A DNA stretch of 64,000 nt. It comes from Zoogloea sp. (GTDB taxonomy: Bacteria; Pseudomonadota; Gammaproteobacteria; Burkholderiales; Rhodocyclaceae). A program made the position numbers and the translations under genes. Shown here piece after piece: positions 1-64,000 of this stretch. Under the pieces are notes generated by a model that had not been told where the DNA came from, searched no databases, and worked only from the letters and a program-made list of their open reading frames with translations. Numbering within the stretch: position 1 is the stretch's first letter; the number at the start of each line of letters is the position of its first letter. The DNA is taken from positions 62,001 to 126,000 of the forward strand of contig NZ_JAKLLN010000004.1 of the NCBI RefSeq assembly GCF_023150065.1, given 5' to 3'.

Positions 1-287
1 AGCGAGCCCTCATGGCCGCCCCACACGCCGGAGATGCGGTACTCGAGGGGCAGACGCGAGTTGGAGTGCTGGGCGACATACACAACCGAGAAGTCGTTGT
101 TGATGAAGCTCGCGGTGAGGCAGCCGAAGGCCACGGCGATGAGCAGGAACAGCATCGACGAGGCCGGGCGGGCCAGGGCGATCCAGGCGGGCACCCCGCG
201 CTGGGCGCCGATCAGGGGCAAGGTGCCCTGGACGAGGGCCACCAGCAGAGCGAGGACGAGGGCAAAACTGCCGATTTCCGGGATCAT
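1..287 (-). CDS. ccmF: Cytochrome c heme lyase subunit CcmF, N-terminal part (cut by window edge)
   Basis: CcmF is the inner-membrane heme lyase subunit that, with CcmH/I, attaches heme from holo-CcmE to apocytochrome c. Only the first 95 or so residues are inside the window; the frame stays open to base 1. The protein opens with [18 protein letters not shown], the usual CcmF start, followed by a second hydrophobic segment ([13 protein letters not shown]) and the loop [17 protein letters not shown], which is characteristic of the family. The ATG at 285-287 has a GGAGG ribosome site a few bases upstream. It lies 15 bases after ccmE in the ccm operon. The recognition is firm despite the truncation. 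Confidence 0.93.
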
Positions 288-302
288 GGAGCGCCTCCGG
301 GC

Positions 303-743
303 TTATTGCTTGAGGGTACGGGTGGCTTCGTGGGCCTTGTCTACGGCCGCCTGGGCTTCCGGCGGCATGTAGTTTTCGTCGTGCTTGGCGAGCACCTCGG
401 TGGCGGTGAATTTGCCGTCGGCGCCCAGCACGCCCTGGGCCACCACGCCCTTACCCTCGCTGAAGAGGTCGGGCAGGATGCCTTCGTAAGCCACCGGGAT
501 TTCCTTGGCCGTGTCGGTGACGATGAAACGGGCGACGATGTCGCTGCGTTGCAGGCTGCCTTCCTTGACCAGCCCGCCGATGCGGAAGGCGCGCTCCTTG
601 GGGGCTTCTCCGTTGGCCACCTGGGTGGGAGTGAAGAAGAACACCAGGTTGCTCTGGAAGGCATTGAGGATCAGCGCGGCGGCGATGCCGAGGGCGGCGA
701 GTCCGCCAAGGATGATGGCGAGGCGTTTCTGACGTGGCTTCAT
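303..743 (-). CDS. ccmE: Heme chaperone CcmE
   Basis: CcmE is the periplasmic heme chaperone of system I maturation. It binds heme covalently through a histidine and hands it to CcmF. The 146-residue protein has a short cytoplasmic N-terminus, one signal anchor (about residues 8-27, rich in L, A, I and G) and a beta-barrel OB-fold domain with [12 protein letters not shown] and the conserved [14 protein letters not shown]. The heme-binding histidine is H121 in [12 protein letters not shown], with the conserved Y125 four residues on. Length and motifs are standard. It sits between ccmD and ccmF, in the usual order. Confidence 0.97.
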
Positions 744-746
744 GAT

Positions 747-929
747 TCAGTCCTGAGTGTCCCGGTCGGCGGCAAGTTCCCGGCGCAGGCCGCGCCGCAC
801 TGCGGCAAGTCGGTGGCGCACCAGCCCCACCTCGATCAGGAGCGCCGCGGCCGTGACGCCGAAGCTGCCCCACACATAGAGGCCGTAGCCTCCCATCGCA
901 AAGAATTCGCTGGCGCTGCCCCAGTTCAT
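747..929 (-). CDS. ccmD: Heme exporter accessory protein CcmD
   Basis: CcmD is a small inner-membrane protein that stabilises the CcmABC complex and helps release holo-CcmE. This 60-residue protein has the family pattern: a short aromatic N-terminal stretch (FFAMGGYGLYVWGSFG), one membrane segment (about residues 17-35) and a basic cytoplasmic tail (RHRLAAVRRGLRREL). The ATG at 927-929 overlaps the ccmC stop by three bases, which implies translational coupling. Position between ccmC and ccmE supports the call as much as the sequence does. Confidence 0.92.
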   Translation of the reverse strand: MNWGSASEFFAMGGYGLYVWGSFGVTAAALLIEVGLVRHRLAAVRRGLRRELAADRDTQD

Positions 930-1675
930 CGCTGCATCTCCGGCAGTTCGGCCACCCAGGTGGTGTGGCGCTCCCGTTCAAGGATGATGGCCCGCACCCG
1001 GTACAGGGCGATGGCGATGCTGTACATCCAGAAGGCCAGGGCCATGATCAGCATGCCCCACAGCATGGTGGCGGCCATGGTCGGCGCCTTGGTCATCGAG
1101 ACGGAGGCGCCCTGGTGCAGGGTGTTCCACCACTTCACCGAGAAATAGATGATGGGCACATTCACCACGCCCACCAGGGCGACGATGGCGCCAGCCTTGT
1201 CGGCCCGGCGCGGGTCGTCGATAGCGGCGGTGAGGGCGATGTAGCCGATGTAGAGAAAGAACAGGATCAGCTCGGAGGTGAGGCGCGCGTCCCACACCCA
1301 CCAGGCGCCCCACATGGGCTTGCCCCACAGGGCGCCGGTCCACAGGGACAGAAACGCGAACAGCGCCCCGGTGGGGGCCAGGGCCGAGCTCATCATGCCC
1401 GACAGGCGGGTGTTGAAGGTGATGCCGATGGCGGCCCAGAAGGCCATTACGCAGTAGATGAACATGGACATCCACGAGGCTGGCACGTGGATGAAGATGA
1501 TCCGGTAGCCCTCGCCCTGCTGGAAGTCGGTGGGGGCGACGAAGAAGCTGATCCACAGGCCCACGGCCGCAAGGACGGTGCCCAGGGCCGCGAACCACGG
1601 CCACATCTTTCCGGCCAGGGGGTAGAAGCTGGCCGGCGAGGCGAACTTGAACCAGTTGACGAGACGCTGACTCAT
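926..1675 (-). CDS. ccmC: Heme handling protein CcmC
   Basis: CcmC presents heme to CcmE in the periplasm. The 249-residue product has six predicted membrane segments and the tryptophan-rich heme-handling motif WGAWWVWDARLTSELILF, with the flanking histidines of the family (IIFIHVPASWMSM and KWWNTLHQGASV). I chose the ATG at 1673-1675 (MSQRLVNWFKFASP): the frame is open further upstream, but that stretch is antisense to nothing recognisable and overlaps ccmB in another frame, whereas this start matches family length. It follows ccmB after 31 bases and is coupled to ccmD. Confidence 0.96.
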   Translation of the reverse strand: MSQRLVNWFKFASPASFYPLAGKMWPWFAALGTVLAAVGLWISFFVAPTDFQQGEGYRIIFIHVPASWMSMFIYCVMAFWAAIGITFNTRLSGMMSSALAPTGALFAFLSLWTGALWGKPMWGAWWVWDARLTSELILFFLYIGYIALTAAIDDPRRADKAGAIVALVGVVNVPIIYFSVKWWNTLHQGASVSMTKAPTMAATMLWGMLIMALAFWMYSIAIALYRVRAIILERERHTTWVAELPEMQR

Positions 1676-1706
1676 GGATGAATCCGGTTGATTGGATCGG
1701 ACCGCC

Positions 1707-2372
1707 CTACTCGAGGGCGATGCGCAGGGCTGCCGTGGCGGCCCAGGGAGCAAAGAACACGCCCAGGGCCAGCAGGGCGCCGAGCAGGGACAGATGACCA
1801 CCGGCGCCCAGGCCGGCCACGTCAGCCTCGACGGCCCCGGCGCCGAAAATGAGCGCCGGAATATACAGGGGCAACACCAGCAGGGACAGCAGCACGCCAC
1901 CGCCGCGCACGCCCAGGGTCAGCGCCGCGCCGATGGCGCCGATCAGGGACAGCACCGGCGTGCCCAGCAGCAGGCTGATCATCAGCACCCCCAGGGCCCG
2001 GGCCGACAGGTCGAACTGCAGCCCGATGACGGGGGCGAGCAGCACCAGGGGCAGGCCTGAGGTCAGCCAGTGGGCCAGTACCTTGCCGCTCACCAGCACC
2101 GCCAGCGGAGTGGGAGACAGGCTCATCTGCTCGAGAGTTCCGTCCTGGTGGTCGGCGGCAAACAGCCGGTTGAGGGACAGCATGGCGGCCAGCAGCGCGG
2201 CGACCCACAGCACGCCGGGGGCGATGCGCCGCAGCATGGCGGTCTCGGGGCCGATGCCCAGGGGAAACAGGCTGACCACGATCATGAAGAAGAACAGGGC
2301 GGTGAACACCTCGCTCTTGCGCCGGGCGGCCAGCAGCAGGTCGCGGCGGACGATGGCGATGAAGGCGTTCAT
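1707..2372 (-). CDS. ccmB: Heme exporter membrane subunit CcmB
   Basis: CcmB is the permease of the CcmAB ABC transporter, whose ATP hydrolysis drives release of holo-CcmE from CcmC. The 221-residue protein has about six membrane segments. It opens with MNAFIAIVRRDLLLAARR and carries the typical LFAADHQDGTLEQMSLSP loop and LPLYIPALIFGAGAV. The start at 2370-2372 overlaps the ccmA stop by four bases (ATGA), which marks translational coupling and rules out the longer open frame upstream. Standard length for the family. Confidence 0.96.
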   Translation of the reverse strand: MNAFIAIVRRDLLLAARRKSEVFTALFFFMIVVSLFPLGIGPETAMLRRIAPGVLWVAALLAAMLSLNRLFAADHQDGTLEQMSLSPTPLAVLVSGKVLAHWLTSGLPLVLLAPVIGLQFDLSARALGVLMISLLLGTPVLSLIGAIGAALTLGVRGGGVLLSLLVLPLYIPALIFGAGAVEADVAGLGAGGHLSLLGALLALGVFFAPWAATAALRIALE

Positions 2373-3040
2373 GCGGCCACCTCCCGGGGCTCGGCACCCG
2401 CCCGCGGGTGTGTGGAGGCGCTCAGCTTGAGGGTGGCGCCGCTGCCCGCCAGCTGCACCGCCTGGTGGCTGGTGAAGATCAGCATGCCGCCCCTGGCCAG
2501 GTGCTCGTCGAGGATGCCACACAGCTGGGTGACGGCGGCCACATCCAGGGCCACGAAGGGTTCGTCGAGGATCCACAGGCGTGCCTGGCTGCACAGCAGG
2601 CGGGCCAGGGCCACCCGGCGCTTCTGGCCCTGGGACAGGACCCGGGCGGGCAGGTCTTCGCGCCCCTTCAGGCCAATGCGGCGCAGGGCGGCGAGGGCGG
2701 TGGCCTCGTCCAGGGGGCGCCCGGCGATGGCGGCGGCGGTCTGCAGGTTTTCGAGGGCGGAGAGGTCTTCCTTGATGGCCGCGGCGTGGCCCAGGTAGAG
2801 CAGGCGGGCGTGGTAGTCGTCACGGGCCTCGCCCATCGGCCGGCCGTCCCACTCGATGTGCCCGTCGGCCGCCGGTGACAGGCCAGCGAGCATGCGCAGC
2901 AGGCTGGTCTTGCCGGCCCCGTTGGCACCCTCGACCTGCAGCCATTCGCCGGGGGACACGCACAGGTCCACGGCAGAAAACAGGCGGCGATCGCCGCGGT
3001 CGCAGGCGAGACCGTGGGCTCGGAGCATCAGGGGGCACAC
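2369..3040 (-). CDS. ccmA: Heme exporter ATP-binding subunit CcmA
   Basis: CcmA is the cytoplasmic ATPase of the CcmAB transporter. The 223-residue ABC protein shows Walker A GANGAGKTS (about residues 38-46), the ABC signature LSQGQKRRVALAR, Walker B LWILDEPF followed by the D-loop ALD, and the switch histidine in FTSHQ. It is the first gene of the ccm operon in this window. An alternative start four codons downstream (MLRAHGLACDRGDR) is equally plausible and closer to homologues. Confidence 0.95.
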   Translation of the reverse strand: MCPLMLRAHGLACDRGDRRLFSAVDLCVSPGEWLQVEGANGAGKTSLLRMLAGLSPAADGHIEWDGRPMGEARDDYHARLLYLGHAAAIKEDLSALENLQTAAAIAGRPLDEATALAALRRIGLKGREDLPARVLSQGQKRRVALARLLCSQARLWILDEPFVALDVAAVTQLCGILDEHLARGGMLIFTSHQAVQLAGSGATLKLSASTHPRAGAEPREVAA

Positions 3041-3125
3041 TGGGAAGTCAAAGGTCGGCGCATTCTGCCCGACCCACCCCGGTGGGTAAACCGCCTAGGT
3101 CAAGGAAAGGGATGGCTGGCGTTTC

Positions 3126-3833
3126 TTAATGATGGGCCGTGCTGGCGTAGCCTTCGGGGAGTACGGTGGGCGGCGGGCTGGCCGAGCGCTCTGCCTGCTC
3201 GGTGGTCTGGGGCTCCCGGGGGGCGTTGTCGCCGATCTCCAGCACCTCCAGCACCTGCCTCGCCAGCGCCCGGCAGGCGTTGCCGACGTTGGACGGCAGG
3301 CCGTCGGGGATGCTCTTCTGGAGCAGCAGCTTGGAGGCGGACAGGCTGGCCACCGGGTGGAGCAGGCGGTCGCGGTGGGCGCCGAGGATCTGGGCCACGC
3401 TGCGGTCGGCGGCGTCCCGCGCCCAGGCGTTGGTGGGCCACTGGGAGGGCAGGGCGTAGGCGTGGGGGAAGGCGTCCAGGTCGCGCAGCACGGTGCGCAG
3501 GTCTTCGTGGGAGTCGCGGAAGGGCAGCAGCACGATGTCGGCCAGGCCGTTGAGCATGCGGTCCATCTCGCTGCGGTTGCCGCCGCCATCGATGACACCC
3601 AGCCAGCCGTCCATGGTGCGCAGCTTGCCGACCACCTTGTGCAGGGCCTCGGGGGTGCGGGCGTCAGCGGTCACGTAGCGGCGGCCGTCGGGGCTGAGGG
3701 GCTCCCGGGAGGTGTCGGTGAGCACGCAGGCGGAGCGCTGGCCGAGCAGGCCGAGGCCTTGGCAGAGCATGTGGGACAGGGTGGTCTTGCCGGTGCCGCC
3801 CTTGTTGCCGATGATGCAGATGATCCGGGACAT
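3126..3833 (-). CDS. ParA/MinD-like P-loop ATPase
   Basis: A 235-residue protein with the deviant Walker A box GNKGGTGKTT at residues 9-18, which includes the signature lysine of the ParA/MinD/SIMIBI class. A Walker B-like segment follows (GVIDGGGNRSEMDRM). Such ATPases position plasmids, chemoreceptors or other cargo. No ParB or centromere-like sites are visible next door, so a chromosome-partition role is not supported. I chose the ATG at 3831-3833 because the P-loop then begins at residue 9, as in the family; the frame is open 14 codons further. The C-terminal 30 residues are proline- and glutamate-rich and look disordered. Substrate unknown. Confidence 0.8.
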   Translation of the reverse strand: MSRIICIIGNKGGTGKTTLSHMLCQGLGLLGQRSACVLTDTSREPLSPDGRRYVTADARTPEALHKVVGKLRTMDGWLGVIDGGGNRSEMDRMLNGLADIVLLPFRDSHEDLRTVLRDLDAFPHAYALPSQWPTNAWARDAADRSVAQILGAHRDRLLHPVASLSASKLLLQKSIPDGLPSNVGNACRALARQVLEVLEIGDNAPREPQTTEQAERSASPPPTVLPEGYASTAHH

Positions 3834-3917
3834 GGTGGGAATCCTCTCGCTGAACGCCAGGCGCGATGGCGCCATTATTCGGGCATTAACGGCCGCAGGA
3901 GAGGCGAAATTGAGGGG

Positions 3918-4700
3918 CTATCTGCCTGTAATTCCGGATTTTTGCTGATAAGCCGGCCCGGCGGGGCGGTAGCAGTAGAGGCGGGTGTGGCGGCGGTCGT
4001 CCACATCGATGACCTGTTCTGGTTCGATGCCGTCCACGGGGAAGCTGTTGCTCACCAGCAGGGCGCCCGGGCGCAGCTCGGTGCTCGCCTTCTGCCACAC
4101 CTGGGCCATGGGGACCGGCGACAGGAAAGCGTAGACAAGGTCGTAGTCGGTCCAAGGGATCTCGAAGAAATCGCCCCGCGCCAGGGCGATGGTGGGCTGC
4201 CGGCGCGACAGCAGGACCGACAGGGCGTAAGGCGCGGGGGCCGATTCGATGCCTTCGAGGCGGCAATCGGGCCGCAGCCGGGCCAGGGGGCGGAGCAGGG
4301 AGCCGGTGCCGCTGCCCAGGTCGAGGAGGCGAGCGGGGCGCTGGCGGGGGAGCAGTTCGGCGACGGCGGCGGCGGTGCTCGGGTTGGACAGGAACAGGGG
4401 CACCTGGGTGCGGAAGCTGCTCCAGAAGACCAGGGCGAAACCGATGAAGGCCGCCAGATACCACCCCGGGGCGATGTGCAGTTGCAGGGCGGCCAGCACC
4501 AGAGGGGCGAAGCCCAGGTGGATCCAGCGCCACCAGGGGGCGCTGCCGAGGGCCGTGGCTGCCACCGCCGCCGCCAGCGCCTGGATTGCCGCCACCGGCC
4601 ACAGCCCGCCCGGCAGCAGGCCGCTACGGGCCACGGCCAGCGCCGCGGCCGTGCCGATGAGCTGGGCCAGCAGGGCCTTGAGGGCGGGGGGCAGCTTCAT
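3918..4700 (-). CDS. Membrane-linked class I SAM-dependent methyltransferase
   Basis: A 260-residue protein with two parts. Residues 1-95 hold several hydrophobic stretches (for example AAIQALAAAVAATAL and APGWYLAAFIGFALVFW) that should span the membrane. Residues 100-230 are a Rossmann methyltransferase with motif I LDLGSGTGSLL (about 126-136), an acidic residue ending beta-2 (LEGIES), and the later strand segment YDLVYAFLSP. The substrate cannot be read from sequence. It follows the DUF2059 gene by 24 bases, so the two may be co-transcribed. Similar membrane-anchored methyltransferases occur widely in betaproteobacteria without an assigned role. Confidence 0.75.
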   Translation of the reverse strand: MKLPPALKALLAQLIGTAAALAVARSGLLPGGLWPVAAIQALAAAVAATALGSAPWWRWIHLGFAPLVLAALQLHIAPGWYLAAFIGFALVFWSSFRTQVPLFLSNPSTAAAVAELLPRQRPARLLDLGSGTGSLLRPLARLRPDCRLEGIESAPAPYALSVLLSRRQPTIALARGDFFEIPWTDYDLVYAFLSPVPMAQVWQKASTELRPGALLVSNSFPVDGIEPEQVIDVDDRRHTRLYCYRPAGPAYQQKSGITGR

Positions 4701-4724
4701 TTCGTGGGGCCCGGTGCTGCGTGC

Positions 4725-5222
4725 TTACTTGGCCGCCTTGGCGTCCTGGACGGTTTTGGCCATGGAGGCCTTGAGCTTCTCCACCAGGGGACCGATGCGT
4801 TGCTGGGTGATGGCGGCCGACTTCTGGGTCACCAGGGGCATCTTCTCGAGCAGGGCCACGCCGGCGGGGCTGCGGTAGAAGGCGAGCAGGCCGTCCACTT
4901 CCTCCTGGGTGAAGGTCTCGGCGTAGAGCTTCACGTAGGCGCTCTTGAGGTCGGCCCAGTTGATCTCCTTGCGGATGATGGTGCTGGCATCGGCAGTGAA
5001 GGTGTCGATCACCTTCTGGCCCTGGGGGGTGAGGGTCTTGCCCTGCAGGCCCTGGGTGATGGAGTTGCGCACGGCCTGATCCAGGCTCTGCTGGGCCACG
5101 CTGACCGAGCGCTCCATGCGGGTGGCGACGAGGAGCTGGGAGATGGACTCGTTGCTGGGCGGGGCGGCAAAGGCGGAGGTGCCGAGGAGCAGGGTGGTGA
5201 GCAGCAGGGACAGGTGTTTCAT
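4725..5222 (-). CDS. DUF2059 domain periplasmic protein
   Basis: A 165-residue secreted protein. It starts with a clean signal peptide (MKHLSLLLTTLLLGTSAFA, cleavage before APPSN). The mature part is helical, with the DUF2059 hallmark TFTQEEVDGLLAFYRSPAGVALLEKMP, where a conserved FY-SP-G segment sits near the centre. DUF2059 proteins are common, small and periplasmic, with no established function. I used the ATG at 5220-5222 because it begins directly at the signal peptide. It lies 177 bases downstream of the indolepyruvate oxidoreductase stop. Confidence 0.85.
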   Translation of the reverse strand: MKHLSLLLTTLLLGTSAFAAPPSNESISQLLVATRMERSVSVAQQSLDQAVRNSITQGLQGKTLTPQGQKVIDTFTADASTIIRKEINWADLKSAYVKLYAETFTQEEVDGLLAFYRSPAGVALLEKMPLVTQKSAAITQQRIGPLVEKLKASMAKTVQDAKAAK

Positions 5223-5353
5223 GGAAGGCTTTCGTGACCGGGTGGCGTTGATGTGCCCGGATGATGAAGCCATTTCGGGGCGCTGCAAAGCCCGTTCCCG
5301 GGCTGGCGGGGCGTGGGCTGGTGAGATTGCGTTTCGAGTGTGACGAAATGGAC

Positions 5354-5391
5354 GGATGCCGCCCCGGCGCTCTTGCCAGGAAGCGGCATCC
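5354..5391 (-). terminator. Inverted repeat after the indolepyruvate oxidoreductase gene
   Basis: A perfect 9-base inverted repeat (GGATGCCGC / GCGGCATCC) with a 20-base loop begins about nine bases past the stop codon of the oxidoreductase on the minus strand. The downstream side reads GTCCATTTCG, so the U-run is poor. Position fits a terminator or an mRNA-protecting hairpin; the weak tail leaves this uncertain. Confidence 0.35.
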
Positions 5392-5399
5392 CGTACCCT

Positions 5400-8300
5400 T
5401 CAGGCGGCCTGGCTGGCCTTGGCTGCCTTGCCCGACCAGCGCGCCAGCAGGGCCTCGCGTTGCCCTGCCACTTGCCGGATCGCCGCCGCCTTGATATGGC
5501 CATAGCCGCGGATGCCCTCCGGCAGGCTGGCAATCTCCGTGGCCAGGGGCAGGCGGCTGGCATCCAGGGCCCCCAGGAGCTGGGCGATGTCCTGCTCGTA
5601 CGCCAGGATAAGGGCCCGCTCGGCGCGGCGCTCCGGGTGGTAGCCGAAGACGTCGAAGGGCGTGCCACGCAGGCGCCGCAGGCGGGCCAGCCACTTGAAG
5701 GCGTTGAGCATCCAGGGGCCGAAGACGAGCTTGCGGATGCGCCCGGAGGCCGGGTCGGGGCGGGCCAGGAAGGTGGGGGCGAGGTGGAAGTGGAGCTGGA
5801 AATCCCCTTCGAACTGGCGCTTCAGGGCGTCGCGGAAGGCCGGGTCGGCGTACAGGCGGGCGACCTCGTACTCATCCTTGTAGGCCAGCAGCTTGAAGTA
5901 GTTGCGGGCCACGGCTTCGCTCAGCTGGGTGCTCCCCAGCGGGGCTTCGGCGCTGCGCACGCGGGCCAGCAGGTCGGTGTAGCGCCGAGCGTAGGCCGCG
6001 TCCTGGTAGTCGGTGAGGATGGCGGCCCGGCGGGCGATGCGCTCGTCCAGGGTTTCGGGGCGGATGGGGATCACCGGCGCGGGGCTCACCTCCCGCTCCA
6101 CCGCGTGCAGGTCTACGGCTGCCCGACGGCCCCACAGGAAGGCGCGCCGGTTCATGTCCACCGCCGCGCCGTTGAGCTCGATGGCTTTGTGCAGGCTGGC
6201 CTCGCTGATGGGCACCCAACCCTTCTGCCAGGCGTAGCCGAGCAGGAACAGGTTGGTGGCGATGGCATCACCCAGCAGGCGGGTGGCCAGGTGCTGGGCG
6301 TCGAGAAAGTCGCAGCCCTCCTTGCCCACGGCCTCGACGATGGCGGCCTGCATCTTTTCCAGGGGGAACTGCCAGTCCGGGTTGCGGGTGAATTCCGAGG
6401 TGGGCGTCTCGGCGCAATTGACCACGCCCCGGGTGCGGCCGGTGGCCATCTTGGCCAGGGCGTCCACGCTGGCGGTGACCACCACGTCGCCGCCGATCAC
6501 CGCGTTGGCCTCGCCAGCGGCGATGCGCACGGCGTGCAGGTCTTCGGGGCGGTCGGCAATGCGCACGTGGCTGAACACCGAGCCGCCCTTCTGGGCCAGG
6601 CCGGTCATGTCGAGCACGGTGACGCCCTTGCCGTCCAGGTGGGCGGCCATGCCGATCAGGGCGCCGATGGTGACCACCCCGGTGCCGCCGACGCCGGTGA
6701 CCAGGATGCCCCAGGGCTCGCGGGTGGAGGGCAGCCTGGGGGCGGGCAGCGCTGCGAAGCGGCTGTCGTCGCCCTGCAGGCCCCGGCCCTTGCGCACCTT
6801 GCCCCCTTCAACGGTGACGAAGCTGGGGCAGAAGCCGTTCATGCACGAGAAGTCCTTGTTGCAGGCCGACTGGTCGATCTGGCGCTTGCGCCCGAACTCG
6901 GTCTCCACCGGCAGGATGGCCATGCAGTTGGATTCCCGGCCGCAGTCGCCACAGCCCTCGCACACCGCCTCGTTGATGAAGACGCGGGTCTGCGGGTCGG
7001 GGTAGGTGCCGCGTTTCCGGCGGCGCCGCTTCTCGGCGGCACAGGTCTGGTCGAAGACCAGGGCCGACACGCCGGCGGTGCTGCGCAGCTCCCGCTGGAT
7101 CACCTCCAGCTCGTCCCGGTGGCGGATGGGAACGCCGTGGGGGATGTCGGCCACGTGCCACGGGCGGTCGGTGCCGTCGGTCACCAGCACGATGGTGTTC
7201 ACCCCTTCGCCCTGCAGCTGGCGCAGCAGCTTGGGCACGCTCAGCTCACCGTCAACCGGCTGCCCGCCGGTCATGGCGACGGCGTCGTTATAGAGGATCT
7301 TGTAGGTGATGCCGCTGGTCACGCCGGGCCGGTTGAAGGCCGCCACCGCCTGACGGATGGCCAGCAGGCCCGAGTGGAAGTAGGTGCCATCCCCCAGGTT
7401 GGCAAAGATGTGCGCCTCCTTGAGGAAGGGCGCCTGGCCGACCCAGGGCACGCCCTCGCCGCCCATGTGGGTGAAGGTGCCGGTCTTGCGGTCGGGCATG
7501 AAGGTGGCCATGTAGTGGCAGCCGATGCCGGCCATGGCGCGGCTGCCCTCGGGCACCACCGTGGAGGTGTTGTGGGGGCAGCCGGGGCAGAAGGTGGGCA
7601 CCCGGTCGATGGCGAACACGCGGCGGCCGAGGGTGGCCTCCTTGGCCTGCAGGAAGGCCAGCCGGGCCTCGATGCGCTCGGAGGTGAAGAAGCGCCCGAT
7701 GCGGGCGGCGATGACCCGGGCGATCATGGCCGGGGTCAGCTCGCCGGCCGCCGGCAGCAGCCATTCGCCGTGGTCCACGGTGACCTTGCCGTCTGGGCGG
7801 AGGGTGGTGAGCAGCGACCACTCGCCCTTCTCGTCGAACTTGCCGACGACGCGGGGGCGCACGTCCTCGCGCCAGTTGTAGAGCTCTTCCTTGAGCTGGT
7901 ATTCGATGAGCTGGCGCTTCTCCTCGATCACCAGGATCTCGTCCAGGCCCTCGGCAAAGTGGCGCACGCCCTCGGCCTCGAGGGGCCAGACCATGCCCAC
8001 CTTGTACAGGCGGATGCCGATCTCGGCGGCCAGGGCCTCGTCGATGCCCAGGTCGTCGAAGGCCTGACGCACGTCCAGGTAGCTCTTGCCGCTGGTGATG
8101 ATGCCCAGGCGCGGCTGGGGCGAGTCGATGATGACGCGGTTCAGGCCGTTGGCCCGGCAGTAAGCCAGGGCGGCGTAGAGCTTGGCGTGGAGCAGGCGCT
8201 TTTCCTGCACCAGGGGCGGGTCGGGCCAGCGGATGTTGAGGCCGTCGGGAGGCAGGGCGAAATCGTCGGGGATGCGGGTGGTGACGCGCATCGGGTCCAC

Positions 8301-8975
8301 GTCCACCGAGGCCGAGGTCTCCACCGTGTCGGCGAGGGCCTTGAAGGCCACCCAGCAGCCGGAATAGCGGGACAGGGCCCAGCCGTGCACACCGAAATCC
8401 AGATACTCCTGGACCCCAGCCGGGGCCAGCACCGGCATCATCATCGACTTGAAGAAGTGGTCGGTCTGGTGGGGCAGGGTGGATGACTTGGCCGCGTGGT
8501 CGTCACCGGCGATCACCAGCACGCCGCCGTACTGCGAACTGCCGGCGGCGTTGGCGTGGCGGAAGACGTCGCCGCAGCGATCCACCCCTGGCCCCTTGCC
8601 GTACCACATGCCGAACACCCCCCGCACCCGGGCCTGGGGCGACAGGGACACCTGCTGGCTGCCCCACACGGCGGTGGCGGCCATGTCTTCGTTGATGCCC
8701 GGCTGGAAGACGATGTCGTGGCTGGCCAGGTGGGCCTTGGCCTTCCACAGGGTCTGGTCGAGGCCGCCCAGGGGCGAGCCCCGATAGCCCGAAACGAAGC
8801 CGGCGGTGTCGAGCCCGGCGGCCCGGTCGCGGTCACGCTGGATCAGCAGCAGGCGTACCAGGGCCTGGTAGCCGGTGAGATAGACGCGCCCGGAGGGCGT
8901 GGCGTACTTGTCGTCGAGAAGCGTGCTGCCCGACGTGGGGGCGCCCAGGGCGCGGACGGGGTCCTGCTCGGCCAT
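5400..8975 (-). CDS. Indolepyruvate ferredoxin oxidoreductase, fused alpha-gamma type
   Basis: This enzyme oxidatively decarboxylates aryl-pyruvates to aryl-acetyl-CoA with ferredoxin as acceptor, using thiamine diphosphate and Fe-S clusters. The 1191-residue protein is the single-chain proteobacterial form. In order it has the pyrimidine-binding domain (GYRGSPLGGLDQTLW near the start), the thiamine diphosphate domain (CPGCPHNTSTVVPEG, then GDGTYFHSGLLA and the N-D-A-V-A-M-TGG segment), cysteine-rich Fe-S motifs (CEGCGDCGRESNC and CNKDFSCMNGFCPSF) and a C-terminal gamma-type domain (GVGGTGVVTIGALIG). The ATG at 8973-8975 has AGGA eight bases upstream, which fixes the start. It is probably a role in aromatic amino-acid or phenylacetate catabolism. 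Confidence 0.92.
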   Translation of the reverse strand: MAEQDPVRALGAPTSGSTLLDDKYATPSGRVYLTGYQALVRLLLIQRDRDRAAGLDTAGFVSGYRGSPLGGLDQTLWKAKAHLASHDIVFQPGINEDMAATAVWGSQQVSLSPQARVRGVFGMWYGKGPGVDRCGDVFRHANAAGSSQYGGVLVIAGDDHAAKSSTLPHQTDHFFKSMMMPVLAPAGVQEYLDFGVHGWALSRYSGCWVAFKALADTVETSASVDVDPMRVTTRIPDDFALPPDGLNIRWPDPPLVQEKRLLHAKLYAALAYCRANGLNRVIIDSPQPRLGIITSGKSYLDVRQAFDDLGIDEALAAEIGIRLYKVGMVWPLEAEGVRHFAEGLDEILVIEEKRQLIEYQLKEELYNWREDVRPRVVGKFDEKGEWSLLTTLRPDGKVTVDHGEWLLPAAGELTPAMIARVIAARIGRFFTSERIEARLAFLQAKEATLGRRVFAIDRVPTFCPGCPHNTSTVVPEGSRAMAGIGCHYMATFMPDRKTGTFTHMGGEGVPWVGQAPFLKEAHIFANLGDGTYFHSGLLAIRQAVAAFNRPGVTSGITYKILYNDAVAMTGGQPVDGELSVPKLLRQLQGEGVNTIVLVTDGTDRPWHVADIPHGVPIRHRDELEVIQRELRSTAGVSALVFDQTCAAEKRRRRKRGTYPDPQTRVFINEAVCEGCGDCGRESNCMAILPVETEFGRKRQIDQSACNKDFSCMNGFCPSFVTVEGGKVRKGRGLQGDDSRFAALPAPRLPSTREPWGILVTGVGGTGVVTIGALIGMAAHLDGKGVTVLDMTGLAQKGGSVFSHVRIADRPEDLHAVRIAAGEANAVIGGDVVVTASVDALAKMATGRTRGVVNCAETPTSEFTRNPDWQFPLEKMQAAIVEAVGKEGCDFLDAQHLATRLLGDAIATNLFLLGYAWQKGWVPISEASLHKAIELNGAAVDMNRRAFLWGRRAAVDLHAVEREVSPAPVIPIRPETLDERIARRAAILTDYQDAAYARRYTDLLARVRSAEAPLGSTQLSEAVARNYFKLLAYKDEYEVARLYADPAFRDALKRQFEGDFQLHFHLAPTFLARPDPASGRIRKLVFGPWMLNAFKWLARLRRLRGTPFDVFGYHPERRAERALILAYEQDIAQLLGALDASRLPLATEIASLPEGIRGYGHIKAAAIRQVAGQREALLARWSGKAAKASQAA

Positions 8976-9152
8976 GATGGATTCCTCGCAAAAATCGTGT
9001 TTTTGATCCATTCGCGGGAGGAGCCTTGTGGGCCCCGCCGCGGAGGTGTTGCAAGGCGAGTCTGGTTGCCGGGGGGCGACAGCTCAATACTTGGATACCC
9101 TGACGGTCTGCCGGTTCCGGGAAGCCTGATGTATGCCGGATGGCTGGTGTGC

Positions 9153-9179
9153 TTGTCGGTCCCCGTGATCGCGTAATAT
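9153..9179 (+). promoter_or_regulatory. Possible promoter of the plus-strand aryl-polyene arm
   Basis: TAATAT at 9174-9179 is a good -10 candidate. TTGTCG at 9153-9158 could be the -35, but the 15-base spacer is short. If real, transcription would begin near 9186, only a few bases before the first possible start codon of the PAP2 gene. The rest of 8976-9152 shows nothing else I can name. Confidence 0.3.
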
Positions 9180-9192
9180 AGGGCGCTGAAAA

Positions 9193-9984
9193 TTGTCGAT
9201 TCACGACGCGATCAACAGCCTGCCGACACTGCCCGGAGCGCGATCCTTGGAACCACACCCGCTGCCGCTCACCGAGTCGGCGACCCTTGCCGTCCCCGGA
9301 GCAGCCGACGCTCCGCCGCGGCCGCTCGCCCGGATCGGCGCGCGCCTGCGGCATTGGTGGTGGTTCAAGGGGCTCGGCACCAGCCTCTTCATGTATGTGT
9401 TCTTCCTGGCCTACCTGGAGCTGCTCCATCATCCGCTGAGGCCGGTGTTCGAAATGCCCCTGACCTGGGTGGATCGACAGGTGGGCTTTCAGCCCTGGGC
9501 CCTGGTGGTGTATGCCTCCCTGTGGGTTTACGTCTCCCTCCCGGCGGCGCTGGCACCGGGCTTCAAGCGTCTGTTCAGCCTCGGCTTGCACATGGCCTGC
9601 CTGTGCGGGGCGGGTTTGCTCTGTTATGTCTTCTGGCCCACGGCGGTGCCGCCGGCCGCGGTGGACTGGGGGCTGTATCCGGGCTATGCGCTGCTCAAGG
9701 GGATCGACCCGGGGGGCAATGCCTGTCCGTCCCTGCACGTGGCGGCGGCGCTCTATTCGGGGCTCTGGCTGGACCGCGAGCTGCGTGAGATGCAGTGTGG
9801 CCTGGCCTGGCACTGGGGTAACTGGCTGTGGAGCGGCCTGATTGTCTTTTCGACGCTGGCGACGAAGCAGCATGTCCTGCTGGACGTGCTTGCCGGCAGT
9901 GCCCTCGCCGCGGCGGCGGCGGCCCTCTCACCCGGCCTGTGGCGCAGCCGCAGCGGTGGCGGGAGGGGCGGGATTACGGTATAA
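9193..9984 (+). CDS. PAP2-family membrane phosphatase/phosphotransferase
   Basis: A 263-residue integral membrane protein with about six hydrophobic segments. Its C-terminal half carries PAP2 catalytic elements: CPSLHVAAALYSG (the PSxH box) and STLATKQHVLLDVLAG (the H-x4-D box). It resembles the inositolphosphotransferase-like PAP2_3 branch. PAP2 enzymes remove or exchange phosphates on lipids, so a lipid-phosphate step in building the polyene lipid anchor is a reasonable inference. Start is uncertain: the first codon is TTG at 9193, while TTG at 9247 has GGAG eight bases upstream and would give 245 residues. It heads the plus-strand arm of the locus. Confidence 0.8.
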   Translation: MSIHDAINSLPTLPGARSLEPHPLPLTESATLAVPGAADAPPRPLARIGARLRHWWWFKGLGTSLFMYVFFLAYLELLHHPLRPVFEMPLTWVDRQVGFQPWALVVYASLWVYVSLPAALAPGFKRLFSLGLHMACLCGAGLLCYVFWPTAVPPAAVDWGLYPGYALLKGIDPGGNACPSLHVAAALYSGLWLDRELREMQCGLAWHWGNWLWSGLIVFSTLATKQHVLLDVLAGSALAAAAAALSPGLWRSRSGGGRGGITV

Positions 9985-10022
9985 CCGCGCCGCCGTCCTG
10001 GCGCTGGATGCGAGGAAACGAA

Positions 10023-11375
10023 ATGGTTGAGCCTGCACTCAAGGAAGACCCGCGGCCTGCGATGAGCACCTGCGATGTACTGGTGATCGGCGGTGGTCCG
10101 GCGGGCAGCACCGTCGCGCCGCTGCTGGCCCGCAAGGGTTACAAGGTGGTCCTGCTCGAGAAGGCCCATCACCCGCGTTTCCACATTGGCGAATCCCTGC
10201 TGCCCGCCAACATGCCGCTGCTGGAGGCCCTGGGTGTGGCCGACGAGGTCAAGGCCATCGGCATGGAAAAATGGGGGGCGGAGTTCGTCTCCCCCTGGCA
10301 TGAGCAGGGCCAGGAGTTCCGCTTCGCGGACGCCTTCAACAAATCGCTGCCCATGGCCTACCAGGTCAAGCGCGCCGATTTCGACCATGTCCTGATCCGC
10401 AATGCCGCCCGCGAAGGGGTCGAGGTCATCGAGGGCTGCAAGGTGGGGGCGGTGGATTTTCAGTCGGACACGCAGGGCGCGGTGGTGAAGGCCACCCACG
10501 ATGACGGGCGGGAGCAGCGCTGGCAGGCGCGCTTCGTGGTCGATGCGTCGGGTCGCGACACCTTCCTGGCCAACCGTTTCCAGATCAAGCACCGCAATCC
10601 GCGCCACAACAGCTCGGCCATGTACGCCCACTTTGTCGGTGCCCGCCGCCATCAGGGCCAGGCGGAAGGCAACATCACCATCTTCTGGTTCGACCACGGC
10701 TGGTTCTGGTTCATCCCCCTCTCCGACGGGCTGACCAGCGTGGGTGCCACCGTGTGGCCCTATTACATGAAGACCCGCGCCGGGCGGAGCCTGACGCAGT
10801 TCCTGCTCGACACCATCGCCAGCTGCCCGGCCCTGGCGGAACGCCTCAAGGACGCGCAGATGGTGACCGAGGCGGAGGCCACCGGCAACTTCTCCTACGT
10901 GTCGGAACGCAACCACGGTTCCAACTACCTGATGCTCGGCGATGCCTTCGCCTTCATCGACCCGGTGTTCTCGTCCGGGGTGATGCTGGCCATGAACAGC
11001 GGCTTTGCCGGGGCCAAGGCGATCGACACCTGCCTGTCCCGCCCGGCCGGGGCCGCCGCGGCGCTGGCGGAGTTCGACCGGGCCATGCGGCATGGGCCGG
11101 AGGTTTTTTCCTGGTTCATCTACCGCATCACCAATCCCACCATGCGCGACATGTTCATGGCGCCACGCAACATCTTCCGGGTCCAGGAGGCGCTGCTCTC
11201 GGTGCTCGCCGGCGACATCTACGGCAGCACCCCGATCTGGCGTCCGCTGCGCATCTTCAAGGTCATCTACTACCTGTCCTTCCTGGGCAATCTGCGCCAG
11301 TCCCTCCGTGGCTGGCGCAACCGCCGGATCAACATCCGGCCGGTGGATGAAGCCGGCCTGGGGGCCGGCCAGTGA
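10023..11375 (+). CDS. FAD-dependent oxidoreductase, tryptophan-halogenase-like
   Basis: A 450-residue flavoprotein. The FAD-binding Rossmann motif is VIGGGPAGS (residues 21-29), followed by the FHIGESLLP segment shared with flavin-dependent halogenases. A WxWxIP motif is present as WFWFIP at 227-232; in halogenases this motif is associated with the halogenase rather than monooxygenase outcome. FLxGDAFxFIDPVFSSGV-like residues (LGDAFAFIDPVFSSG) form the second FAD contact. Flexirubin and xanthomonadin clusters often contain such an enzyme, and some xanthomonadins are brominated. The ATG at 10023 has GAGGA upstream. It overlaps the next gene by four bases. Halogenation versus hydroxylation cannot be told from sequence. 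Confidence 0.85.
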   Translation: MVEPALKEDPRPAMSTCDVLVIGGGPAGSTVAPLLARKGYKVVLLEKAHHPRFHIGESLLPANMPLLEALGVADEVKAIGMEKWGAEFVSPWHEQGQEFRFADAFNKSLPMAYQVKRADFDHVLIRNAAREGVEVIEGCKVGAVDFQSDTQGAVVKATHDDGREQRWQARFVVDASGRDTFLANRFQIKHRNPRHNSSAMYAHFVGARRHQGQAEGNITIFWFDHGWFWFIPLSDGLTSVGATVWPYYMKTRAGRSLTQFLLDTIASCPALAERLKDAQMVTEAEATGNFSYVSERNHGSNYLMLGDAFAFIDPVFSSGVMLAMNSGFAGAKAIDTCLSRPAGAAAALAEFDRAMRHGPEVFSWFIYRITNPTMRDMFMAPRNIFRVQEALLSVLAGDIYGSTPIWRPLRIFKVIYYLSFLGNLRQSLRGWRNRRINIRPVDEAGLGAGQ

Positions 11376-12394
11376 CGGGGATGCAGCATGATCTGCACCG
11401 CTTTCTTTCCGGTACCGTGCTTGCCGGCGGGCAGCTGGATCCGACCCTCCTCGGCCTGTCCTGGATAGGTCTGGCCGAGCCGACACACGTCCCCCAGGGG
11501 CTGCCGTGCCAGCAGCTCCATGCCCCCTGTCTGCTCGGTGAGCCCGTCGAGGCCTGGTTCGGGGCCGGACCGGCCGAGGCCGGTACCCGCCACGGTGTGC
11601 GTTACCGGCACGATGGCGAGCTGCTGTTCGGCGTCATCGAGGTTGCAGAGGACGCCGCCGCCGCGCTGGGCGGCGACAGCGGCCCGGTGCTGCAGCGGGC
11701 CGGCCGGCAGGCCTATGACGCCGTGTTCAGGCTCCTCGCCGAGGAGGGCTACTCCCACCTGTGGCGCATCTGGAACTACCTTCCCCGCATCAACGAGGAG
11801 ACCGACGGCCTCGAGCGTTACCGGCAGTTCAACATCGGGCGCCATCTGGCCTTCGAGGCGGCAGGGCGTCTGGTGATGGACAGCATCCCGGCGGCCAGCG
11901 CGCTGGGGGTGCAGGGCGGGCCGCTGAGCGTGGCTTTCCTGGCCGGGCGGGCGCCCACCCGCTCCATCGAGAATCCGCGTCAGCTCAGTGCCTTCCGCTA
12001 CCCGGCAGACTACGGCCCGTGCAGCCCGACCTTCTCGCGGGCGGCGCTCGGGCGGCATGCCGATACGGAGTGGCTGTTCGTGTCGGGGACGGCCAGCATC
12101 GTCGGGCACCAGAGCGTGCACCCCGGAGATCCGGTGGCCCAGACCCGGGAGATCGTCACCAACCTGGACGCCGTGCTGGCCGAGGCCAGCCGCTGCAGCG
12201 CCGGCCCGGCCTATCACCTGCCCGAGCTCAGCGCACGGGTCTATGTGCGCCACCCCGAGCATCTGGCCCCGGTGCAGGCCGAGCTGACCCGGGCCCTGGG
12301 GGCAGAGGCGCAGCTGGTCTACCTCCAGGCCGACGTCTGCCGTGCCGATCTGCTGGTCGAAGTCGAGGCCCAGGCCTGCCACCTATTGAGTTGA
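11372..12394 (+). CDS. Chorismatase of the XanB2/FkbO/Hyg5 family
   Basis: A 340-residue protein of the chorismatase (pteridine-dependent-dioxygenase-like) family. XanB2 splits chorismate into 3- and 4-hydroxybenzoate, and 3-hydroxybenzoate is the xanthomonadin starter. Family hallmarks visible are HLWRIWNYLPRINE, ERYRQFNIGRHLAF, FRYPADYGPCSPTFSRA, LFVSGTASIVGHQSVHPGD and the C-terminal CRADLLVEVE with the conserved acidic end. The N-terminal 110 residues are the less conserved non-catalytic domain. GTG at 11372 overlaps the previous stop; ATG at 11381 is an alternative. Its place in an aryl-polyene locus that lacks an ammonia lyase strongly suggests it provides the aromatic head group. Which isomer it makes is not decided here. 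Confidence 0.9.
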   Translation: MTGMQHDLHRFLSGTVLAGGQLDPTLLGLSWIGLAEPTHVPQGLPCQQLHAPCLLGEPVEAWFGAGPAEAGTRHGVRYRHDGELLFGVIEVAEDAAAALGGDSGPVLQRAGRQAYDAVFRLLAEEGYSHLWRIWNYLPRINEETDGLERYRQFNIGRHLAFEAAGRLVMDSIPAASALGVQGGPLSVAFLAGRAPTRSIENPRQLSAFRYPADYGPCSPTFSRAALGRHADTEWLFVSGTASIVGHQSVHPGDPVAQTREIVTNLDAVLAEASRCSAGPAYHLPELSARVYVRHPEHLAPVQAELTRALGAEAQLVYLQADVCRADLLVEVEAQACHLLS

Positions 12395-12401
12395 GTTTTT
12401 C

Positions 12402-13241
12402 ATGAGCGTGTTTTCATCTGCCTGCGTCGTGCTGGGGTGTGCGGCACTGCTGGCCAGTGGTGCTGCGGCCGCGGCCGACAAGCCCCTGTGGGAGGCCGGT
12501 GCCGGCCTGGGCGTGATGCACCTGCCGTCCTGGCGCGGCGCGGCGGAATCCCGCGAGCTGGTCCTGCCGGTACCGTATTTCATCTACCACGGGCGTTATC
12601 TGCGCGCCGACCGTCAGGGTGTGCGCGGCGTGCTCTTCGATTCCGACCGTGTAGACCTGGGCGTCAGTCTCGGAGCCTCGCCGCCGGTGAGCAAGGACAG
12701 CAGCAGCGCACGTGCGGGGATGGCCGAACTGGACGCCACCGTCGAGATCGGTCCGCAGCTCGATCTCACCCTGTGGCGCAGCCCGGACCGGGCCAGCCAG
12801 CTCAAGCTCATTCTCCCGGTGCGCAGCGCCTTTACCCTGAGCAGCAACCCGCAGCATGCTGGCTGGGTTTTTTCGCCCGCGCTCAACCTGGATCTGGTCG
12901 ACCCGCCCGGCCTGGCAGGCTGGCGTCTCGGCCTGCGCAGCGGCCCCATTTTTGCAACTCGCCGCCAGCACGCCTACTACTACCAGGTGAGCCCCGCCGA
13001 GGCCAGGCCGGACCGCCCGGCCTACACGGCCAGCGGTGGCTACAGTGGCACCCAGGTGCTGGCCTCGCTGTCGCGGCGCTATCCGCGTCACTGGGTGGGG
13101 GCCTTCGTCCGCTACGACATGCTGCAGCATGCTGCCTTCGACGACAGCCCGCTGGTGGCCCGTGATCACTATCTGGCCGCGGGTGTGGCGGTAGCGTGGA
13201 TTTTCGGTGAGTCGAGCGAGCGGGTGAATGTCGATGACTAG
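12402..13241 (+). CDS. MipA/OmpV family outer-membrane protein
   Basis: A 279-residue protein with a signal peptide ending in ASGAAAA before ADKPLWE. The mature part has the MipA/OmpV pattern: an opening WEAGAGLGVMHLPSWRG, then PVPYFIYHGRYLRADRQGVRG, alternating hydrophobic strands, and a C-terminal beta-strand (YLAAGVAVAWIFGESS). These are outer-membrane beta-barrels, some tied to murein enzymes. Placement between the chorismatase and the acyltransferase, with a 14-base overlap to the latter, ties it to the pigment operon. A role in receiving or anchoring the polyene in the outer membrane is inference. It begins seven bases after the chorismatase stop. Confidence 0.87.
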   Translation: MSVFSSACVVLGCAALLASGAAAAADKPLWEAGAGLGVMHLPSWRGAAESRELVLPVPYFIYHGRYLRADRQGVRGVLFDSDRVDLGVSLGASPPVSKDSSSARAGMAELDATVEIGPQLDLTLWRSPDRASQLKLILPVRSAFTLSSNPQHAGWVFSPALNLDLVDPPGLAGWRLGLRSGPIFATRRQHAYYYQVSPAEARPDRPAYTASGGYSGTQVLASLSRRYPRHWVGAFVRYDMLQHAAFDDSPLVARDHYLAAGVAVAWIFGESSERVNVDD

Positions 13242-14040
13242 CCCGCTGGCCCGTTGTGGCAAGCTGCTGTGGACCGCCTACGAATATGTCGCCATGGTGC
13301 TCGGGCTGGGGGCGCTGGCGCTGATCTGCATGGTGTGGCTGCCGTTTGCGCTGCTCCTCGGCGTGCTGCCGCGCCCCCTGGGGACCTTTGTCGGGCGGCT
13401 GGCCATCATGATCGGCTTTCGCCTGTACCTGCACTTCCTGAGCCTCTTCTGCGCCTGCAGCTTCGACCTGAAGGCGCTGGATGCCCTCCGCCGCCAGCCG
13501 TCCCTGGTGCTCGTGGCCAATCACCCCTCGCTGCTGGACGTGGTGCTCATCGCGTCACGTCTGCCGAACGCCGTGTGCATCATGAAGGCGGCGCTGATGG
13601 ACAACGTCCTCCTGGGGGCTGCGGCGCGCCTGGCCCGTTACATTCATAACGACAAACCCGTGCGGATGGTCCGGCGGGCGACCCGGGAGCTGCAGGCCGG
13701 CGCCCACCTGGTGATCTTTCCGGAGGGCTCGCGGACGTCTAATTTCCCTTTTGATGGCTGCACCAATGCGGCGGGCCTCATTGCCCGGCATGCGCAGACC
13801 CCCGTGCAGGCCCTGATCATCGATTTCAGCTCGCCTTACCTGGGCAAGGCCTGGCCCCTGTTCCGCAAGCCCGAGCTGCCCCTGCGCTTCAGCGTCCGGC
13901 TGGGGCGGCGTTTCGACCCGCCGGCGCGGGTGCTGGCCTTTACCGCCGAACTGGGCGACTACTACCGCAGCACCCTGGCCCAGCCCCCGGCTGCCAGCGC
14001 AGGCTCACCCCGCAGCACCGAAGAAAGCACGGCATCGTGA
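13228..14040 (+). CDS. PlsC-type 1-acyl-glycerol-phosphate acyltransferase-like protein
   Basis: A 270-residue lysophospholipid acyltransferase family member. The catalytic H-x4-D box is NHPSLLD (residues 98-104, H99 and D104), and the acceptor-binding FPEGSRT is at 164-170. One or two N-terminal hydrophobic segments (about 20-65) anchor it in the inner membrane. Acyltransferases of this type occur in aryl-polyene loci, where they are thought to attach the polyene acyl chain to a carrier lipid. It overlaps the MipA gene by 14 bases and the glycosyltransferase gene by four, so translation is probably coupled. It could instead serve ordinary phospholipid synthesis, but the context argues against that. 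Confidence 0.88.
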   Translation: MSMTSPLARCGKLLWTAYEYVAMVLGLGALALICMVWLPFALLLGVLPRPLGTFVGRLAIMIGFRLYLHFLSLFCACSFDLKALDALRRQPSLVLVANHPSLLDVVLIASRLPNAVCIMKAALMDNVLLGAAARLARYIHNDKPVRMVRRATRELQAGAHLVIFPEGSRTSNFPFDGCTNAAGLIARHAQTPVQALIIDFSSPYLGKAWPLFRKPELPLRFSVRLGRRFDPPARVLAFTAELGDYYRSTLAQPPAASAGSPRSTEESTAS

Positions 14041-14798
14041 TGCAAGCCTCCTCATCCCACCTGGTCATGATCCCCAGCTACAACCCCGGCCCGAAGGTCG
14101 ACGCCACCGTCCGGGAGGCGCGTGCCCAGTGGAATCCGGTGTGGGTGGTGATCGACGGCAGCACCGACGGCAGCACGGCGCGCCTGCGCGCCATGGCGGC
14201 CGCCGACCCCGGCCTGCGCATCATCGAATTGCCCGAGAACCGGGGCAAGGGCGCGGCGGTGCTGGAGGGGCTGCGGGCGGCGGCAGCGGCGGGTTTCACC
14301 CACGTGCTGACGATGGATTCCGACGGCCAGCACCCGGCCCACTGCATTCCCGAATTCATGCAGGTTTCCACGCGCAATCCGGGGTGCATGGTGCTGGGCA
14401 AGCCGGTGTTCGATTCGGCCGCACCCCAGCTGCGGGTGAAGGGGCGGGAGATCTCCAACTGGTGGGCCAACCTGGAAACCCTGTGGATGGGGATCGGCGA
14501 TTCGCTGTTCGGTTTTCGCGTCTATCCCATCGCACCGCTGGAGCGGATCATGGCCAGGCAGCGCTGGATGCGGCGCTTCGATTTCGACCCCGAGGCGGTG
14601 GTGCGCCTGGCCTGGGCAGGGGTGCGCCCGATCAACCTGCCCGCCCCGGTGCGCTACTTCCGCAGCGACGAGGGCGGGGTGTCGCACTTCCGTTATTTGC
14701 GCGACAACCGCCTGCTCACCTGGATGCATACCCGGCTGTTCATCGGCTTTCTGCTGCGCCTGCCGCGCCTCGTCGTGCGCCGCCTGCGCGAGGGGTGA
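14037..14798 (+). CDS. Family 2 glycosyltransferase
   Basis: A 253-residue GT-A fold enzyme. It opens with MIPSYNPG, has VVIDGSTDGST for nucleotide binding and the metal-binding DSD in LTMDSDGQHP. The C-terminal part has basic amphipathic stretches (LLRLPRLVVRRLREG) that may touch the membrane. It resembles dolichol-phosphate-mannose-synthase-type GT2 enzymes. In related aryl-polyene loci a GT and an acyltransferase are sometimes fused; here they are separate, adjacent and coupled (GTG at 14037, or ATG at 14040). The likely role is glycosylation of the polyene or its lipid carrier. Last gene of the plus-strand arm; it ends 18 bases from the convergent antiporter gene. Confidence 0.88.
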   Translation: MMQASSSHLVMIPSYNPGPKVDATVREARAQWNPVWVVIDGSTDGSTARLRAMAAADPGLRIIELPENRGKGAAVLEGLRAAAAAGFTHVLTMDSDGQHPAHCIPEFMQVSTRNPGCMVLGKPVFDSAAPQLRVKGREISNWWANLETLWMGIGDSLFGFRVYPIAPLERIMARQRWMRRFDFDPEAVVRLAWAGVRPINLPAPVRYFRSDEGGVSHFRYLRDNRLLTWMHTRLFIGFLLRLPRLVVRRLREG

Positions 14799-14816
14799 GC
14801 GCCCCGCCGGGCCGGG

Positions 14817-16103
14817 TCAGCGGATGGCCGGGCCCATGCGGGGCAGCCAGCGGCGCAGCCCCGGGGTGGTGACCACGGTGCTGACAATGGCCATCAGCAC
14901 CAGCATCGTGAACATGTCCTGGGAGATCACGCCCAGGTCGTAGCCGACGTTGATGACGATCAGCTCCATCAGGGCCCGGGTGTTCATCATGATGCCCAGC
15001 ACGCTGGATGCCGCATGGTCGAGCCCGCAGCTGCGGGCCGCCACATAGGTGCCGCCGAACTTGCCCAGGGTGGCCAGGGCAATGGTGAGCAGGCACCAGC
15101 CCCACAGCACCAGGCTGTCCAGCCCGCCGATGTTGGTGCGCAGCCCCGTGTAGGTGAAGAAGATGGGCAGAAAGAACACGGTCACGAAGTGGCCGATGCG
15201 TTCCTTCCAGGCTTCCACCAGCTCCGGCTCGTCGTGCACCAGCACTCCCATCACGAAGCCCCCGAAGATGGCGAAGATGCCCAGCTTGTAGGTGACCATC
15301 GCGCACAGGAAGATCGCTGCCAGCAGCAGCCCCATGAGGTGGGGCGAGAGGTGGCCGTGGTGGCGGGTGCGCCGTATCGTCCATTTCATCAGGGGCCGGA
15401 TGACGAACCAGGCCGCCAGCATGAACACCCCCACCAGCGCGACCTTCAGGCTGAAATCGGCCGGATCGAAATGGGACAGGGTCAGCGTGGTCACCAGGGC
15501 CAGCAGCAACCACCCCACCACGTCATTGACGGCGGCGGCGCTGATGGCGATGACGCCGATGGGGCGGCGGGTGAGCTCGAACTCGATCATGATCCGCCCG
15601 AGGATGGGGAGGGCGGTGATCGAAAAGGCCGTGGCGATGAACAGCCCGGAGGCGAGCCGGTTGGCCTGGGGCGACAGCACCGGAGCCGCCAGCCACCCGA
15701 AGCCCAGACCGAGGATGAAGGGCGCCACCAGCCCGGCGAAGGCCACACGGCGCACCGTCTTGCGATGCTGGCGTTCCGACAGGTGGGAGAAGTCGAACTC
15801 GATGCCGATCTGGAACATCAGCAGGATCAGGCCGATCTGGGAGAGAACCTGCATGGGCTCCGGCGGGCCGGAGCGGAAGACGTGGTCGAAGATGTCGGGG
15901 AACAGCAGCCCGAACAGCGAGGGCCCCAGCAGGATCCCGATGATGATCTCGCCGACCGCGGACGATTGCCCCACCCGGCGGGCGGCGATGCTGCCGATGC
16001 GGCCCGCCAGCACGATCACGCTGAGTTGCAGCAGGGCGAAGAAGAGGACGGCCTCCGCCTTGTGGACCGACACCTGGCCGGCCAGCTGGGGGGTGGTGCT
16101 CAT
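14817..16103 (-). CDS. Kef-type cation:proton antiporter (CPA2 family)
   Basis: A 428-residue membrane protein with about 12 hydrophobic segments. Family features are VGEIIIGILLGPSLFGLLFP, the FQIGIEFDFSHL segment and AAVNDVVGWLLLAL, in which the acidic ND pair of the CPA2 core is retained. There is no C-terminal RCK/TrkA-N domain, so it is shorter than KefB/C. ATG at 16103 has AGGAAAC upstream. It lies 90 bases downstream of the ketoreductase in the same direction, so it may be the last gene of the pigment operon or a hitchhiker. The exported ion is unknown. I know of no established role for such an antiporter in polyene synthesis. Confidence 0.88.
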   Translation of the reverse strand: MSTTPQLAGQVSVHKAEAVLFFALLQLSVIVLAGRIGSIAARRVGQSSAVGEIIIGILLGPSLFGLLFPDIFDHVFRSGPPEPMQVLSQIGLILLMFQIGIEFDFSHLSERQHRKTVRRVAFAGLVAPFILGLGFGWLAAPVLSPQANRLASGLFIATAFSITALPILGRIMIEFELTRRPIGVIAISAAAVNDVVGWLLLALVTTLTLSHFDPADFSLKVALVGVFMLAAWFVIRPLMKWTIRRTRHHGHLSPHLMGLLLAAIFLCAMVTYKLGIFAIFGGFVMGVLVHDEPELVEAWKERIGHFVTVFFLPIFFTYTGLRTNIGGLDSLVLWGWCLLTIALATLGKFGGTYVAARSCGLDHAASSVLGIMMNTRALMELIVINVGYDLGVISQDMFTMLVLMAIVSTVVTTPGLRRWLPRMGPAIR

Positions 16104-16193
16104 GCAGGTTTCCTGTTCTTGTGTGCCATGCCGGGCCCGGAATGCCTGGGATGGGCGGGATTGCGTGGTGGCCCGATGGCGGCGTGCGCCATC

Positions 16194-16913
16194 TCAGACC
16201 ATACCGCCATTGACCGAGATGATCTGCCCGGTGATGTAGGTGGCCTGGTCGGAAACCAGGAAAGCCACGAGATCGGCCACCTCTTCGGGTCTGCCGGCCC
16301 GTTTCATGGGCACCAGGCGTTCGATGCTGGCCTGATCGAAGCTGCCTTCGATCATTCCCGTGGCGATGATACCGGGGGCCACCGCATTGACGGTGATGCC
16401 CCGGCTGGCCAGCTCGAGGGCGAGGGACTTGGTGGCTGCATGGAGGGCGCCCTTGGCCGCGGCGTAATTGACCTGCCCCCGGTTGCCCACCAGGCCGGCC
16501 ACCGAGGTGATGGTGACGATGCGCCCCCAGCGATTGCGGATCATCGGCATGGTCAGGGGCTGGGTGACGTTGTAGAAGCCGTTGAGGTTCACATCCATCA
16601 CCTGTTGCCACTTTTCCGGGCTCATGCCGGGAAACACCGCGTCGGCGTGGAGGCCGGCATTGTTCACCAGGATGGAGATCGGGCCGGCTTCGAGCATGGT
16701 GTTGATTGCGGCGGTGGTGGCCGCCGCATCGGTGAGGTCGAAGCACACGACCTCCGCCGAACCGCCCGCGGCGTGGATCTCCTCGAGGACGACGGCGGCG
16801 CGCTCGGGGTTGCGATTGGCGTGGATCAGCACATGGTGGCCGTCGGCACCCAGCCGCCGGGCGATGGCCGCCCCGATGCCGCCGCTGGCGCCGGTGACGA
16901 GGGCGCGCCTCAT
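16194..16913 (-). CDS. 3-ketoacyl-ACP reductase, FabG-like (ApeQ-type)
   Basis: A 239-residue short-chain dehydrogenase. It shows the cofactor motif TGASGGIGAAIA (residues 7-18), the NNAG motif, and the catalytic S/Y/K set in ITSVAGLVGNRGQVNYAAAKGAL. The final VNGGMV is typical of FabG-like proteins. The start at 16911-16913 (MRRALVTGASGG) overlaps the dehydratase stop by four bases, which settles it over the long upstream open frame. In an aryl-polyene pathway it would reduce the beta-keto group after each extension. The neighbouring genes (dehydratase, chain-length factor and ketosynthase) form the core extension set. Confidence 0.93.
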   Translation of the reverse strand: MRRALVTGASGGIGAAIARRLGADGHHVLIHANRNPERAAVVLEEIHAAGGSAEVVCFDLTDAAATTAAINTMLEAGPISILVNNAGLHADAVFPGMSPEKWQQVMDVNLNGFYNVTQPLTMPMIRNRWGRIVTITSVAGLVGNRGQVNYAAAKGALHAATKSLALELASRGITVNAVAPGIIATGMIEGSFDQASIERLVPMKRAGRPEEVADLVAFLVSDQATYITGQIISVNGGMV

Positions 16914-17347
16914 GACAGGGCTCCGGCGTCGAGGATCACCGCCGCGCGGCCGTCCAGCACCGGCGTGCCGTCGCTGCTGAGGGTGAAACGGTAGAGCACC
17001 TGGGTGGCATCGCCGGACAGGCGTTCGGCGGCGATGTGCAGCTCGCCGGGCAGGTCGTCCAGGCGGGGAACGTGAAACTGCACCTGGCGGACGCTGGCCA
17101 GGTAGCCCTGGCGCGGGGGCGCTGCATCCGCGGCGAGCAGGCCGCCATGCACGGCCATGGCCTGGGCGGCGTATTCGATGCCCGCGGCCACGCCCAGCTG
17201 CCCGGCGCTGCGCAGCGGATTGTCGGCCTGGCGATGGCTGACGGCGGTGCAGCGGATGTGGGTGGCGTCCCACTCGATCACGGTGTCGAGCAGGCTCATG
17301 TCGCCGTGGTGCGGAATGCGGGCGGCGATGGCGTGGCGGTCTAGCAT
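16910..17347 (-). CDS. Aryl-polyene thioester dehydratase (ApeP-type hotdog)
   Basis: A 145-residue hotdog-fold protein. The opening IPHHGDMSLLDTVIEWD matches the ApeP/FabZ-like dehydratases found in aryl-polyene clusters, and the central helix LGVAAGIEYAAQAMAVHGG carries the conserved glutamate. It would remove water from 3-hydroxyacyl-ACP intermediates without reducing the double bond, building the conjugated chain. It overlaps the chain-length factor stop by seven bases and the ketoreductase start by four. A second dehydratase domain is fused to the ligase at 24837-26480. Confidence 0.9.
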   Translation of the reverse strand: MLDRHAIAARIPHHGDMSLLDTVIEWDATHIRCTAVSHRQADNPLRSAGQLGVAAGIEYAAQAMAVHGGLLAADAAPPRQGYLASVRQVQFHVPRLDDLPGELHIAAERLSGDATQVLYRFTLSSDGTPVLDGRAAVILDAGALS

Positions 17348-18147
17348 GGGGTCAGGCTGACGTGGAGGCTGAGGGGGGCGAGGTACTCGACGACGAGCTC
17401 GCCGCCTTGGCCCGAGGCCAGGGCCTGCAGCAGGGGCAGGCCGCGCAGGGCCGGGATGGTGGTGCGCAGGGCTTCCAGGGAGGGCGTGTCCAGCATGGAG
17501 GCTGGGCCGTCGCCGAGGCGGATGTCCAGGCGCGCCACGCTGCGGGGCCCGGCCTGGGGGCTGAGGGCCAGGCCGATGCCGGCGGCGTCGGGGATGGGGC
17601 GCAGGCTGGCGATGGGCTCCGGGTACTCCGCGTCGTAGGCGATCAGCACGCAGGGGGCGGCAGTGGCGTGGATCTGCACCAGGGCCTCGAGCAGGCCGGC
17701 CGCAAAGCTGGCGTCGTAGGCGGCCAGGGACTGGCTGGCCGCCATGGCGCCCGTGGCGATGCTCCAGTAGCCGGCCGGAGTGTTGTGCAGGGAGTTGTGG
17801 AAGCGCGTCGGCGACACCCGTTGATCGCTGGAGGCCAGGGTTTCACAGAGGGCATGGCAGTTGTGGCCGTCGGCGGTCGAGGCGGCGAAGACCGCCGCCA
17901 CGCCGGACGGATCCACGCCGGCCTGCTCCAGGGCCGCTAGGCCGCTGGCCAGGGCCACGCGCACCACGCGGCTGGCGCGGCGGCGTTCGTTGGGCGGCAG
18001 CACCAGGGGCGCCGGCAGCACGCTCGGGGCCGGCACGTGGGCTTCGCGGCCGGCCAGCACGGCCTGGCCGTGGGCCCAGTCGGGCAGGCCGGGGGCCAGC
18101 AGGCCGACGCCGTCGATCCAGGCGCTGAGGGACATGTCGGCGCTCAT
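17341..18147 (-). CDS. Ketosynthase chain-length factor (ApeC-type, no active-site Cys)
   Basis: A 268-residue ketosynthase-like protein with an intact N-terminal half only, as usual for aryl-polyene chain-length factors. Where an active ketosynthase has the Cys nucleophile, this protein reads SLAAYDASFAAGLLEAL, so it lacks the cysteine. FHNSLHNTPAGYWSIATG is a strong family signature. It should pair with the ketosynthase immediately upstream and set polyene length. The ATG at 18145-18147 overlaps the ketosynthase stop (ATGA); an in-frame ATG four codons on is an alternative. Confidence 0.9.
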   Translation of the reverse strand: MSADMSLSAWIDGVGLLAPGLPDWAHGQAVLAGREAHVPAPSVLPAPLVLPPNERRRASRVVRVALASGLAALEQAGVDPSGVAAVFAASTADGHNCHALCETLASSDQRVSPTRFHNSLHNTPAGYWSIATGAMAASQSLAAYDASFAAGLLEALVQIHATAAPCVLIAYDAEYPEPIASLRPIPDAAGIGLALSPQAGPRSVARLDIRLGDGPASMLDTPSLEALRTTIPALRGLPLLQALASGQGGELVVEYLAPLSLHVSLTPC

Positions 18148-19337
18148 CCGGCCCTCCCGATGATCACGCTGCAGTTGCTGCCACCGAAACCGAAGGAGTT
18201 GCTCATGACGTGGCGCAGGGGGGCGTTGCGTGATGTCAGAACGTAGTCGATGGGGATGCCCGGGTCCGGGCTGCGGGTATGCACACTGCCCGGCACCAGG
18301 CCGTCGGTCAGGGCCACGGCACTGACGCTGATCTCCAGCGCCCCCGCGGCGCCCAGGGTGTGCCCGGTGATGCCCTTGGTGGAACTGGCCGCCACCCGGT
18401 TGCCGAACAGGCCGGCCACGGCGCAACCCTCGGCGGCGTCGTTGTTGTGGGTAGCGGTACCGTGGAGGTTGATGTAGTCGATGTCGGCAGGGCTCAGGCC
18501 GGCCAGGGCCAGGGCGCCCTCCATGGCCAGCCGGGCGCCGAGGCCTTCCGGATGGGGGGAGGACATATGGTAGGCGTCGCTGGATTCGCCGTAGCCCAGC
18601 AGCAGCAGCGCGTCGGCGTCGAGGCTGTCGGAGGCGCGTTCCAGCAGGCCGAAGGCAGCGGCCTCGCCGATGGAGATGCCGGAGCGGGCGGCGTCGTAGG
18701 GGCGGCAGGGCTCGGGCGAGGTGAGCTCGAGGGAGGCAAAGCCGTGCAGGGTGGTGAAGCACAGGCTGTCGACGCCCCCCACCAGCGCGGCGTCGATCAG
18801 GCCGGCGTGGATCAGCCGCGCCGCCGCCGCGTAGGCCTTGGCGGACGAGGAGCAGGCCGTGGATACGACGCAGGCGGGGCCTTCGATGGCCAGCCAGCTG
18901 CGCACGAAGTCGGCCAGGGAATAGGTGCTGTGGCTGCCGGGGTAGTTCAGCCCGGCGGGCAGGGGGCCATCTTCGGGGGGGCGCTGGCGGTAGGCCAGCT
19001 CGGTGCTGAGGATGCCCGAGGTGCTGGTGCCCAGGACGATTCCCACGCGCCGGGCGCCGTGGCGGGCGATGCGGCTGCGGATGGCGTCCTCGAAACCGTC
19101 GGCGGCCAGACCGCGCCGGGCGAGCCGGTTGTTGCGGCAGTCGAAGCCGGCCATGGAGGCGGGCAGTGCGGCATCGTCGAGCCCCGGGACTTCGCCGATC
19201 CAGGTGTCGATGCCCAGCCCCTCGATGCGGTGGGGGCGCAGGCCGCTGGTGCCGTTGCGGAGGGCTGCGCGCAGCGCTGCCAGGCCATCGCCTGCACAGC
19301 AGCTTACGGTGTGATGGGCAAGGTGGAGTGGTGTCAC
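18144..19337 (-). CDS. Beta-ketoacyl-ACP synthase (ApeO-type)
   Basis: A 397-residue condensing enzyme with the complete triad: C162 in VVSTACSSSAKA, H292 in LHGTATHNND and H326 in KGITGHTLGAAGALE. SFGFGGSNCSVI near the C-terminus is the usual ketosynthase end. It would catalyse decarboxylative condensation of malonyl-ACP with the growing aryl-polyene chain, paired with the chain-length factor downstream. The start is GTG (19335-19337). There is a 79-base gap from the methyltransferase stop upstream, the longest gap inside this operon, so an internal promoter is possible. Confidence 0.93.
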   Translation of the reverse strand: MTPLHLAHHTVSCCAGDGLAALRAALRNGTSGLRPHRIEGLGIDTWIGEVPGLDDAALPASMAGFDCRNNRLARRGLAADGFEDAIRSRIARHGARRVGIVLGTSTSGILSTELAYRQRPPEDGPLPAGLNYPGSHSTYSLADFVRSWLAIEGPACVVSTACSSSAKAYAAAARLIHAGLIDAALVGGVDSLCFTTLHGFASLELTSPEPCRPYDAARSGISIGEAAAFGLLERASDSLDADALLLLGYGESSDAYHMSSPHPEGLGARLAMEGALALAGLSPADIDYINLHGTATHNNDAAEGCAVAGLFGNRVAASSTKGITGHTLGAAGALEISVSAVALTDGLVPGSVHTRSPDPGIPIDYVLTSRNAPLRHVMSNSFGFGGSNCSVIIGRAG

Positions 19338-19416
19338 GGTGCAGTCTTTTCGGGCGGTGACGGGAGTCTACCAGAGGGGCCCGCAGACCGATCCATCCCG
19401 TGTCATGACGCTGGCG

Positions 19417-20139
19417 TCAGACCGGCCGGGCGTGGAGCAGAACGTTGGCGAAGCCGGCTCCGGCCATCGGGCAGGGGGTGGTGTGAAAACCCACCTCGCC
19501 GAGCAGGGCCTGCCAGGCGGCCAGCGGGCGACAGTGCAGGCGCGGCCAGCCACCGCCCTGGGCCCGGACCACGAGGCTGTCGACGATGCGGGACAGGTGA
19601 TGGGGCAGGCCGGCGGCCCCGTCGCCGACCCGCAGCAGCAGCCGGCCGTCGGCGGGGAGGCGGCTGCGGATGCGTCGCAGCAGCTGCGCCTGGGCCGTCG
19701 CGGGGAGGTAGTGGAGCACGTCGAAGAGGGTGATCACGTCGGCCTCGGGCAGCACGTAGTCGCGCAGGTCGCCGACCTCCAGGCGGACGGGAAACGGGCA
19801 GCCGGCCAGGGCCTGCCGGGCATGCCCGATGGCGGTGGCCTGCATGTCGAGCCCGTGATAGGCACTGACTTGCGGCGGGGCGGCCTGCTCCGCCGGCCAG
19901 TCCGGACCGTCATGCAGGGTGGCCGCGGCATGCAGCCAGCTGGCCAGCAGGCCCTGCCCGCAGCCCAGATCCAGGTAGCGGCCGTTGGGCGGGAGCAGGC
20001 CCGGACGCAGCAGGGCCGCAAAGAGGGGGTCGCCGCCGAGCTTGCCCCGGGCGAAGTGCCAGGCCCAGGGGCCGGCGGGGCGATACGGTGCGCTGGCCAG
20101 GCCGACCAGCCTGTCCTGGAGGCCGTCGCTCACAGGCAC
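19417..20139 (-). CDS. Class I SAM-dependent methyltransferase of the pigment locus
   Basis: A 240-residue methyltransferase with motif I LDLGCGQGLL (about residues 56-65), an acidic end to beta-2 (HGLDMQ) and the FDVLHYLP segment after strand 4. Methyltransferases of aryl-polyene loci modify the aromatic head group, for example O-methylation, so that is the probable role. GTG at 20137-20139 overlaps the deacetylase stop; a second in-frame GTG at 20131-20133 would overlap it as GTGA. No membrane segment is visible. Confidence 0.82.
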   Translation of the reverse strand: MPVSDGLQDRLVGLASAPYRPAGPWAWHFARGKLGGDPLFAALLRPGLLPPNGRYLDLGCGQGLLASWLHAAATLHDGPDWPAEQAAPPQVSAYHGLDMQATAIGHARQALAGCPFPVRLEVGDLRDYVLPEADVITLFDVLHYLPATAQAQLLRRIRSRLPADGRLLLRVGDGAAGLPHHLSRIVDSLVVRAQGGGWPRLHCRPLAAWQALLGEVGFHTTPCPMAGAGFANVLLHARPV

Positions 20140-20912
20140 ACCGGGGTCAGGCCGGCCGCACGGATGCGCTCGAGGAGGGCGGGCAGCACCTCCAGGATCA
20201 CCGCCTGCCCGGCGGGTGTGCGGGCCGCGTTGCCGTCATGGAGGAGCAGGATGTCGCCGCCCGCGAGCCCCCTGCTGAGCCGCGCGAGCACGCTGGCGGG
20301 GTCGCCGTTGCGGGTGTCGTAGGCGCGACGGGTCCAGCTGGCCAGCTGCAGGTCGAGGCGCGCCAGCACCGGGTCGAGGAAGGGATTGCGCAGGCCGGCG
20401 GGGGCGCGGAAGTAACGGGGCTGCCTGCCGGTCAGGGCCGCGAGGCTGGCCTGGGCCGCCGCCACTTCCCGCGCCATGGCGCCGGGGCCGAGGGTCGAGA
20501 AGCGCTTCCAGTGGTGCTCGCTGTGGTTTTCGATGCGGTGGCCACGGTTGATGATGTCCCGCACCAGGCCCGGGTGGGCGGTGGCGAGCTGGCCGATGCA
20601 GAAGAAGCTGGCCCGGGCGCCGGCGGCGTCGAGCTGGTCGAGTACCCGGGGGGTGATCTCCGGGTCGGGGCCGTCATCGATGCTGATGACCACCTCGCCG
20701 CGGGCTGCCGCAGCGGCGGGCAGACGGGTCAGGTTGGGGCCCAGCAGCGCGCTGCGGGGCAGCAGGCCGGCGGCGCTGAGGACGACGTGATTGGCGGCCA
20801 GGGCGCCGGCCGCGGCGGGCCAGCTGGTGGGTTCGAGCAGCAGGCCGGCCAGGGCGCCCGCATGCACGAGGGCGCTTGCCTGCAGCGTCGGGCTGGGCCG
20901 CCAGTGGCTCAT
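20130..20912 (-). CDS. Polysaccharide deacetylase (NodB homology domain)
   Basis: A 260-residue protein with a NodB-type metal-dependent deacetylase domain: motif 1 ISIDDGPDPE (D79, D80), motif 2 HSEHH (H130, H134), motif 3 RAPAGLRNPF and the closing DILLLHDG. Residues 1-50 are hydrophobic and may hold two membrane segments (LVHAGALAGLLLEP and ALAANHVVLSAAGLL), so the catalytic domain may face the periplasm. I chose ATG at 20910-20912 because GGAG lies eight bases upstream; a GTG 20 codons earlier has no ribosome site. In this setting it may deacetylate the sugar attached by the GT2 enzyme, which is inference. Confidence 0.87.
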   Translation of the reverse strand: MSHWRPSPTLQASALVHAGALAGLLLEPTSWPAAAGALAANHVVLSAAGLLPRSALLGPNLTRLPAAAAARGEVVISIDDGPDPEITPRVLDQLDAAGARASFFCIGQLATAHPGLVRDIINRGHRIENHSEHHWKRFSTLGPGAMAREVAAAQASLAALTGRQPRYFRAPAGLRNPFLDPVLARLDLQLASWTRRAYDTRNGDPASVLARLSRGLAGGDILLLHDGNAARTPAGQAVILEVLPALLERIRAAGLTPVCL

Positions 20913-20996
20913 CTCAGTGGCTCCACCGTGCGTGGCGCGACCCACGCTGCATGAGGCGGGGGCAGCGAACACAGTGAGCGTGGGGGCCGTTTCATC

Positions 20997-23327
20997 TCAG
21001 CGGTCGATCCGGTGCGCCAGCATGGCGGAGAGGACCAGGGTGAGCACCGCGCCAGGGCCGACGGTGATGCCGATTGCCTGCAGCACCGGCACGGGCGAGA
21101 GGGCCAGGATGCCGAAGCCGATCACCGTCGCCAGGTTGGCGAGGAGCAGGGAGGCCAGCGTGCGGGGGTCGTCGCCCGGGTTGCGGTCGGCCTGATTGAA
21201 GAACAGGGCGTAGTTGGTGCCCACGGCGACGATCAGCAGCATGCCCACCAGGTGCAGCAGGGTCAGCATGTGGCCGGTGGCGACGAGGCCGGCCATGACG
21301 ATCAGCTCGGCGGTGACCACCGGGACCATCACCCGCACCAGGCGCATGGGCTCCCGCAGCACCACGCCCATCAGCACGATGATGGCGAGAATGCCGGCCA
21401 GGGACAGCAGGATGGCTTCGTCCAGGTAGGTCCGGTAGAGGTTGTTGGATTCGCCGAAGATGTCGACGAAGAGGGCATCGCTGCCGTCCAGGGCGGCCTC
21501 CAGCCGCGCGCGCTGGAAGGGGGCGTCGCCGTCCGGGGTGCGCAGGGGGATCAGCACGGTCCAGCCCTGCGGGCGTTCGAGCAGCAGGGAGTCGACGGCC
21601 AGGGCCAGGGTGGAGCCGCGCAGGGCTTCGGGGGTGAGGAGGGGCTGGCTGCGGGCGGTGTCCACATCATCCAGGAAGGCGCTCAGGCGGTCTGCGCGGA
21701 GGGGCAGGTCGGCCAGGGCGGTTTGCAGGTTGCGGGCGAGGACGTCCCGTTCCGGCAGGGCATTGCGCCGGGCTTGCTGGGTCGCGGTGCTGGGCAGGAA
21801 GCGTGCGGGGCTCTCGAAGCCGGCGAGCACCCCCTCCGCCACCAGCCCCCTGAGGCGCTCTCCGACGGCCTCGGCACGCTCCAGGGCGGCTTCACGGCTG
21901 GCGGCCTTGAGAACCACCAGGTAGCGCAGATTGGGGGCCCCGAGGTCGGCGCGCAGGCTCTGGTCGAGGGCCTGGTCTGCGGCGGAGACGGGGCTGAGGC
22001 CCGACAGGCTGCTGCTCCACACGTGGTCCTTGTTGGCAAACAGGATGACGGCGGCGGCCAGCCCCAGGACGGGTACCACCAGGCGCAGCCGGGACAGCCA
22101 GGCCCAGAAGCCTGCCAGGGCCCGGCCGATGGGGGCGATGTCATGGATGTGCAGCCTGGCGGGGCGCAGGTGCGGCAGCACGAAGCGCGTCACCATGGCC
22201 GCGGTGACGAGCCCGGCGATGGAATACAGGCCGAGCTGGGCGAGGCCGGGAAAACCGGAAAACAGCAGGGATGCGAAGCCGAAGATGGAGGTGAGCACGC
22301 CGAGCCGGATGGTCGGCCAGAAGCGTTTCATCCAGCCACCGTCCTCGTCGTCGTCGGACTGCACGAAGTAATAGATGGAGTAATCGACGGCCTCGCCGAT
22401 CAGGGTTGTGCCGAAGCCGATGGTGAGCCCGTGCACGGTGCCGAAGCCCAGGGCCACGGCGGCGATGCCGGCGAGGGCGCCGCTGGCCACCGGCAGCAGG
22501 CCGAGAAAGACGGCGGTGAAGGAGCGGTAGATGAGCAGCAGCAGCAGGATCACCGCGGTGGTGCCCAGGGTGCTCAGCCGCACCGCCTCGGATTCGATGG
22601 CGGCACGGGAATTGACCGCAAAGACCGCGGCGCCGGACACCAGCATGCGGGCGTCGCTCAGCTTTGCCTCGCTGGCGAGGTCCGCGAAGTCGCTGCGGAT
22701 CCGGGCGATGGCGAGGGCCTGGGCGTCGGTATCGGAGCCCGCGGCGCGGGTCTGCAGCATCAGGATGGCCCGCTGCCCGTCCCGGGACACCCACACGCCC
22801 TTGTCGCTGGAGGGGCTGCCGCTGGTGTCGAGGCTGCCGATCAGTTCGACCAGCTCGCCGGTGGGGTCGCGGCCCAGCAGGCTCTTGAGCATCATCCCCA
22901 TGGGCGAGGCGAGGAGGTCGATGCTCTCGCTGATGGCCGCGTGAAGCCCTTCGGGGGTGAAGCGCTCGGGGCTGACCGATGGGCTGAGAAGGTAGCGGTG
23001 GGTGAACAGCAGCTCCCGGTCGCGGGCCAGAATGGCCGCGTCGCCGTTGCGGACGGAGAGGAACAGCCCCCCGTCCTCCAGGCGCCTGGCCAGGCCGCGG
23101 GAGAGTTCGGCGCGGGCCGCCGGGGTGCTGCCCTCGATGCCCACCAGCAGCAGCCGCGACAGCACGCCCTCGGTGAGCTGGTCCACCAGCAGCTGCTGGG
23201 CGGGCGTGGGGCTGCGCGGCAGGAAGGCCGACATGTCGGCGGTGTAGTGGGCGCGCAGGGCCACGCCGGCGCACAGGGCCAGGCCAAGCAGCCAGAGCAG
23301 GACGGGGCGGGCGGAAAGGCGTGTCAT
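20997..23327 (-). CDS. MMPL/RND-family exporter (ApeM-type)
   Basis: A 776-residue RND-superfamily transporter. The arrangement is typical: TM1, a large periplasmic domain (about residues 30-230), TM2-6 (VRLSTLGTTAVILLLLLIYRSF onward), a second periplasmic domain, and TM8-12. The segment GTTLIGEAVDYSIYYFVQSDDDEDG contains the membrane-embedded D-Y pair of MMPL proteins, and the second half has the related VGTNYALFFNQ. Members in aryl-polyene and xanthomonadin clusters are thought to move the polyene lipid towards the outer membrane. It overlaps the LolA-like gene by four bases. Confidence 0.9.
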   Translation of the reverse strand: MTRLSARPVLLWLLGLALCAGVALRAHYTADMSAFLPRSPTPAQQLLVDQLTEGVLSRLLLVGIEGSTPAARAELSRGLARRLEDGGLFLSVRNGDAAILARDRELLFTHRYLLSPSVSPERFTPEGLHAAISESIDLLASPMGMMLKSLLGRDPTGELVELIGSLDTSGSPSSDKGVWVSRDGQRAILMLQTRAAGSDTDAQALAIARIRSDFADLASEAKLSDARMLVSGAAVFAVNSRAAIESEAVRLSTLGTTAVILLLLLIYRSFTAVFLGLLPVASGALAGIAAVALGFGTVHGLTIGFGTTLIGEAVDYSIYYFVQSDDDEDGGWMKRFWPTIRLGVLTSIFGFASLLFSGFPGLAQLGLYSIAGLVTAAMVTRFVLPHLRPARLHIHDIAPIGRALAGFWAWLSRLRLVVPVLGLAAAVILFANKDHVWSSSLSGLSPVSAADQALDQSLRADLGAPNLRYLVVLKAASREAALERAEAVGERLRGLVAEGVLAGFESPARFLPSTATQQARRNALPERDVLARNLQTALADLPLRADRLSAFLDDVDTARSQPLLTPEALRGSTLALAVDSLLLERPQGWTVLIPLRTPDGDAPFQRARLEAALDGSDALFVDIFGESNNLYRTYLDEAILLSLAGILAIIVLMGVVLREPMRLVRVMVPVVTAELIVMAGLVATGHMLTLLHLVGMLLIVAVGTNYALFFNQADRNPGDDPRTLASLLLANLATVIGFGILALSPVPVLQAIGITVGPGAVLTLVLSAMLAHRIDR

Positions 23328-23896
23328 CGCGCGTCCACGGGCTCGATGGACATGACCGAGCGGTCTCCGTCGGCCTGCAGGTATTCGATGCTGCGGACCT
23401 GCTGGCGGCTGCCGCTGATGGTGATGCGGGTGACCAGCTCGGCGATGCGCGGGTTGCTCGGGGAGAGGTTGAGGGTCCAGTTATCCCGCTGGCCCGATAG
23501 GTGCAGGGCGTAGTTCTGCTCCAGCGCGGCGCGATTGCCCGACAGGGTGCCGCGGATGCTGGCCACGAAGGCCAGGACTTCCGGCTGTTCGCGCAGGCGC
23601 AGGGTGATCTTCTGCTTGCCCCGTTCCAGGCTGATCTCGTCCTTGTCGAGCACCATGAGCTCAAGGCGCGGCGAGAGGGTGCGCTTTTCGAGGTAGTCCG
23701 GGGCACGGTAGTGCATCTCCCCCGACGAGACGACCGGCTTGTCGAGCAGGGCGATGTACTTGCGCTCGGTGAACAGGGCCCGGCCGCCCTGGTTGCGGGC
23801 CAGTTCGGTCATGAGCTGGGGCAGGTCCCAGGCGGCGAAGGCCGGCATGGCGGCAAGCGTCAGGAGGCAGGCGGCGAGGCGGAGAGCGAACGTCAT
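23324..23896 (-). CDS. LolA-like outer-membrane lipoprotein carrier (ApeL-type)
   Basis: A 190-residue periplasmic protein with a signal peptide (MTFALRLAACLLTLAAMPAFA, cleaved before AWDLP). The mature part fits the LolA half-barrel: LPQLMTELARNQGGRALFTERKYI, then the MHYRAPDYLEKRTLSPR stretch and repeated short strands. LolA-like proteins in aryl-polyene clusters are proposed to carry the lipid-linked product through the periplasm. It lies between the LpxL-like acyltransferase and the MMPL exporter with four-base overlaps at both ends. It is unlikely to be the housekeeping lolA because of this context. Confidence 0.87.
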   Translation of the reverse strand: MTFALRLAACLLTLAAMPAFAAWDLPQLMTELARNQGGRALFTERKYIALLDKPVVSSGEMHYRAPDYLEKRTLSPRLELMVLDKDEISLERGKQKITLRLREQPEVLAFVASIRGTLSGNRAALEQNYALHLSGQRDNWTLNLSPSNPRIAELVTRITISGSRQQVRSIEYLQADGDRSVMSIEPVDAR

Positions 23897-24840
23897 GGGG
23901 CGGGGCGGTCGGATCGGGAGCGGGGGTCGCTCCAGAAATCGAAGAAATTGAACCAGTTATAGGGCGCCTGGCGGCAGTGGCTTTCGAGCAGTGCGGCGTA
24001 GGCCTCCTGGGCCCGGGCGATGGCGGCGGCGCGCTCGCGGGGCTCCACGCCGGTGAAGTCGGCGAGGGGGGAGAGCTCCACCCGGTAGCGCCTGCCGCCC
24101 TGCCAGGTGCCGCTCATGAAGAGCACGGGCCGCTGCAGGAGCGCGGCGAGGCGGAAGGGGCCGTTCGGAAAGGGGGCCGGGCTGCCCAGGAATGGTAGGT
24201 TGCGGACGCCGCTCTCGCCGGGGTTGCGGTCGGCGAGCACACCGACCAGCTGCCCGCCATCGAGCCTGTCGCGCAGCTGCAGCATGGAGTCGAGCTGGCC
24301 AAGGGGGAGGATGTCCTGGCTGGCTTCGGGGTTGATCGCGGCCAGCACCTGGTTGATCTTGCGGGCGTTTTCGGCGTGCATGAGCATGCACACCCGCTGG
24401 GTGGCATGCCGGTGGCCGACGGCGCGGAGGACCTCGAAGCTGCCCAGGTGGGCGCCGAAGAGGAGGGTGCCGCGGCCGGTGCTCATGTGCGCTTCCACGT
24501 GCTCGAGGCCGTGCACCTCGACGTCGAACAGATCGAAGCGGCCGTTCAGGAAGTAGATGCGGTCGTGGATGCTGGTGGCGAAGGTGAGGATGTGGCGGTA
24601 ACGCTCGGCCAGCGTGGGCGGGCGCCCGAGAATGCGCTGCAGATAGGCCCGGGAGGCCCGCCCGGCCTTCGGGGAGAAGAGCAGGAAGTAGGCCGCGATG
24701 CCGTGCAACACCATGCGGCTGAGCTGGCGCCCCAGGGTGAGGGACAGCCACACCATGAAGCGCATCACCGGAACGCTGCTGCGTTCCGCCTGGCGTGCCC
24801 AGGCCGCGCCGGCCGCGGGAGGCGGGGGCGGACGGCTCAC
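23893..24840 (-). CDS. LpxL/HtrB-like lysophospholipid acyltransferase
   Basis: A 315-residue acyltransferase. FGAHLGSFEVLRAVG contains the H-x4-E catalytic box of the LpxL/HtrB branch, and ADRNPGES-like and LPFLGSPAPFPNGPFRLA segments match later conserved regions. An N-terminal hydrophobic stretch (about residues 27-55) anchors it to the inner membrane. It may transfer an aryl-polyene or fatty acyl group to a lipid carrier. The start is GTG, overlapping the ligase stop as GTGA; the N-terminus is proline-rich and variable. The locus thus has two acyltransferases of different subtypes. Confidence 0.87.
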   Translation of the reverse strand: MSRPPPPPAAGAAWARQAERSSVPVMRFMVWLSLTLGRQLSRMVLHGIAAYFLLFSPKAGRASRAYLQRILGRPPTLAERYRHILTFATSIHDRIYFLNGRFDLFDVEVHGLEHVEAHMSTGRGTLLFGAHLGSFEVLRAVGHRHATQRVCMLMHAENARKINQVLAAINPEASQDILPLGQLDSMLQLRDRLDGGQLVGVLADRNPGESGVRNLPFLGSPAPFPNGPFRLAALLQRPVLFMSGTWQGGRRYRVELSPLADFTGVEPRERAAAIARAQEAYAALLESHCRQAPYNWFNFFDFWSDPRSRSDRPAP

Positions 24841-26480
24841 GTCGGCTGCCCGAGGGTGAGGCTGCCGGAGGCGATGATCCGATCGCCCGCGCGCACCTCG
24901 AAGGCCAGGGCCCTGGCCCTGGCGCTGGCGGGGGCGTAATCAAAGACGAGGGGGGTGCCCGGGCCCACGGGCTCGAAGAACTTGGTGTTGCCCAGGCCGC
25001 GGATGGTGCTGCCTGCCGGCAGCAGCCCGTCGGCCAGCTGGATGGCCTGGTCGATCAGCACCACGCCGGGCAGGATCGGCCGGCCGGGGAAATGCCCGGG
25101 AAACGCGGGGTGCGCGGCGGGCACCTGCCAGTGGCGTTCCCGCGCGCTGGCGGGTGCCGCGGCGCCGGGCAGCAGGGCCAGCAGGTCGGCGCGGGGCAGC
25201 TTGCTGGCGGCGTTGCGGGGCAGGCGCTCGACGAACACCAGTGGGCGCGGCAGGAAGGCCGTATCGATGCGGCTGCGCAGGGCAGCAAGCAGGCTCTGGC
25301 GGGTGTGCCCGGGGGCCACCACGCAGGCGCACAGGCGCGTGGCGTGGTCGTCGGGCTCGGCGTCGGGCATGAAGAACACGCCGTCGCTCACACCGGGAAC
25401 CTCCAGGAGTTGCTGGTTGAGATAGCCGAGGGAGGTGCGTTTGCCGGCGATATTGACCTGGTCGGCATTGCGGCCGTGGAGCAGGAAGTGGCGCTCGTCC
25501 ACGAGCTCGATCACGTCGCTGATCGCTACCGTGCCTTCGACATGCCCACCCCGGGCCGCATGGCCGCTTTCGGTGGCGCAGAGGGTCACTTCACCGAGGA
25601 GCTGCCAGGCGCGGGTCTGGGTGGAGCGGCGGCTGGCCAGCTGGCCGGTCTCGGTGCAGCCGTAGATCTCCAGCAGGGGGGCGCTGCAGGCGGCCTCGGC
25701 GCGGGCGGCGAGATCCTCGGAGAGGGGGGCGGTAGCCGACAGCAGGAAGTCCACCGGCGGCAGCGCCAGGCCGGCCTCCAGCAGGGTGCGCAGATGGAAG
25801 GGGGTGGTGACGAGGGCGCGGGGGGCCGGAACGGCGTCGAGGGCCGCACCGATGTCCGCCGGGTAGAAGGGGCGCCCGGACCAGCATGCTGCGCCACCGT
25901 GCAGGCAGATGAGCACGGTGGATTCGAAGCCGTACATGTGCTGCGGCGGCACCGTGCCGACCAGGGCGCAGCCGCGGGCGCCGAGGCGCTCGGACTCGGA
26001 CAGGGCGTTGATCACCAGGCCGCCCCAGGTCTTGCGATGGATCAGGGCCGCGCCGGTGGAGCCAGAGGTGAACACGTGGGCGACGATCTGCTCCGCGGGG
26101 ATCTCCGGCACCGCCAGGATGTCCTCGGCGGGGGCGTGCCCGGCCGGGAAGGGCACACCCGGCAGATCGATGTCCTCGAGGCTTGCGTCGTGCAGGCAGA
26201 ACACGTCCGGGGTGTCGTGTCGCAGGCGGGCGACGGTGTTCGGCGTCAGGCTGGAGGGCAGCAGGCTGATCTTGCCACGGACGATGGCGGCCGCCAGACC
26301 GACCAGGAAGTGGTAGCGGTTGTGGCAGATGTTGAGCACATGCCGCCCGTCGGGCAGGCGTTCGGCGAGCTGGTGTACGTCAGCGAGAAACTGGTTGCGC
26401 GTGACCGGGCCGGCGGGCTGCCAGGCGATGATGCTGTCGGGGGCGGGGAGGTCGGTCAGCGGACAGGAGGCTTGCCTCAT
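24837..26480 (-). CDS. Fused AMP-dependent ligase and FabA/FabZ-like dehydratase (ApeH-ApeI type)
   Basis: A 547-residue two-domain protein. Residues 1-440 or so are an ANL-family acyl-AMP ligase, with FTSGSTGAAL (about 137-146), the EIYGCTETGQLA motif and VNIAGKRTSLGYLNQQL near the C-terminal subdomain. Residues about 450-547 are a hotdog dehydratase with HPAFPGHFPGRPILPGV. The ligase would activate the aromatic starter and load it on an ACP, and the dehydratase would form double bonds. In the E. coli-type cluster these are described as separate genes (apeH and apeI). ATG at 26478-26480 overlaps the preceding stop by one base. Confidence 0.9.
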   Translation of the reverse strand: MRQASCPLTDLPAPDSIIAWQPAGPVTRNQFLADVHQLAERLPDGRHVLNICHNRYHFLVGLAAAIVRGKISLLPSSLTPNTVARLRHDTPDVFCLHDASLEDIDLPGVPFPAGHAPAEDILAVPEIPAEQIVAHVFTSGSTGAALIHRKTWGGLVINALSESERLGARGCALVGTVPPQHMYGFESTVLICLHGGAACWSGRPFYPADIGAALDAVPAPRALVTTPFHLRTLLEAGLALPPVDFLLSATAPLSEDLAARAEAACSAPLLEIYGCTETGQLASRRSTQTRAWQLLGEVTLCATESGHAARGGHVEGTVAISDVIELVDERHFLLHGRNADQVNIAGKRTSLGYLNQQLLEVPGVSDGVFFMPDAEPDDHATRLCACVVAPGHTRQSLLAALRSRIDTAFLPRPLVFVERLPRNAASKLPRADLLALLPGAAAPASARERHWQVPAAHPAFPGHFPGRPILPGVVLIDQAIQLADGLLPAGSTIRGLGNTKFFEPVGPGTPLVFDYAPASARARALAFEVRAGDRIIASGSLTLGQPT

Positions 26481-27166
26481 CAGGAGATCCGGGGGGGCAG
26501 GTCGGGGTCGGTGAGCGGTGGCGGGGGCGTTCGGCTGGCGGTCATGTAGGCCTTCACCGAGGCGATGATCCCGTGGCGTTCTTCCGGCGGCAGGCGCTTG
26601 CGTCGCACCAGCCCTTCAACGATGAACATGAGCGCCAGGGAGGGCAGATAGAACAGGTTGGTGAAGGCCGACCACAGGGCGGTCGATGCGAACAGGTAGA
26701 GGAGCATCGAGGTGCCGGCACTGGCGAGGAAGAACACGGTCCAGGCGACGGTGACCTGGCGTGTGTAGCGGATGACCGTGGGGCTCGGCGACGGGTGCAG
26801 GACCATGGCGAAGGTGGTGCACGCCGGGGTACGGCCACCCGTCAGGCTGTGACCGAAGTAGCTGGCCAGGGCCAGGTTGGTGCCCAGATACTGGAGCAGG
26901 TAGAGGTGGGTCAGGTTGTCCCGCACCAGGGGCCACAGCAGCAGGGCGCCGCCGACGCTGGCGAGGCCGCCCAGCAGCGCGGCCGTCAGGCCAAGACGCC
27001 GGTACAGCAGATTGATGAGCAGGGCGGCCGCAGGCAGAGCGGTGAGCAGGGCCACCCAGGTGGCTGCATCCGGGTCGCTGCTGACGTAGTGGGCCAGTGC
27101 GTCGTAGGCAAGAACCGCGCTTCCCGCCAGCAGGCCGGTCACGAGGGGGCCGGGCTGTCCCGTCAT
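26480..27166 (-). CDS. COG4648-type membrane protein of aryl-polyene loci
   Basis: A 228-residue integral membrane protein with about six hydrophobic segments and a basic, proline-rich C-terminus (SRTPPPPLTDPDLPPR). It resembles the COG4648 membrane proteins that recur in aryl-polyene clusters, sometimes annotated simply as ketosynthase because of location. No catalytic motif is evident. Its position between the ACP and the ligase, with overlaps at both ends, suggests it is needed for membrane assembly of the synthase. Function not established. Confidence 0.72.
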   Translation of the reverse strand: MTGQPGPLVTGLLAGSAVLAYDALAHYVSSDPDAATWVALLTALPAAALLINLLYRRLGLTAALLGGLASVGGALLLWPLVRDNLTHLYLLQYLGTNLALASYFGHSLTGGRTPACTTFAMVLHPSPSPTVIRYTRQVTVAWTVFFLASAGTSMLLYLFASTALWSAFTNLFYLPSLALMFIVEGLVRRKRLPPEERHGIIASVKAYMTASRTPPPPLTDPDLPPRIS

Positions 27167-27456
27167 GCGGCCCTGGAGGCGGCGACGTAGTCCGCGAGGC
27201 TACGCAGGGAGCGGAAGATGTGCGTGTTGTCCTCGTCGTCGGCGCGCAGCTGGATGCCGTACTGCTTGGAGATGACGAGGGCGACTTCGAGGATGTCGAT
27301 GGAGTCCAGCCCGAGGCCTTCGCCGAACAGGGAGTCGTCGGGATCGATCTCGGACGGGGACATCTCGAGATTGAGGGCGGAGACGATGATGCCGGCGATT
27401 TCGGCAACAAAGGCGGGCGTGGCGCCCGGCGTGTTCTCTTGAGGCGTGGTGCTCAT
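27163..27456 (-). CDS. Acyl carrier protein (longer N-terminus)
   Basis: A 97-residue acyl carrier protein. The phosphopantetheine attachment serine is S52 in GLGLDSIDILE. The N-terminal 18 residues (STTPQENTPGATPAF) are an extension not seen in housekeeping AcpP. The C-terminus is short. Aryl-polyene loci carry two ACPs; this one is 54 bases downstream of the ketosynthase gene and overlaps the COG4648 gene by four bases. Confidence 0.93.
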   Translation of the reverse strand: MSTTPQENTPGATPAFVAEIAGIIVSALNLEMSPSEIDPDDSLFGEGLGLDSIDILEVALVISKQYGIQLRADDEDNTHIFRSLRSLADYVAASRAA

Positions 27457-27510
27457 GGTGTGGAGTGCGCTTGCAAACGGAAAATCGTGAAGAAGATGCC
27501 GGGCCGATGC

Positions 27511-28764
27511 TCAGGCCGGAGCGGCCTTGCGGAAGGCCAGCACGGCATTGCATCCGCCAAAGGCGAAGGAGTTGGACAGGGCAACCCGTGCGTCCGTCCC
27601 CCGCAGTGCGCTGCCGGTGATGTGGCGCACGCCTTCGCAGGCGGGGTCGATGGCGTCCAGGTGGGCGGTGGGGGGCAGCGCATCTTCGGCCAGGGCCAGT
27701 ACCGTGGTCACGGCCTCGATGGCACCGGCGGCACCCATCAGGTGGCCGTGCATGGATTTGGTGGCGCTGACGGGAACCTGGGCCGCCCGGTCGCCGAACA
27801 GGGCGCGCAGGCTGTCCACCTCGATGGCGTCGCCTTCGACGGTGGCGGTGCCGTGGGCGTTGACGTAATCGACATCGTCGGGGGTGAGGCCGGCGTCATC
27901 CAGGGCGAGGCGCATGGCGCGGATCTGGCCGTCCCGGTCGGGGCGGACGAGGTGGGAGTGATCGCTGCAGGTGCCGTAGCCCACGACTTCGGCGAGGATG
28001 GTGGCGCCGCGCGCCCGGGCATGCTCCCACTCCTCGAGGATCAGGGTGGCCGCGCCTTCGCCGAGGACCAGCCCGCTGCGGCCGGGGTGGAAGGGGCGGC
28101 AGCTGGCGGGGGCGGTGTCGGCGTCGCCCTGGGCGACCACGCGCAGGGCGTCCCAGGCTTTCATGACGGCGTAGGCCAGGGGCACATCGGAGCCGCCGGT
28201 CACCATCAGGCGGGCCTCGCCATTGCGGATGCGCTTGTAACCTTCACCGATGGCTGCCGCGGCGGAGGCACAGGCGGCCACGTAGGTGAGGCTGGAATTG
28301 CCCAGCCCGAGCTGGATCGAGATATGGGAGGCGGCGGCGTTGCTCATGCCGAGCACCACGGCCAGGGGCGGCAGGCGGTCGCGCCCGTTCTGCCACATTT
28401 CCCGGTAACCCCGCTCCCAGGTGCTCGTGCTGCCGAGGGCCGACCCCCAGGACACCCCGTAGTCGTGCCGGCCTTCCTTGTCGCGGCTCAGGCCGGCGTC
28501 CAGCCAGGCTTCAAAGCAGGCCGTCAGGGCCATCTGGACGGAACGGTCGGTGGTGCTGGCCAGGGCTTTGCCGATGTGGGCCTCAGGGCTGAAATCGGCG
28601 CAGTGAATGGCGGGCTGGGTGACCGGGCGGGGGGGCTGGTCGATGGTGTGCAGCCGGATGAAGGATTCACCGTCCACCAGACGGCCGAACATCTGCCGCG
28701 CGTCGATGCCCGAAGGGGCAACCACGCCAAGGCCCGTCACGGCTACGCGGTGGGGGCTTGCCAT
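27511..28764 (-). CDS. Beta-ketoacyl-ACP synthase, FabF-like (ApeR-type)
   Basis: A 417-residue ketosynthase. The triad is C165 in TYVAACASAAAAIGEG, H304 in NAHGTATVEGD and H341 in SATKSMHGHLMGAAGAIE. Ending ALSNSFAFGGCNAVLAF is standard. This is the second complete condensing enzyme of the locus, in addition to the one at 18144-19337, and could handle a different step, such as first condensation on the aryl starter. It starts three bases after the first ACP stop, so the two are surely co-transcribed. Confidence 0.93.
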   Translation of the reverse strand: MASPHRVAVTGLGVVAPSGIDARQMFGRLVDGESFIRLHTIDQPPRPVTQPAIHCADFSPEAHIGKALASTTDRSVQMALTACFEAWLDAGLSRDKEGRHDYGVSWGSALGSTSTWERGYREMWQNGRDRLPPLAVVLGMSNAAASHISIQLGLGNSSLTYVAACASAAAAIGEGYKRIRNGEARLMVTGGSDVPLAYAVMKAWDALRVVAQGDADTAPASCRPFHPGRSGLVLGEGAATLILEEWEHARARGATILAEVVGYGTCSDHSHLVRPDRDGQIRAMRLALDDAGLTPDDVDYVNAHGTATVEGDAIEVDSLRALFGDRAAQVPVSATKSMHGHLMGAAGAIEAVTTVLALAEDALPPTAHLDAIDPACEGVRHITGSALRGTDARVALSNSFAFGGCNAVLAFRKAAPA

Positions 28765-28767
28765 GCT

Positions 28768-29019
28768 TCAGGCCTGCTTGGCTTTTTGGGCTTCGACGAC
28801 GAACTCGTCGACGATGCTGACGAGTTCGCCGATGTTCTTCGGCGAGCGCACATCCCGCTCGAACACCACGTTGTACTTTTCCTCGCATTCGAAGATCAGT
28901 TCGACCAGCATCAGGGAGTCGATCTGGAGTTCTTCCAGGGTCGCTTCCGGTTGGATTCTCGCGGGGTCGATTTCAAGACGATCGACGAGGAATTCACGGA
29001 TGACGGTCAGAGTGTCCAT
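28768..29019 (-). CDS. Acyl carrier protein (first gene of the polyene operon)
   Basis: An 83-residue phosphopantetheine carrier. The attachment serine is S35 in ELQIDSLMLVELIFECEEKYN, a form common among aryl-polyene ACPs. ATG at 29017-29019 gives the usual ACP length; a TTG 14 codons earlier extends the frame but adds residues with no match to the fold. No clear Shine-Dalgarno sequence precedes the ATG. It is the promoter-proximal gene of the long minus-strand operon. Confidence 0.92.
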   Translation of the reverse strand: MDTLTVIREFLVDRLEIDPARIQPEATLEELQIDSLMLVELIFECEEKYNVVFERDVRSPKNIGELVSIVDEFVVEAQKAKQA

Positions 29020-29089
29020 GGCAGATAGTGGCTTCGGAATGAAATGGACATCCCGGGTCAAGCGTGCCGGGGATGTGGTTTTACCCCCG

Positions 29090-29116
29090 ATTTTAACATG
29101 GATGTTCCGGACTCAA
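29090..29116 (-). promoter_or_regulatory. Possible promoter of the minus-strand polyene operon
   Basis: On the minus strand TTGAGT (29111-29116) and TAAAAT (29090-29095) are separated by 15 bases, a little short of the ideal 17. The site lies about 70 bases before the ACP start codon, in the only sizeable gap (29020-29172) upstream of this operon. Transcription would start near 29083. Confidence 0.35.
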
Positions 29117-29172
29117 GCCGCCCTTGCGCCGCAGGCGGGATTCCTTGCCGCTGATTCATAGGGCATTTTTGG

Positions 29173-31083
29173 CTAGAAGTAGTGCTGCCAGCCGATGCTC
29201 AGGCGGCGCTCGGAGCGCTCTGTGTGATCGTTGCCGGGCAGCCCGATGCGGGTCCATTCGTAGCCGGCGACGAGGTTGTCGCGGGGGCTGAGGCGGGTGC
29301 GCAGGTGGGCCCGGGCTACGCTGCGGTCGAGGCGCTGATCGTTGAACCACTGGCGGCCGGCCTCGAGCTGCAGGCGTGTGTCGGCGCCCGCGTCCCACAG
29401 CAGGCCGGCCAGGGGGCCGCTGCCGATGGCCCAGTTTTTCTCCACCTGGCCGTGGCCGAGGAGCTGGTTCTCGAGAAAGACGTAGCCGAGCAGGCCCTTC
29501 CATTCCCAGGCCGCGCCGGGGCCGCCTGCGAGGGTGGGCCCGCTGGCACGGCCGGCACCCAGGGTGCGTTCCCAGCCAAAGCGGACCTTCCAGGACAGGG
29601 GCTGGGTCCAGCTCAGGCGCGGGGCCACGGAGACGATGTCCACCGGCAGGAAGCGGTCGAGCCGCCAGCCCTGCCCTTCGCGCTGGCTGAAGCCGAGGTC
29701 GAGGAAGCGGATCTGGGCCCCCCGGGCGTAGCCGGTTTCGGGGTCCGTGAGGTCGTGATAGGCCGGACGGAGATCGAGGAAAAGGGCGTTGGCGCCGCCC
29801 AGCCGGCCGGCGGCGAGGCCGACGCGCCCCGAGGCGTGGCCGCTCTCGGGGCGGGCCGGCACCGGCACCGTGCCGGTGTCGATGGCGGGCAGCTGGCTGC
29901 GGGTGGTCTGGATGGTCTTGAGGCGGGCCAGGGCTTCGTCCTGGTCGAGCTTGCCGGCATGGCCGCGGAAGGACACCAGGCGGTCGGCAAACTCGAGCTG
30001 TTCGATGGCTTGCGGGGTGCTCCCCAGGCTTTGCGGGGTGCGCCGGCCCTCGGCGACGGCGATGGCGGCGTCGAGGCTGGCCGGGTCGAGTCGAGTGGCC
30101 CGGTGCGCCAGTTCGGTGCCCGTGGAGGCCCGGAAGCTGACGTCGGTGACCAGCCCCGCCCGGGCCACCACGCCCTTCACGGTGTCCACGGGGATGGCCG
30201 TCCAGTAGAACGGCTGCGCCACCCGCAGGCCGGGCCGGGCCACGTCGAGGAGGCGCAGGATCATGTAGGAGCAGTTCTCGTCGAAGAACCAGTAGTCGAA
30301 GCGGGTGGCGCCGATCTCCCAGGCGTGGCGCAGGAGCTGGCGGGTTTCGTCCGGGCTGAGGTTGAGGCGGTATTCCCATACGTCGCGGCTTTCCATATCG
30401 CCGTACTCGCGCACCTTGACGTAGTAGGGCGAGCTGGACAGGGTGCCGGGATAGCGCCCGGTGAGGCCCTTGAGGGCAAAGGTGAAACCGTCGGTGGGGT
30501 CGGCCTTGGCGGCGTAGTTGATGGTGTAGGCGAGCAGGCGCGTGGCTTCGGTCTGGCCGGGGGGGTCGATGCGCAGCAGGGTGTGGCCGAACATGGAGGC
30601 CGGGCTGTTCACATAGGCGGACGGAAAGACCAGGGTGACGCCGCCGGGTGTGATCTCCTCAGCCCACTTTTCGAGGCGCGGGCAGGGCTGTTCGGGCAAC
30701 TGGGCAGCACTGAGGGCGAGGCGCTGGCGCAGCCAGTGGTGGCGGGCCGGAAAGCGGCACTGGGGGTGATCGTCGGGGGCTTCGGGGCGAGCGGGCTCGA
30801 ACAGGCGGGTCAGGGTGGCGTCGAGTTCCGCGGCCGGGTTGCGGGCGCCGTCCGGGGCATTGAAGAAGCCCGGGTCGTCAGCCAGGCTGCGTAGGTGGCC
30901 GGTGACGGGATAGAGCTCGTACTGGAGCAGGTCGGCCCAGGCCGGGTCTTCGGCGAGACGGGCGTCGCGGGCGGCGGCACGGGCATCGACCAGGGAGTCG
31001 GCCCGGGCGGGGGCGGCGGCCAGGCTCAGGTTCAGGCTCAGGTTCAGGCTCAGGGCGGTGCCGAGGGCGATCAGGATCTTCAT
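29173..31083 (-). CDS. DUF4105 (Lnb N-terminal) envelope protein
   Basis: A 636-residue exported protein. The signal peptide contains LNLSLNLSLAAAPARA and is cleaved around residue 29. The central domain matches DUF4105: LVFPSAYVNSPASMFGHTLLRID, then SPYYVKVREYGDMESRDVWEYRL and FFDENCSYMILRLLD, where the conserved H and C suggest a papain-like or NlpC/P60-like catalytic site. The C-terminal 200 residues look like outer-membrane beta-strands (ending RRLSIGWQHYF, with a terminal Phe). Function is not established. It is 24 bases downstream of a strong terminator that follows the DUF3015 gene, and has no visible ribosome site. Confidence 0.83.
   Translation of the reverse strand: MKILIALGTALSLNLSLNLSLAAAPARADSLVDARAAARDARLAEDPAWADLLQYELYPVTGHLRSLADDPGFFNAPDGARNPAAELDATLTRLFEPARPEAPDDHPQCRFPARHHWLRQRLALSAAQLPEQPCPRLEKWAEEITPGGVTLVFPSAYVNSPASMFGHTLLRIDPPGQTEATRLLAYTINYAAKADPTDGFTFALKGLTGRYPGTLSSSPYYVKVREYGDMESRDVWEYRLNLSPDETRQLLRHAWEIGATRFDYWFFDENCSYMILRLLDVARPGLRVAQPFYWTAIPVDTVKGVVARAGLVTDVSFRASTGTELAHRATRLDPASLDAAIAVAEGRRTPQSLGSTPQAIEQLEFADRLVSFRGHAGKLDQDEALARLKTIQTTRSQLPAIDTGTVPVPARPESGHASGRVGLAAGRLGGANALFLDLRPAYHDLTDPETGYARGAQIRFLDLGFSQREGQGWRLDRFLPVDIVSVAPRLSWTQPLSWKVRFGWERTLGAGRASGPTLAGGPGAAWEWKGLLGYVFLENQLLGHGQVEKNWAIGSGPLAGLLWDAGADTRLQLEAGRQWFNDQRLDRSVARAHLRTRLSPRDNLVAGYEWTRIGLPGNDHTERSERRLSIGWQHYF
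31021..31054. repeat. 12-base tandem repeat in the DUF4105 signal-peptide codons
   Basis: Almost three copies of the 12-base unit CAGGCTCAGGTT lie in tandem (plus-strand view). On the coding strand they specify the L-N-L-S repeat of the signal peptide. The unit is a multiple of three, so copy changes would lengthen or shorten the signal peptide without shifting frame. Confidence 0.8.
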
Positions 31084-31104
31084 CAGTGGGTGGGCGCCGA
31101 CGTG

Positions 31105-31131
31105 AAAAAGCCCTGTGCAGGCACAGGGCTT
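31105..31131 (-). terminator. Rho-independent terminator after the DUF3015 gene
   Basis: On the minus strand an 11-base perfect stem (AAGCCCTGTGC / GCACAGGGCTT) with a two-base loop is followed by a run of T, about 40 bases after the DUF3015 stop. It lies only 24 bases before the DUF4105 start codon. Confidence 0.85.
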
Positions 31132-31171
31132 GGTGTGGCGCGGGCCGGGGGCGACCCGCAGCCGCGGAGGC

Positions 31172-31654
31172 TTACACCGCGTCGGCGTACTTGGCCAGGC
31201 GGGCGTCGGACTGCAGCGCGGCCTTCAGCTGGGTGGCGATGGCTTCGGCGGACTCGACGGAGGCGAAGATCTCGGCGTGGCGTGCCTTGGTCAGGCTGAC
31301 GAAGGCGGCCTTGTCCTGGGCGTCGATCTTCAGCAGGGCAGCCAGGGCGTCCAGAGTTTCGCCCTGGCCGGAGGCGGCGTCGCGGGCCAGCTGCGACTTG
31401 TTGCCGTCGATGAACATGGCGGTCTTCCAGGCGGAAGTGACGACGCCGTCCTGGGAGCAGCCGAGGGTGCCGGAGGTGATGCCGAAGGTCTGGTTGCCGA
31501 AGAGGCCGTTGGTGGTGGCGGCAAGAACCTGGGGGGCAAGGCCGCGCTGACCTTCGAAGACCTTGGAGCCGAGGCCACAGGAGCCAATGTTGTTGGCGGC
31601 GGCGAAGGCCGTCACGGGCAGGAATACGACCAGCGGAAACAGCAGTTTTTTCAT
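31172..31654 (-). CDS. DUF3015 family periplasmic protein
   Basis: A 160-residue secreted protein: signal peptide MKKLLFPLVVFLPVTAFA, cleaved before AANNIGSCGLG. The mature part matches DUF3015, with CGLGSKVF, QVLAATTNGLFGNQTFGITSGTLGCSQDG and a helical C-terminus. Two cysteines (in SCGLG and LGCSQ) could form a disulfide. DUF3015 genes are often next to DUF4105 genes, as here; function unknown. ATG at 31652-31654 begins directly at the signal peptide. Confidence 0.87.
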   Translation of the reverse strand: MKKLLFPLVVFLPVTAFAAANNIGSCGLGSKVFEGQRGLAPQVLAATTNGLFGNQTFGITSGTLGCSQDGVVTSAWKTAMFIDGNKSQLARDAASGQGETLDALAALLKIDAQDKAAFVSLTKARHAEIFASVESAEAIATQLKAALQSDARLAKYADAV

Positions 31655-31794
31655 GGCGCTTACCCTCACTCTGTGTTTGTTGGTTTACGCACCGTCAGGA
31701 CGATGCCGTGAGGATGGTAGCGCATTCCCTGTCGGGGGCGAGAGGGCCGGCGTGGGGGACTGTTGTTTCCCCGCAAATCACCGCTTATGGCGCC

Positions 31795-33021
31795 TCAGAA
31801 GAGATCCACGGCGCCTGCGTTGACGTCCGTCTGACGCACCGAGTCGAAGCGGATTTCCTCCGCCGAGCGGGTGGAGGCCTGCAGCAGCTGGGCCAGGATG
31901 GCGTTGCGGCGCTGGATGCGGGCCAGGCCATCACGCTCCTCCACGTCCCGGTGCACATCGAAGAAACCGTGGGCGTACTGGCTCATGAAGTCGGTGTGCT
32001 GGCGCAGTTTGCCCAGGAGCTGGCTGACGATGTCCTCGAACTGCATCGACAGGACACCCTGCATCACCAGGCGGTGGATGGCCGCCGACACTTCGTTGAT
32101 GCGCCGGGACTGCTCTGCGGCAAGGGCGGTGAGTTCCTGCACCTCGCGGCCCATGGCGGTGACGTTGGCCTGGGAGGCTTCGGCCTTGCTCACGTCGGTG
32201 GACGCGGTCACATCCACGGCACTGCCCACGTCGTTGATGGCGGTGTGGATTTCGGCCAGCAGCGCGTCGATCTGCTCACTGAACTTCTCGGTGCGCTGGG
32301 CCAGCTTGCGGACTTCGTCGGCCACCACGGCAAAGCCCCGCCCTGCTTCACCGGCCCGGGCGGCCTCGATGGCGGCGTTGAGGGCCAGCAGCTCGGTCTG
32401 GCTGTTGATCTGGTTCACTTCGGTCATCAGGCGGCTCACCGCGTCGACCTTGCCGCGCATGGTCGCAAAGCGTTCGGCGATGTCGGTGCCGCTGGTCTTG
32501 AGCTGCTGCACGGTGCTGACGAAGGCGTCGATGGTGTCGCGGGTCTCTGCGGCGAAGCGGGTCAGGCCGCTGTTGCGGGCCGAGCTGTCCTGGGCGCTGG
32601 CCAGGGCCAGGAGCTCGTCGGCCAGGTGGCGGAGGGAGTCGGACTGCTGGGCGTTGCTGCCGGTCAGGCTGCGGTTGAGGTCGGCCAGGGCGTTGGAGAA
32701 GACTTCCTGGATCTGGCCCAGGGATTCCTGCAGACGCTGGTACTGGTGTTCGCTGCTGCCGGCGATGCGTTCGCACAGGGCGTCGTATTCGTGCACGCTG
32801 CCGTTGATCCGTTCGCGCTGCAGCTGCTGGTTGCGCCGGGCCCGGGCCCGGGCGCGATGGCTGATGGCGGTGGCTGCCAGCAGGGACAGGATGGTGCCGA
32901 TGCCCAGGGTGTAGGCCAGCCATGCAGGGCCGCCGAAGGCGGTGGCGGCGATGCCCGCAAGGGACAGGCCGATGCCGGACAGGGTGGCGACATCGTCGGC
33001 GCGAATGGTCGTGGCGTGCAT
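31795..33021 (-). CDS. Methyl-accepting chemotaxis protein
   Basis: A 408-residue receptor. Two short hydrophobic stretches near the N-terminus (about residues 13-32 and 34-52) have almost no loop between them, so there is no periplasmic sensor domain. The signalling hairpin tip is present ([40 protein letters not shown]). A region after it ([20 protein letters not shown]) is typical of receptors that sense an internal or membrane cue. A sigma-28-type promoter lies upstream, which ties it to the flagellar regulon. The ligand is unknown. Confidence 0.93.
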
Positions 33022-33057
33022 GGCTGGAATTGTTACAAATAAGTCAAATTCAAATCC

Positions 33058-33084
33058 TTATCGGCGTAGCGTTGGGCGACTTGA
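33058..33084 (-). promoter_or_regulatory. Sigma-28 (FliA) type promoter of the chemotaxis receptor gene
   Basis: On the minus strand TCAAGTCG is followed after exactly 11 bases by GCCGATAA. The latter is the complete FliA -10 consensus, and the -35 matches five of eight positions of TAAAGTTT. The site ends about 36 bases before the receptor start codon. The surrounding 33022-33120 gap is noticeably AT-rich for this window. Confidence 0.8.
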
Positions 33085-33120
33085 TGACTCCGTATGACAA
33101 AAATCACCAATTAACAGTGA

Positions 33121-34506
33121 CTAACAAACTTGTGCGGCAAGCACCTTTCCCGGGTTCATCAGGTTCAGGGGGTCGAGGGCGGCCTTCAGGGCGGCCATCA
33201 CAGCCACTCCTTCCCCGTGTTCGGCGAGCAGGAAGTCCCGTTTACCGATACCGATGCCGTGTTCGCCGCTGCAGGTGCCGTCCAGGGCCAGGGCGCATTC
33301 CACGATGCGCCGGCCGAGTTCTTCGGCGGCGTGCACCTGGGCCGGGTCGTCCGGGGTGGTGAGGATCACCACATGGAAGTTGCCGTCCCCCACGTGGCCC
33401 ACCACCGGCGCGGTCAGGCCGCTGTCGGCGATGGCCGCCTGGGCACCGGCGATGGCGTCGGCGAGGCGCGAGATGGGGACGCAGACGTCGGTGGAGATGC
33501 CCCGGCTGCCCGGCTTGAGGGCCAGGCTGGCGTAGAGCACGTCGTGCCGGGCCTGCCACAGGCGGCTGCGGTCTTCCGGTCGGGTGGCCCATTCAAAGCC
33601 CTCGCCGCCGTTGTCGGCAGCGATTTCCTGGACCGTGCGGGCCTGCTCCTCGACGCCGTTGGGGGAGCCGTGGAATTCGAAGAACAGCATCGGCGATTCA
33701 CGCAGGCTGGTCTTGCTGTAGCGGTTCACGGCGTGCACGGTGAGGGCGTCGAGGAGCTCGATGCGCGCCACCGGCACCCCCAGCTGGATGGTCTGGATCA
33801 CGGTCTGCACGGCGCTGGCCACGTCGGGGAAGGAGCAGGTGGCGCTGGAGATGGCCTCGGGCAGGGGGTGCAGGCGCAGGGTGACTTCCGTGATCACGCC
33901 CAGGGTGCCCTCCGAACCGACGAACAGGCGGGTCAGGTCGTAGCCGGCGGCCGATTTGCGGGCGCGGCCGCCGGTGCGGATGACCCGGCCGTCGGCGAGC
34001 ACCACCTCCAGGGCCAGCACGTTCTCGCGCATGGTGCCGTAGCGCACGGCGTTGGTGCCGGAGGCGCGGGTTGCGGTCATGCCGCCGAGGGAGGCGTCGG
34101 CGCCCGGATCGATGGGAAAGAACAGGCCGCTGCCATGCAGGGCCGCGTTGAGCGCCTTGCGGGTCACACCGGGCTGCACCACGGCGTCCATGTCCTCGTT
34201 GTGGATGGCCAGCACCTGGTTCATCTCGGACATGTCCAGGCTTATCCCGCCCCGGGTGGCCAGGATGTGGCCTTCGAGGGAGCTGCCCACGCCGAAGGGA
34301 ATCAGCGGCACCCGGTGTTCCCGGCACAGATTCACCACCTCGACCACCTCGGCGGTGCTGTGGGGCCACACCACGCCGTCGGGCAGGGCGTCGGGGAAGT
34401 GGGATTCGTCGTGACCGTGGTGGGCACGCACGGCTTCGGCGGTGGAGAAGCGCTTGCCGAAGCGTTCGGTGAGCTGCTGGACAAGGGGAGCGGGCAGGGC
34501 GGGCAT
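33121..34506 (-). CDS. FAD-linked oxidase, D-lactate dehydrogenase/GlcD-like
   Basis: A 461-residue flavoenzyme of the vanillyl-alcohol-oxidase superfamily. The FAD-binding domain shows [38 protein letters not shown] and [22 protein letters not shown]. The C-terminal domain has [13 protein letters not shown] and [15 protein letters not shown], close to cytochrome-type D-lactate dehydrogenases. It should oxidise a 2-hydroxy acid such as D-lactate to the keto acid and pass electrons to a quinone or cytochrome c. ATG at 34504-34506 is the family start; the open frame continues far upstream only because it runs antisense to recG. Divergent from ridA. Confidence 0.9.
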
Positions 34507-34635
34507 GGTGTCTTTCCGGTTCAAACGGGCCAAACCCGAATCTTGCCACCGGCGTGCGCCGGGCAGGAGCAGGGTAAACTCCGGCGCGAGCGAATTCCGC
34601 CGGATTGCCGGCATCTCTTCACCCGGAGCCCCTTC

Positions 34636-35016
34636 ATGAGCAAACAGATCATCGCTACCCCCAGCGCCCCCGCCGCCATCGGCACCTACTCCCAGGCCGT
34701 CAAGGCCGGCAACACGGTTTACCTGTCCGGCCAGATCGGCCTCGACCCGGTCAGCATGCAGCTGTTGGAGGGCTTCGAAGCACAGACCGTGCGGGTCTTC
34801 GAGAACCTCAAGGCGGTGGCCGAAGCGGCCGGCGGCACGCTGGCCGACGCGGTCAAGCTCAACATCTACCTCACCGACCTGGCCAACTTTGCCAAGGTCA
34901 ATGAAGTCATGGCCCGCTACTTCTCCGAGCCCTACCCGGCCCGGGCCGCGGTTGGCGTGAAGGAGCTGCCCCGCGGTGCCGTCGTCGAAGCCGACGCCAT
35001 CCTGGTCATCGGCTGA
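34636..35016 (+). CDS. ridA: RidA family enamine/imine deaminase
   Basis: A 126-residue RidA/YjgF protein that hydrolyses reactive 2-aminoacrylate-type imines to keto acids and ammonia. It shows [36 protein letters not shown] and the C-terminal [25 protein letters not shown], which contains the substrate-binding arginine and the catalytic-site glutamate. The gene is 12 bases upstream of recG and the two probably share a transcript. Confidence 0.95.
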
Positions 35017-35028
35017 GCGTCCGGGCCC

Positions 35029-37116
35029 GTGCCGGTCGAGTCTGCTGCCGCCGCCCCGGCTGCGCCGCGCAAGCCCGCGCAGCGCGGCTGGCCGGGTGTC
35101 GGGCCGCAGCTCGCCGAGCGCCTGGCCAAACTGGACATCTTTGCGCCGGCCGATCTGATCCTGCATCTGCCCCTGCGCTATGAGGACGAAACCCGCCTGA
35201 CCCTGCTGGCCGACGCCCGCCCCGGCGTGCCGGTGCAGTGCGAGGTGGAGGTTCAGTCCTGCGAGATCACCCACGGCGGCCGCCGCCAGCTGGTGGTGCG
35301 GGCCACTGATGCCAGCGGCGAGGTGATGCTGCGCTTCGTGCATTTCTACCCCAACCAGCAGAAGCAGATGGCCGAAGGTGCGCGCCTGCGCATCTTTGGT
35401 GAGCTGCGCGACGGCTTCTTCGGGGCCGAGATGATCCACCCGCGGGTGCGCCCGGTGGCCGCGGGGGAGCCGCTGCCGGAAAGCCTCACCCCCATCTACC
35501 CGACCACCGCCGGCATGGCCCAGTCGGCCCTGCGCAAACTCATCGGCGGGGCCCTGCGCCACAACCCGGTGCACGACGACCTGCCGGACACCTTGCGTCA
35601 GCGCCTGCATCTGCCCGCGTTGCCGGAGGCCTTGCGCCTGCTGCATGCGCCGCCGCCGTCGGTTTCCGCCCTGGACATGGAAGACCGGGGCCATCCGGCC
35701 TGGCAGCGCATCAAGCTGGATGAACTCCTCGCCCAGCAGATTTCCCTGCGCCGGGCCTACGCCGCCCGCCGCGCCAAGAATGCCCCGGCCCTGCCCCTGC
35801 ACGACACCCTGACCCGCAGCCTGCTGGAGCAGCTGCCGTTCGCGCTGACCGGGGCCCAGAGCCGCGCCTTTGCCGAGATCGCCCGGGACCTGGCCTCGCC
35901 CCACCCGATGCAGCGCCTGCTGCAGGGGGACGTGGGCAGCGGCAAGACCTGCGTGGCCGCGTTGGCCATGCTGCAGGCCGCCGAAAACGGCCGCCAGGCC
36001 GTGCTGATGGCGCCCACCGAGATCCTCGCCGAGCAGCACTACCGCAAGCTCGCCGTCTGGTTGGCGCCCCTGGGCATCGAGGTGGCCTGGCTGTCGGGCA
36101 GCCGCCGCAAGAAAGAGCGCGAGGCCACCCTGGCGCGCCTCGCCGCGGGTGAGATGCTGCTGGCGGTGGGCACCCACGCCCTGATCGAAGACCCGGTGGC
36201 CCTGCCCCTGCTGGCCCTGGCGGTGGTGGATGAACAGCACCGCTTTGGCGTGCGCCAGCGCCTGGCCCTGCGCGAGAAGGGGCGGGCCGGCGAATCGCCG
36301 CACATGCTGATGATGTCGGCCACGCCCATCCCGCGCACCCTGGCCATGAGCTATTACGCCGACCTGGATGTGTCGGTGCTCGACGAGCTGCCCCCCGGGC
36401 GCACCCCCATCGTCACCAAGCTGATCAAGGACGAGCGCCGCGACGAGGTGATCCAGCGCGTCCGTGACGCCTGCCTGAAGGGGCGTCAGGCCTACTGGGT
36501 GTGCCCCCTGATCGAGGAGTCCGAGGCCCTGCAGCTGAAGACCGCCGAGGAGAGCTTCGAGATGCTCTCGGCGGCCCTGCCCGAGCTGAGGATCGGCCTG
36601 GTGCATGGCCGGCTCAAGAATGACGAAAAGTCGGCCACCATGGCGGCCTTCATCGCCAACGAGGTGCAGGTGCTGGTGGCCACCACGGTGATCGAGGTGG
36701 GCGTGGACGTGCCCAATGCCAGCCTGATGGTCATCGAGCACGCCGAGCGTTTCGGCCTGGCCCAGCTTCATCAGCTGCGCGGGCGGGTCGGCCGCGGCGA
36801 GCATGAGTCCGTGTGCATCCTGCTCTTCGCCCAGCCCCTGTCCCAGACCGGGCGGGAGCGCCTGAAGGCCATCTATGAGCACACCGACGGTTTCGTCATC
36901 GCCCGGGAAGACCTGCGCATCCGCGGCCCGGGCGAGTTCATCGGGGCCCGCCAGAGCGGCGTGCCCCTGCTGCGCTACGCCGACCTGGAGGAAGACGCGG
37001 TGCTGGTGGACATCGCCCGCGATCTGGCCGAGGAGATCCTGCGCGATGCGCCCCGGGTGGCCGACGTGGTGACGGCGCGCTGGTTTGGCGGGCGGGCGTC
37101 GCTGCTCAAGGCCTGA
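35029..37116 (+). CDS. recG: ATP-dependent DNA helicase RecG
   Basis: A 695-residue helicase that reverses stalled forks and processes Holliday junctions. The N-terminal wedge/OB domain (about 60-170) is followed by motor domain I with Walker A LLQGDVGSGKTCVAAL, the motif II form DEQH (AVVDEQHRFGVRQR) and MMSATPIPRTLAMS (motif III). Motor domain II has VCPLIEESE, HGRLKNDEK, VLVATTVIEVGVDVPNA and QLRGRVGRGEHESVCIL. GTG at 35029 gives a normal RecG length. Confidence 0.97.
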   Translation: MPVESAAAAPAAPRKPAQRGWPGVGPQLAERLAKLDIFAPADLILHLPLRYEDETRLTLLADARPGVPVQCEVEVQSCEITHGGRRQLVVRATDASGEVMLRFVHFYPNQQKQMAEGARLRIFGELRDGFFGAEMIHPRVRPVAAGEPLPESLTPIYPTTAGMAQSALRKLIGGALRHNPVHDDLPDTLRQRLHLPALPEALRLLHAPPPSVSALDMEDRGHPAWQRIKLDELLAQQISLRRAYAARRAKNAPALPLHDTLTRSLLEQLPFALTGAQSRAFAEIARDLASPHPMQRLLQGDVGSGKTCVAALAMLQAAENGRQAVLMAPTEILAEQHYRKLAVWLAPLGIEVAWLSGSRRKKEREATLARLAAGEMLLAVGTHALIEDPVALPLLALAVVDEQHRFGVRQRLALREKGRAGESPHMLMMSATPIPRTLAMSYYADLDVSVLDELPPGRTPIVTKLIKDERRDEVIQRVRDACLKGRQAYWVCPLIEESEALQLKTAEESFEMLSAALPELRIGLVHGRLKNDEKSATMAAFIANEVQVLVATTVIEVGVDVPNASLMVIEHAERFGLAQLHQLRGRVGRGEHESVCILLFAQPLSQTGRERLKAIYEHTDGFVIAREDLRIRGPGEFIGARQSGVPLLRYADLEEDAVLVDIARDLAEEILRDAPRVADVVTARWFGGRASLLKA

Positions 37117-37250
37117 TTCCTGCGGGCATTCTCCTGCCGGCATTCCCGAGGCTCCTGCCCGCGCCGACAGAATCCTCCTACATGCCAATCCGCCTCGTCG
37201 GACACCGGTTTTCGTGGGCAGGCCCTATCCTCGAAGCAGCTGTACGCATC

Positions 37251-37267
37251 GGGAAACCGGGTTTCCC
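37251..37267 (+). promoter_or_regulatory. Short palindrome upstream of the BON gene
   Basis: An 8-base perfect inverted repeat with a one-base centre (GGGAAACC-G-GGTTTCCC), 31 bases before the BON start codon and close to its ribosome site. It could be an operator, but there is no second copy in the window to support that. The remainder of 37117-37250 shows nothing else I recognise. Confidence 0.3.
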
Positions 37268-37298
37268 TGGCCACAACAACACTTCAAGGAGTCCGAAC

Positions 37299-37610
37299 AT
37301 GAAAAACAGCGCTGCCACGCTCGCGCTTGCCGGTCTGCTGGCCTTTACCGCCGCCGGATGTGCGGTGACCCGCGAGCAATCCACTGTCGGTCAGTACGTG
37401 GACGACACCACCATCACGACCCGCGTCAAGACGAAGTTTGCCGAGGACTCCACCGTGAGCGCCATGGCGATCAGCGTCGAAACGCTCAAGGGCGTCGTCC
37501 AGCTGTCGGGGTTTGCCAAGAGTGGTGCGGAAAGGAGCAAGGCCGAAGAGCTGGCGCGCGGCACCCCGGGCGTGACCTCGGTCCGCAACGACATCGTGCT
37601 GCGCCCGTAA
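37299..37610 (+). CDS. BON-domain lipoprotein
   Basis: A 103-residue exported protein. The signal peptide MKNSAATLALAGLLAFTAAGC ends in a lipobox-like AAGC, so it is probably a lipoprotein. A single BON domain follows: YVDDTTITTRVKTKFAEDSTVSA, then LKGVVQLSGFAKSGAERSKAEELARGTPGVTSVRNDIV. BON proteins bind membranes and help envelope or osmotic stress survival. AAGGAG sits seven bases upstream of the ATG at 37299. It ends in a strong terminator. Confidence 0.9.
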   Translation: MKNSAATLALAGLLAFTAAGCAVTREQSTVGQYVDDTTITTRVKTKFAEDSTVSAMAISVETLKGVVQLSGFAKSGAERSKAEELARGTPGVTSVRNDIVLRP

Positions 37611-37630
37611 GCCCGTTTGTCGGGCACGAG

Positions 37631-37658
37631 AAAAAGGGGTGGTTCGCCACCCCTTTTT
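37631..37658. terminator. Bidirectional rho-independent terminator
   Basis: A 12-base perfect stem (AAAAAGGGGTGG / CCACCCCTTTTT) with a TTCG tetraloop, 21 bases past the BON stop and 18 bases past the convergent receiver-protein stop. The A-tract and T-tract let it serve both strands. Confidence 0.92.
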
Positions 37659-37675
37659 GCTGCCCGTGTGCCCGG

Positions 37676-38077
37676 TCAGGCAGCGGGGCTGCCCGACAGG
37701 CCCTGCACGAACTCGAGCATTTCATCCATCTGGAAGGATTTGTCGAAAAAGGCCGCAGCCCCGAGCGCCAGGCAGCGGGCGCGGACAACCGGGTGGGCGT
37801 GGTTCGAGAAGACCACCGCGCGCGTCGTACCGAGGCCACCCGACATACCCTGGATCGCACTCAACACCTTCAGGCCCGTACCCGTGCGCAGTTCAAGATC
37901 GACGATGGCCAGTTGGGGGCGGAGGCTTCGGATCAGTGAGATCGCCTCCGTTTCGCCGGCCGCCGTGCCCACCACGGTGATGCCGTCGATGCCTTCCAGC
38001 ATTCCTTTGAGCAACTCCAGGAGTGCCGGGTTGTCTTCGACGATGACCGTTGTGGTCGGTGACAGGGCTGGGGGCAT
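37676..38077 (-). CDS. Stand-alone response-regulator receiver protein
   Basis: A 133-residue single receiver domain with no output domain. Acidic pair E14-D15 (VIVEDNPAL), phosphoacceptor D60 (AIVDLEL), T/S switch position in VVFSNHAH and the invariant K113 (FDKSF) are all present. I took ATG at 38075-38077; the frame is open 21 codons further, but that part is proline-rich and not domain-like. No kinase is adjacent; the nearest is at 42120-43544. It may work by protein-protein contact. Confidence 0.87.
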   Translation of the reverse strand: MPPALSPTTTVIVEDNPALLELLKGMLEGIDGITVVGTAAGETEAISLIRSLRPQLAIVDLELRTGTGLKVLSAIQGMSGGLGTTRAVVFSNHAHPVVRARCLALGAAAFFDKSFQMDEMLEFVQGLSGSPAA

Positions 38078-38295
38078 GGTGCGCAATGACGGAGCGTGCA
38101 TGGGTCGGGGCGGGCATCCGGGAGACGGTCTGCGTGACATCTGCTTTCAGATTAATGCTTGCGCCTAGCCCTGTCTGTCGGCCATTTCCTACAGTTTCTG
38201 GGGGCTTTGGCCCACACCGCGGGCCGGGGTGTGACGCCCATGATGGTGTCCGTGGCCGCCGTGCCCTGGCGGCCGTCATTCGGAGGAGCAGTGAC

Positions 38296-38340
38296 ATGCA
38301 TGCCTTTCTTCGCAATCCGTCCACGGCCGGGTGTCCGTGA
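38296..38340 (+). CDS. 14-codon mini-gene in frame with the lipid kinase
   Basis: ATG at 38296 follows a strong ribosome site (GGAGGAG, 38282-38288) and reads MHAFLRNPSTAGCP before a TGA at 38338-38340. The next in-frame codon but one is the ATG of the lipid-kinase gene (38344), which has no ribosome site of its own. It may act as a leader peptide for coupled translation, or be the former N-terminus cut off by a stop codon. Confidence 0.4.
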   Translation: MHAFLRNPSTAGCP

Positions 38341-38343
38341 ATC

Positions 38344-39312
38344 ATGGCGCCCCCGGAAGTGCCCCTCCTGGATGCGCGTCCGCCCTGGGTGGTGGTGATC
38401 AACGCGGCGTCGGGGCGCCAGGAGGGCGAAGCGATTGCCCAGCTCATCCGTGATGCCCTGAGCCAGGCGGGATGTCAGAGCAGCATCCGGCTGGTTTCCC
38501 ATGCCGAGGAGATCAGCGTCATCGCGGAGCAGGCGGCGCGTCAGGCGCGGGAGCGGCGGGGTGTGCTGGTGGGCGTGGGAGGGGACGGCACCCTCAGTGC
38601 CGTGGCTGCGGCGGCTATCCGGGCGGGGGCGGTGTTCTCGGCCGTGCCGGGGGGTACCTTCAATTACTTCGGCCGCAGCCACGGCTTCCCCGAGGAACCC
38701 GAGGCGGCCATCCAGGCGGTGTTGCATGGCCGGCTGCGTGCGGTGCAGGTCGGTCAGATCAATGGACGGATCTTTCTGGTGAATGCCAGTTTCGGCCTCT
38801 ACCCCCAGTTGCTGGAGGACCGGGAAGCATTCAAGCAGCAATGGGGGCGCAGCCGCCCGGCCGCGTGGGGGGCGGCGCTGCTCACCTTGTGTGGTCGCCA
38901 CCGGCTGCACCGCCTCCACCTGCAGATGGGGGAGCAGGAGCAGGTCATGCTGGCTTCCACCGTGTTTGTCGGAAACAACCGGCTCCAGTTCGAGCACATG
39001 GGTTTGCCCGAGGCATCGGTCGTGGATGAAGGGCGGTTGCTGGGGCTGGTGCTGCGTCCGGTGGGGCGTCTGGGCCTCGTGAGGCTTGCGCTGCAGGGGG
39101 CGATGGGCAGGCTGGCCGACGCCGATGAAATCGAGCGCAGGGTGTTCCGGCGTCTGAGCGTCGCGCCGGGGGGCTGGTGGCGGCGCCGGACGGTGAAGGT
39201 CGCGATGGACGGGGAGCAGCATCGCATGCGCAGCCCGCTGGTCTTTGACGTGTCGCCCCGGCCCCTGTGGCTGCTTGCGCCGGCCGGCCCGGCGGCGGAG
39301 CCGCGCCCTTGA
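38344..39312 (+). CDS. Diacylglycerol kinase/YegS-like lipid kinase
   Basis: A 322-residue member of the DAGK catalytic family, which phosphorylates lipids such as diacylglycerol or phosphatidylglycerol with ATP. The nucleotide-binding GGDGT is at residues 79-83 (GVGGDGTLSAV), preceded by VVVINAASG (about 16-24), and followed by VPGGTFNYFGRSHG and VGNNRLQFEH, all family landmarks. The start has no ribosome site and lies just after a mini-gene stop, so it may depend on re-initiation. Its stop overlaps the next start (TTGA). Confidence 0.88.
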   Translation: MAPPEVPLLDARPPWVVVINAASGRQEGEAIAQLIRDALSQAGCQSSIRLVSHAEEISVIAEQAARQARERRGVLVGVGGDGTLSAVAAAAIRAGAVFSAVPGGTFNYFGRSHGFPEEPEAAIQAVLHGRLRAVQVGQINGRIFLVNASFGLYPQLLEDREAFKQQWGRSRPAAWGAALLTLCGRHRLHRLHLQMGEQEQVMLASTVFVGNNRLQFEHMGLPEASVVDEGRLLGLVLRPVGRLGLVRLALQGAMGRLADADEIERRVFRRLSVAPGGWWRRRTVKVAMDGEQHRMRSPLVFDVSPRPLWLLAPAGPAAEPRP

Positions 39313-40109
39313 GCATCGTCCTGCAGATATCGGATACCCATTTCGGCACCGAGCGACCCGGGGTGGTGCTCGCCCTGCTGGCCTTAGCCGCCGAGATCCG
39401 CCCGGATCTGGTCGTGCTCTCCGGTGACCTGACCCAGCGCGCCCGACCGTCCGAGTTTGCGGCGGTCGGCGCATTTGTTGCGCGTTTGCCGTCCGTGCCG
39501 CGGCTGATGGTGCCGGGCAACCACGATATTCCGCTGTTTGACCTGCTCACGCGCTGGCGCCGCCCCTTTGCGGCCTATGTGGCGGGTTGTGGCCCGGAGC
39601 TCGAGCCGTCCTGCCGGCTTGCCGACCTGTTCGTTACCGGCGTGAACAGTGTCCGCTCCTGGCGGCACAAGCACGGCGCCCTGGCGCCCGGGCAGATCGA
39701 TGCCGTTGCGCAGCGCCTCCGCACTGTGGGGCCTGGGGCGATGCGCATCGTGGTGGTCCACCACCCCGTGGATGTGGGTGACGCGGTGGATGCGGGCGAC
39801 ATCGTGCGTGGTGCGGCTGAGGCCGTGACGGCCTGGGCCGAGGCCGGTGCCGATCTGGTGATGTCGGGGCATGTCCATGTGCCCCTGTGCCGGCCCCTGT
39901 CGGTGCGCTATGGCGCGCCGGCGCGGCAGTGCTGGGTGGCGGTGGCTGGCACGGCGGTGTCCGGGCGCACCCGCCATGGGTGGCCGAATTCGGTGAATGT
40001 GCTGCGTATCGACCGGCTTCAGGGTGTCGAGCGGCGGGTGCTCGAGCTGTGGAACTTCGATGCCTCACAGCAGGCGTTCCGGCCGGGTGCCTGTTTTGAG
40101 CTGCGGTGA
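39309..40109 (+). CDS. Metallophosphoesterase (Cpd/3',5'-phosphodiesterase-like)
   Basis: A 266-residue calcineurin-like phosphoesterase. Metal ligands appear in the usual order: ISDTHFG (D9, H11), LSGDLTQRA, MVPGNHDIPLF, VVVHHPVD and VMSGHVHVP. It could cleave a phosphodiester such as a cyclic nucleotide or a lipid headgroup. Start is TTG at 39309 overlapping the kinase stop, which implies coupling; the open frame upstream lies in the kinase gene. Confidence 0.88.
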   Translation: MSIVLQISDTHFGTERPGVVLALLALAAEIRPDLVVLSGDLTQRARPSEFAAVGAFVARLPSVPRLMVPGNHDIPLFDLLTRWRRPFAAYVAGCGPELEPSCRLADLFVTGVNSVRSWRHKHGALAPGQIDAVAQRLRTVGPGAMRIVVVHHPVDVGDAVDAGDIVRGAAEAVTAWAEAGADLVMSGHVHVPLCRPLSVRYGAPARQCWVAVAGTAVSGRTRHGWPNSVNVLRIDRLQGVERRVLELWNFDASQQAFRPGACFELR

Positions 40110-40119
40110 GCCGTTGCCC

Positions 40120-41352
40120 TCATGGGGATGCGATGACGGCAATGTGGCGCCGGCAGTGTTGCAGGTAGCCGCGTTCGTGGCTGGCCAGGGCATCGACGAT
40201 GGCCTGCCATAGCCACGAGGGGGCGTCCACCACGGGGCTCCGGGATTTTCGCAGCCCGCGGAGCCATTGCTTGCGTTCGTCCGGGGACATCTGCCGGGCA
40301 TGGGCGTCCCCGAGCACTCTTCCCAGGTAGGCGGCAATCGCGTCCATGGCGTCGGGCGGGAGGTGATCGGGCTCGATCTTGAGATCTTCCGGGGCGAGCT
40401 CGCGCAGCACCATCGGTCGGCCCAGCACGCGCAGGGCGAGCATCCGGTCGCCTAGGGCGGGCGACAGGGCCCGGGCGGCAGCCACCACCCGTTCGGCGTT
40501 GTCGCGCGGCATGGTGGCGGTCTTGCTGCGTGGCGCTGCGGCCGCAGGAGCATCCTTGATGTCCAGCATCGCCAGCCGTGAGCGGCCTGACGGGGCGCTG
40601 ATGCTCAGGAGCACGGCGTAGCGTGGACGGCCGAGGCTGCTGCATCCCTTGACCCAATAGGCGGCGTCGGCCACGGTCACGGTCTCTTCGGCCGTGGCGA
40701 TGCCGAGCCGTTCTGCGAGCGCGCCCAGGCCTGATGCGGGCAATGCCTCGCTGATGGCGCGCTGCTCGCTCCGGGACAGGGGCCAGAAGCGCTTGCCACG
40801 GGGGATGTGTGGCCGGGTGTGGGAGAGGTGGTCGCGGACCAGCTGCTTCCAGGTGCGTCCGATGGCGTGCTTGAGCAGGGCTTCGATCGACCCCGGCGGC
40901 TGTGCCGGGGTGGGGCGGGGCCGGAAGGCCCGGGCGTAGCCATCGAGGAGCAGATCCACCACGCGCACGCTGGTGGCGCCGGGAAGGTTGGCGCTGCGGC
41001 ACGCACTGGCGAGGGACAGGCCGAGGCGGATCAGATCGTGGGCCGGGTTGCCGATCACGGCCTGATCAAGGTCCCGGATGAGCACGCCGACCCGTCCGTC
41101 ACCATCCACCACCGGGCCCAGATTGCCCACGTGGCAGTCACCACAGATCCAGATGTCCGGCCCGTCGGGAAGCGACGGGGGGTGGTCGGCTTCCAGCCAT
41201 GTGTAGAAGCGCTCGGTGTTGCCGCGCACATAGGCGTGGGCCGAGCGCGCCATCTTGCGCAGCCGGCGACGCGTAAGGCGTGCTGCACGATCACGCGGTC
41301 GGGTTGGGGGGCTGAGCGTTGGTATGGTGGAGGGGCCTGTGGGAAGGATCAT
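40120..41352 (-). CDS. DUF2252 family protein (kinase-like fold)
   Basis: A 410-residue protein. Family signatures are KMARSAHAYVRGNTERFY, ICGDCHVGNLGPV, IRDLDQAVIGNPAHDLIRL and VLRELAPEDLKIE. The GDxHxxN and D-x-D-x6-P-x2-D elements resemble the catalytic core of aminoglycoside-phosphotransferase-like kinases, which suggests a phosphotransferase role, though the substrate is unknown. It is convergent with the metallophosphoesterase, with 10 bases between stop codons. Confidence 0.85.
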   Translation of the reverse strand: MILPTGPSTIPTLSPPTRPRDRAARLTRRRLRKMARSAHAYVRGNTERFYTWLEADHPPSLPDGPDIWICGDCHVGNLGPVVDGDGRVGVLIRDLDQAVIGNPAHDLIRLGLSLASACRSANLPGATSVRVVDLLLDGYARAFRPRPTPAQPPGSIEALLKHAIGRTWKQLVRDHLSHTRPHIPRGKRFWPLSRSEQRAISEALPASGLGALAERLGIATAEETVTVADAAYWVKGCSSLGRPRYAVLLSISAPSGRSRLAMLDIKDAPAAAAPRSKTATMPRDNAERVVAAARALSPALGDRMLALRVLGRPMVLRELAPEDLKIEPDHLPPDAMDAIAAYLGRVLGDAHARQMSPDERKQWLRGLRKSRSPVVDAPSWLWQAIVDALASHERGYLQHCRRHIAVIASP

Positions 41353-41510
41353 GAAGGGATGCGACCATCATCGGCCTGCCGGCCCTGCGGCGGCCGTCGT
41401 TCGAAGCTGATTGCCGTGTAGGACGATTCCTGCAGCCATGTCAGACAACGAAGACAGGCGCCGGGCAAGGCGTCCGATAGAATGGAATGAACGCATCCGG
41501 GAGAACACAC

Positions 41511-42146
41511 ATGCTGCGTCTGGCCATCGTGGATGATCACAGGATCGTGCGGGCGGGGTTCCGGGAGATGCTCTCGGATGAGCTCGGCCTGCGGGTCGAG
41601 TTCGAGGCGGCCAGTGGCGAGGAAGCCCTGCAGCGGCTGCGTGACACGCCCTGTGATGTGCTTCTGCTCGATCTCTCCCTGCCCGGGCAGAGCGGTATCG
41701 ATGTGCTGCGCGCCGTGCGCCAGCGCTATGAGGCCCTCAAGGTGCTGGTGCTCAGCGGTTTTCCGGAAGAGCGCTATGCGCTGCCGATGATCCGCAACGG
41801 GGCCAATGGTTATCTGTGCAAGGACTGTGAGCGTGACGAGCTGATCAAGGCCATCCGCACGGTCGCCCAGGGGCGGCGCTATGTGTCGGCCCGCACCGCG
41901 GAGCTCATGGCCGATGATCTGGCGGGGGCCGGCACCTCACTGCCCCACGAGACCCTCTCCGAGCGTGAGCTGCAGGTGTTCTTGCGGCTTGCCAGGGGGG
42001 AGTCGGTGTCGGGGATTGCCGATGTGCTCAATCTGAGCGTCAAGACGGTCAGCACCTATCGCTCGCGCCTGCTCGAAAAGATCGATGTGGCGAGCAATGC
42101 CGAACTGGCCGCCTACGCCCTACGCCACGGGCTCATGGTGGATTGA
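41511..42146 (+). CDS. NarL/FixJ-family response regulator
   Basis: A 211-residue regulator. The receiver domain has D8-D9, phosphoacceptor D54 (LLLDLSLPG) and K104 (YLCKDCE); the LuxR-type helix-turn-helix at about 145-205 reads LSERELQVFLRLARGESVSGIADVLNLSVKTVSTYRSRL. GGGAGA lies before the ATG at 41511. The cognate kinase is almost certainly the convergent gene next door, whose 3' end overlaps this one by 27 bases on the opposite strand. Confidence 0.93.
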   Translation: MLRLAIVDDHRIVRAGFREMLSDELGLRVEFEAASGEEALQRLRDTPCDVLLLDLSLPGQSGIDVLRAVRQRYEALKVLVLSGFPEERYALPMIRNGANGYLCKDCERDELIKAIRTVAQGRRYVSARTAELMADDLAGAGTSLPHETLSERELQVFLRLARGESVSGIADVLNLSVKTVSTYRSRLLEKIDVASNAELAAYALRHGLMVD

Positions 42147-43544
42147 TTCGGGAGGCGGCGGCGCGTCGCCCAGGGGCATGCGGGCATCGATGCGGGTGCC
42201 CGAGCCGGGGGTGGAGCGCACCGCAAACTGCCCCCCGAACATCTGGACCCGATGTTTCATGCCCGCCAGGCCATGCCGGTTCAGCTTGGGGCTGGCCGGG
42301 TCGAAGCCGCAGCCGTCGTCGGCAATCCACAGGTGGATCTCGCCGTCCTGCGCCGCCAGCCCGAGTTCGAGCTGCCGGGCCCCGGCATATTTGCGGATGT
42401 TGGTGACGGCCTCCTGGGCGATCCGGAACAGGGCCAGGGCCTGCTGTTCAGGGCAGTTGATGTCCGTTTCGGGCAGCTTGAGGGTGATCGTGTATTCACC
42501 GCTCAGGTCGCTGGTCATAGCGCGCAGGGCCTCCACCAGCCCCAGGCCCTGAAGCAGGGGCGGACGGAGATCGTCGATGATGCGCCGCTTGAGGGTGATG
42601 CCCGAGCCGATGGTGTCGATCAGGCGGCGGAAGCGCCCCTGGATGTCGGGGCTGATGTCCTTGCCCAGGCTGCGCAGCAGCCAGCTGGTATCCATCTTTG
42701 CCGCGGTCAGGAGCGCGCCCAGTTCATCGTGCATCTCGCGGGCAAGGCGCGCCTTTTCGGCTTCGCGGGCGTCGGTGAGGTAGCTGGCGAGGTCTGACAG
42801 CTCCTGGGTGCGCTGGACGACGGTGGACTCCAGCACGTCGTTTTCGTTGGCGAGCAGTTCGGCGATGCGGGCGCGCAGGATGGCCTGCCGCTGCTGCACG
42901 GCGAACAGGGCAATGATCAGGCCCAGCGCGCCCAGGGCCAGGATGGTGATGGTCCGCTGGGTGTCGGCGAGGCGCCTGGCCGATTCGGCGACGAGATGCT
43001 GGTTGCGCGCCTCCAGGCCTTCGCGCAGGCGGGCAATCGACACCCGGATCTGGTCCATGTAGACCTTGCCCATGCCGCTTTGCCCCGGGGGGACGACCGC
43101 GGTAGGCCGGCCTTCACGGACGACCTTCGCCAGGACCTGGCGCTTGGCGTCGATAAGCCCGGTGAGCAGCTCGAATTCGCTCCGGTCGGCGCTGCCTTCC
43201 GGAAAGTCCCCGTTGATGGCGCCGAGCAGGGCCGGGATGCTGCGTTCGCTGGCCTCGTAGGGCTCCAGATACGCCGGGTTCCGATCCGTGAGCAGGTAGC
43301 CGCGCACGCTGGTTTCGGCATCCAGCACGAGGACGAGCAGGGAGTTGAGGCGGTCGATCTGCGTCTTGAACACCTGCGTGCTGCGCATGGCCTCACTGGC
43401 GAAGTCGGAGTGCAGGCGGCCGAAGACCAGCAGCGTGGACACGAGCACACAGCCTGTCACGATCAGCACATAGGACCACAGCCGGTGCGGCACGAGCCGG
43501 TTGAGCTGCTGACGGATCGAGAACTTGTCGGAATCCATGGGCAT
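42120..43544 (-). CDS. Sensor histidine kinase with CHASE3-like sensor (HisKA_3)
   Basis: A 474-residue kinase. TM1 at about 24-43 and TM2 at about 199-217 enclose a helical periplasmic domain that looks like CHASE3 (LVLVLDAETSVRGYLLTDRNPAYLEPY). A coiled coil leads to the HisKA_3 box ARLAREMHDELGALL with H272, then the ATPase domain (FRIAQEAVTNIRKYA, IADDGCGFDP, HGLAGMKHRV). It matches the NarL-type regulator at 41511-42146, with which it shares the last 27 bases on opposite strands. The signal is unknown. Confidence 0.93.
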   Translation of the reverse strand: MPMDSDKFSIRQQLNRLVPHRLWSYVLIVTGCVLVSTLLVFGRLHSDFASEAMRSTQVFKTQIDRLNSLLVLVLDAETSVRGYLLTDRNPAYLEPYEASERSIPALLGAINGDFPEGSADRSEFELLTGLIDAKRQVLAKVVREGRPTAVVPPGQSGMGKVYMDQIRVSIARLREGLEARNQHLVAESARRLADTQRTITILALGALGLIIALFAVQQRQAILRARIAELLANENDVLESTVVQRTQELSDLASYLTDAREAEKARLAREMHDELGALLTAAKMDTSWLLRSLGKDISPDIQGRFRRLIDTIGSGITLKRRIIDDLRPPLLQGLGLVEALRAMTSDLSGEYTITLKLPETDINCPEQQALALFRIAQEAVTNIRKYAGARQLELGLAAQDGEIHLWIADDGCGFDPASPKLNRHGLAGMKHRVQMFGGQFAVRSTPGSGTRIDARMPLGDAPPPPESIHHEPVA

Positions 43545-43622
43545 GATGACGGGCGAGGTTCAGGCACCGGAAGGATAGTGTGCCAGAGCCTTGCCCCTGC
43601 GGGCCCCGCCTGCTGGTGCCCT

Positions 43623-43790
43623 TTACGTTTTGCCGCGCAGGGCGTTGAGCACGAAGCTGACAACCGCCAGGAGCAGGAAAACGAAGAACAGGATCTTGGC
43701 GATTTCGACGGCGCCCGCAGCAATTCCGCCAAAACCAAAGACGGCGGCGATCAGGGCGATGATGAAAAACACGACGGCGTAGTGGAGCAT
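43623..43790 (-). CDS. DUF1328 small membrane protein
   Basis: A 55-residue protein made of two hydrophobic segments ([23 protein letters not shown] and [20 protein letters not shown]), the full DUF1328 (YtjA-like) pattern. AAGGAG precedes the ATG at 43788-43790. Such proteins are often stress-induced, with no defined role. It belongs with the other small stress-type genes nearby. The gap 43791-43998 shows nothing else I recognise. Confidence 0.9.
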
Positions 43791-43998
43791 GATGTTCTCC
43801 TTCATGGTGGACGACTGGACGCGAACGTTCGCCGGGCTCGATGCGTGAGCCGGGTGACGGGGCTCGTGCGTTGAGACTGCATGTTCGAACCTTATGTGTC
43901 CGGGGCGTGGCTGCCAGTCGGTGCGGGCCGAATGCGGTGTGGGAATTGTCCGACGTGCCGTGTGTTGCGTGCCGGCCCTGGGGGCGAGGGGCGTGCTG

Positions 43999-45408
43999 TC
44001 AGGCCTGTGGGCCGTCGCGTAGCGCTCTGGCGAGACCCTGCAATGCCGTGCGCAGGCCCTCTTCGACCACGGGGTGATAGAAGGGCGACGCGAGCGCGAT
44101 GTTTGCCGAGTCGCCGCGCTGGATGGACCAGGCCAGGAGATGGGCCAGGTGTTCCACGTCCGGCCCAAATAGCTCTGCCCCCAGCAATCTGCCGTTTTCC
44201 CGAGCGCCATAGACGCGCATGAGGCCCTGGTTGCGACCCATCATCCGGGCGCGGCCCTGGTCGGCAAAGGAGGCCTCACCCCAGGCAAACGATGCGCCGC
44301 TGCGGTTCAGTTCCGCATGGCTTGCCCCGGCTATCGCCATCTGCGGGTCGGTAAACACGATGTTCAGTGGTGTTCTGCGCGTCTCCCGGCGTACATCGGG
44401 ATAACGTCCGGCATTGTGGCCGGCGATCCGGCCATCGTCTGCGGCCTCATGGAGAAGTGGTCGATCGTTGTCCGCATCGCCGGCGATGAACACCGCGGTG
44501 TCGCCGATCCGGCAGGTCTCGGGATCGAAAGGGGGGACGCCCTTTTCATCCAGGGGGATACCGGCCTTGTCCAGGTCGAGCCCGGCCAGCGCCGGCCGCC
44601 GACCTGCCGCGGCAAGGAGGTAATCGAAGCGTTCGCTGCGTTGGGCCTGGTGCTCATCCCGCCACTGCACGACGACCGCCTCACCCTCGCGGTGGGGGGT
44701 GATGTCGGCTGCATTGGCGCTGTAGGGAAGCGTTGTCTGCAGCCAGGCCTTGACGGCGGCTTGCGTCACCGGGTCGGTCAAGGGGCCGGCCTTGCTGCTG
44801 CGTCCGAACAGGCGGACCCGCACACCCAGGCGATGCAGTGCCTGGGCCAGTTCGAGCCCGACGACCCCGGTCCCGACCACCGCCACGGAGTCGGGCAGCG
44901 TCGTCCAGTTGAAGACATCGTCGTTGACGATCAGGCGTTCGCCCAGCCGGTCGTGCCAGCCATCGGGAACGCTTGGCTGGGCGCCCGTGGCGATGATGAT
45001 GCGTGCGGCGTTGACGTGGATTTCGTCATTTACGCAGAGCACGCCGGGGGCCAGGAAGCGTGCCCGGCCCTGGAGTTTGTGCCCTTCCGGCCACCGGTCC
45101 ACCGTATCGAGCACAAAACCCACGAAGCGGTCGCGTTCGCGACGGACCCGCTCCATGACCGCGGTGCCGTCGACCCTCCGGCCATCGACTTCGATGCCGA
45201 ACCTGGCGCTATTGTCGATGGTGTGGGCGCTTGCCGCCGCGGCGATCAGCAGTTTGCTCGGCATGCAGCCCACCCGCGCACAGGTGGTGCCGTAGGGGCC
45301 GTCCTCGATCACGACCAGCCTGTCCGTGTGGGTGCGAGCGGCCTTGTAGGCACTCATGCCGGCCGAGCCTGCGCCGATGATTGCCACATCCACGTCGATG
45401 CGCTTCAT
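43999..45408 (-). CDS. Dihydrolipoamide dehydrogenase/mercuric-reductase family flavoprotein
   Basis: A 469-residue pyridine-nucleotide disulfide oxidoreductase. FAD motif [11 protein letters not shown] (10-20), redox-active disulfide C43/C48 in [16 protein letters not shown](P)H-binding [12 protein letters not shown], the GDAD motif ([11 protein letters not shown]) and the C-terminal [13 protein letters not shown] with the His-Glu pair are all present. There is no lipoyl or HMA domain and no 2-oxoacid dehydrogenase genes nearby, so it is probably a stand-alone reductase, not the Lpd subunit. It overlaps the YihY gene by four bases. Confidence 0.9.
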
Positions 45409-46328
45409 GGTGAATCCTCCTGGGGGGTGAGCTCGGGTGCGGTGCGCTGCTGCTGCACGTACATGACGCAGGCGCCGTAAAGGAAGATCTGGGCCGAGGC
45501 ATAGCACCACACCAGGATTGCGGCGAAGGAGCCGGCCGCGCCATAGGCGGAGGTGACGCCCGCATGGGTCACATAGGCGGCAATCAGGTAGCGGCCGATG
45601 GCGAAGAGGAGGGTGATGACGAGCGCGGCGGGAATGGCATCGCGCCACCCGGCGGCGGAAGGCGCGAGCCTGGACAGCAGGACCGCGAACAGGAGGGTGC
45701 TGAAGGCATTCACGACGAAGAGATTGACGAGCCCGGCCGTGAGGTCGAGTCCGGGGAGGTCCTGGCCGATCCATGCAACAGCGGCGCGCAGCGCGGTTTC
45801 GGCAAGCAGGGTGACGCCGAGCAGGAAGCCGATGCCGAGGGCCAGCGCCAGTCCGTCCAGGCGGCCGGCGATCATGTCCTTGGGCCCCGTGCGGGACGCC
45901 GGGCGTTTTCCCCAGATCGACGCCAGTGCGGCCTTGAGCTCCAGGAAGGTGACGCTGGCCCCGAGGAGTGTGCTGCCCATCGCCATCCACGCCGCCATGC
46001 CGCTCGACTGCAGGCGTTCGAGGGCATGACGCATCATTGCGATGATCACCCGTGCCTCTTCCACGTCGAGCACGCGCTGGATGTACTCGGCGATCGCGTT
46101 CTGTGCCGATGTGGTCCCGAGCAGCACCGCAATTCCGGCCGTCACCACCACGAGCAAGGGGGCCAGTGAAAAGACGGTGTAGAACGCGAGCGCCGCGCCA
46201 TGGCGGGGGGCATCCCTCTCAAAGAACACCCGGACGGCGGGCCACAGGCAGGCGGGCAAGGCCGAAAGCCCGCCCGTGGTGGGTGCCTTGGGGGGTGTGA
46301 GCGAGACCCGCTGATTGTCCTGATGCAT
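45405..46328 (-). CDS. YihY/BrkB family membrane protein
   Basis: A 307-residue membrane protein with about six helices. RDAPRHGAALAFYTVFSLAPLLVVV is the family signature, and later segments (LFAIGRYLIAAYVTHAGVTSAYGAAGSFAAILVWCYASAQIFLYGA) match its C-terminal core. YihY proteins are widely annotated as ribonuclease BN, but that assignment is considered wrong; function is unknown. The ATG at 46326-46328 is preceded by a GGGG stretch. Coupled to the flavoprotein gene. Confidence 0.9.
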   Translation of the reverse strand: MHQDNQRVSLTPPKAPTTGGLSALPACLWPAVRVFFERDAPRHGAALAFYTVFSLAPLLVVVTAGIAVLLGTTSAQNAIAEYIQRVLDVEEARVIIAMMRHALERLQSSGMAAWMAMGSTLLGASVTFLELKAALASIWGKRPASRTGPKDMIAGRLDGLALALGIGFLLGVTLLAETALRAAVAWIGQDLPGLDLTAGLVNLFVVNAFSTLLFAVLLSRLAPSAAGWRDAIPAALVITLLFAIGRYLIAAYVTHAGVTSAYGAAGSFAAILVWCYASAQIFLYGACVMYVQQQRTAPELTPQEDSP

Positions 46329-46766
46329 GTTGGGCCCCTGGGGCAGGCACCTGTGCCGACTGCGCAGGCTGATGCTTGACATGATTGTGTGCTGGTTGAT
46401 GTGCCGCCATCGGGATATTGCCGAATGTGCAGCCGGATTTTTCCTGCCTTGCGCCGGCGGCGGGGGCGTGCTGCGCCCGTACTGGCAGTTGTCAGACCGT
46501 CCGTTGAGATCGCCACGGCTGAAATACGTTCATGACGCTTCCGGGTGCCGGGTGGGTGCAACAGGCGTAAGGACTGCTCCATGCCGGCCGTATTGTCAGT
46601 GCGTCGCTGACAAGCGCGTAAGCGCATTCTCACATCCCATTCGGATGCTGCCGACTGCCCCGGCGGCGTGTCGTGGATAAAGTGGAGACATGCAGAAGCC
46701 ACTGCATCCCAGTGAAGAAAGAGGCTACGGCCTTGCTCTCGCAGGCCACTTCATAGGAGAAACGCC
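46329..46766. other. 438-base gap between divergent yihY-type and csbD-type genes
   Basis: A divergent intergenic stretch that should hold promoters for both sides. I see no convincing gene: the open frames on both strands have poor codon use and no motif. It contains a TTGTCAG palindrome (listed separately) and a single extra TTGTCAG at 46489-46495. The composition is slightly less GC-rich than the flanking genes. Confidence 0.7.
46593..46613. promoter_or_regulatory. TTGTCAG-N7-CTGACAA palindrome
   Basis: A perfect 7-7-7 inverted repeat about 150 bases before the CsbD gene. One lone half-site occurs about 100 bases upstream of it. The spacing suits a dimeric regulator that binds one helical turn plus; the regulator is unknown. 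Confidence 0.35.
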
Positions 46767-46970
46767 ATGAACCGCGACATCATCGAAGGCAATTGGAAGC
46801 AACTCAAGGGCAAGCTCAAGGAGCAGTGGGGCAAGCTCACCGACGACGATCTGGACGTGATCGAAGGCAAGCGTGAAATGCTGGCGGGCAAGATCCAGGA
46901 ACGCTACGGCATCACCAAGGACGAGGCCGAGAAGTTCGTGAAGGAATGGGAGAAGAAGCACGACGCCTGA
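46767..46970 (+). CDS. CsbD family stress-response protein
   Basis: A 67-residue hydrophilic, lysine- and glutamate-rich protein with the family pattern: [42 protein letters not shown]. CsbD-like proteins accumulate in stationary phase or under general stress; molecular role unknown. AGGAG precedes the ATG. It is followed 48 bases on by the DUF883 gene. Confidence 0.92.
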
Positions 46971-47018
46971 TTCGTTGGCCTGCCCCCCTTCCCCTCGGGA
47001 TCAATTCAGGAGATCGAC

Positions 47019-47222
47019 ATGAACACCACTGTTTCCAGCACCGCCACCCAGGTCGTCGACAACCTGCGCAGCGCGGCAAAGGATGCGGCTAAAGTCCTGC
47101 GCCGCGACGCCCACCATACCAAGGATGTGGCGGAGCGCTACATCGGCAGCAATCCGTGGCGCTCGGCGGCCATCATCGGCACGGTGGGCCTCGTGGTTGG
47201 GGCGCTGCTCACCCGCCGCTAG
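47019..47222 (+). CDS. DUF883 (ElaB/YqjD-type) protein
   Basis: A 67-residue protein with a helical, charged N-terminal part (VVDNLRSAAKDAAKVLRRDA) and the C-terminal membrane anchor GSNPWRSAAIIGTVGLVVGALLTRR. This matches the ElaB/YqjD/DUF883 family of inner-membrane proteins that bind ribosomes in stationary phase in E. coli. AGGAG is present before the ATG at 47019. It follows the csbD-type gene. Confidence 0.9.
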   Translation: MNTTVSSTATQVVDNLRSAAKDAAKVLRRDAHHTKDVAERYIGSNPWRSAAIIGTVGLVVGALLTRR

Positions 47223-47242
47223 GGTATTCGTGCCCTCTTCGG

Positions 47243-47281
47243 GGGCCTGCCCATCGGCGGATGATGCCGATGGGCAGGCCC
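47243..47281 (+). terminator. 16-base perfect GC-rich hairpin after the DUF883 gene
   Basis: Arms GGGCCTGCCCATCGGC and GCCGATGGGCAGGCCC pair perfectly across a seven-base loop, 21 bases past the DUF883 stop. No U-run follows (TGCGTGCACTG), so it is not a textbook terminator; it may block exonucleases or stop transcription with help. Confidence 0.55.
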
Positions 47282-47372
47282 TGCGTGCACTGTTTGCGCG
47301 TGACCCGGCTGCTTCCTACCGCGGCGGCGAGAACCGTACAATGCTGTCCGCCCGCTTCAGAATCAGCCCTCC

Positions 47373-47927
47373 ATGACTCTTGCCCACTTTCCGGGCCGTG
47401 ACCCATTCCGTATTTCCGCCTGGCAGGCCCCCCGTTTCATGCATGGGTGGCTGACCGATGACAGCTCGCTCACCGCCCGCATTCGTGCGCGCTGCGGGTG
47501 TTTCTCTTTGCAGGTGGTGAGCCAGGGCAAGGGGCGGGTGATGCCCGACGAGCGGGCCGCGCTGGGCGTGGCGCATCACGGCGAGTTGTGGTTGCGCGAA
47601 GTGCTGCTCGTTGCCGATGGCGTGCCGGTGGTCTTTGCCCGGTCGCTGGTGCCGGCAACGGTCATTCCGGCTGACTGGCATCTGCTCCACGGGCTCGGTG
47701 GGCGGCCGTTGGCCAATGTGCTATTTGATGACCCCCGGGTGCGCCGTTCGCCCCTCGAGGCGGCCCGCCTGGATGCCCGGGATTCCCGCTGGCACCAGGC
47801 TGTACGCGCTACGGGGCATGCCGATCTGCCCCCTTTGTGGGCGCGCCGCTCGGCCTTTCACCGGGCGGGCACGCCGCTCCTGATCACCGAAGTCTTTTTG
47901 CCTGCCATCCGGAACCTGGCCCCATGA
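47373..47927 (+). CDS. ubiC: Chorismate lyase
   Basis: UbiC removes pyruvate from chorismate to give 4-hydroxybenzoate, the first ubiquinone precursor. The 184-residue protein opens with [26 protein letters not shown], has the catalytic LWLREVLLV and ends with [20 protein letters not shown], where conserved Arg and Glu contact the product. Length is slightly above E. coli UbiC. Its stop overlaps the ubiA start as ATGA, so the two are translationally coupled. Confidence 0.93.
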
Positions 47928-48805
47928 GTACCCTGAGCCTTTCCCAGCGCCTCGACGAATACACAAAGCTGATGCGCCTGGACAAGCCCATCGGCATCCT
48001 GCTGCTGCTGTGGCCTACCCTGTGGGCGCTTTGGGTGGCGGGGGCCGGAAGGCCGGCCCTGTTGGTGGTGGCCATCTTTGTGGTAGGCACGGTGCTGATG
48101 CGCTCGGCGGGTTGCGTGATCAATGACTACGCCGACAAGGACTTCGACGGCCACGTGGAACGTACCCGCAACCGCCCGCTGGCGGCGCAGCGGGTGAGCA
48201 CCCGGGAGGCGCTGCTGCTGGCGGGCGGGCTGGCCCTGCTGTCCTTCCTGCTGGTGTTGCCCCTCAATGGCCTGACCATTGCCCTCAGCGTGCCGGCCGT
48301 GTTCCTGGCCGGGAGCTACCCCTTCACCAAGCGCTTCCTGGCCATTCCCCAGGCCTACCTGGGTATCGCCTTCGGCTTCGGCATCCCCATGGCCTTCGCC
48401 GCCCTCCAGGGCGAAGTGCCGGCCGTGGCCTGGGTGATGTTGCTGGCCAACGTGTTCTGGGCGGTGGCCTACGACACCGAGTACGCCATGGTGGACCGCC
48501 CCGACGACCTGAAGATCGGCATCAAGACATCGGCCATCACCTTTGGCCGCTTCGATGTGGCCGCGGTGATGCTGTGCTACGCCCTGACCCTGGTCCTGCT
48601 TGGCTGGGCGGGGCTCAGCACCGGTGCCGGCGGGGCCTTCCTGGCCGGCCTCGCCGTGGCGGCCGGCATCATGGGCTATCACTACACCCTGATCCGGGAG
48701 CGTGACCGGCCGAAATGCTTCAAGGCCTTTCTTCACAACAACTGGGTGGGGGCGGCGATCTTTACTGGTTGGGTGGTGGATTATTTGCTCCGGGGAACAC
48801 CCTGA
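47924..48805 (+). CDS. ubiA: 4-hydroxybenzoate polyprenyltransferase
   Basis: UbiA prenylates 4-hydroxybenzoate in the inner membrane for ubiquinone synthesis. The 293-residue protein has nine or so membrane segments and both Asp-rich motifs: [12 protein letters not shown] (first, Mg-pyrophosphate binding) and [20 protein letters not shown] (second). It opens with [24 protein letters not shown], typical of proteobacterial UbiA. Coupled to ubiC. Confidence 0.96.
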
Positions 48806-48839
48806 GCGTCGCTTCGGAGGTTGAGATGAAGAAGGACGG

Positions 48840-50888
48840 ATGCCGCCCGGCGGCGGCAGTGGGCTTGCCTGCGGGCTATGCACTGACAAGGTGGCGGCTG
48901 TGAGCGGGCGGGAACCTGATCTCGCCGCCCAGCAGGCGCTGGTGACGCTGTTCAGATCCGGGCGTTTTGCTGATCTGGAAGCCCAGGCGCTCGCTTTGGC
49001 GCGGCGGTGGCCCCTGCACGGACCGTCCTGGAATTTTTTGGGTGTGGCTCGGCTCGCGCAGGGAAAGGATGCCTTCGAGGCACTTGAGAAGGCCGCGACA
49101 CTGCTGCCGGACGATCCAACGGCCCAGAACAATTTTGGCAATGCCCTGAAGGCCAAGGGAGATCTCGATGCGGCAGCCGTGCGGTTTTCACGCGCAGTGG
49201 CTTTGCGGCCGGAGAATGCCCGTGCTCATCTCAATCTCGGTGCCGTGCTGCTCGATATGGGACGGGTGGCCGAGTCGGTCGAGGCATCCCGGAGAGCGCT
49301 CGCCCTCAATCCGGATTATCTGGAAGCGATGGCCAACCTGGGGACCGCGCTCAGTCTCCTGGGGCGTCCGTTTGAGGCCGAGCCACTGTTTCGCAAGGTG
49401 CTCGCTGCGCGCCCCGATAGCCCTGAGGCATTGGCGAATCTGGGGGCGAGCCTCAGCCTGATGGGGCAACCGGCTGAGGCCAGTGTGCTGCTGCGGGAAG
49501 CGATTGACCGTGGGTTCCGGATGGAGGGTGCCCACATCGGGCTGGCTGTCAGCCTCTGCGATCTGGGCGAGATGAAGGCCGCAGAAGCGGTCCTCAGACA
49601 GGCGCTGGAGATTCGGCCGGGCTCTCTGGAGGCGCGGACAATTTTGCTCTTTGTGCTTAATTACCAGAGCGGCCGTTCGTCCGACGAGTTGCTGCAGGAG
49701 GCCCGGGCCTACGGCACCCAGGCCGCGTCCCAGGCGAAGGTGTTTAGTGAGTGGTCGAACCGGCCGGATCCGGAGCGTCGCTTGACGGTGGGCTTTGTCT
49801 CTGGCGATTTTTGCCAGCACCCGGTGGCGCAGTTCATGGTGCATGTGCTCGAAAGTCTGGTGGAGGACCAGAATGAGCGTATCGAACTGGTGGGCTACTA
49901 CAGCCGTCATCACAAGGACGCGATGACTGAACGCCTGCGCGGGTTTTTCTCTCGCTGGCGAGATGTGGCCGGTGTCAAGGATGAGGTGCTGGCCCAGCAG
50001 ATCCGGTCGGACGGCGTGGATATTCTCATCGACCTGTCCGGCCATACGGCCCATAACCGACTACCCGTATTCGCATGGAAACCCGCGCCGGTGCAGATGA
50101 CCTGGCTGGGCTATCTGGCCACGACCGGTGTGGCGGCCGTCGACTATCTCATCGCCGATCCACTCGTGCTGCCGGAAACTCTGGAAGGTGACTTCACCGA
50201 GAAGATCCTGAGGATGCCGCGCAGTTATCTTTGTTTCTCCCGCCCTGATGCGGATGCCGACGTATCGCCGTTGCCCGCCTTGACCCGCGCAGGCGTGACT
50301 TTCGGGAGTTTCAACAATCTGAGAAAGCTCAACGACGAAGTGCTGGATCTGTGGGCCCGGATTCTGGCCGCCGTTCCGGATAGTCGCTTGTTGCTGAAAG
50401 CACGACAGGTGACGGACCCCGCCGTCCAGGTCCGGCTGCAGGCGTTTTTTGCAGCCCGGGGGATTTCCGCTGAGCGTCTTGAGCTGCTCGGCCATGTGTC
50501 CCGGGATGCGCATCTAGCCACCTATGGCCGGGTAGATATTGCGCTCGATCCCTTCCCTTATCCAGGTATCACAACCACTGTCGAAGCGCTCTGGATGGGG
50601 GTTCCTGTGCTGACGCTCTCCGGACCGAATTTCATGGGGCGGCAGGGCGTTGGCCTACTCACTCATGTAGGGCTTGAGGACTGGGTTGCATCGGATCCGA
50701 GCGATTATCTGGCGCGAGCCGTGGCGCATGCCCATGATCGGTCCGCCCTGGGGAGGCTTCGAGAGGGGCTCAGGGCTAGGGTGCAGGCTTCTGCATTCTT
50801 TGATCAGCGCGCGTTTGCCGGTGATCTTGAAGCGACGCTCCGTGGCGCCTGGCGAAATTGGTGCAATCAGAGGGGCTGCGTGGTGTGA
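48840..50888 (+). CDS. TPR protein with O-GlcNAc-transferase/SPINDLY-like C-terminus
   Basis: A protein of up to 682 residues. Residues about 40-300 are TPR repeats (for example NNFGNALKAKGDLDAAAVRFSR and the LGAVLLDMGRVAESVEASRRAL repeat). The C-terminal half is a GT41-like domain: RRLTVGFVSGDFCQHPVAQF, DILIDLSGHTAHNRLPVFAWKPAPVQMTWLGYLATTG, and FGSFNNLRKLNDEVLDLWARIL. It may glycosylate proteins or lipids; substrates unknown. ATG at 48840 has AAGGA upstream. GTG codons at 48891 and 48900 are other possible starts. Its end overlaps the convergent kdtA by 22 bases. Confidence 0.85.
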   Translation: MPPGGGSGLACGLCTDKVAAVSGREPDLAAQQALVTLFRSGRFADLEAQALALARRWPLHGPSWNFLGVARLAQGKDAFEALEKAATLLPDDPTAQNNFGNALKAKGDLDAAAVRFSRAVALRPENARAHLNLGAVLLDMGRVAESVEASRRALALNPDYLEAMANLGTALSLLGRPFEAEPLFRKVLAARPDSPEALANLGASLSLMGQPAEASVLLREAIDRGFRMEGAHIGLAVSLCDLGEMKAAEAVLRQALEIRPGSLEARTILLFVLNYQSGRSSDELLQEARAYGTQAASQAKVFSEWSNRPDPERRLTVGFVSGDFCQHPVAQFMVHVLESLVEDQNERIELVGYYSRHHKDAMTERLRGFFSRWRDVAGVKDEVLAQQIRSDGVDILIDLSGHTAHNRLPVFAWKPAPVQMTWLGYLATTGVAAVDYLIADPLVLPETLEGDFTEKILRMPRSYLCFSRPDADADVSPLPALTRAGVTFGSFNNLRKLNDEVLDLWARILAAVPDSRLLLKARQVTDPAVQVRLQAFFAARGISAERLELLGHVSRDAHLATYGRVDIALDPFPYPGITTTVEALWMGVPVLTLSGPNFMGRQGVGLLTHVGLEDWVASDPSDYLARAVAHAHDRSALGRLREGLRARVQASAFFDQRAFAGDLEATLRGAWRNWCNQRGCVV

Positions 50889-52171
50889 GCCTGGGGGCGA
50901 TTCGAGTTCTTCGGTATCAACGGGGCGAGTAACGCGAGGGTACGTCCCGTAGCGCCCCGATGCAGGGCGGTAAAGCGACGTCCTTCCTCGCTCATTGACT
51001 TCCGCTGGCTGGGGGTCTCGATGAGTTCCAGGGCCAGGTTCAGGCCGTGGGGAAGGTCCTTGGCCCGGAGGGCTGCGCCAGCCTCGATGGCTTGCTCGCA
51101 GACGAGCTTGAAGTTGAAGGTGTGAGGGCCGACGATGGCGGGACACCCCACCGCACCGGCTTCGATGGGGTTCTGCCCCCCAAGCTTTTCCCAACTGCCA
51201 CCGATCAATGCCACGTCTGCAGCGGCGTAATACGCATACATTTCACCCATTGAGTCCCCCAGCCATACCCGGGTGTCGGCCATGACGGGTTCGTTGCTGG
51301 AGCGGCGCTGCAGCTTGAGTCCGCTCCGGGCCACCAGGCGTGCTACTTCATCGAAGCGTTGAGGGTGGCGGGGCACCAGCACCAGCAAGACGTGGGGAGG
51401 GCAACGTAGCGATAGCGCCTCCAGCAAGGGGGCTTCCTCGCCTTCCCGGGTGCTGGCGGCCAGCAGCACGGGGCGCGGGCCAAAACGGTTGCGAAATGCT
51501 TTGCCCAGTTCCAGCAGGCCCGGGGTTGGACTGCTGTCGAACTTGATGTTGCCGGTGACCTGGACCCTGCGTGCTCCCAGGGCCTGGAGCCGGTTCGCAT
51601 CGCCATCCGTCTGGGCGCCGATGGCGGTGAGATCGGCGAAAGCCTCTCGGGCCAGGGGGCCCGCTTTGCGATACCCGCGGGCCGAGCGTTCGGAGAGGCG
51701 TGCATTCACCATCACCAGCGGCGTGCCGGTGCGTCGGCATCCGTGCACCAGATTGGGCCAGAGTTCGGTTTCCATCAGGATGCCGATACGGGGACGGAAA
51801 CATCGGATGAAGCGCAGTACGGCCCAGGGAAAGTCGTAGGGCAGATAGACACTCAGTACCCTGGGGGCTAGCTTGCCGAACAACTCAGCCGCCGTGGCAC
51901 GCCCGGTGGGCGTCATGTGGGTCAGGAGCAGCCGGCAGTCCGGGTGGGCGTCCAGTAGGGCGTGCACCAGCGGGGCGGCTGCCCGGGTCTCGCCCACCGA
52001 TACCGCATGCAGCCAGATGAACGGCCCTGCGCCTGGATTCGCGTAGCGTCCGAGGCGTTCGCCCACATGCTGCAAATACTCCGGTTGATGCCGGGCGCGC
52101 CAAGCTAGACGCAGGCCGACGAGGGGCGCTGCGAGATACCAGCAGAGGGTATAGAGGAAACGAGGGATCAA
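50867..52171 (-). CDS. waaA: 3-deoxy-D-manno-octulosonic-acid (Kdo) transferase
   Basis: WaaA/KdtA adds Kdo to lipid IVA in lipopolysaccharide core assembly. The 434-residue protein has one N-terminal membrane anchor (MIPRFLYTLCWYLAAPLVGL), the GT-B N-domain with FIWLHAVSVGETRAA (containing the catalytic Glu) and METELWPNL, and the C-domain with GGSWEKLGGQNPIEAGAVGCPAIVGPHTFNF. Standard length. Divergent from the epimerase gene, so the 188-base gap 52172-52359 should hold both promoters. Confidence 0.95.
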   Translation of the reverse strand: MIPRFLYTLCWYLAAPLVGLRLAWRARHQPEYLQHVGERLGRYANPGAGPFIWLHAVSVGETRAAAPLVHALLDAHPDCRLLLTHMTPTGRATAAELFGKLAPRVLSVYLPYDFPWAVLRFIRCFRPRIGILMETELWPNLVHGCRRTGTPLVMVNARLSERSARGYRKAGPLAREAFADLTAIGAQTDGDANRLQALGARRVQVTGNIKFDSSPTPGLLELGKAFRNRFGPRPVLLAASTREGEEAPLLEALSLRCPPHVLLVLVPRHPQRFDEVARLVARSGLKLQRRSSNEPVMADTRVWLGDSMGEMYAYYAAADVALIGGSWEKLGGQNPIEAGAVGCPAIVGPHTFNFKLVCEQAIEAGAALRAKDLPHGLNLALELIETPSQRKSMSEEGRRFTALHRGATGRTLALLAPLIPKNSNRPQAHTTQPL

Positions 52172-52359
52172 GGGGCGGGCCCGGGTTTTCGAGGCCAGAA
52201 AGTATAACGGTCGTTACAGAAGACACGTTCATCGGGGGGAGCCGATTTACCCTGACATGCTCCCGTGAGAAAATGCCGGGCTGCTGATGGCGTATCCGGG
52301 CATCTTTGCGTTCCGGCCCCGCCTTGCCCGCTTCCCACAACTTCGAGTACCCCGCGATC

Positions 52360-53367
52360 ATGAAAATTCTCGTCACCGGCGCTGCCGGATTCATCGGCAT
52401 GCACACCAGCCAGCTCCTGCTGGCGCGAGGCGATCAGGTGGTCGGTCTCGACAACCTCAACGATTACTACGAGGTCCAGCTCAAGCACGATCGGCTGGCC
52501 CGCCTGACCCCCCACGAGAATTTCCGTTTCGTGAAGATGGACGTGGCCGACAACGATGGCATGGCCCGCCTGTTTGCCGAAGAGAAATTCGACAAGGTCA
52601 TCCACCTGGCCGCCCAGGCCGGCGTGCGCTACTCCCTGGTCAATCCCCAGGCCTACGTGGAGAGCAACCTGGTCGGCTTCATGAACATCCTCGAAGGCTG
52701 CCGCCACAGCAAGGTCAAGCACCTGGTCTATGCCTCCAGCTCCAGCGTGTACGGCGGCAACACCCGCATGCCCTTCTCGGAGCACGACAGCGTCGACCAT
52801 CCGGTGAGCATGTACGCGGCCACCAAGAAGGCCAACGAGCTGATGGCCCACACCTACAGCCACCTCTTCGGCCTGCCCACCACCGGTCTGCGTTTCTTCA
52901 CCGTGTATGGTCCGTGGGGCCGCCCCGACATGGCCCTGTTCCTGTTCACCAAGGCCATCCTCGAGGGCAAGCCCATCGACGTGTTCAACCACGGCAAGAT
53001 GAAGCGCGACTTCACCTACGTGGACGACATCGTCCAGGGCGTCATCAAGACCCTCGACCACACCGCCGAGCCCGATGCCGCCTACAACGCCGATCAGCCC
53101 AACCCCAGCACCAGCAACGTGCCCTACCGGGTGTTCAACATCGGCAACAACAACCCGGTCGAGCTGATGGCGTTTGTCGAGGCCATCGAGAACGCCCTGG
53201 GCAAAAAGGCCGAGAAGAACTTCCTGCCCCTGCAGGACGGCGACGTGCCGGCCACCTACGCCAACACCGACGCCCTCAACGCCTGGACCGGTTTCGTGCC
53301 GGCCACCCCGGTGCCGGTGGGCATCGGCCGCTTCGTCGAGTGGTACCGCGGCTACTACGGCAAGTAA
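52360..53367 (+). CDS. NAD-dependent epimerase, UDP-glucuronate 4-epimerase-like
   Basis: A 335-residue extended short-chain dehydrogenase. Cofactor motif TGAAGFIG (6-13), SSSSVYGGN and the catalytic YxxxK ([10 protein letters not shown]) are all present, as are [12 protein letters not shown] and [14 protein letters not shown], typical of UDP-glucuronate or CDP-tyvelose type epimerases. It should convert UDP-glucuronate to UDP-galacturonate for envelope polysaccharide, but the substrate is a guess at this level. It ends in a clear terminator. Confidence 0.9.
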
Positions 53368-53389
53368 GCCCGGCCCGACTTCGGTTGCC

Positions 53390-53433
53390 AGTGGGCGCCC
53401 CACCCGGGAAGGGTCGGGCGCCCACTTTCTCTT
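53390..53433 (+). terminator. Rho-independent terminator after the epimerase gene
   Basis: An 11-base perfect stem (AGTGGGCGCCC / GGGCGCCCACT) with a 15-base loop, followed by TTCTCTT, 22 bases past the epimerase stop. It separates the epimerase from the TPR-T2SS operon. Confidence 0.82.
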
Positions 53434-53485
53434 AAAGACCCATACCGCGTCGGTTAAACTGTCGGCCGAATTTGTTGGAAAACCG

Positions 53486-55897
53486 ATGACGATGAAACCA
53501 CGTTTCGCCCTCGGCATGCTCGCCCTGAGCCTGCTGAGCCTTGTGTCCGCTCCCGTTTTCGCTGCTACCACGACTGCTTCCGGGCCGAGCGTCCGGACGG
53601 CCTTTCAGGGTTACGAGGCGCGTCTCGAGGCTGCCCGGGCGGCGGTCGAGGTGGCCGAGCAAGGGGGGCGGTCCGAGGCGTTGAAACTGGCTTCTGCACT
53701 CAACGAGCTGGCCTCCCTGTACGTCCTGAACGGTGATTTCGATCTGGCCGAGCCCCTCTTCGGGCGTGCCCTGTCGATCCGTGAGAGTCGTCTCGGGCCG
53801 GACCATCCGGATCTTGCCACCGCCCTGAACAACCTGGGCCTCGTCTATCTTGCCCAGGTTCGCCTCGACAAGGCCGAGCCGCTCCTTGCCCGTGCCCTGG
53901 ACATCCGCGAAAGCGTCAGGGGCTACAGCAGCATTGAGGTGGCCAACTCCCTGAACAACCTGGGGGCCTATCACAAGGCCGCGGGCAACTATGCCAAGTC
54001 GGCGCTGCTGCACAAGCGCGCCCTCGATCTGCGCGAGCGGGCCCTGTCTCCCGCCCACGCCGATGTGGCCATGTCCCTGAGCAATCTGGCCGAGCTGTAC
54101 CGGGCCCAGGGTCTGTTTCCGGTGGCCGAGCCCCTGCAGGCCCGGGCCCTGTCCATCCGCGAGAAGGCGCTGACTGCCGACCACCCTGATCTGGCGGCGT
54201 CCCTGGGCGATCAATGCGAGCTGCTGCGGGAGCAGGGGCGTTACGCCCAGGCGGAAGCCCTTTGCAACCGTGCCCTGGAGATCCGCGAGCGCAGCCTGGG
54301 GGCCATTCATCCCGATGTTGCCCTGTCGCTGCTCACCAAGGCCGAGCTTCTTCGCGCCCAGTTCCGCCATGCCGCGGCCGAACCCCTGTATCGCAGGGCG
54401 CTCGAGATTCGCGAACAGCGTCTGGGTGCCAGCCACCCGGAGGTCGCTACGGCCCTGACACGCCTTGCCGCGCTTTATGCGGATCAGCGCCAGTATGCGC
54501 TGTCCGAGCGTACCCTCAGGCGAGCCGTGGTGATCCGTGAGGACCGCCTGGGCCGCGATCACCCCGACTACGCAGAAGCCCTCGCCCGCCTCGCCGCGGT
54601 AGTGAGCGCTCAGGGCCGGCATGCCGAGGCTGATGTGCTCCTGGACGAAGCCTTCCTGGCCCTCAAGGATGGGGTCTGGGCCGATCACCCCGCCCTCAAT
54701 CTGGCGGAGACCGTGCGTGCCCGTGTGGCCCTCGCCGAAGGTGATGTCGCCCGGGCTGAACCCCTCTACCGCCGGGCCCTCGCCATGCGCGAGAAGAACC
54801 TGCCGGCGGGGCACCCCGCCGTTGCCCGCGCCCGCCATGAGTTGGCCGAGCTCTACCGTCTGCAGGGCCGTTACGTGGACGCCACGCCCCAGTTTGCCAA
54901 ATCACTGGCGGCGCTGGAGAAAGTCTTCGGTGCCGAACACCCTGAACTGCTGCCGCCTCTGAACGGCCTTGCATCGATCAGCCTCGCCAACGGCGATCAG
55001 CCGGCTCTCGAGGGGTATAACAAGCGCATTCTGGCGGTTCAGGCCAGCTTCCTGGGCCCGGATCACCCCACTGTGCTGGCGATGCTGCAGTCCCAGGCCG
55101 ACGCCTATCTGGCCAGCAAGCGCTATGCCGATGCCGCGCCCCTGTATGCCCGCCTGATCAACGGCAGTGAGCTGCGCCTGGGGGCCAGCAGCCCGGCCTT
55201 TGCCACCCTGCTGGAGCGGGTGGCCCGCATTCACCAGGCCAACGGCAATGCCACCGAAGCCGAGGCCCTGTACCGGCGCCTGCTGGCCCTGCTGGAGGCG
55301 CGTCCCAACGCCGACCAGGACCCCCGGGTCTTCGACCTGCGCCTGATGCTGGCTGATCTGGCCTTTGCCCAGAAGCGCTACGTCGATGCCGTCACCGACT
55401 ACCGTTTCCTGCTTGAAACCCGCGCCGCGGTGCTCAACGACAGCAATGCGCAAACCGGCGTCCTCCTCAACAACCTGGGCGAATCCTGGCGCCTGCAGGG
55501 CCGTCACGACGAGGCGGAGCCCTGCTACCGCCGGGCCATCGCCATCCTGCGCCGGGTGTCGGGTGAGGCCAGCGTGGAACTGGCCAATGCCGAGAACAAC
55601 CTGGGCGTGTCCCTGTTTACCCGCCGGGCCGGGCCGGAGGCCGCCGAGCACCTCAACGAAGCCCTGCGCATCCGCCGCGCCCTGCTGCCTGCCGACGACC
55701 TGGATCTGGCCACCTCCCTCAATAACGTGGGTACCGAGCGCGTTGCCCGGGGCGATCATCAGGGGGCTCTGCCCTTGCTCGAGCAGGCCAAGGCCATCGT
55801 GGACAAGAAGCCCGAGGCCACACGTCTCAAGGTGACGATCAATCAGATGCTGGAGTCGGCCCGGACCATGGCCCGCAATGCGTCCGGCGCAAAGTGA
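53486..55897 (+). CDS. Secreted kinesin-light-chain-type TPR protein
   Basis: An 803-residue exported protein. The signal peptide is MKPRFALGMLALSLLSLVSAPVFA, cleaved before ATTTAS. The mature protein is nearly all 42-residue TPR repeats of the kinesin-light-chain type: the phrase LNNLGLVYLAQVRLDKAEPLLARALDIRE recurs with variations from about residue 70 to 770. The repeat phasing is regular and there is no other domain. Direct linkage to gspE (38 bases) suggests it supports secretion, perhaps as a periplasmic scaffold, but that is inference. Confidence 0.85.
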   Translation: MTMKPRFALGMLALSLLSLVSAPVFAATTTASGPSVRTAFQGYEARLEAARAAVEVAEQGGRSEALKLASALNELASLYVLNGDFDLAEPLFGRALSIRESRLGPDHPDLATALNNLGLVYLAQVRLDKAEPLLARALDIRESVRGYSSIEVANSLNNLGAYHKAAGNYAKSALLHKRALDLRERALSPAHADVAMSLSNLAELYRAQGLFPVAEPLQARALSIREKALTADHPDLAASLGDQCELLREQGRYAQAEALCNRALEIRERSLGAIHPDVALSLLTKAELLRAQFRHAAAEPLYRRALEIREQRLGASHPEVATALTRLAALYADQRQYALSERTLRRAVVIREDRLGRDHPDYAEALARLAAVVSAQGRHAEADVLLDEAFLALKDGVWADHPALNLAETVRARVALAEGDVARAEPLYRRALAMREKNLPAGHPAVARARHELAELYRLQGRYVDATPQFAKSLAALEKVFGAEHPELLPPLNGLASISLANGDQPALEGYNKRILAVQASFLGPDHPTVLAMLQSQADAYLASKRYADAAPLYARLINGSELRLGASSPAFATLLERVARIHQANGNATEAEALYRRLLALLEARPNADQDPRVFDLRLMLADLAFAQKRYVDAVTDYRFLLETRAAVLNDSNAQTGVLLNNLGESWRLQGRHDEAEPCYRRAIAILRRVSGEASVELANAENNLGVSLFTRRAGPEAAEHLNEALRIRRALLPADDLDLATSLNNVGTERVARGDHQGALPLLEQAKAIVDKKPEATRLKVTINQMLESARTMARNASGAK

Positions 55898-55935
55898 TCC
55901 ACGCCTGCCGTATCTGCCCTTGAAGAGCTCTGCCC

Positions 55936-57654
55936 ATGATTGACGTACAGAATTCAGCCTCGCCCGTGTCTTCCCGTCCGCTGCTCGGCGAGATGCTGGT
56001 GGCCGAGGGCAAGCTGGGGGCCCGCGACCTGGAGCGCGCCCTGTCGGCCCAGGCCGAGATGGGGGGGCTGCTCGGCTCGGTGCTGATCCGCCTTGGGGTC
56101 GTGTCGGATCTCGATCTGGCCCGGGTGCTGGCCAGTCAGCTGACGGTTCCCCTGATCCTGGCGGATGCATTCCCCGGGGAGTGGGCCTTGCCCGACGGCG
56201 TCTCGCCGGACTTCCTGGTGTCCCACCGGGCGTTGCCCCTGGGCGAGCAGGATGGGGTGCTGACCGTGGTGTGCGCCGAGCCCCAGAATGCTTTCATCGC
56301 CCGGGCCCTGCGCCTGGCCACCGGGCTGGACGTGCGTCTGGCCCTGGGGCTGGAGGGCGACATCGAGGCTGGCCTGAAGGCCCTGCTGGCGACGCCGGAG
56401 GAGGATGACGACGGCGCTGCCGGTGGCGATGATTTCGAGGCCGGCGGTGATTTCATCGAGCACCTGAAAGACCTGGCCAGTGAGGCGCCGGTCATCCGCC
56501 TGGTGAACCAGATCGTCGCCCGGGTCATCGATCTGAAGGCCTCCGATATCCATCTGGAGCCCTTTGACGACGGCCTGCATGTTCGTTACCGGGTGGATGG
56601 GGTGATCCAGATGGGCGAGGCGGTGGCTCCCGCCATGGCCGCGGCGGTGGTGTCGCGGATCAAGCTGCTGGCCCATCTCAACATTGCCGAACGCCGCTTG
56701 CCCCAGGATGGGCGCATCAACCTGCGCATCAAGGGGCGTGAGCTCGATCTGCGGGTGTCCACGGTGCCCACCGTACATGGCGAGAGTGTGGTGATGCGGG
56801 TGCTCGACCGGGCTAGCATCCGCTTCAGTCTCCACCAGATGGGATTCAGCCAGGACACCCTGGAAGTCTTCGAGTCCCTGCTGCAGCGGCCCCATGGCAT
56901 CCTACTGGTGACCGGCCCTACCGGCTCGGGCAAGACCACCACCCTCTACGCGGCCCTCGGCAAGCTCGACGCCCAAGCCACCAAGATCATCACCGTGGAA
57001 GACCCGGTGGAGTACCAGCTCGGCGGCATCAACCAGATCCAGGTGCATCCCCAGATCGGTCTGAGCTTCGCAAGCGCCCTTCGCGCCATCCTGCGGCAGG
57101 ATCCGGACATCATCATGATCGGCGAAATGCGTGACGGTGAGACCGCCCAGATCGCCGTGCAGTCGGCCCTCACCGGCCACCTGGTGCTGTCCACCCTGCA
57201 CACCAACACGGCCGCCGGGGCGGTGATCCGCCTGCAGGACATGGGGCTGGAACGCTACCTGATCACCTCGTCGGTGAATGGCGTGCTGGCCCAGCGTCTG
57301 GTACGTCGGCTATGCACCGCCTGCAAGACGCCGGTGGTGCTCGACGAGGGCGTGCTGGAGGGGAGCGGCCTCAAGCGCTTCATGAAGCCTGACAGTCAGG
57401 TCTTCAGCCCGGTGGGCTGTCCCGCCTGCCGGCAGACGGGCTACTCGGGTCGGACGGGCATCCACGAGCTCTTCGTGCTTGGCGAGAGCATGCACCACGC
57501 CATCATTTCGGGCGCTGACGCCACGACTCTCCACGAGACGGCGCGCAAATCCGGGATGTTCACGCTTTACGAGGATGGTCTGCGCAAGGTGGCGGCCGGA
57601 GAGACCAGCCTGGCCGAGGTGATGAAGGTCACGCAGGATCAGGGCAATGCCTGA
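55936..57654 (+). CDS. gspE: Type II secretion ATPase GspE
   Basis: GspE powers pseudopilus assembly from the cytoplasmic face. The 572-residue ATPase has an N1E domain (LLGEMLVAEGKLGARDLERAL), Walker A GPTGSGKTT (327-335), the Asp box, Walker B region (RQDPDIIMIGEMRD) and His box (LTGHLVLSTLHTN). The tetracysteine zinc motif appears as CTACKTP ... CPACRQTG. It overlaps gspF by eight bases. Confidence 0.96.
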   Translation: MIDVQNSASPVSSRPLLGEMLVAEGKLGARDLERALSAQAEMGGLLGSVLIRLGVVSDLDLARVLASQLTVPLILADAFPGEWALPDGVSPDFLVSHRALPLGEQDGVLTVVCAEPQNAFIARALRLATGLDVRLALGLEGDIEAGLKALLATPEEDDDGAAGGDDFEAGGDFIEHLKDLASEAPVIRLVNQIVARVIDLKASDIHLEPFDDGLHVRYRVDGVIQMGEAVAPAMAAAVVSRIKLLAHLNIAERRLPQDGRINLRIKGRELDLRVSTVPTVHGESVVMRVLDRASIRFSLHQMGFSQDTLEVFESLLQRPHGILLVTGPTGSGKTTTLYAALGKLDAQATKIITVEDPVEYQLGGINQIQVHPQIGLSFASALRAILRQDPDIIMIGEMRDGETAQIAVQSALTGHLVLSTLHTNTAAGAVIRLQDMGLERYLITSSVNGVLAQRLVRRLCTACKTPVVLDEGVLEGSGLKRFMKPDSQVFSPVGCPACRQTGYSGRTGIHELFVLGESMHHAIISGADATTLHETARKSGMFTLYEDGLRKVAAGETSLAEVMKVTQDQGNA

Positions 57655-58888
57655 GTTTTCCTATCAGGCCGCCGATGCCAAAGGTGCGCGCCGCGACGGC
57701 GTGATCGACGCCCTCAGCGAAGATGCCGCCCTGCGTAGCCTGAAGGCCAAGGGGCTCACGCCCCTGCGCATCGTGCCGGCCGGGGCGGGCAGCACGCCGG
57801 CGGTGAAGGGCGGTTTGCCCGCGGCCCCAAGGGCGGCCGCACCGGCCAAGGGCAAGCCCAATCAGGCGGATCTCCTGGCCTTCACGTCCGAGCTGTCCAT
57901 CATGCTGCGCGCTGGCCTGTCCCTCGACCGGGCCCTGAAGGTGCTGGTAGGAATGAGCCACAAGGCTTCGGTGGGCAGCCTGCTGGCAGGCATCCTTGAT
58001 GCGGTCAAGGGGGGCGCCCCCCTGAGCAAGGCCATCGCCCCCCATCGGGATTACTTTGGCGACTTCTACATCAATATGGTTCGCTCCGGCGAGGTCGGCG
58101 GGCAACTCAGCGAGGTGCTGGCGCGGTTGGTGGAGCACCTGGAGCGTATCCGCGCCCTGCGCGAGAGCGTCATCTCGGCGATGATCTACCCGGCCATCCT
58201 GCTGGTGGTGGCGGTGATCTCGGTGATCGCCATGCTGGGCTTCGTGGTGCCCCAGTTCGAGAGTCTGTTCAAGGATATGGGCGACGCCCTGCCGGCCCCT
58301 ACCCGCTTCGTGGTGGCGGTGGGGCACTTCTTTACCGACTACGGCCTGCTGCTGGGAGTGGTGACGGCGGTGCTGGGGGCCGTGCTGACCCGCTGGCTGC
58401 GCTCGCCCGCCGGGCAGCTGTGGTGGCAGGGCCGGGCCCTGCGCCTGCCGGTGTTCGGCGCCATCTTCCTCAAATACGAGATCACCCGCTTCACCCGGTC
58501 CCTCGGCACCCTGCTCGGCAACGGTGTGCCGGTCATCTCGGCTCTCAACATCGCCACCGAAACCGTTGGCAATGTGCATGTGCGCGGCGCCTTCGAACAT
58601 ATCGTGCCGGCCATGAAGGGGGGCGGGCGGATGACCGACGCCCTCTACAAGACCGCGCTTTTTGAACCGATGGCGATCAATCTGGTCCGTGTTGGAGAAG
58701 AAACCGGCCGGCTAGACAGCATGATGCTCGAGCTGTCACGGATCCTCGACCGGGAGGTGGAGACCAGCATCAAGCGTGGGCTGACCCTCCTCGAGCCCTT
58801 GCTAATTCTGACGCTCGGCGTAATGATCGCCGGGATCATCGTGTCGATCCTGATGGGCATCCTGTCGGTGAACGATCTGGCTGTCTAA
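57647..58888 (+). CDS. gspF: Type II secretion inner-membrane protein GspF
   Basis: GspF is the polytopic platform protein of the type II secretion system. The 413-residue product has two T2SSF domains (ADLLAFTSELSIMLRAGLSLDRAL and EITRFTRSLGTLLGNGVPVISAL) and three membrane helices. The N-terminal FSYQAADAKGARRDGVIDA is the normal family start. It follows gspE with an eight-base overlap. Confidence 0.96.
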   Translation: MPEFSYQAADAKGARRDGVIDALSEDAALRSLKAKGLTPLRIVPAGAGSTPAVKGGLPAAPRAAAPAKGKPNQADLLAFTSELSIMLRAGLSLDRALKVLVGMSHKASVGSLLAGILDAVKGGAPLSKAIAPHRDYFGDFYINMVRSGEVGGQLSEVLARLVEHLERIRALRESVISAMIYPAILLVVAVISVIAMLGFVVPQFESLFKDMGDALPAPTRFVVAVGHFFTDYGLLLGVVTAVLGAVLTRWLRSPAGQLWWQGRALRLPVFGAIFLKYEITRFTRSLGTLLGNGVPVISALNIATETVGNVHVRGAFEHIVPAMKGGGRMTDALYKTALFEPMAINLVRVGEETGRLDSMMLELSRILDREVETSIKRGLTLLEPLLILTLGVMIAGIIVSILMGILSVNDLAV

Positions 58889-58917
58889 GACTTTCCCTAC
58901 CAAGTTCCGGAGTACCC

Positions 58918-59358
58918 ATGCTGTTTTCTGCCCGTTTTGCCCGTCCGGCCCGTCAGGCCGGCTTTACCCTGGTTGAACTGCTGGTCGTGCTGGCCATCCT
59001 CACCCTGCTCGTTGGCCTTGTCGGTCCGCGCATGCTGGGTCAGCTGGGGGGCGCCAAGAGCAAGACCGCCGGCGTGCAGATCGCCGACCTCGAAAAGGCC
59101 GCCGAACTCTTCAAGCTGGGTGTCGGCCGTTTTCCGTCCGATGAAGAAGGCCTGGAAGCCCTGGTCAAGAAGCCGGCGTCGGCGAATGGCTGGGATGGCC
59201 CCTATCTGAAGGGTGGCGCCGTGCCGCTTGATCCCTGGAACAACCCGTACCGCTACAAGCGCTCACCCAACGGAGCCGAGGTCGAGATCGTGACCTACGG
59301 TGCCGACGGCGCACCGGGTGGTGAGGGCGAGAACGCCGACGTCCGCAATGGCAAGTAG
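58918..59358 (+). CDS. gspG: Major pseudopilin GspG
   Basis: GspG is the main subunit of the pseudopilus. The 146-residue prepilin is cleaved after G15 (ARQAG-FTLVELLVVLAILTLLVG) with the conserved E five residues on. The C-terminal GGEGENADVRNGK shares the calcium-binding pattern of major pseudopilins, and the PLDPWNNPYRYKRSPN segment is diagnostic. GGAG lies before the ATG at 58918. Confidence 0.96.
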   Translation: MLFSARFARPARQAGFTLVELLVVLAILTLLVGLVGPRMLGQLGGAKSKTAGVQIADLEKAAELFKLGVGRFPSDEEGLEALVKKPASANGWDGPYLKGGAVPLDPWNNPYRYKRSPNGAEVEIVTYGADGAPGGEGENADVRNGK

Positions 59359-59845
59359 CAGTGCCGGCCCGGCGTTCCGGCCGGGCCGCCTGAAGGCGCC
59401 GCGCGCCTTCGCCGGTTTTACCCTGCTTGAGTTGCTGGTGGCCTTTGCGGTGATCGCCCTGTTGCTGGGTCTCGCTCCGGTGGCCTTTGGCAAGCTCATG
59501 GAAACCTCCCAGTACCGCAGTACCGTGCGCCACATGCTGGCCAGCATGACGGCCACCCGTCAGCTGGCGGCACAGACCGGCCAGAGCGCGGTGTTTTCGG
59601 TGGACCTGGAAAAGCGTGTGTTTGGCCCCGAGGGGCGCATGGATCAGACCCTGCCGGATTCGGTGGAAGTGCGCCTGGTCGTGGCGGGCATCGAGTCGCG
59701 GCAGGCGGGGGGCAGCATTCGCTTTCATCCCGGAGGCGGCGCCACCGGCGGCAGCGTCGATGTCCTGCGCCGTTCCGGAGACGGGGTTCGCCTGCGGGTG
59801 GACTGGCTGCTCGGTACAGTGAGCCAGGAGCCCATCACCCGATGA
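59348..59845 (+). CDS. gspH: Minor pseudopilin GspH
   Basis: A 165-residue prepilin with a rather long leader (23 residues), cleaved before FTLLELLVAFAVIALLLG. The downstream sequence (MTATRQLAAQTGQSAVFSVDLEKRVFG) matches GspH. The ATG at 59348 overlaps the gspG stop. Minor pseudopilins H-I-J-K form or initiate the tip complex. Confidence 0.9.
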   Translation: MASSSAGPAFRPGRLKAPRAFAGFTLLELLVAFAVIALLLGLAPVAFGKLMETSQYRSTVRHMLASMTATRQLAAQTGQSAVFSVDLEKRVFGPEGRMDQTLPDSVEVRLVVAGIESRQAGGSIRFHPGGGATGGSVDVLRRSGDGVRLRVDWLLGTVSQEPITR

Positions 59846-60270
59846 GGTCGGCGCACCGCCAGGGTGGCTTTTCCCTGCTCGAAGTGCTCGTGGCTTTTGC
59901 CATCATGGCCATGTCCCTGGCTGTCCTGTACCGGACCAGCGGCGGCAGCGTGCGGGCTGTGGCCGATGCCGAGCGTTACGAGCGCGCCATCCGCACGGCG
60001 CGTTCGGTGCTTGCCTTGCAGGCCGGCGTGCCCGAATCAGGGGTGCGCCAGGAAGGGGCGGACGGTGGCCTGCGCTGGCAGCTGCGCTCGGCCTTGTACC
60101 CGGTGCCCGCCACGCAAGGGCCGGCCGTGCCGCTGCATCGGGTCGAGGTCGAGGTGTTCTTCGGGAGCCCCGAAAGGCCGCAGTCGGTCATTCTTGCCAC
60201 CTTGCTGCCCCAGCTTCGCCCGGCTCCGGGTGGGCCGCCGGGCGGGCCTCTTCCGGGCAGCTTTCGATGA
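59842..60270 (+). CDS. gspI: Minor pseudopilin GspI
   Basis: A 142-residue prepilin, cleaved after GG at residue 9 (RQGG-FSLLEVLVAFAIMAMSLAVLY). The region after it (ERAIRTARSVLALQAGVPESG) follows GspI, and the C-terminus is glycine- and proline-rich. It overlaps gspH by four bases and gspJ by four, so translation is coupled along the set. Confidence 0.92.
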   Translation: MRSAHRQGGFSLLEVLVAFAIMAMSLAVLYRTSGGSVRAVADAERYERAIRTARSVLALQAGVPESGVRQEGADGGLRWQLRSALYPVPATQGPAVPLHRVEVEVFFGSPERPQSVILATLLPQLRPAPGGPPGGPLPGSFR

Positions 60271-60914
60271 GTCGTCGGCAGCAGGGTTTCACTCTCATTG
60301 AGTTGATCATTTCCCTGGTGATCGTCGCGATCATCATGGTGGGGCTGCTCACCGCACTGCGCTCCTTTGGCCTGACCGAGGAGAAGCTCGATGGACGCCT
60401 CGCCCAGGTCGACGAGCGCCGCGTGGTGTCGGGTTTTCTGGAGGACGTGCTGGGCATGGCGGTGCTGCGGCCCCGTCTGGCCCTGGTGGGTACCCCGGAC
60501 GAGAGCAGCTTTGTGGGAGAGTCTTCAGCGTTGCAGTGGATTGGAGTGATGCCGGCCCGCAACGGGACCGGGGGGCTCTACCATTTCCGGCTTCAGCCCG
60601 GCCCGACGGCAGACGGTGGCACTGGCCTGATCCTGATCTACGTGCCCTACACTGGGCTGGACAGTCCGCCCGAATGGTCCGTGGCCGAGCAGCGGGTCCT
60701 GGTGCCGCGACTTGATGGGTTCACCCTGGCCTACCAGCTCGATGACGATGGCGATTGGCTGCAGGGCTGGCGTAACACCACCGAGCCGCGCTCCCTGGCG
60801 CGCATCCGGATCGCCGTGGCGTCGGCCGGCAGCGAGTGGCCGTTTCTGGTGATCCCGGTGCGTGGGCTGATGCCGTCCGGCACCTCCGGTCGTATCGTTA
60901 CAGGAGCCGGCTGA
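60267..60914 (+). CDS. gspJ: Minor pseudopilin GspJ
   Basis: A 215-residue prepilin with a six- or seven-residue leader (MSRRQQG-FTLIELIISLVIVAIIMVGLL). The body, with RRVVSGFLEDVLGMAVLRP and the later YQLDDDGDWLQGWRN, fits GspJ. Length is normal for the family. One base separates its stop from the gspK start region. Confidence 0.92.
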   Translation: MSRRQQGFTLIELIISLVIVAIIMVGLLTALRSFGLTEEKLDGRLAQVDERRVVSGFLEDVLGMAVLRPRLALVGTPDESSFVGESSALQWIGVMPARNGTGGLYHFRLQPGPTADGGTGLILIYVPYTGLDSPPEWSVAEQRVLVPRLDGFTLAYQLDDDGDWLQGWRNTTEPRSLARIRIAVASAGSEWPFLVIPVRGLMPSGTSGRIVTGAG

Positions 60915-60915
60915 T

Positions 60916-61833
60916 ATGCGCTGCACCCCCAAGCATTTGCGGGGCGAGGTCGGCTATGCCCTGGTGGCCGTGCTGTGGATGGTCAGCGCGTCGATGCTGC
61001 TGGTGTCTGCGCTGGTCTTTCAGGCACGCACCGAACTCCGCACCGTGACAGCCGGCCGTGACATGGCGCTCGCTGAGGCCCGCGGTGACGCGGCCATCCA
61101 GCTGACCTTGCGCGCCGTCGGGGCCGATGTGAAGGCGTTCTCCAGTCAGCGGGTGCTGGAGGTGGAGTTCGACGGCGAAGTGATCCAGGTGATGGTGACG
61201 CCCCTCAACGGCCTGATCGCCCTCAACTCGGCTACCGAGCCTCTGCTCACGGCTTTGTTCCTGCACGGGGCGGCGCTCGAGCCGGGGCTGGCCCAGGTCC
61301 TTGCCCAGCGTGTCATCGACTGGCGTGATCCGGACTCCGCGCCTCTTCCCAAGGGTGCTGAGAACGCTGAATATGCCGCGGCTGGCGTGCCATTCCGGAC
61401 CCGTGGAGGCGCATTCGAGGCGCCGGAAGACCTGCTCCAGGTGCTCGGGGTCGATCTGGAAACCTATGATAAAATTAAAAGCTTGATCACCGTCGATGGT
61501 GGTTCGGCGCGCATCAACCCGCTTGCAGCGCCGCCCGAGGTTCTGCTGGTGCTGGCCCAGGGGAACGCCGCCGTCGCCGGCCGGATCGCCGCAGCGCGAG
61601 ACGCAGGGCAAGTCCAGGTTGACACCACCAGTCTGATGCAGGAATTCATCGATCAATCCGCCTCTCCCCGCTTTCGCCTGAAGGCTCTCGTCCCCATGGG
61701 CGGCGAGCGCGCACTGTTGCGTACCCAGGTGGTCGATCTCGCACCCCCGCCGTCCTCCCGCCTGCCCTGGAGCATCCTGCGCCGGGAGCGCGCCCAGGGT
61801 GTGTCGGGCGATTCCCTCCGGGCTTTGCGCTGA
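60916..61833 (+). CDS. gspK: Minor pseudopilin GspK
   Basis: A 305-residue prepilin-like protein. As is usual for GspK, the +5 glutamate is missing: the N-terminus reads HLRGEVGYALVAVLWMVSASMLLVSALV. The large body contains ALNSATEPLLTALF, VIDWRDPDSAPLPKGAENAEY and a saposin-like helical part. GspK caps the pseudopilus tip. gspL starts directly after its stop codon. Confidence 0.93.
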   Translation: MRCTPKHLRGEVGYALVAVLWMVSASMLLVSALVFQARTELRTVTAGRDMALAEARGDAAIQLTLRAVGADVKAFSSQRVLEVEFDGEVIQVMVTPLNGLIALNSATEPLLTALFLHGAALEPGLAQVLAQRVIDWRDPDSAPLPKGAENAEYAAAGVPFRTRGGAFEAPEDLLQVLGVDLETYDKIKSLITVDGGSARINPLAAPPEVLLVLAQGNAAVAGRIAAARDAGQVQVDTTSLMQEFIDQSASPRFRLKALVPMGGERALLRTQVVDLAPPPSSRLPWSILRRERAQGVSGDSLRALR

Positions 61834-62862
61834 ATGAGCAGTCAGAAGAGCCAATACGACCTGTTCGGGCTTGATCTTGCGCAGGTCGGTCATTTCTTTA
61901 GGGATGGCTGGGCCGAAGCGGCTGGCTGGCCGGTGTTCCGCTGGTTCAATCCTCAACCCCCGGTGCGGGTGATCGACGCGGAGGGGCGCTCCACCATCCG
62001 TCTGGGCCTGTCGACCACGCCGGTCAAGGCAAAGGGGCATGTCGCACGGGTTGCCGTTGAATTGCCCGAAGACCTGTTGTTGCGGCGTAGCCTGACCCTG
62101 CCCAGGCTGAGCGGCGGTGATCTCGAAGCGGCTGTCGCTCTGGATGCCCGGGGGGCGAGTCCATTTGCCGAGGGCGATCTGGTCTGGGGTTTTGCGCCTC
62201 CCCGGCCCGGTGAAGGTGATGCCCTCGTCGTTGAGTCTGTCCTGTCTTCCCGCAGCCTTGTTGAACAGCATCTGCGTGGGTTGTCCGAGCTCGCCCTGCC
62301 GCCGGGGCATGAGGTGTGGGCGGGAGGGGCGCGCCCCATCCAGATCCGTGGCTTTGGTGAGGCCGATGGCAACGGCGGCGCCAGTCTGGCCCGCTGGGGC
62401 ACCATTTTTCTGGCCCTGCTGGCTGTCGGATTGATCGCGGTCATCGCCCTGACGCCCTTGCTGCAACTCAGGGCGCAGGTGCTGGACGCGATGGAGCGCC
62501 ACCAGAAGCTCGTCAAGAGCTCTTCGCCCCAGGTCAATCTGCGCGCTGACCTCATGAAGTTCAATGCGGGCCTCGAAAAGGTCGACGAGATCGTCGGTGC
62601 CTACGCCAATCCTCTCCAGACCCTCGACGAATTGTCGAAGCTCCTGCCGGACGACGTTCTGGTCAATACGCTTGAGTTCAAGGGCAGCACTGTCCGAGTC
62701 ACAGGGCAGGCCGCCAATGCGGCCCGGCTTCTGGATCTGCTGGCGTCTCAGCCGGCCTATCGGGATGTCAAGGCGCCCGCAGCCACCACCCGGGTGCAGG
62801 GCTCCGCCAAGGAATATTTCACCATCGAGTTCAAGGTTGACCGCACGGAGAAGGGGGCATGA
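61834..62862 (+). CDS. gspL: Type II secretion protein GspL (PilN-like C-terminus)
   Basis: A 342-residue inner-membrane protein that links GspE to the periplasmic part of the machine. Residues 1-185 form a cytoplasmic ActL-like domain, one membrane segment sits at about 190-212 (TIFLALLAVGLIAVIALTPLL), and the remainder is a periplasmic PilN-like ferredoxin-fold domain (LPDDVLVNTLEFKGSTVRVTGQA). Shorter than classical E. coli GspL. Four-base overlap with gspM. Confidence 0.87.
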   Translation: MSSQKSQYDLFGLDLAQVGHFFRDGWAEAAGWPVFRWFNPQPPVRVIDAEGRSTIRLGLSTTPVKAKGHVARVAVELPEDLLLRRSLTLPRLSGGDLEAAVALDARGASPFAEGDLVWGFAPPRPGEGDALVVESVLSSRSLVEQHLRGLSELALPPGHEVWAGGARPIQIRGFGEADGNGGASLARWGTIFLALLAVGLIAVIALTPLLQLRAQVLDAMERHQKLVKSSSPQVNLRADLMKFNAGLEKVDEIVGAYANPLQTLDELSKLLPDDVLVNTLEFKGSTVRVTGQAANAARLLDLLASQPAYRDVKAPAATTRVQGSAKEYFTIEFKVDRTEKGA

Positions 62863-63410
62863 ACCTGATCCGTCACCGGGCCCTGATTGCCGTCGGCCTC
62901 ACCGTATTGCTGGTGCTTGGCGTGATCGGTGTTGCCGCCAGCCAGGCCTGGGACCGTTACCTGCAGGCCCAGGCTGCGCTCGAGGAGCTGGAACCCCGTC
63001 ATGCGCGCCTGCTTGGACTGCAGGGAGCCGATGCGCCCCTCAAGAAAACCGTGCTCGACGCCTATGCCTTGCTGCAGCGCTGGATCTATCCGCCCGAACA
63101 GGAACTGGGCAAGGCCGGGAACGATGTGCAGCAGCGGGCGCGACGAGCCGCCGAAGCCTCGGGCATGACCGTGGTCAGCAGCCAGGTGCTGCCTGCCCGC
63201 AATGAAGGTGCCGTGGATCAGGTTCCGGTGTCGCTGACCCTGGAGGGTAACGTGCAGGGCCTGCAGATGACCCTGTCGGCCCTGACCGGCGAGAAGCCGG
63301 TCCTGTTCGTCGATTCCCTCAGTCTGCGGGCCATTGATCGGGGTGACCCGAAGCAGCCTCAGCTGGTGTCGGCCACCCTGGTGGTCATGTCTCTGCGGAT
63401 CCAGCCATGA
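62859..63410 (+). CDS. gspM: Type II secretion protein GspM
   Basis: A 183-residue bitopic membrane protein. One helix at about 8-26 (ALIAVGLTVLLVLGVIGVAA) is followed by a coiled-coil-rich stretch and a small periplasmic domain, the usual GspM architecture (PilO-like). GspM partners GspL. The sequence itself is poorly conserved, so position in the operon is the main support. Confidence 0.85.
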   Translation: MNLIRHRALIAVGLTVLLVLGVIGVAASQAWDRYLQAQAALEELEPRHARLLGLQGADAPLKKTVLDAYALLQRWIYPPEQELGKAGNDVQQRARRAAEASGMTVVSSQVLPARNEGAVDQVPVSLTLEGNVQGLQMTLSALTGEKPVLFVDSLSLRAIDRGDPKQPQLVSATLVVMSLRIQP

Positions 63411-64000
63411 GAGGGCGCCTGTGGGTCTTCCTGCTGGTCCTGAACCTCGGTCTTGCCTGGGGGGTGGGTGCCTTGTGGCTGGATGAGGATCTGGACCCGA
63501 AGAATGTCACATGGCGTGAGCCTGTTGTCATCGCACCGGCGGCGGACTCCCTGGCTGTCCGGTCGGTGAGGCCTCTGCTGAATGATCTCTCCCAGTTCAA
63601 CAGCACCGGAGAGCGCCCGCTTTTCTGGGTGAGTCGAAGGCCGCCACCACCGCCATCACCCGAAAAGCCGGCCGCCGAACAGGAGCCTGATCCTCTGGCC
63701 GACATCCGGCTGGTGGGCCTCATGGAAGGGGGGGGCGAGAGCGGTGTGATCGCCCTGACCGGCGGACGCTTCCGTCGGGTCATGGTGGGGCAGCCGCTGG
63801 GGGCCTGGACCCTCGATGGGGTGGAGGGTAAGGTTGCGCGCTTCCGGGGGGCGGGGGGCGATGTCCGCAACCTCGAAATGAAACATGCTCGCCAGGGGGA
63901 CGCCGATCTATTGGCCCAGGGCGAGGGCGGAGGCGCTTCGGGCGGCCCCCGTATCGTTGGCAGTGATGGAAAATCGCGGACGGTGGACGAGGCGATTGCC
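63407..64000 (+). CDS. Type II secretion GspC/GspN-like protein, cut by window edge
   Basis: The frame runs open to base 64000, with 198 residues visible. It starts with a signal anchor (LWVFLLVLNLGLAWGVGALWL), then a proline-rich linker (RRPPPPPSPEKPAAEQ) and a small domain, ADIRLVGLMEGGGESGVIAL ... VMVGQPLGAWTLDGVEG, which resembles the homology region of GspC and of the short GspN proteins found in betaproteobacterial operons. The C-terminus and downstream gspD are outside the window. ATG at 63407 overlaps the gspM stop. Confidence 0.75.
   Translation, partial: MRGRLWVFLLVLNLGLAWGVGALWLDEDLDPKNVTWREPVVIAPAADSLAVRSVRPLLNDLSQFNSTGERPLFWVSRRPPPPPSPEKPAAEQEPDPLADIRLVGLMEGGGESGVIALTGGRFRRVMVGQPLGAWTLDGVEGKVARFRGAGGDVRNLEMKHARQGDADLLAQGEGGGASGGPRIVGSDGKSRTVDEAIA

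Follow-up and report, generated by a model that had tools for sequence, protein, structure and literature searches.

The window analysed is a stretch of 64,000 nt of Zoogloea DNA, in which a pigment locus extends from 9193 to about 29061. It is built of two arms of genes on opposite strands that face each other and meet with 18 nt between them, in agreement with the convergent layout of the original prediction. The start at 9193 on the + strand is confirmed, but the end on the − strand moves from 29019, as the last acyl carrier protein (ACP) reading frame reaches 29061. A convergent two-arm layout is found in 33 of 80 chorismatase loci, three of the 33 being from Zoogloea.

Starting at the outer end of the + arm, the first gene encodes a PAP2 phosphatase-like protein (9193..9984; PF14378, 39 bits against a cut-off of 27), with homologues in six other long-stretch Zoogloea clusters (L116, L117, L118, L119, L108 and L109). 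It is followed by an FAD-dependent halogenase-like gene (ArcA-like, 9828..11375; PF04820, 121 bits against a cut-off of 21), the real start of which is probably at 10017 or 10059. The best PDB chains for its product carry halogenase names (8zop and 3e1t), and the protein contains the segment GWFWFIPL, which we take to fit the WxWxIP halogenase motif. The arm continues with the chorismatase (ArcB/XanB2-like, 11372..12394), a MipA-family outer membrane protein (ArcC-like, 12402..13241; PF06629, 139 bits, cut-off 24) and a phospholipid/glycerol acyltransferase (ArcD-like, 13228..14040; PF01553, 50 bits). The final gene is a family 2 glycosyltransferase (ArcE-like, 14037..14798; PF00535, 70 bits).

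The − arm is described here by rising coordinate, and thus begins with its last gene, a CPA2 cation:proton antiporter (ArcG-like, 14817..16103; PF00999, 188 bits). Next comes the 3-ketoacyl-ACP reductase (KR; ArcH/ApeQ-like, 16194..16913), which gave 364 bits with NF004200 (cut-off 273) when scored within the longer open frame 16194-17273. The adjoining dehydratase (ArcI/ApeP-like, 16910..17347) is weak as a single sequence, matching the ApeP-like family at E = 0.039. However, a profile of 24 homologues matches PDB 6qsr_B at E = 1e-7, and 15 of the 24 members match the Pfam ApeP-like family at E values up to 1. The chain-length factor (CLF; ArcJ/ApeC-like, 17341..18147; PF13723, 86 bits, cut-off 25) comprises the N-terminal half of a ketosynthase only, and is followed by the ketosynthase KS2 (ArcK/ApeO-like, 18144..19337; NF006618, 513 bits, cut-off 407).

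The arm then continues through a SAM methyltransferase (ArcM-like, 19417..20139; PF08242, 46 bits), a polysaccharide deacetylase-family protein (ArcN-like, 20130..20972; PF01522, 84 bits), an MMPL/RND exporter (ArcP/ApeM-like, 20997..23327; PF03176, 33 bits, cut-off 20.5), a LolA-like periplasmic carrier (ArcQ/ApeL-like, 23324..23896; PF19574 (LolA_3), 78 bits) and a lipid A-type (LipA-type) acyltransferase (ArcR/ApeJ-like, 23893..24840; PF03279, 52 bits). An AMP-ligase fused to an ApeI/FabA-like dehydratase (ArcT plus ArcS, 24837..26480) occupies one open reading frame, scoring 57 bits with PF00501 and, at the C-terminus, 24 bits with FabA (cut-off 23). Only one of 15 other loci tested (L116) has both in one frame, and the fusion is a small local variation. 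A membrane protein to which no function is assigned lies at the ArcU/ApeG position (26480..27166); it matched no family above cut-off in family-model searches, and has homologues at the same place in five other Zoogloea clusters. The arm is completed by ACP a (ArcV-like, 27163..27456; NF006617, 126 bits, cut-off 70), a second, FabF-like ketosynthase (KS1, 27511..28764) and, as its first gene, ACP b (28768..29061; PF00550, 35 bits). All the enzymes named in the original prediction were detected; its gene list had omitted the halogenase-like gene (9828-11375) and the glycosyltransferase (14037-14798).

The two ketosynthases differ in character, as judged from model scores and PDB ranking. KS1 gave 388 bits with TIGR03150, below the cut-off of 494, and matches FabF (5sxo, 291 bits) ahead of ApeR (7f27, 216 bits). 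KS2 ranks 7f28_B (265 bits) and 6qsp_A (247 bits) first, with the next best at 172 bits, and for the CLF the sole matches are 6qsp_B and 7f28_A. Both entries are described as ApeO-ApeC structures (PMC8358021). The concern that the ketosynthases might be ordinary FabB/FabF proteins is thus borne out only in part: KS1 is FabF-like, but KS2 and the CLF place the ApeO/ApeC structures first. A ketosynthase with a truncated CLF partner of ApeO/ApeC type, by which an aryl-polyene cluster is recognized, is present, together with the aryl-acid AMP-ligase, ACP, KR and dehydratases expected of one. Scans for regulatory sites were uninformative (no promoter-like sites against 1.1 expected, and 11 terminator-like sites against 5.1 expected), and tRNA and Rfam scans of the 64-kb window gave no match.

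The chorismatase is predicted to make 3-hydroxybenzoate. It scores 136 bits with PF21168 (cut-off 27) and 233 bits with TIGR04444, below the curated 325, and matches PDB 5ag3 at E = 3e-50 and the FkbO structure 4bps at 9e-41. The catalytic glutamate is retained as E330. In a comparison with FkbO and with enzymes of the Hyg5 type, which form 3-hydroxybenzoate, the Gly, Cys and Glu seen in the Hyg5 type are found here as G239, C323 and E330, the first two being Ala in FkbO; A177 differs, its position being Gly in both. All four residues are invariant across 10 aligned chorismatase sequences, with locus L015 left out. The original prediction correctly saw no ammonia lyase, no ammonia-lyase family being matched among the scanned ORFs of the locus, but it implied that a chorismatase as starter enzyme is an anomaly. 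That view is rejected, because 3-hydroxybenzoate made by a XanB2-type chorismatase is the published starting point of both xanthomonadin and arcuflavin (PMC3949708; PMC3691225). In Azoarcus sp. BH72 ArcB is described as making 3-hydroxybenzoate (PMC3949708).

The starter might instead be 4-hydroxybenzoate supplied by UbiC, as in an aryl polyene of the Escherichia coli type, with the chorismatase serving signalling or some other purpose. UbiC is encoded in all 23 Zoogloea genomes, lying within this window at 47373-47927, and the chorismatase went undetected in two of the nine Zoogloea genomes that carry the exporter of the cluster (G002 and G012), where core genes are present. Yet the + arm has the chorismatase in third place, flanked by the halogenase-like and MipA genes; in Azoarcus arcB is likewise flanked by arcA and arcC, and the pigment there is reported to take up labelled 3-hydroxybenzoate but not 4-hydroxybenzoate analogues (PMC3949708). 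We consider a 4-hydroxybenzoate start for this cluster very unlikely. The polyenes of G002 and G012, judged from their gene content, may start from 4-hydroxybenzoate.

The closest published counterpart is the arc system of Azoarcus sp. BH72, where by the published annotation arcA-arcE, arcG-arcK, arcM, arcN and arcP-arcV are matched here, and where insertions in arcK or arcT are reported to abolish the yellow pigment (PMC3949708). The deacetylase, MipA and antiporter genes, which had been seen as departures, are the arcN, arcC and arcG of that annotation, and the idea is discarded. The systems differ in that the Azoarcus arc genes are described in two unlinked loci with separate ligase and dehydratase genes (PMC3949708), while the Zoogloea genes form a single locus with the two fused. 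No counterpart of ArcO, ArcF or ArcL was seen in this cluster, and the PAP2, KS1 and second ACP genes sit at this locus, unlike in Azoarcus. The xanthomonadin cluster of Xanthomonas and the xanthomonadin-like one of Lysobacter enzymogenes OH11, as described, share the chorismatase (XanB2/ORF5), a ketosynthase with an unusual CLF, KR, two dehydratases, ACP, LolA-like carrier and exporters, but the L. enzymogenes cluster as presented has no halogenase gene (PMC3691225). In Xanthomonas XanB2 is said also to feed 4-hydroxybenzoate to ubiquinone (PMC3949708), whereas this genome has its own UbiC. The APE-Ec cluster of E. coli CFT073 shares the ApeO/ApeC pair, a second ketosynthase, two ACPs, ligase, dehydratases, KR, methyltransferase, acyltransferases, LolA-like protein and RND exporter (PMC8253772). 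It uses 4-hydroxybenzoate and includes the ApeK thioesterase and ApeN (DUF3261), neither seen at this locus, while a chorismatase, halogenase, MipA, deacetylase and antiporter are all missing from its published gene table (PMC8253772). As originally predicted, no thioesterase family was matched among 20 scanned cluster ORFs; deletion of apeK is reported to lower pigment only in part, so that the thioesterase is not strictly required (PMC8253772). DUF3261 had no match in this genome but also none in 14 control genomes, so the missing match says little about its presence here.

The same genome contains a locus for dialkylresorcinol (dar; contig C111, locus L107, 7211-14748) whose genes are arranged as in Azoarcus; it escaped the original prediction because it lies on another contig. 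It encodes DarB, DarH, an ABC transporter, an ACP and a ketosynthase; the Azoarcus dar locus, with DarB, a BtrH-like protein, ABC transporter, ACP and ketosynthase, is likewise described as unlinked (PMC3949708). DarB scores 548 bits with its family (cut-off 450) and 445 bits with a narrower DarB model, below its cut-off of 550, and DarH 454 bits (cut-off 300). A candidate DarA matched no family, and is putatively assigned from its position and flavodoxin-like N-terminus. The presence of this locus suggests that the polyene acid is esterified to a dialkylresorcinol, so that the strain probably makes an ester of arcuflavin type.

The two loci are not obligate partners. Of 49 genomes with a chorismatase that were searched for DarB, 14 have it and the other 35 gave none at E = 1e-20. 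Three of 23 Zoogloea genomes have it at at least 98% identity, all three also with chorismatase and exporter; these are close relatives, so that the co-occurrence perhaps reflects one event. A recent transfer of dar was suggested by DarB identity of 98% against 85-92% for the chorismatase among the three, but was dropped since DNA identities are alike (dar 90-92%, pigment cluster 90-91%). Six of the nine exporter-bearing Zoogloea genomes (including G002, 77% complete) gave no DarB beyond FabH-level matches, and there the polyene pathway must manage without it. This, and the position of dar on a separate contig, would fit a plain xanthomonadin-like polyene, esterified to lipid as in Xanthomonas and E. 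coli, with dar making a separate resorcinol product. In Azoarcus, however, the pathways are equally unlinked and their products are nevertheless reported to be joined in arcuflavin (PMC3949708), and we regard the plain polyene as a serious but less probable alternative to the arcuflavin-type ester.

In the flexirubins of Bacteroidota, too, an aryl polyene is linked to a dialkylresorcinol, as proposed here, and flexirubin models score KR at 275 bits and the LolA-like protein at 51 bits (LolA2 model). Both fall below the curated cut-offs (340 and 125 respectively), and the flexirubin route is described as beginning with tyrosine ammonia-lyase, not a chorismatase (PMC3992019), whereas here the chorismatase is present and no ammonia-lyase family was matched among the scanned ORFs of the locus. 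A flexirubin-type cluster started from tyrosine is thus extremely improbable. The genes and their order, the families to which they belong, the dar locus and the pattern of presence and absence within the genus are directly established, and the best explanation, in which we have considerable confidence, is a Zoogloea aryl-polyene island of xanthomonadin/arcuflavin type, likely with an arcuflavin-like product. The original assignment as a xanthomonadin-type aryl polyene is accordingly upheld by the family and structure matches and by the arc gene list.

All the catalytic steps, and the product, are deduced from the genes. The chorismatase would convert chorismate to 3-hydroxybenzoate, to be loaded onto ACP by the AMP-ligase. 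The KS2:CLF pair, with the help of KS1, would add malonyl units, and KR and the two dehydratase domains would turn each two-carbon unit into a double bond. The ring would be O-methylated by the methyltransferase, and the acid attached to a carrier and conveyed to the outer membrane by the acyltransferases, LolA-like carrier and MMPL protein. The polyene acid would probably be esterified to the dialkylresorcinol, giving an arcuflavin-like pigment that would guard against light and oxidative damage.

The arcuflavin of Azoarcus carries no bromine, but since a halogenase motif is kept the strain may make a halogenated arcuflavin. A halogenated polyene-dialkylresorcinol hybrid here, combined with a switch of starter within the genus whereby G002 and G012 use 4-hydroxybenzoate with otherwise homologous machinery, is a speculative proposal that we consider unlikely.

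The two genes that flank the cluster in Zoogloea are direct neighbours in eight of 23 genomes, and the cluster forms an island of ~20 kb between them; its exporter is found in nine of the 23. It is largely ordinary, and the type of yellow membrane pigment is already described in Azoarcus and Xanthomonas. A search of one literature collection for Zoogloea with aryl polyene or xanthomonadin found no such cluster, and the arcuflavin/xanthomonadin pigment type is now extended to this genus of sludge bacteria. With the cluster present, absent or altered by gene loss at a single chromosomal site, the genus offers a natural comparison of polyenes started from 3-hydroxybenzoate and possibly from 4-hydroxybenzoate.

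The pigment locus comprises two convergent arms. The plus-strand arm runs from 9193 (PAP2) to 14798 (glycosyltransferase) and the minus-strand arm from 29061 (ACP) down to 14817 (antiporter), leaving a gap of 18 nt. Genes were called from GC content by codon position together with domain scans; the host genome is 5.25 Mb in 251 contigs, with the window at C196:62001–126000. The GC content of the minus-strand arm (16001–28000) is 0.705–0.717, higher than that of the window from 40 kb rightward (0.644–0.671). The locus observed in the original prediction is confirmed, and its reading as a xanthomonadin-type aryl-polyene cluster was right.

The novelty claimed for it is mostly in print already. 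As described in PMC3949708, one locus of Azoarcus BH72 contains arcA (halogenase), arcB (chorismatase), arcC (MltA-interacting protein), arcD (acyltransferase), arcE (glycosyltransferase), arcG (antiporter), arcH (reductase), arcI (dehydratase), and arcJ and arcK (ketosynthase parts). A second contains arcM (methyltransferase), arcN (deacetylase), arcP (exporter), arcQ (LolA), arcR (acyltransferase), arcS (dehydratase), arcT (ligase), arcU (unknown) and arcV (ACP). The same paper reports that insertion mutants of arcK or arcT are colourless. Whereas the arc genes are divided between two loci in Azoarcus, their counterparts in the window all lie in one, and joining the Azoarcus loci end to end gives the Zoogloea gene order.

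On PRK09185 the ApeO/ArcK-like ketosynthase KS2 reaches 513 bits, against a cut-off of 407. Its top PDB chains are 7f28_B (265 bits) and 6qsp_A (247 bits), with the third far lower at 172 bits, and the short chain-length factor (CLF) matches 6qsp_B and 7f28_A only. According to PMC8358021, these are the ApeO–ApeC structures of Xenorhabdus doucetiae (6QSP) and Acinetobacter baumannii (7F28), and a second ketosynthase is normal in aryl-polyene clusters. Here the second is KS1 (27511–28764), for which FabF (291 bits) ranks above ApeR (7f27, 216 bits) in the PDB; on the FabF model it scores 388 bits, below the cut-off of 494, and a better-scoring FabF (638 bits) is encoded on contig C174. KS1 is present in the window and in Zoogloea clusters L116, L117 and L119. 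It was not found in the fetched Zoogloea stretches L118 and L108, and so looks dispensable.

The original prediction had a chorismatase supplying the starter, with no ammonia lyase. The chorismatase (11372–12394) matches 5ag3 and FkbO (4bps) in the PDB. Its G239, C323 and E330 correspond to the Gly, the Cys and the catalytic Glu described for the 3-hydroxybenzoate-forming type in PMC7170507; in FkbO, Ala occupies both the Gly and the Cys position. At a further characteristic position A177 replaces Gly, as in all 10 aligned sequences, so this is not a textbook Hyg5-type enzyme. It is probably of the XanB2 type. UbiC is found in all 23 Zoogloea genomes, including in the window at 47373–47927, <20 kb from the pigment island (76.5 bits on the chorismate lyase model, below the cut-off of 191); ubiquinone synthesis here therefore does not depend on the chorismatase, whereas XanB2 serves it in Xanthomonas.

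Scanning named genomes with a 10-member alignment gave at least 586 chorismatase relatives, the best 80 of which were analysed. The plus-strand chorismatase and glycosyltransferase are followed by minus-strand KR and CLF in 33 of these 80 loci, three of them from Zoogloea (L023, L024 and L070), and in 24 of the 45 loci of at least 20 kb. A halogenase-like gene lies immediately upstream of the chorismatase in 57/80. At least one of KS2, CLF, MMPL exporter and ligase is present in the available stretch of 45/80, many loci ending at contig ends. In some (e.g. L025, L031, L044 and L048) the chorismatase is seen without the rest of the cluster, so it also exists apart from it.

Of 15 other loci tested, only L116 (G004) has ligase and dehydratase in a single frame as the window does; in the remaining 14 the two occupy separate frames or are split by a stop. 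In 7 of 16 loci (L028, L054, L062, L064, L073, L084 and L100) the deacetylase–exporter interval is 610–737 nt and holds an ORF of ~193–226 aa at the position of Azoarcus arcO, alpha/beta-hydrolase-like in both of the two scanned. This could be ArcO and a release or ester hydrolase; in those relatives, though not in Zoogloea, it might take the place of the thioesterase that the original prediction did not see. The window has no space for such an ORF between the two genes.

The island is flanked by an oxidoreductase gene (5400–9011) and an Lnb-type gene (29173–31083), with breakpoints from alignment near 9106 and 29174. Flank spacing was determined for 14 of the 23 Zoogloea genomes: 71–148 bp in eight (G005, G006, G007, G009, G010, G012, G013 and G022), 17–20 kb in five (G000, G004, G011, G017 and G018) and 3.1 kb in G003. 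The exporter is present at ≥75% identity in 9/23 genomes, a further three giving only weak matches (22–24% identity), and the chorismatase in 7/23. In G002 (77% complete; L109) the halogenase-like gene of the aryl-polyene cluster directly adjoins MipA, with no chorismatase between. In G012 (100% complete; L108) the cluster is located across the Lnb gene, on its opposite side, and chorismatase, halogenase, MipA, antiporter and methyltransferase are all missing within the 20 kb examined. The other Zoogloea clusters, in contrast to these two, carry a chorismatase. The halogenase-like gene is reduced to a stub in G018 (L118, near 16217–16351) and the exporter is in two frames in G017 (L119, 12438–14865); these are signs of decay, the latter possibly an assembly error.

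Arcuflavin is described in PMC3949708 as a polyene from 3-hydroxybenzoate, tied to dialkylresorcinol. The host genome (G000) also has a dar locus, with an O-methyltransferase gene after it, at 7211–15772 of L107 (C111:62001–82000); it is unlinked to the pigment cluster and has the gene order of the Azoarcus dar locus. Its DarB-family ketosynthase scores 548 bits on NF005293 (cut-off 450) and 445 bits on a narrower DarB model, below the cut-off of 550; DarH scores 454 bits (cut-off 300), and an ABC transporter pair, ACP and KS are also encoded. The gene preceding DarB has a flavodoxin-like N-terminal part, matched no model, and is a candidate DarA. DarB is present at ≥98% identity in three of the 23 Zoogloea genomes (G000, G001 and G004), all with the pigment cluster; searches of the other 20 gave FabH-level matches or nothing. 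Among 49 chorismatase-positive genomes (from the first 50 of the 80 loci, one left out), 14 have a DarB match at E ≤ 1e-20, including the Zoogloea of L022. What this analysis adds is mainly the dar locus, the site of the island and the variants without chorismatase.
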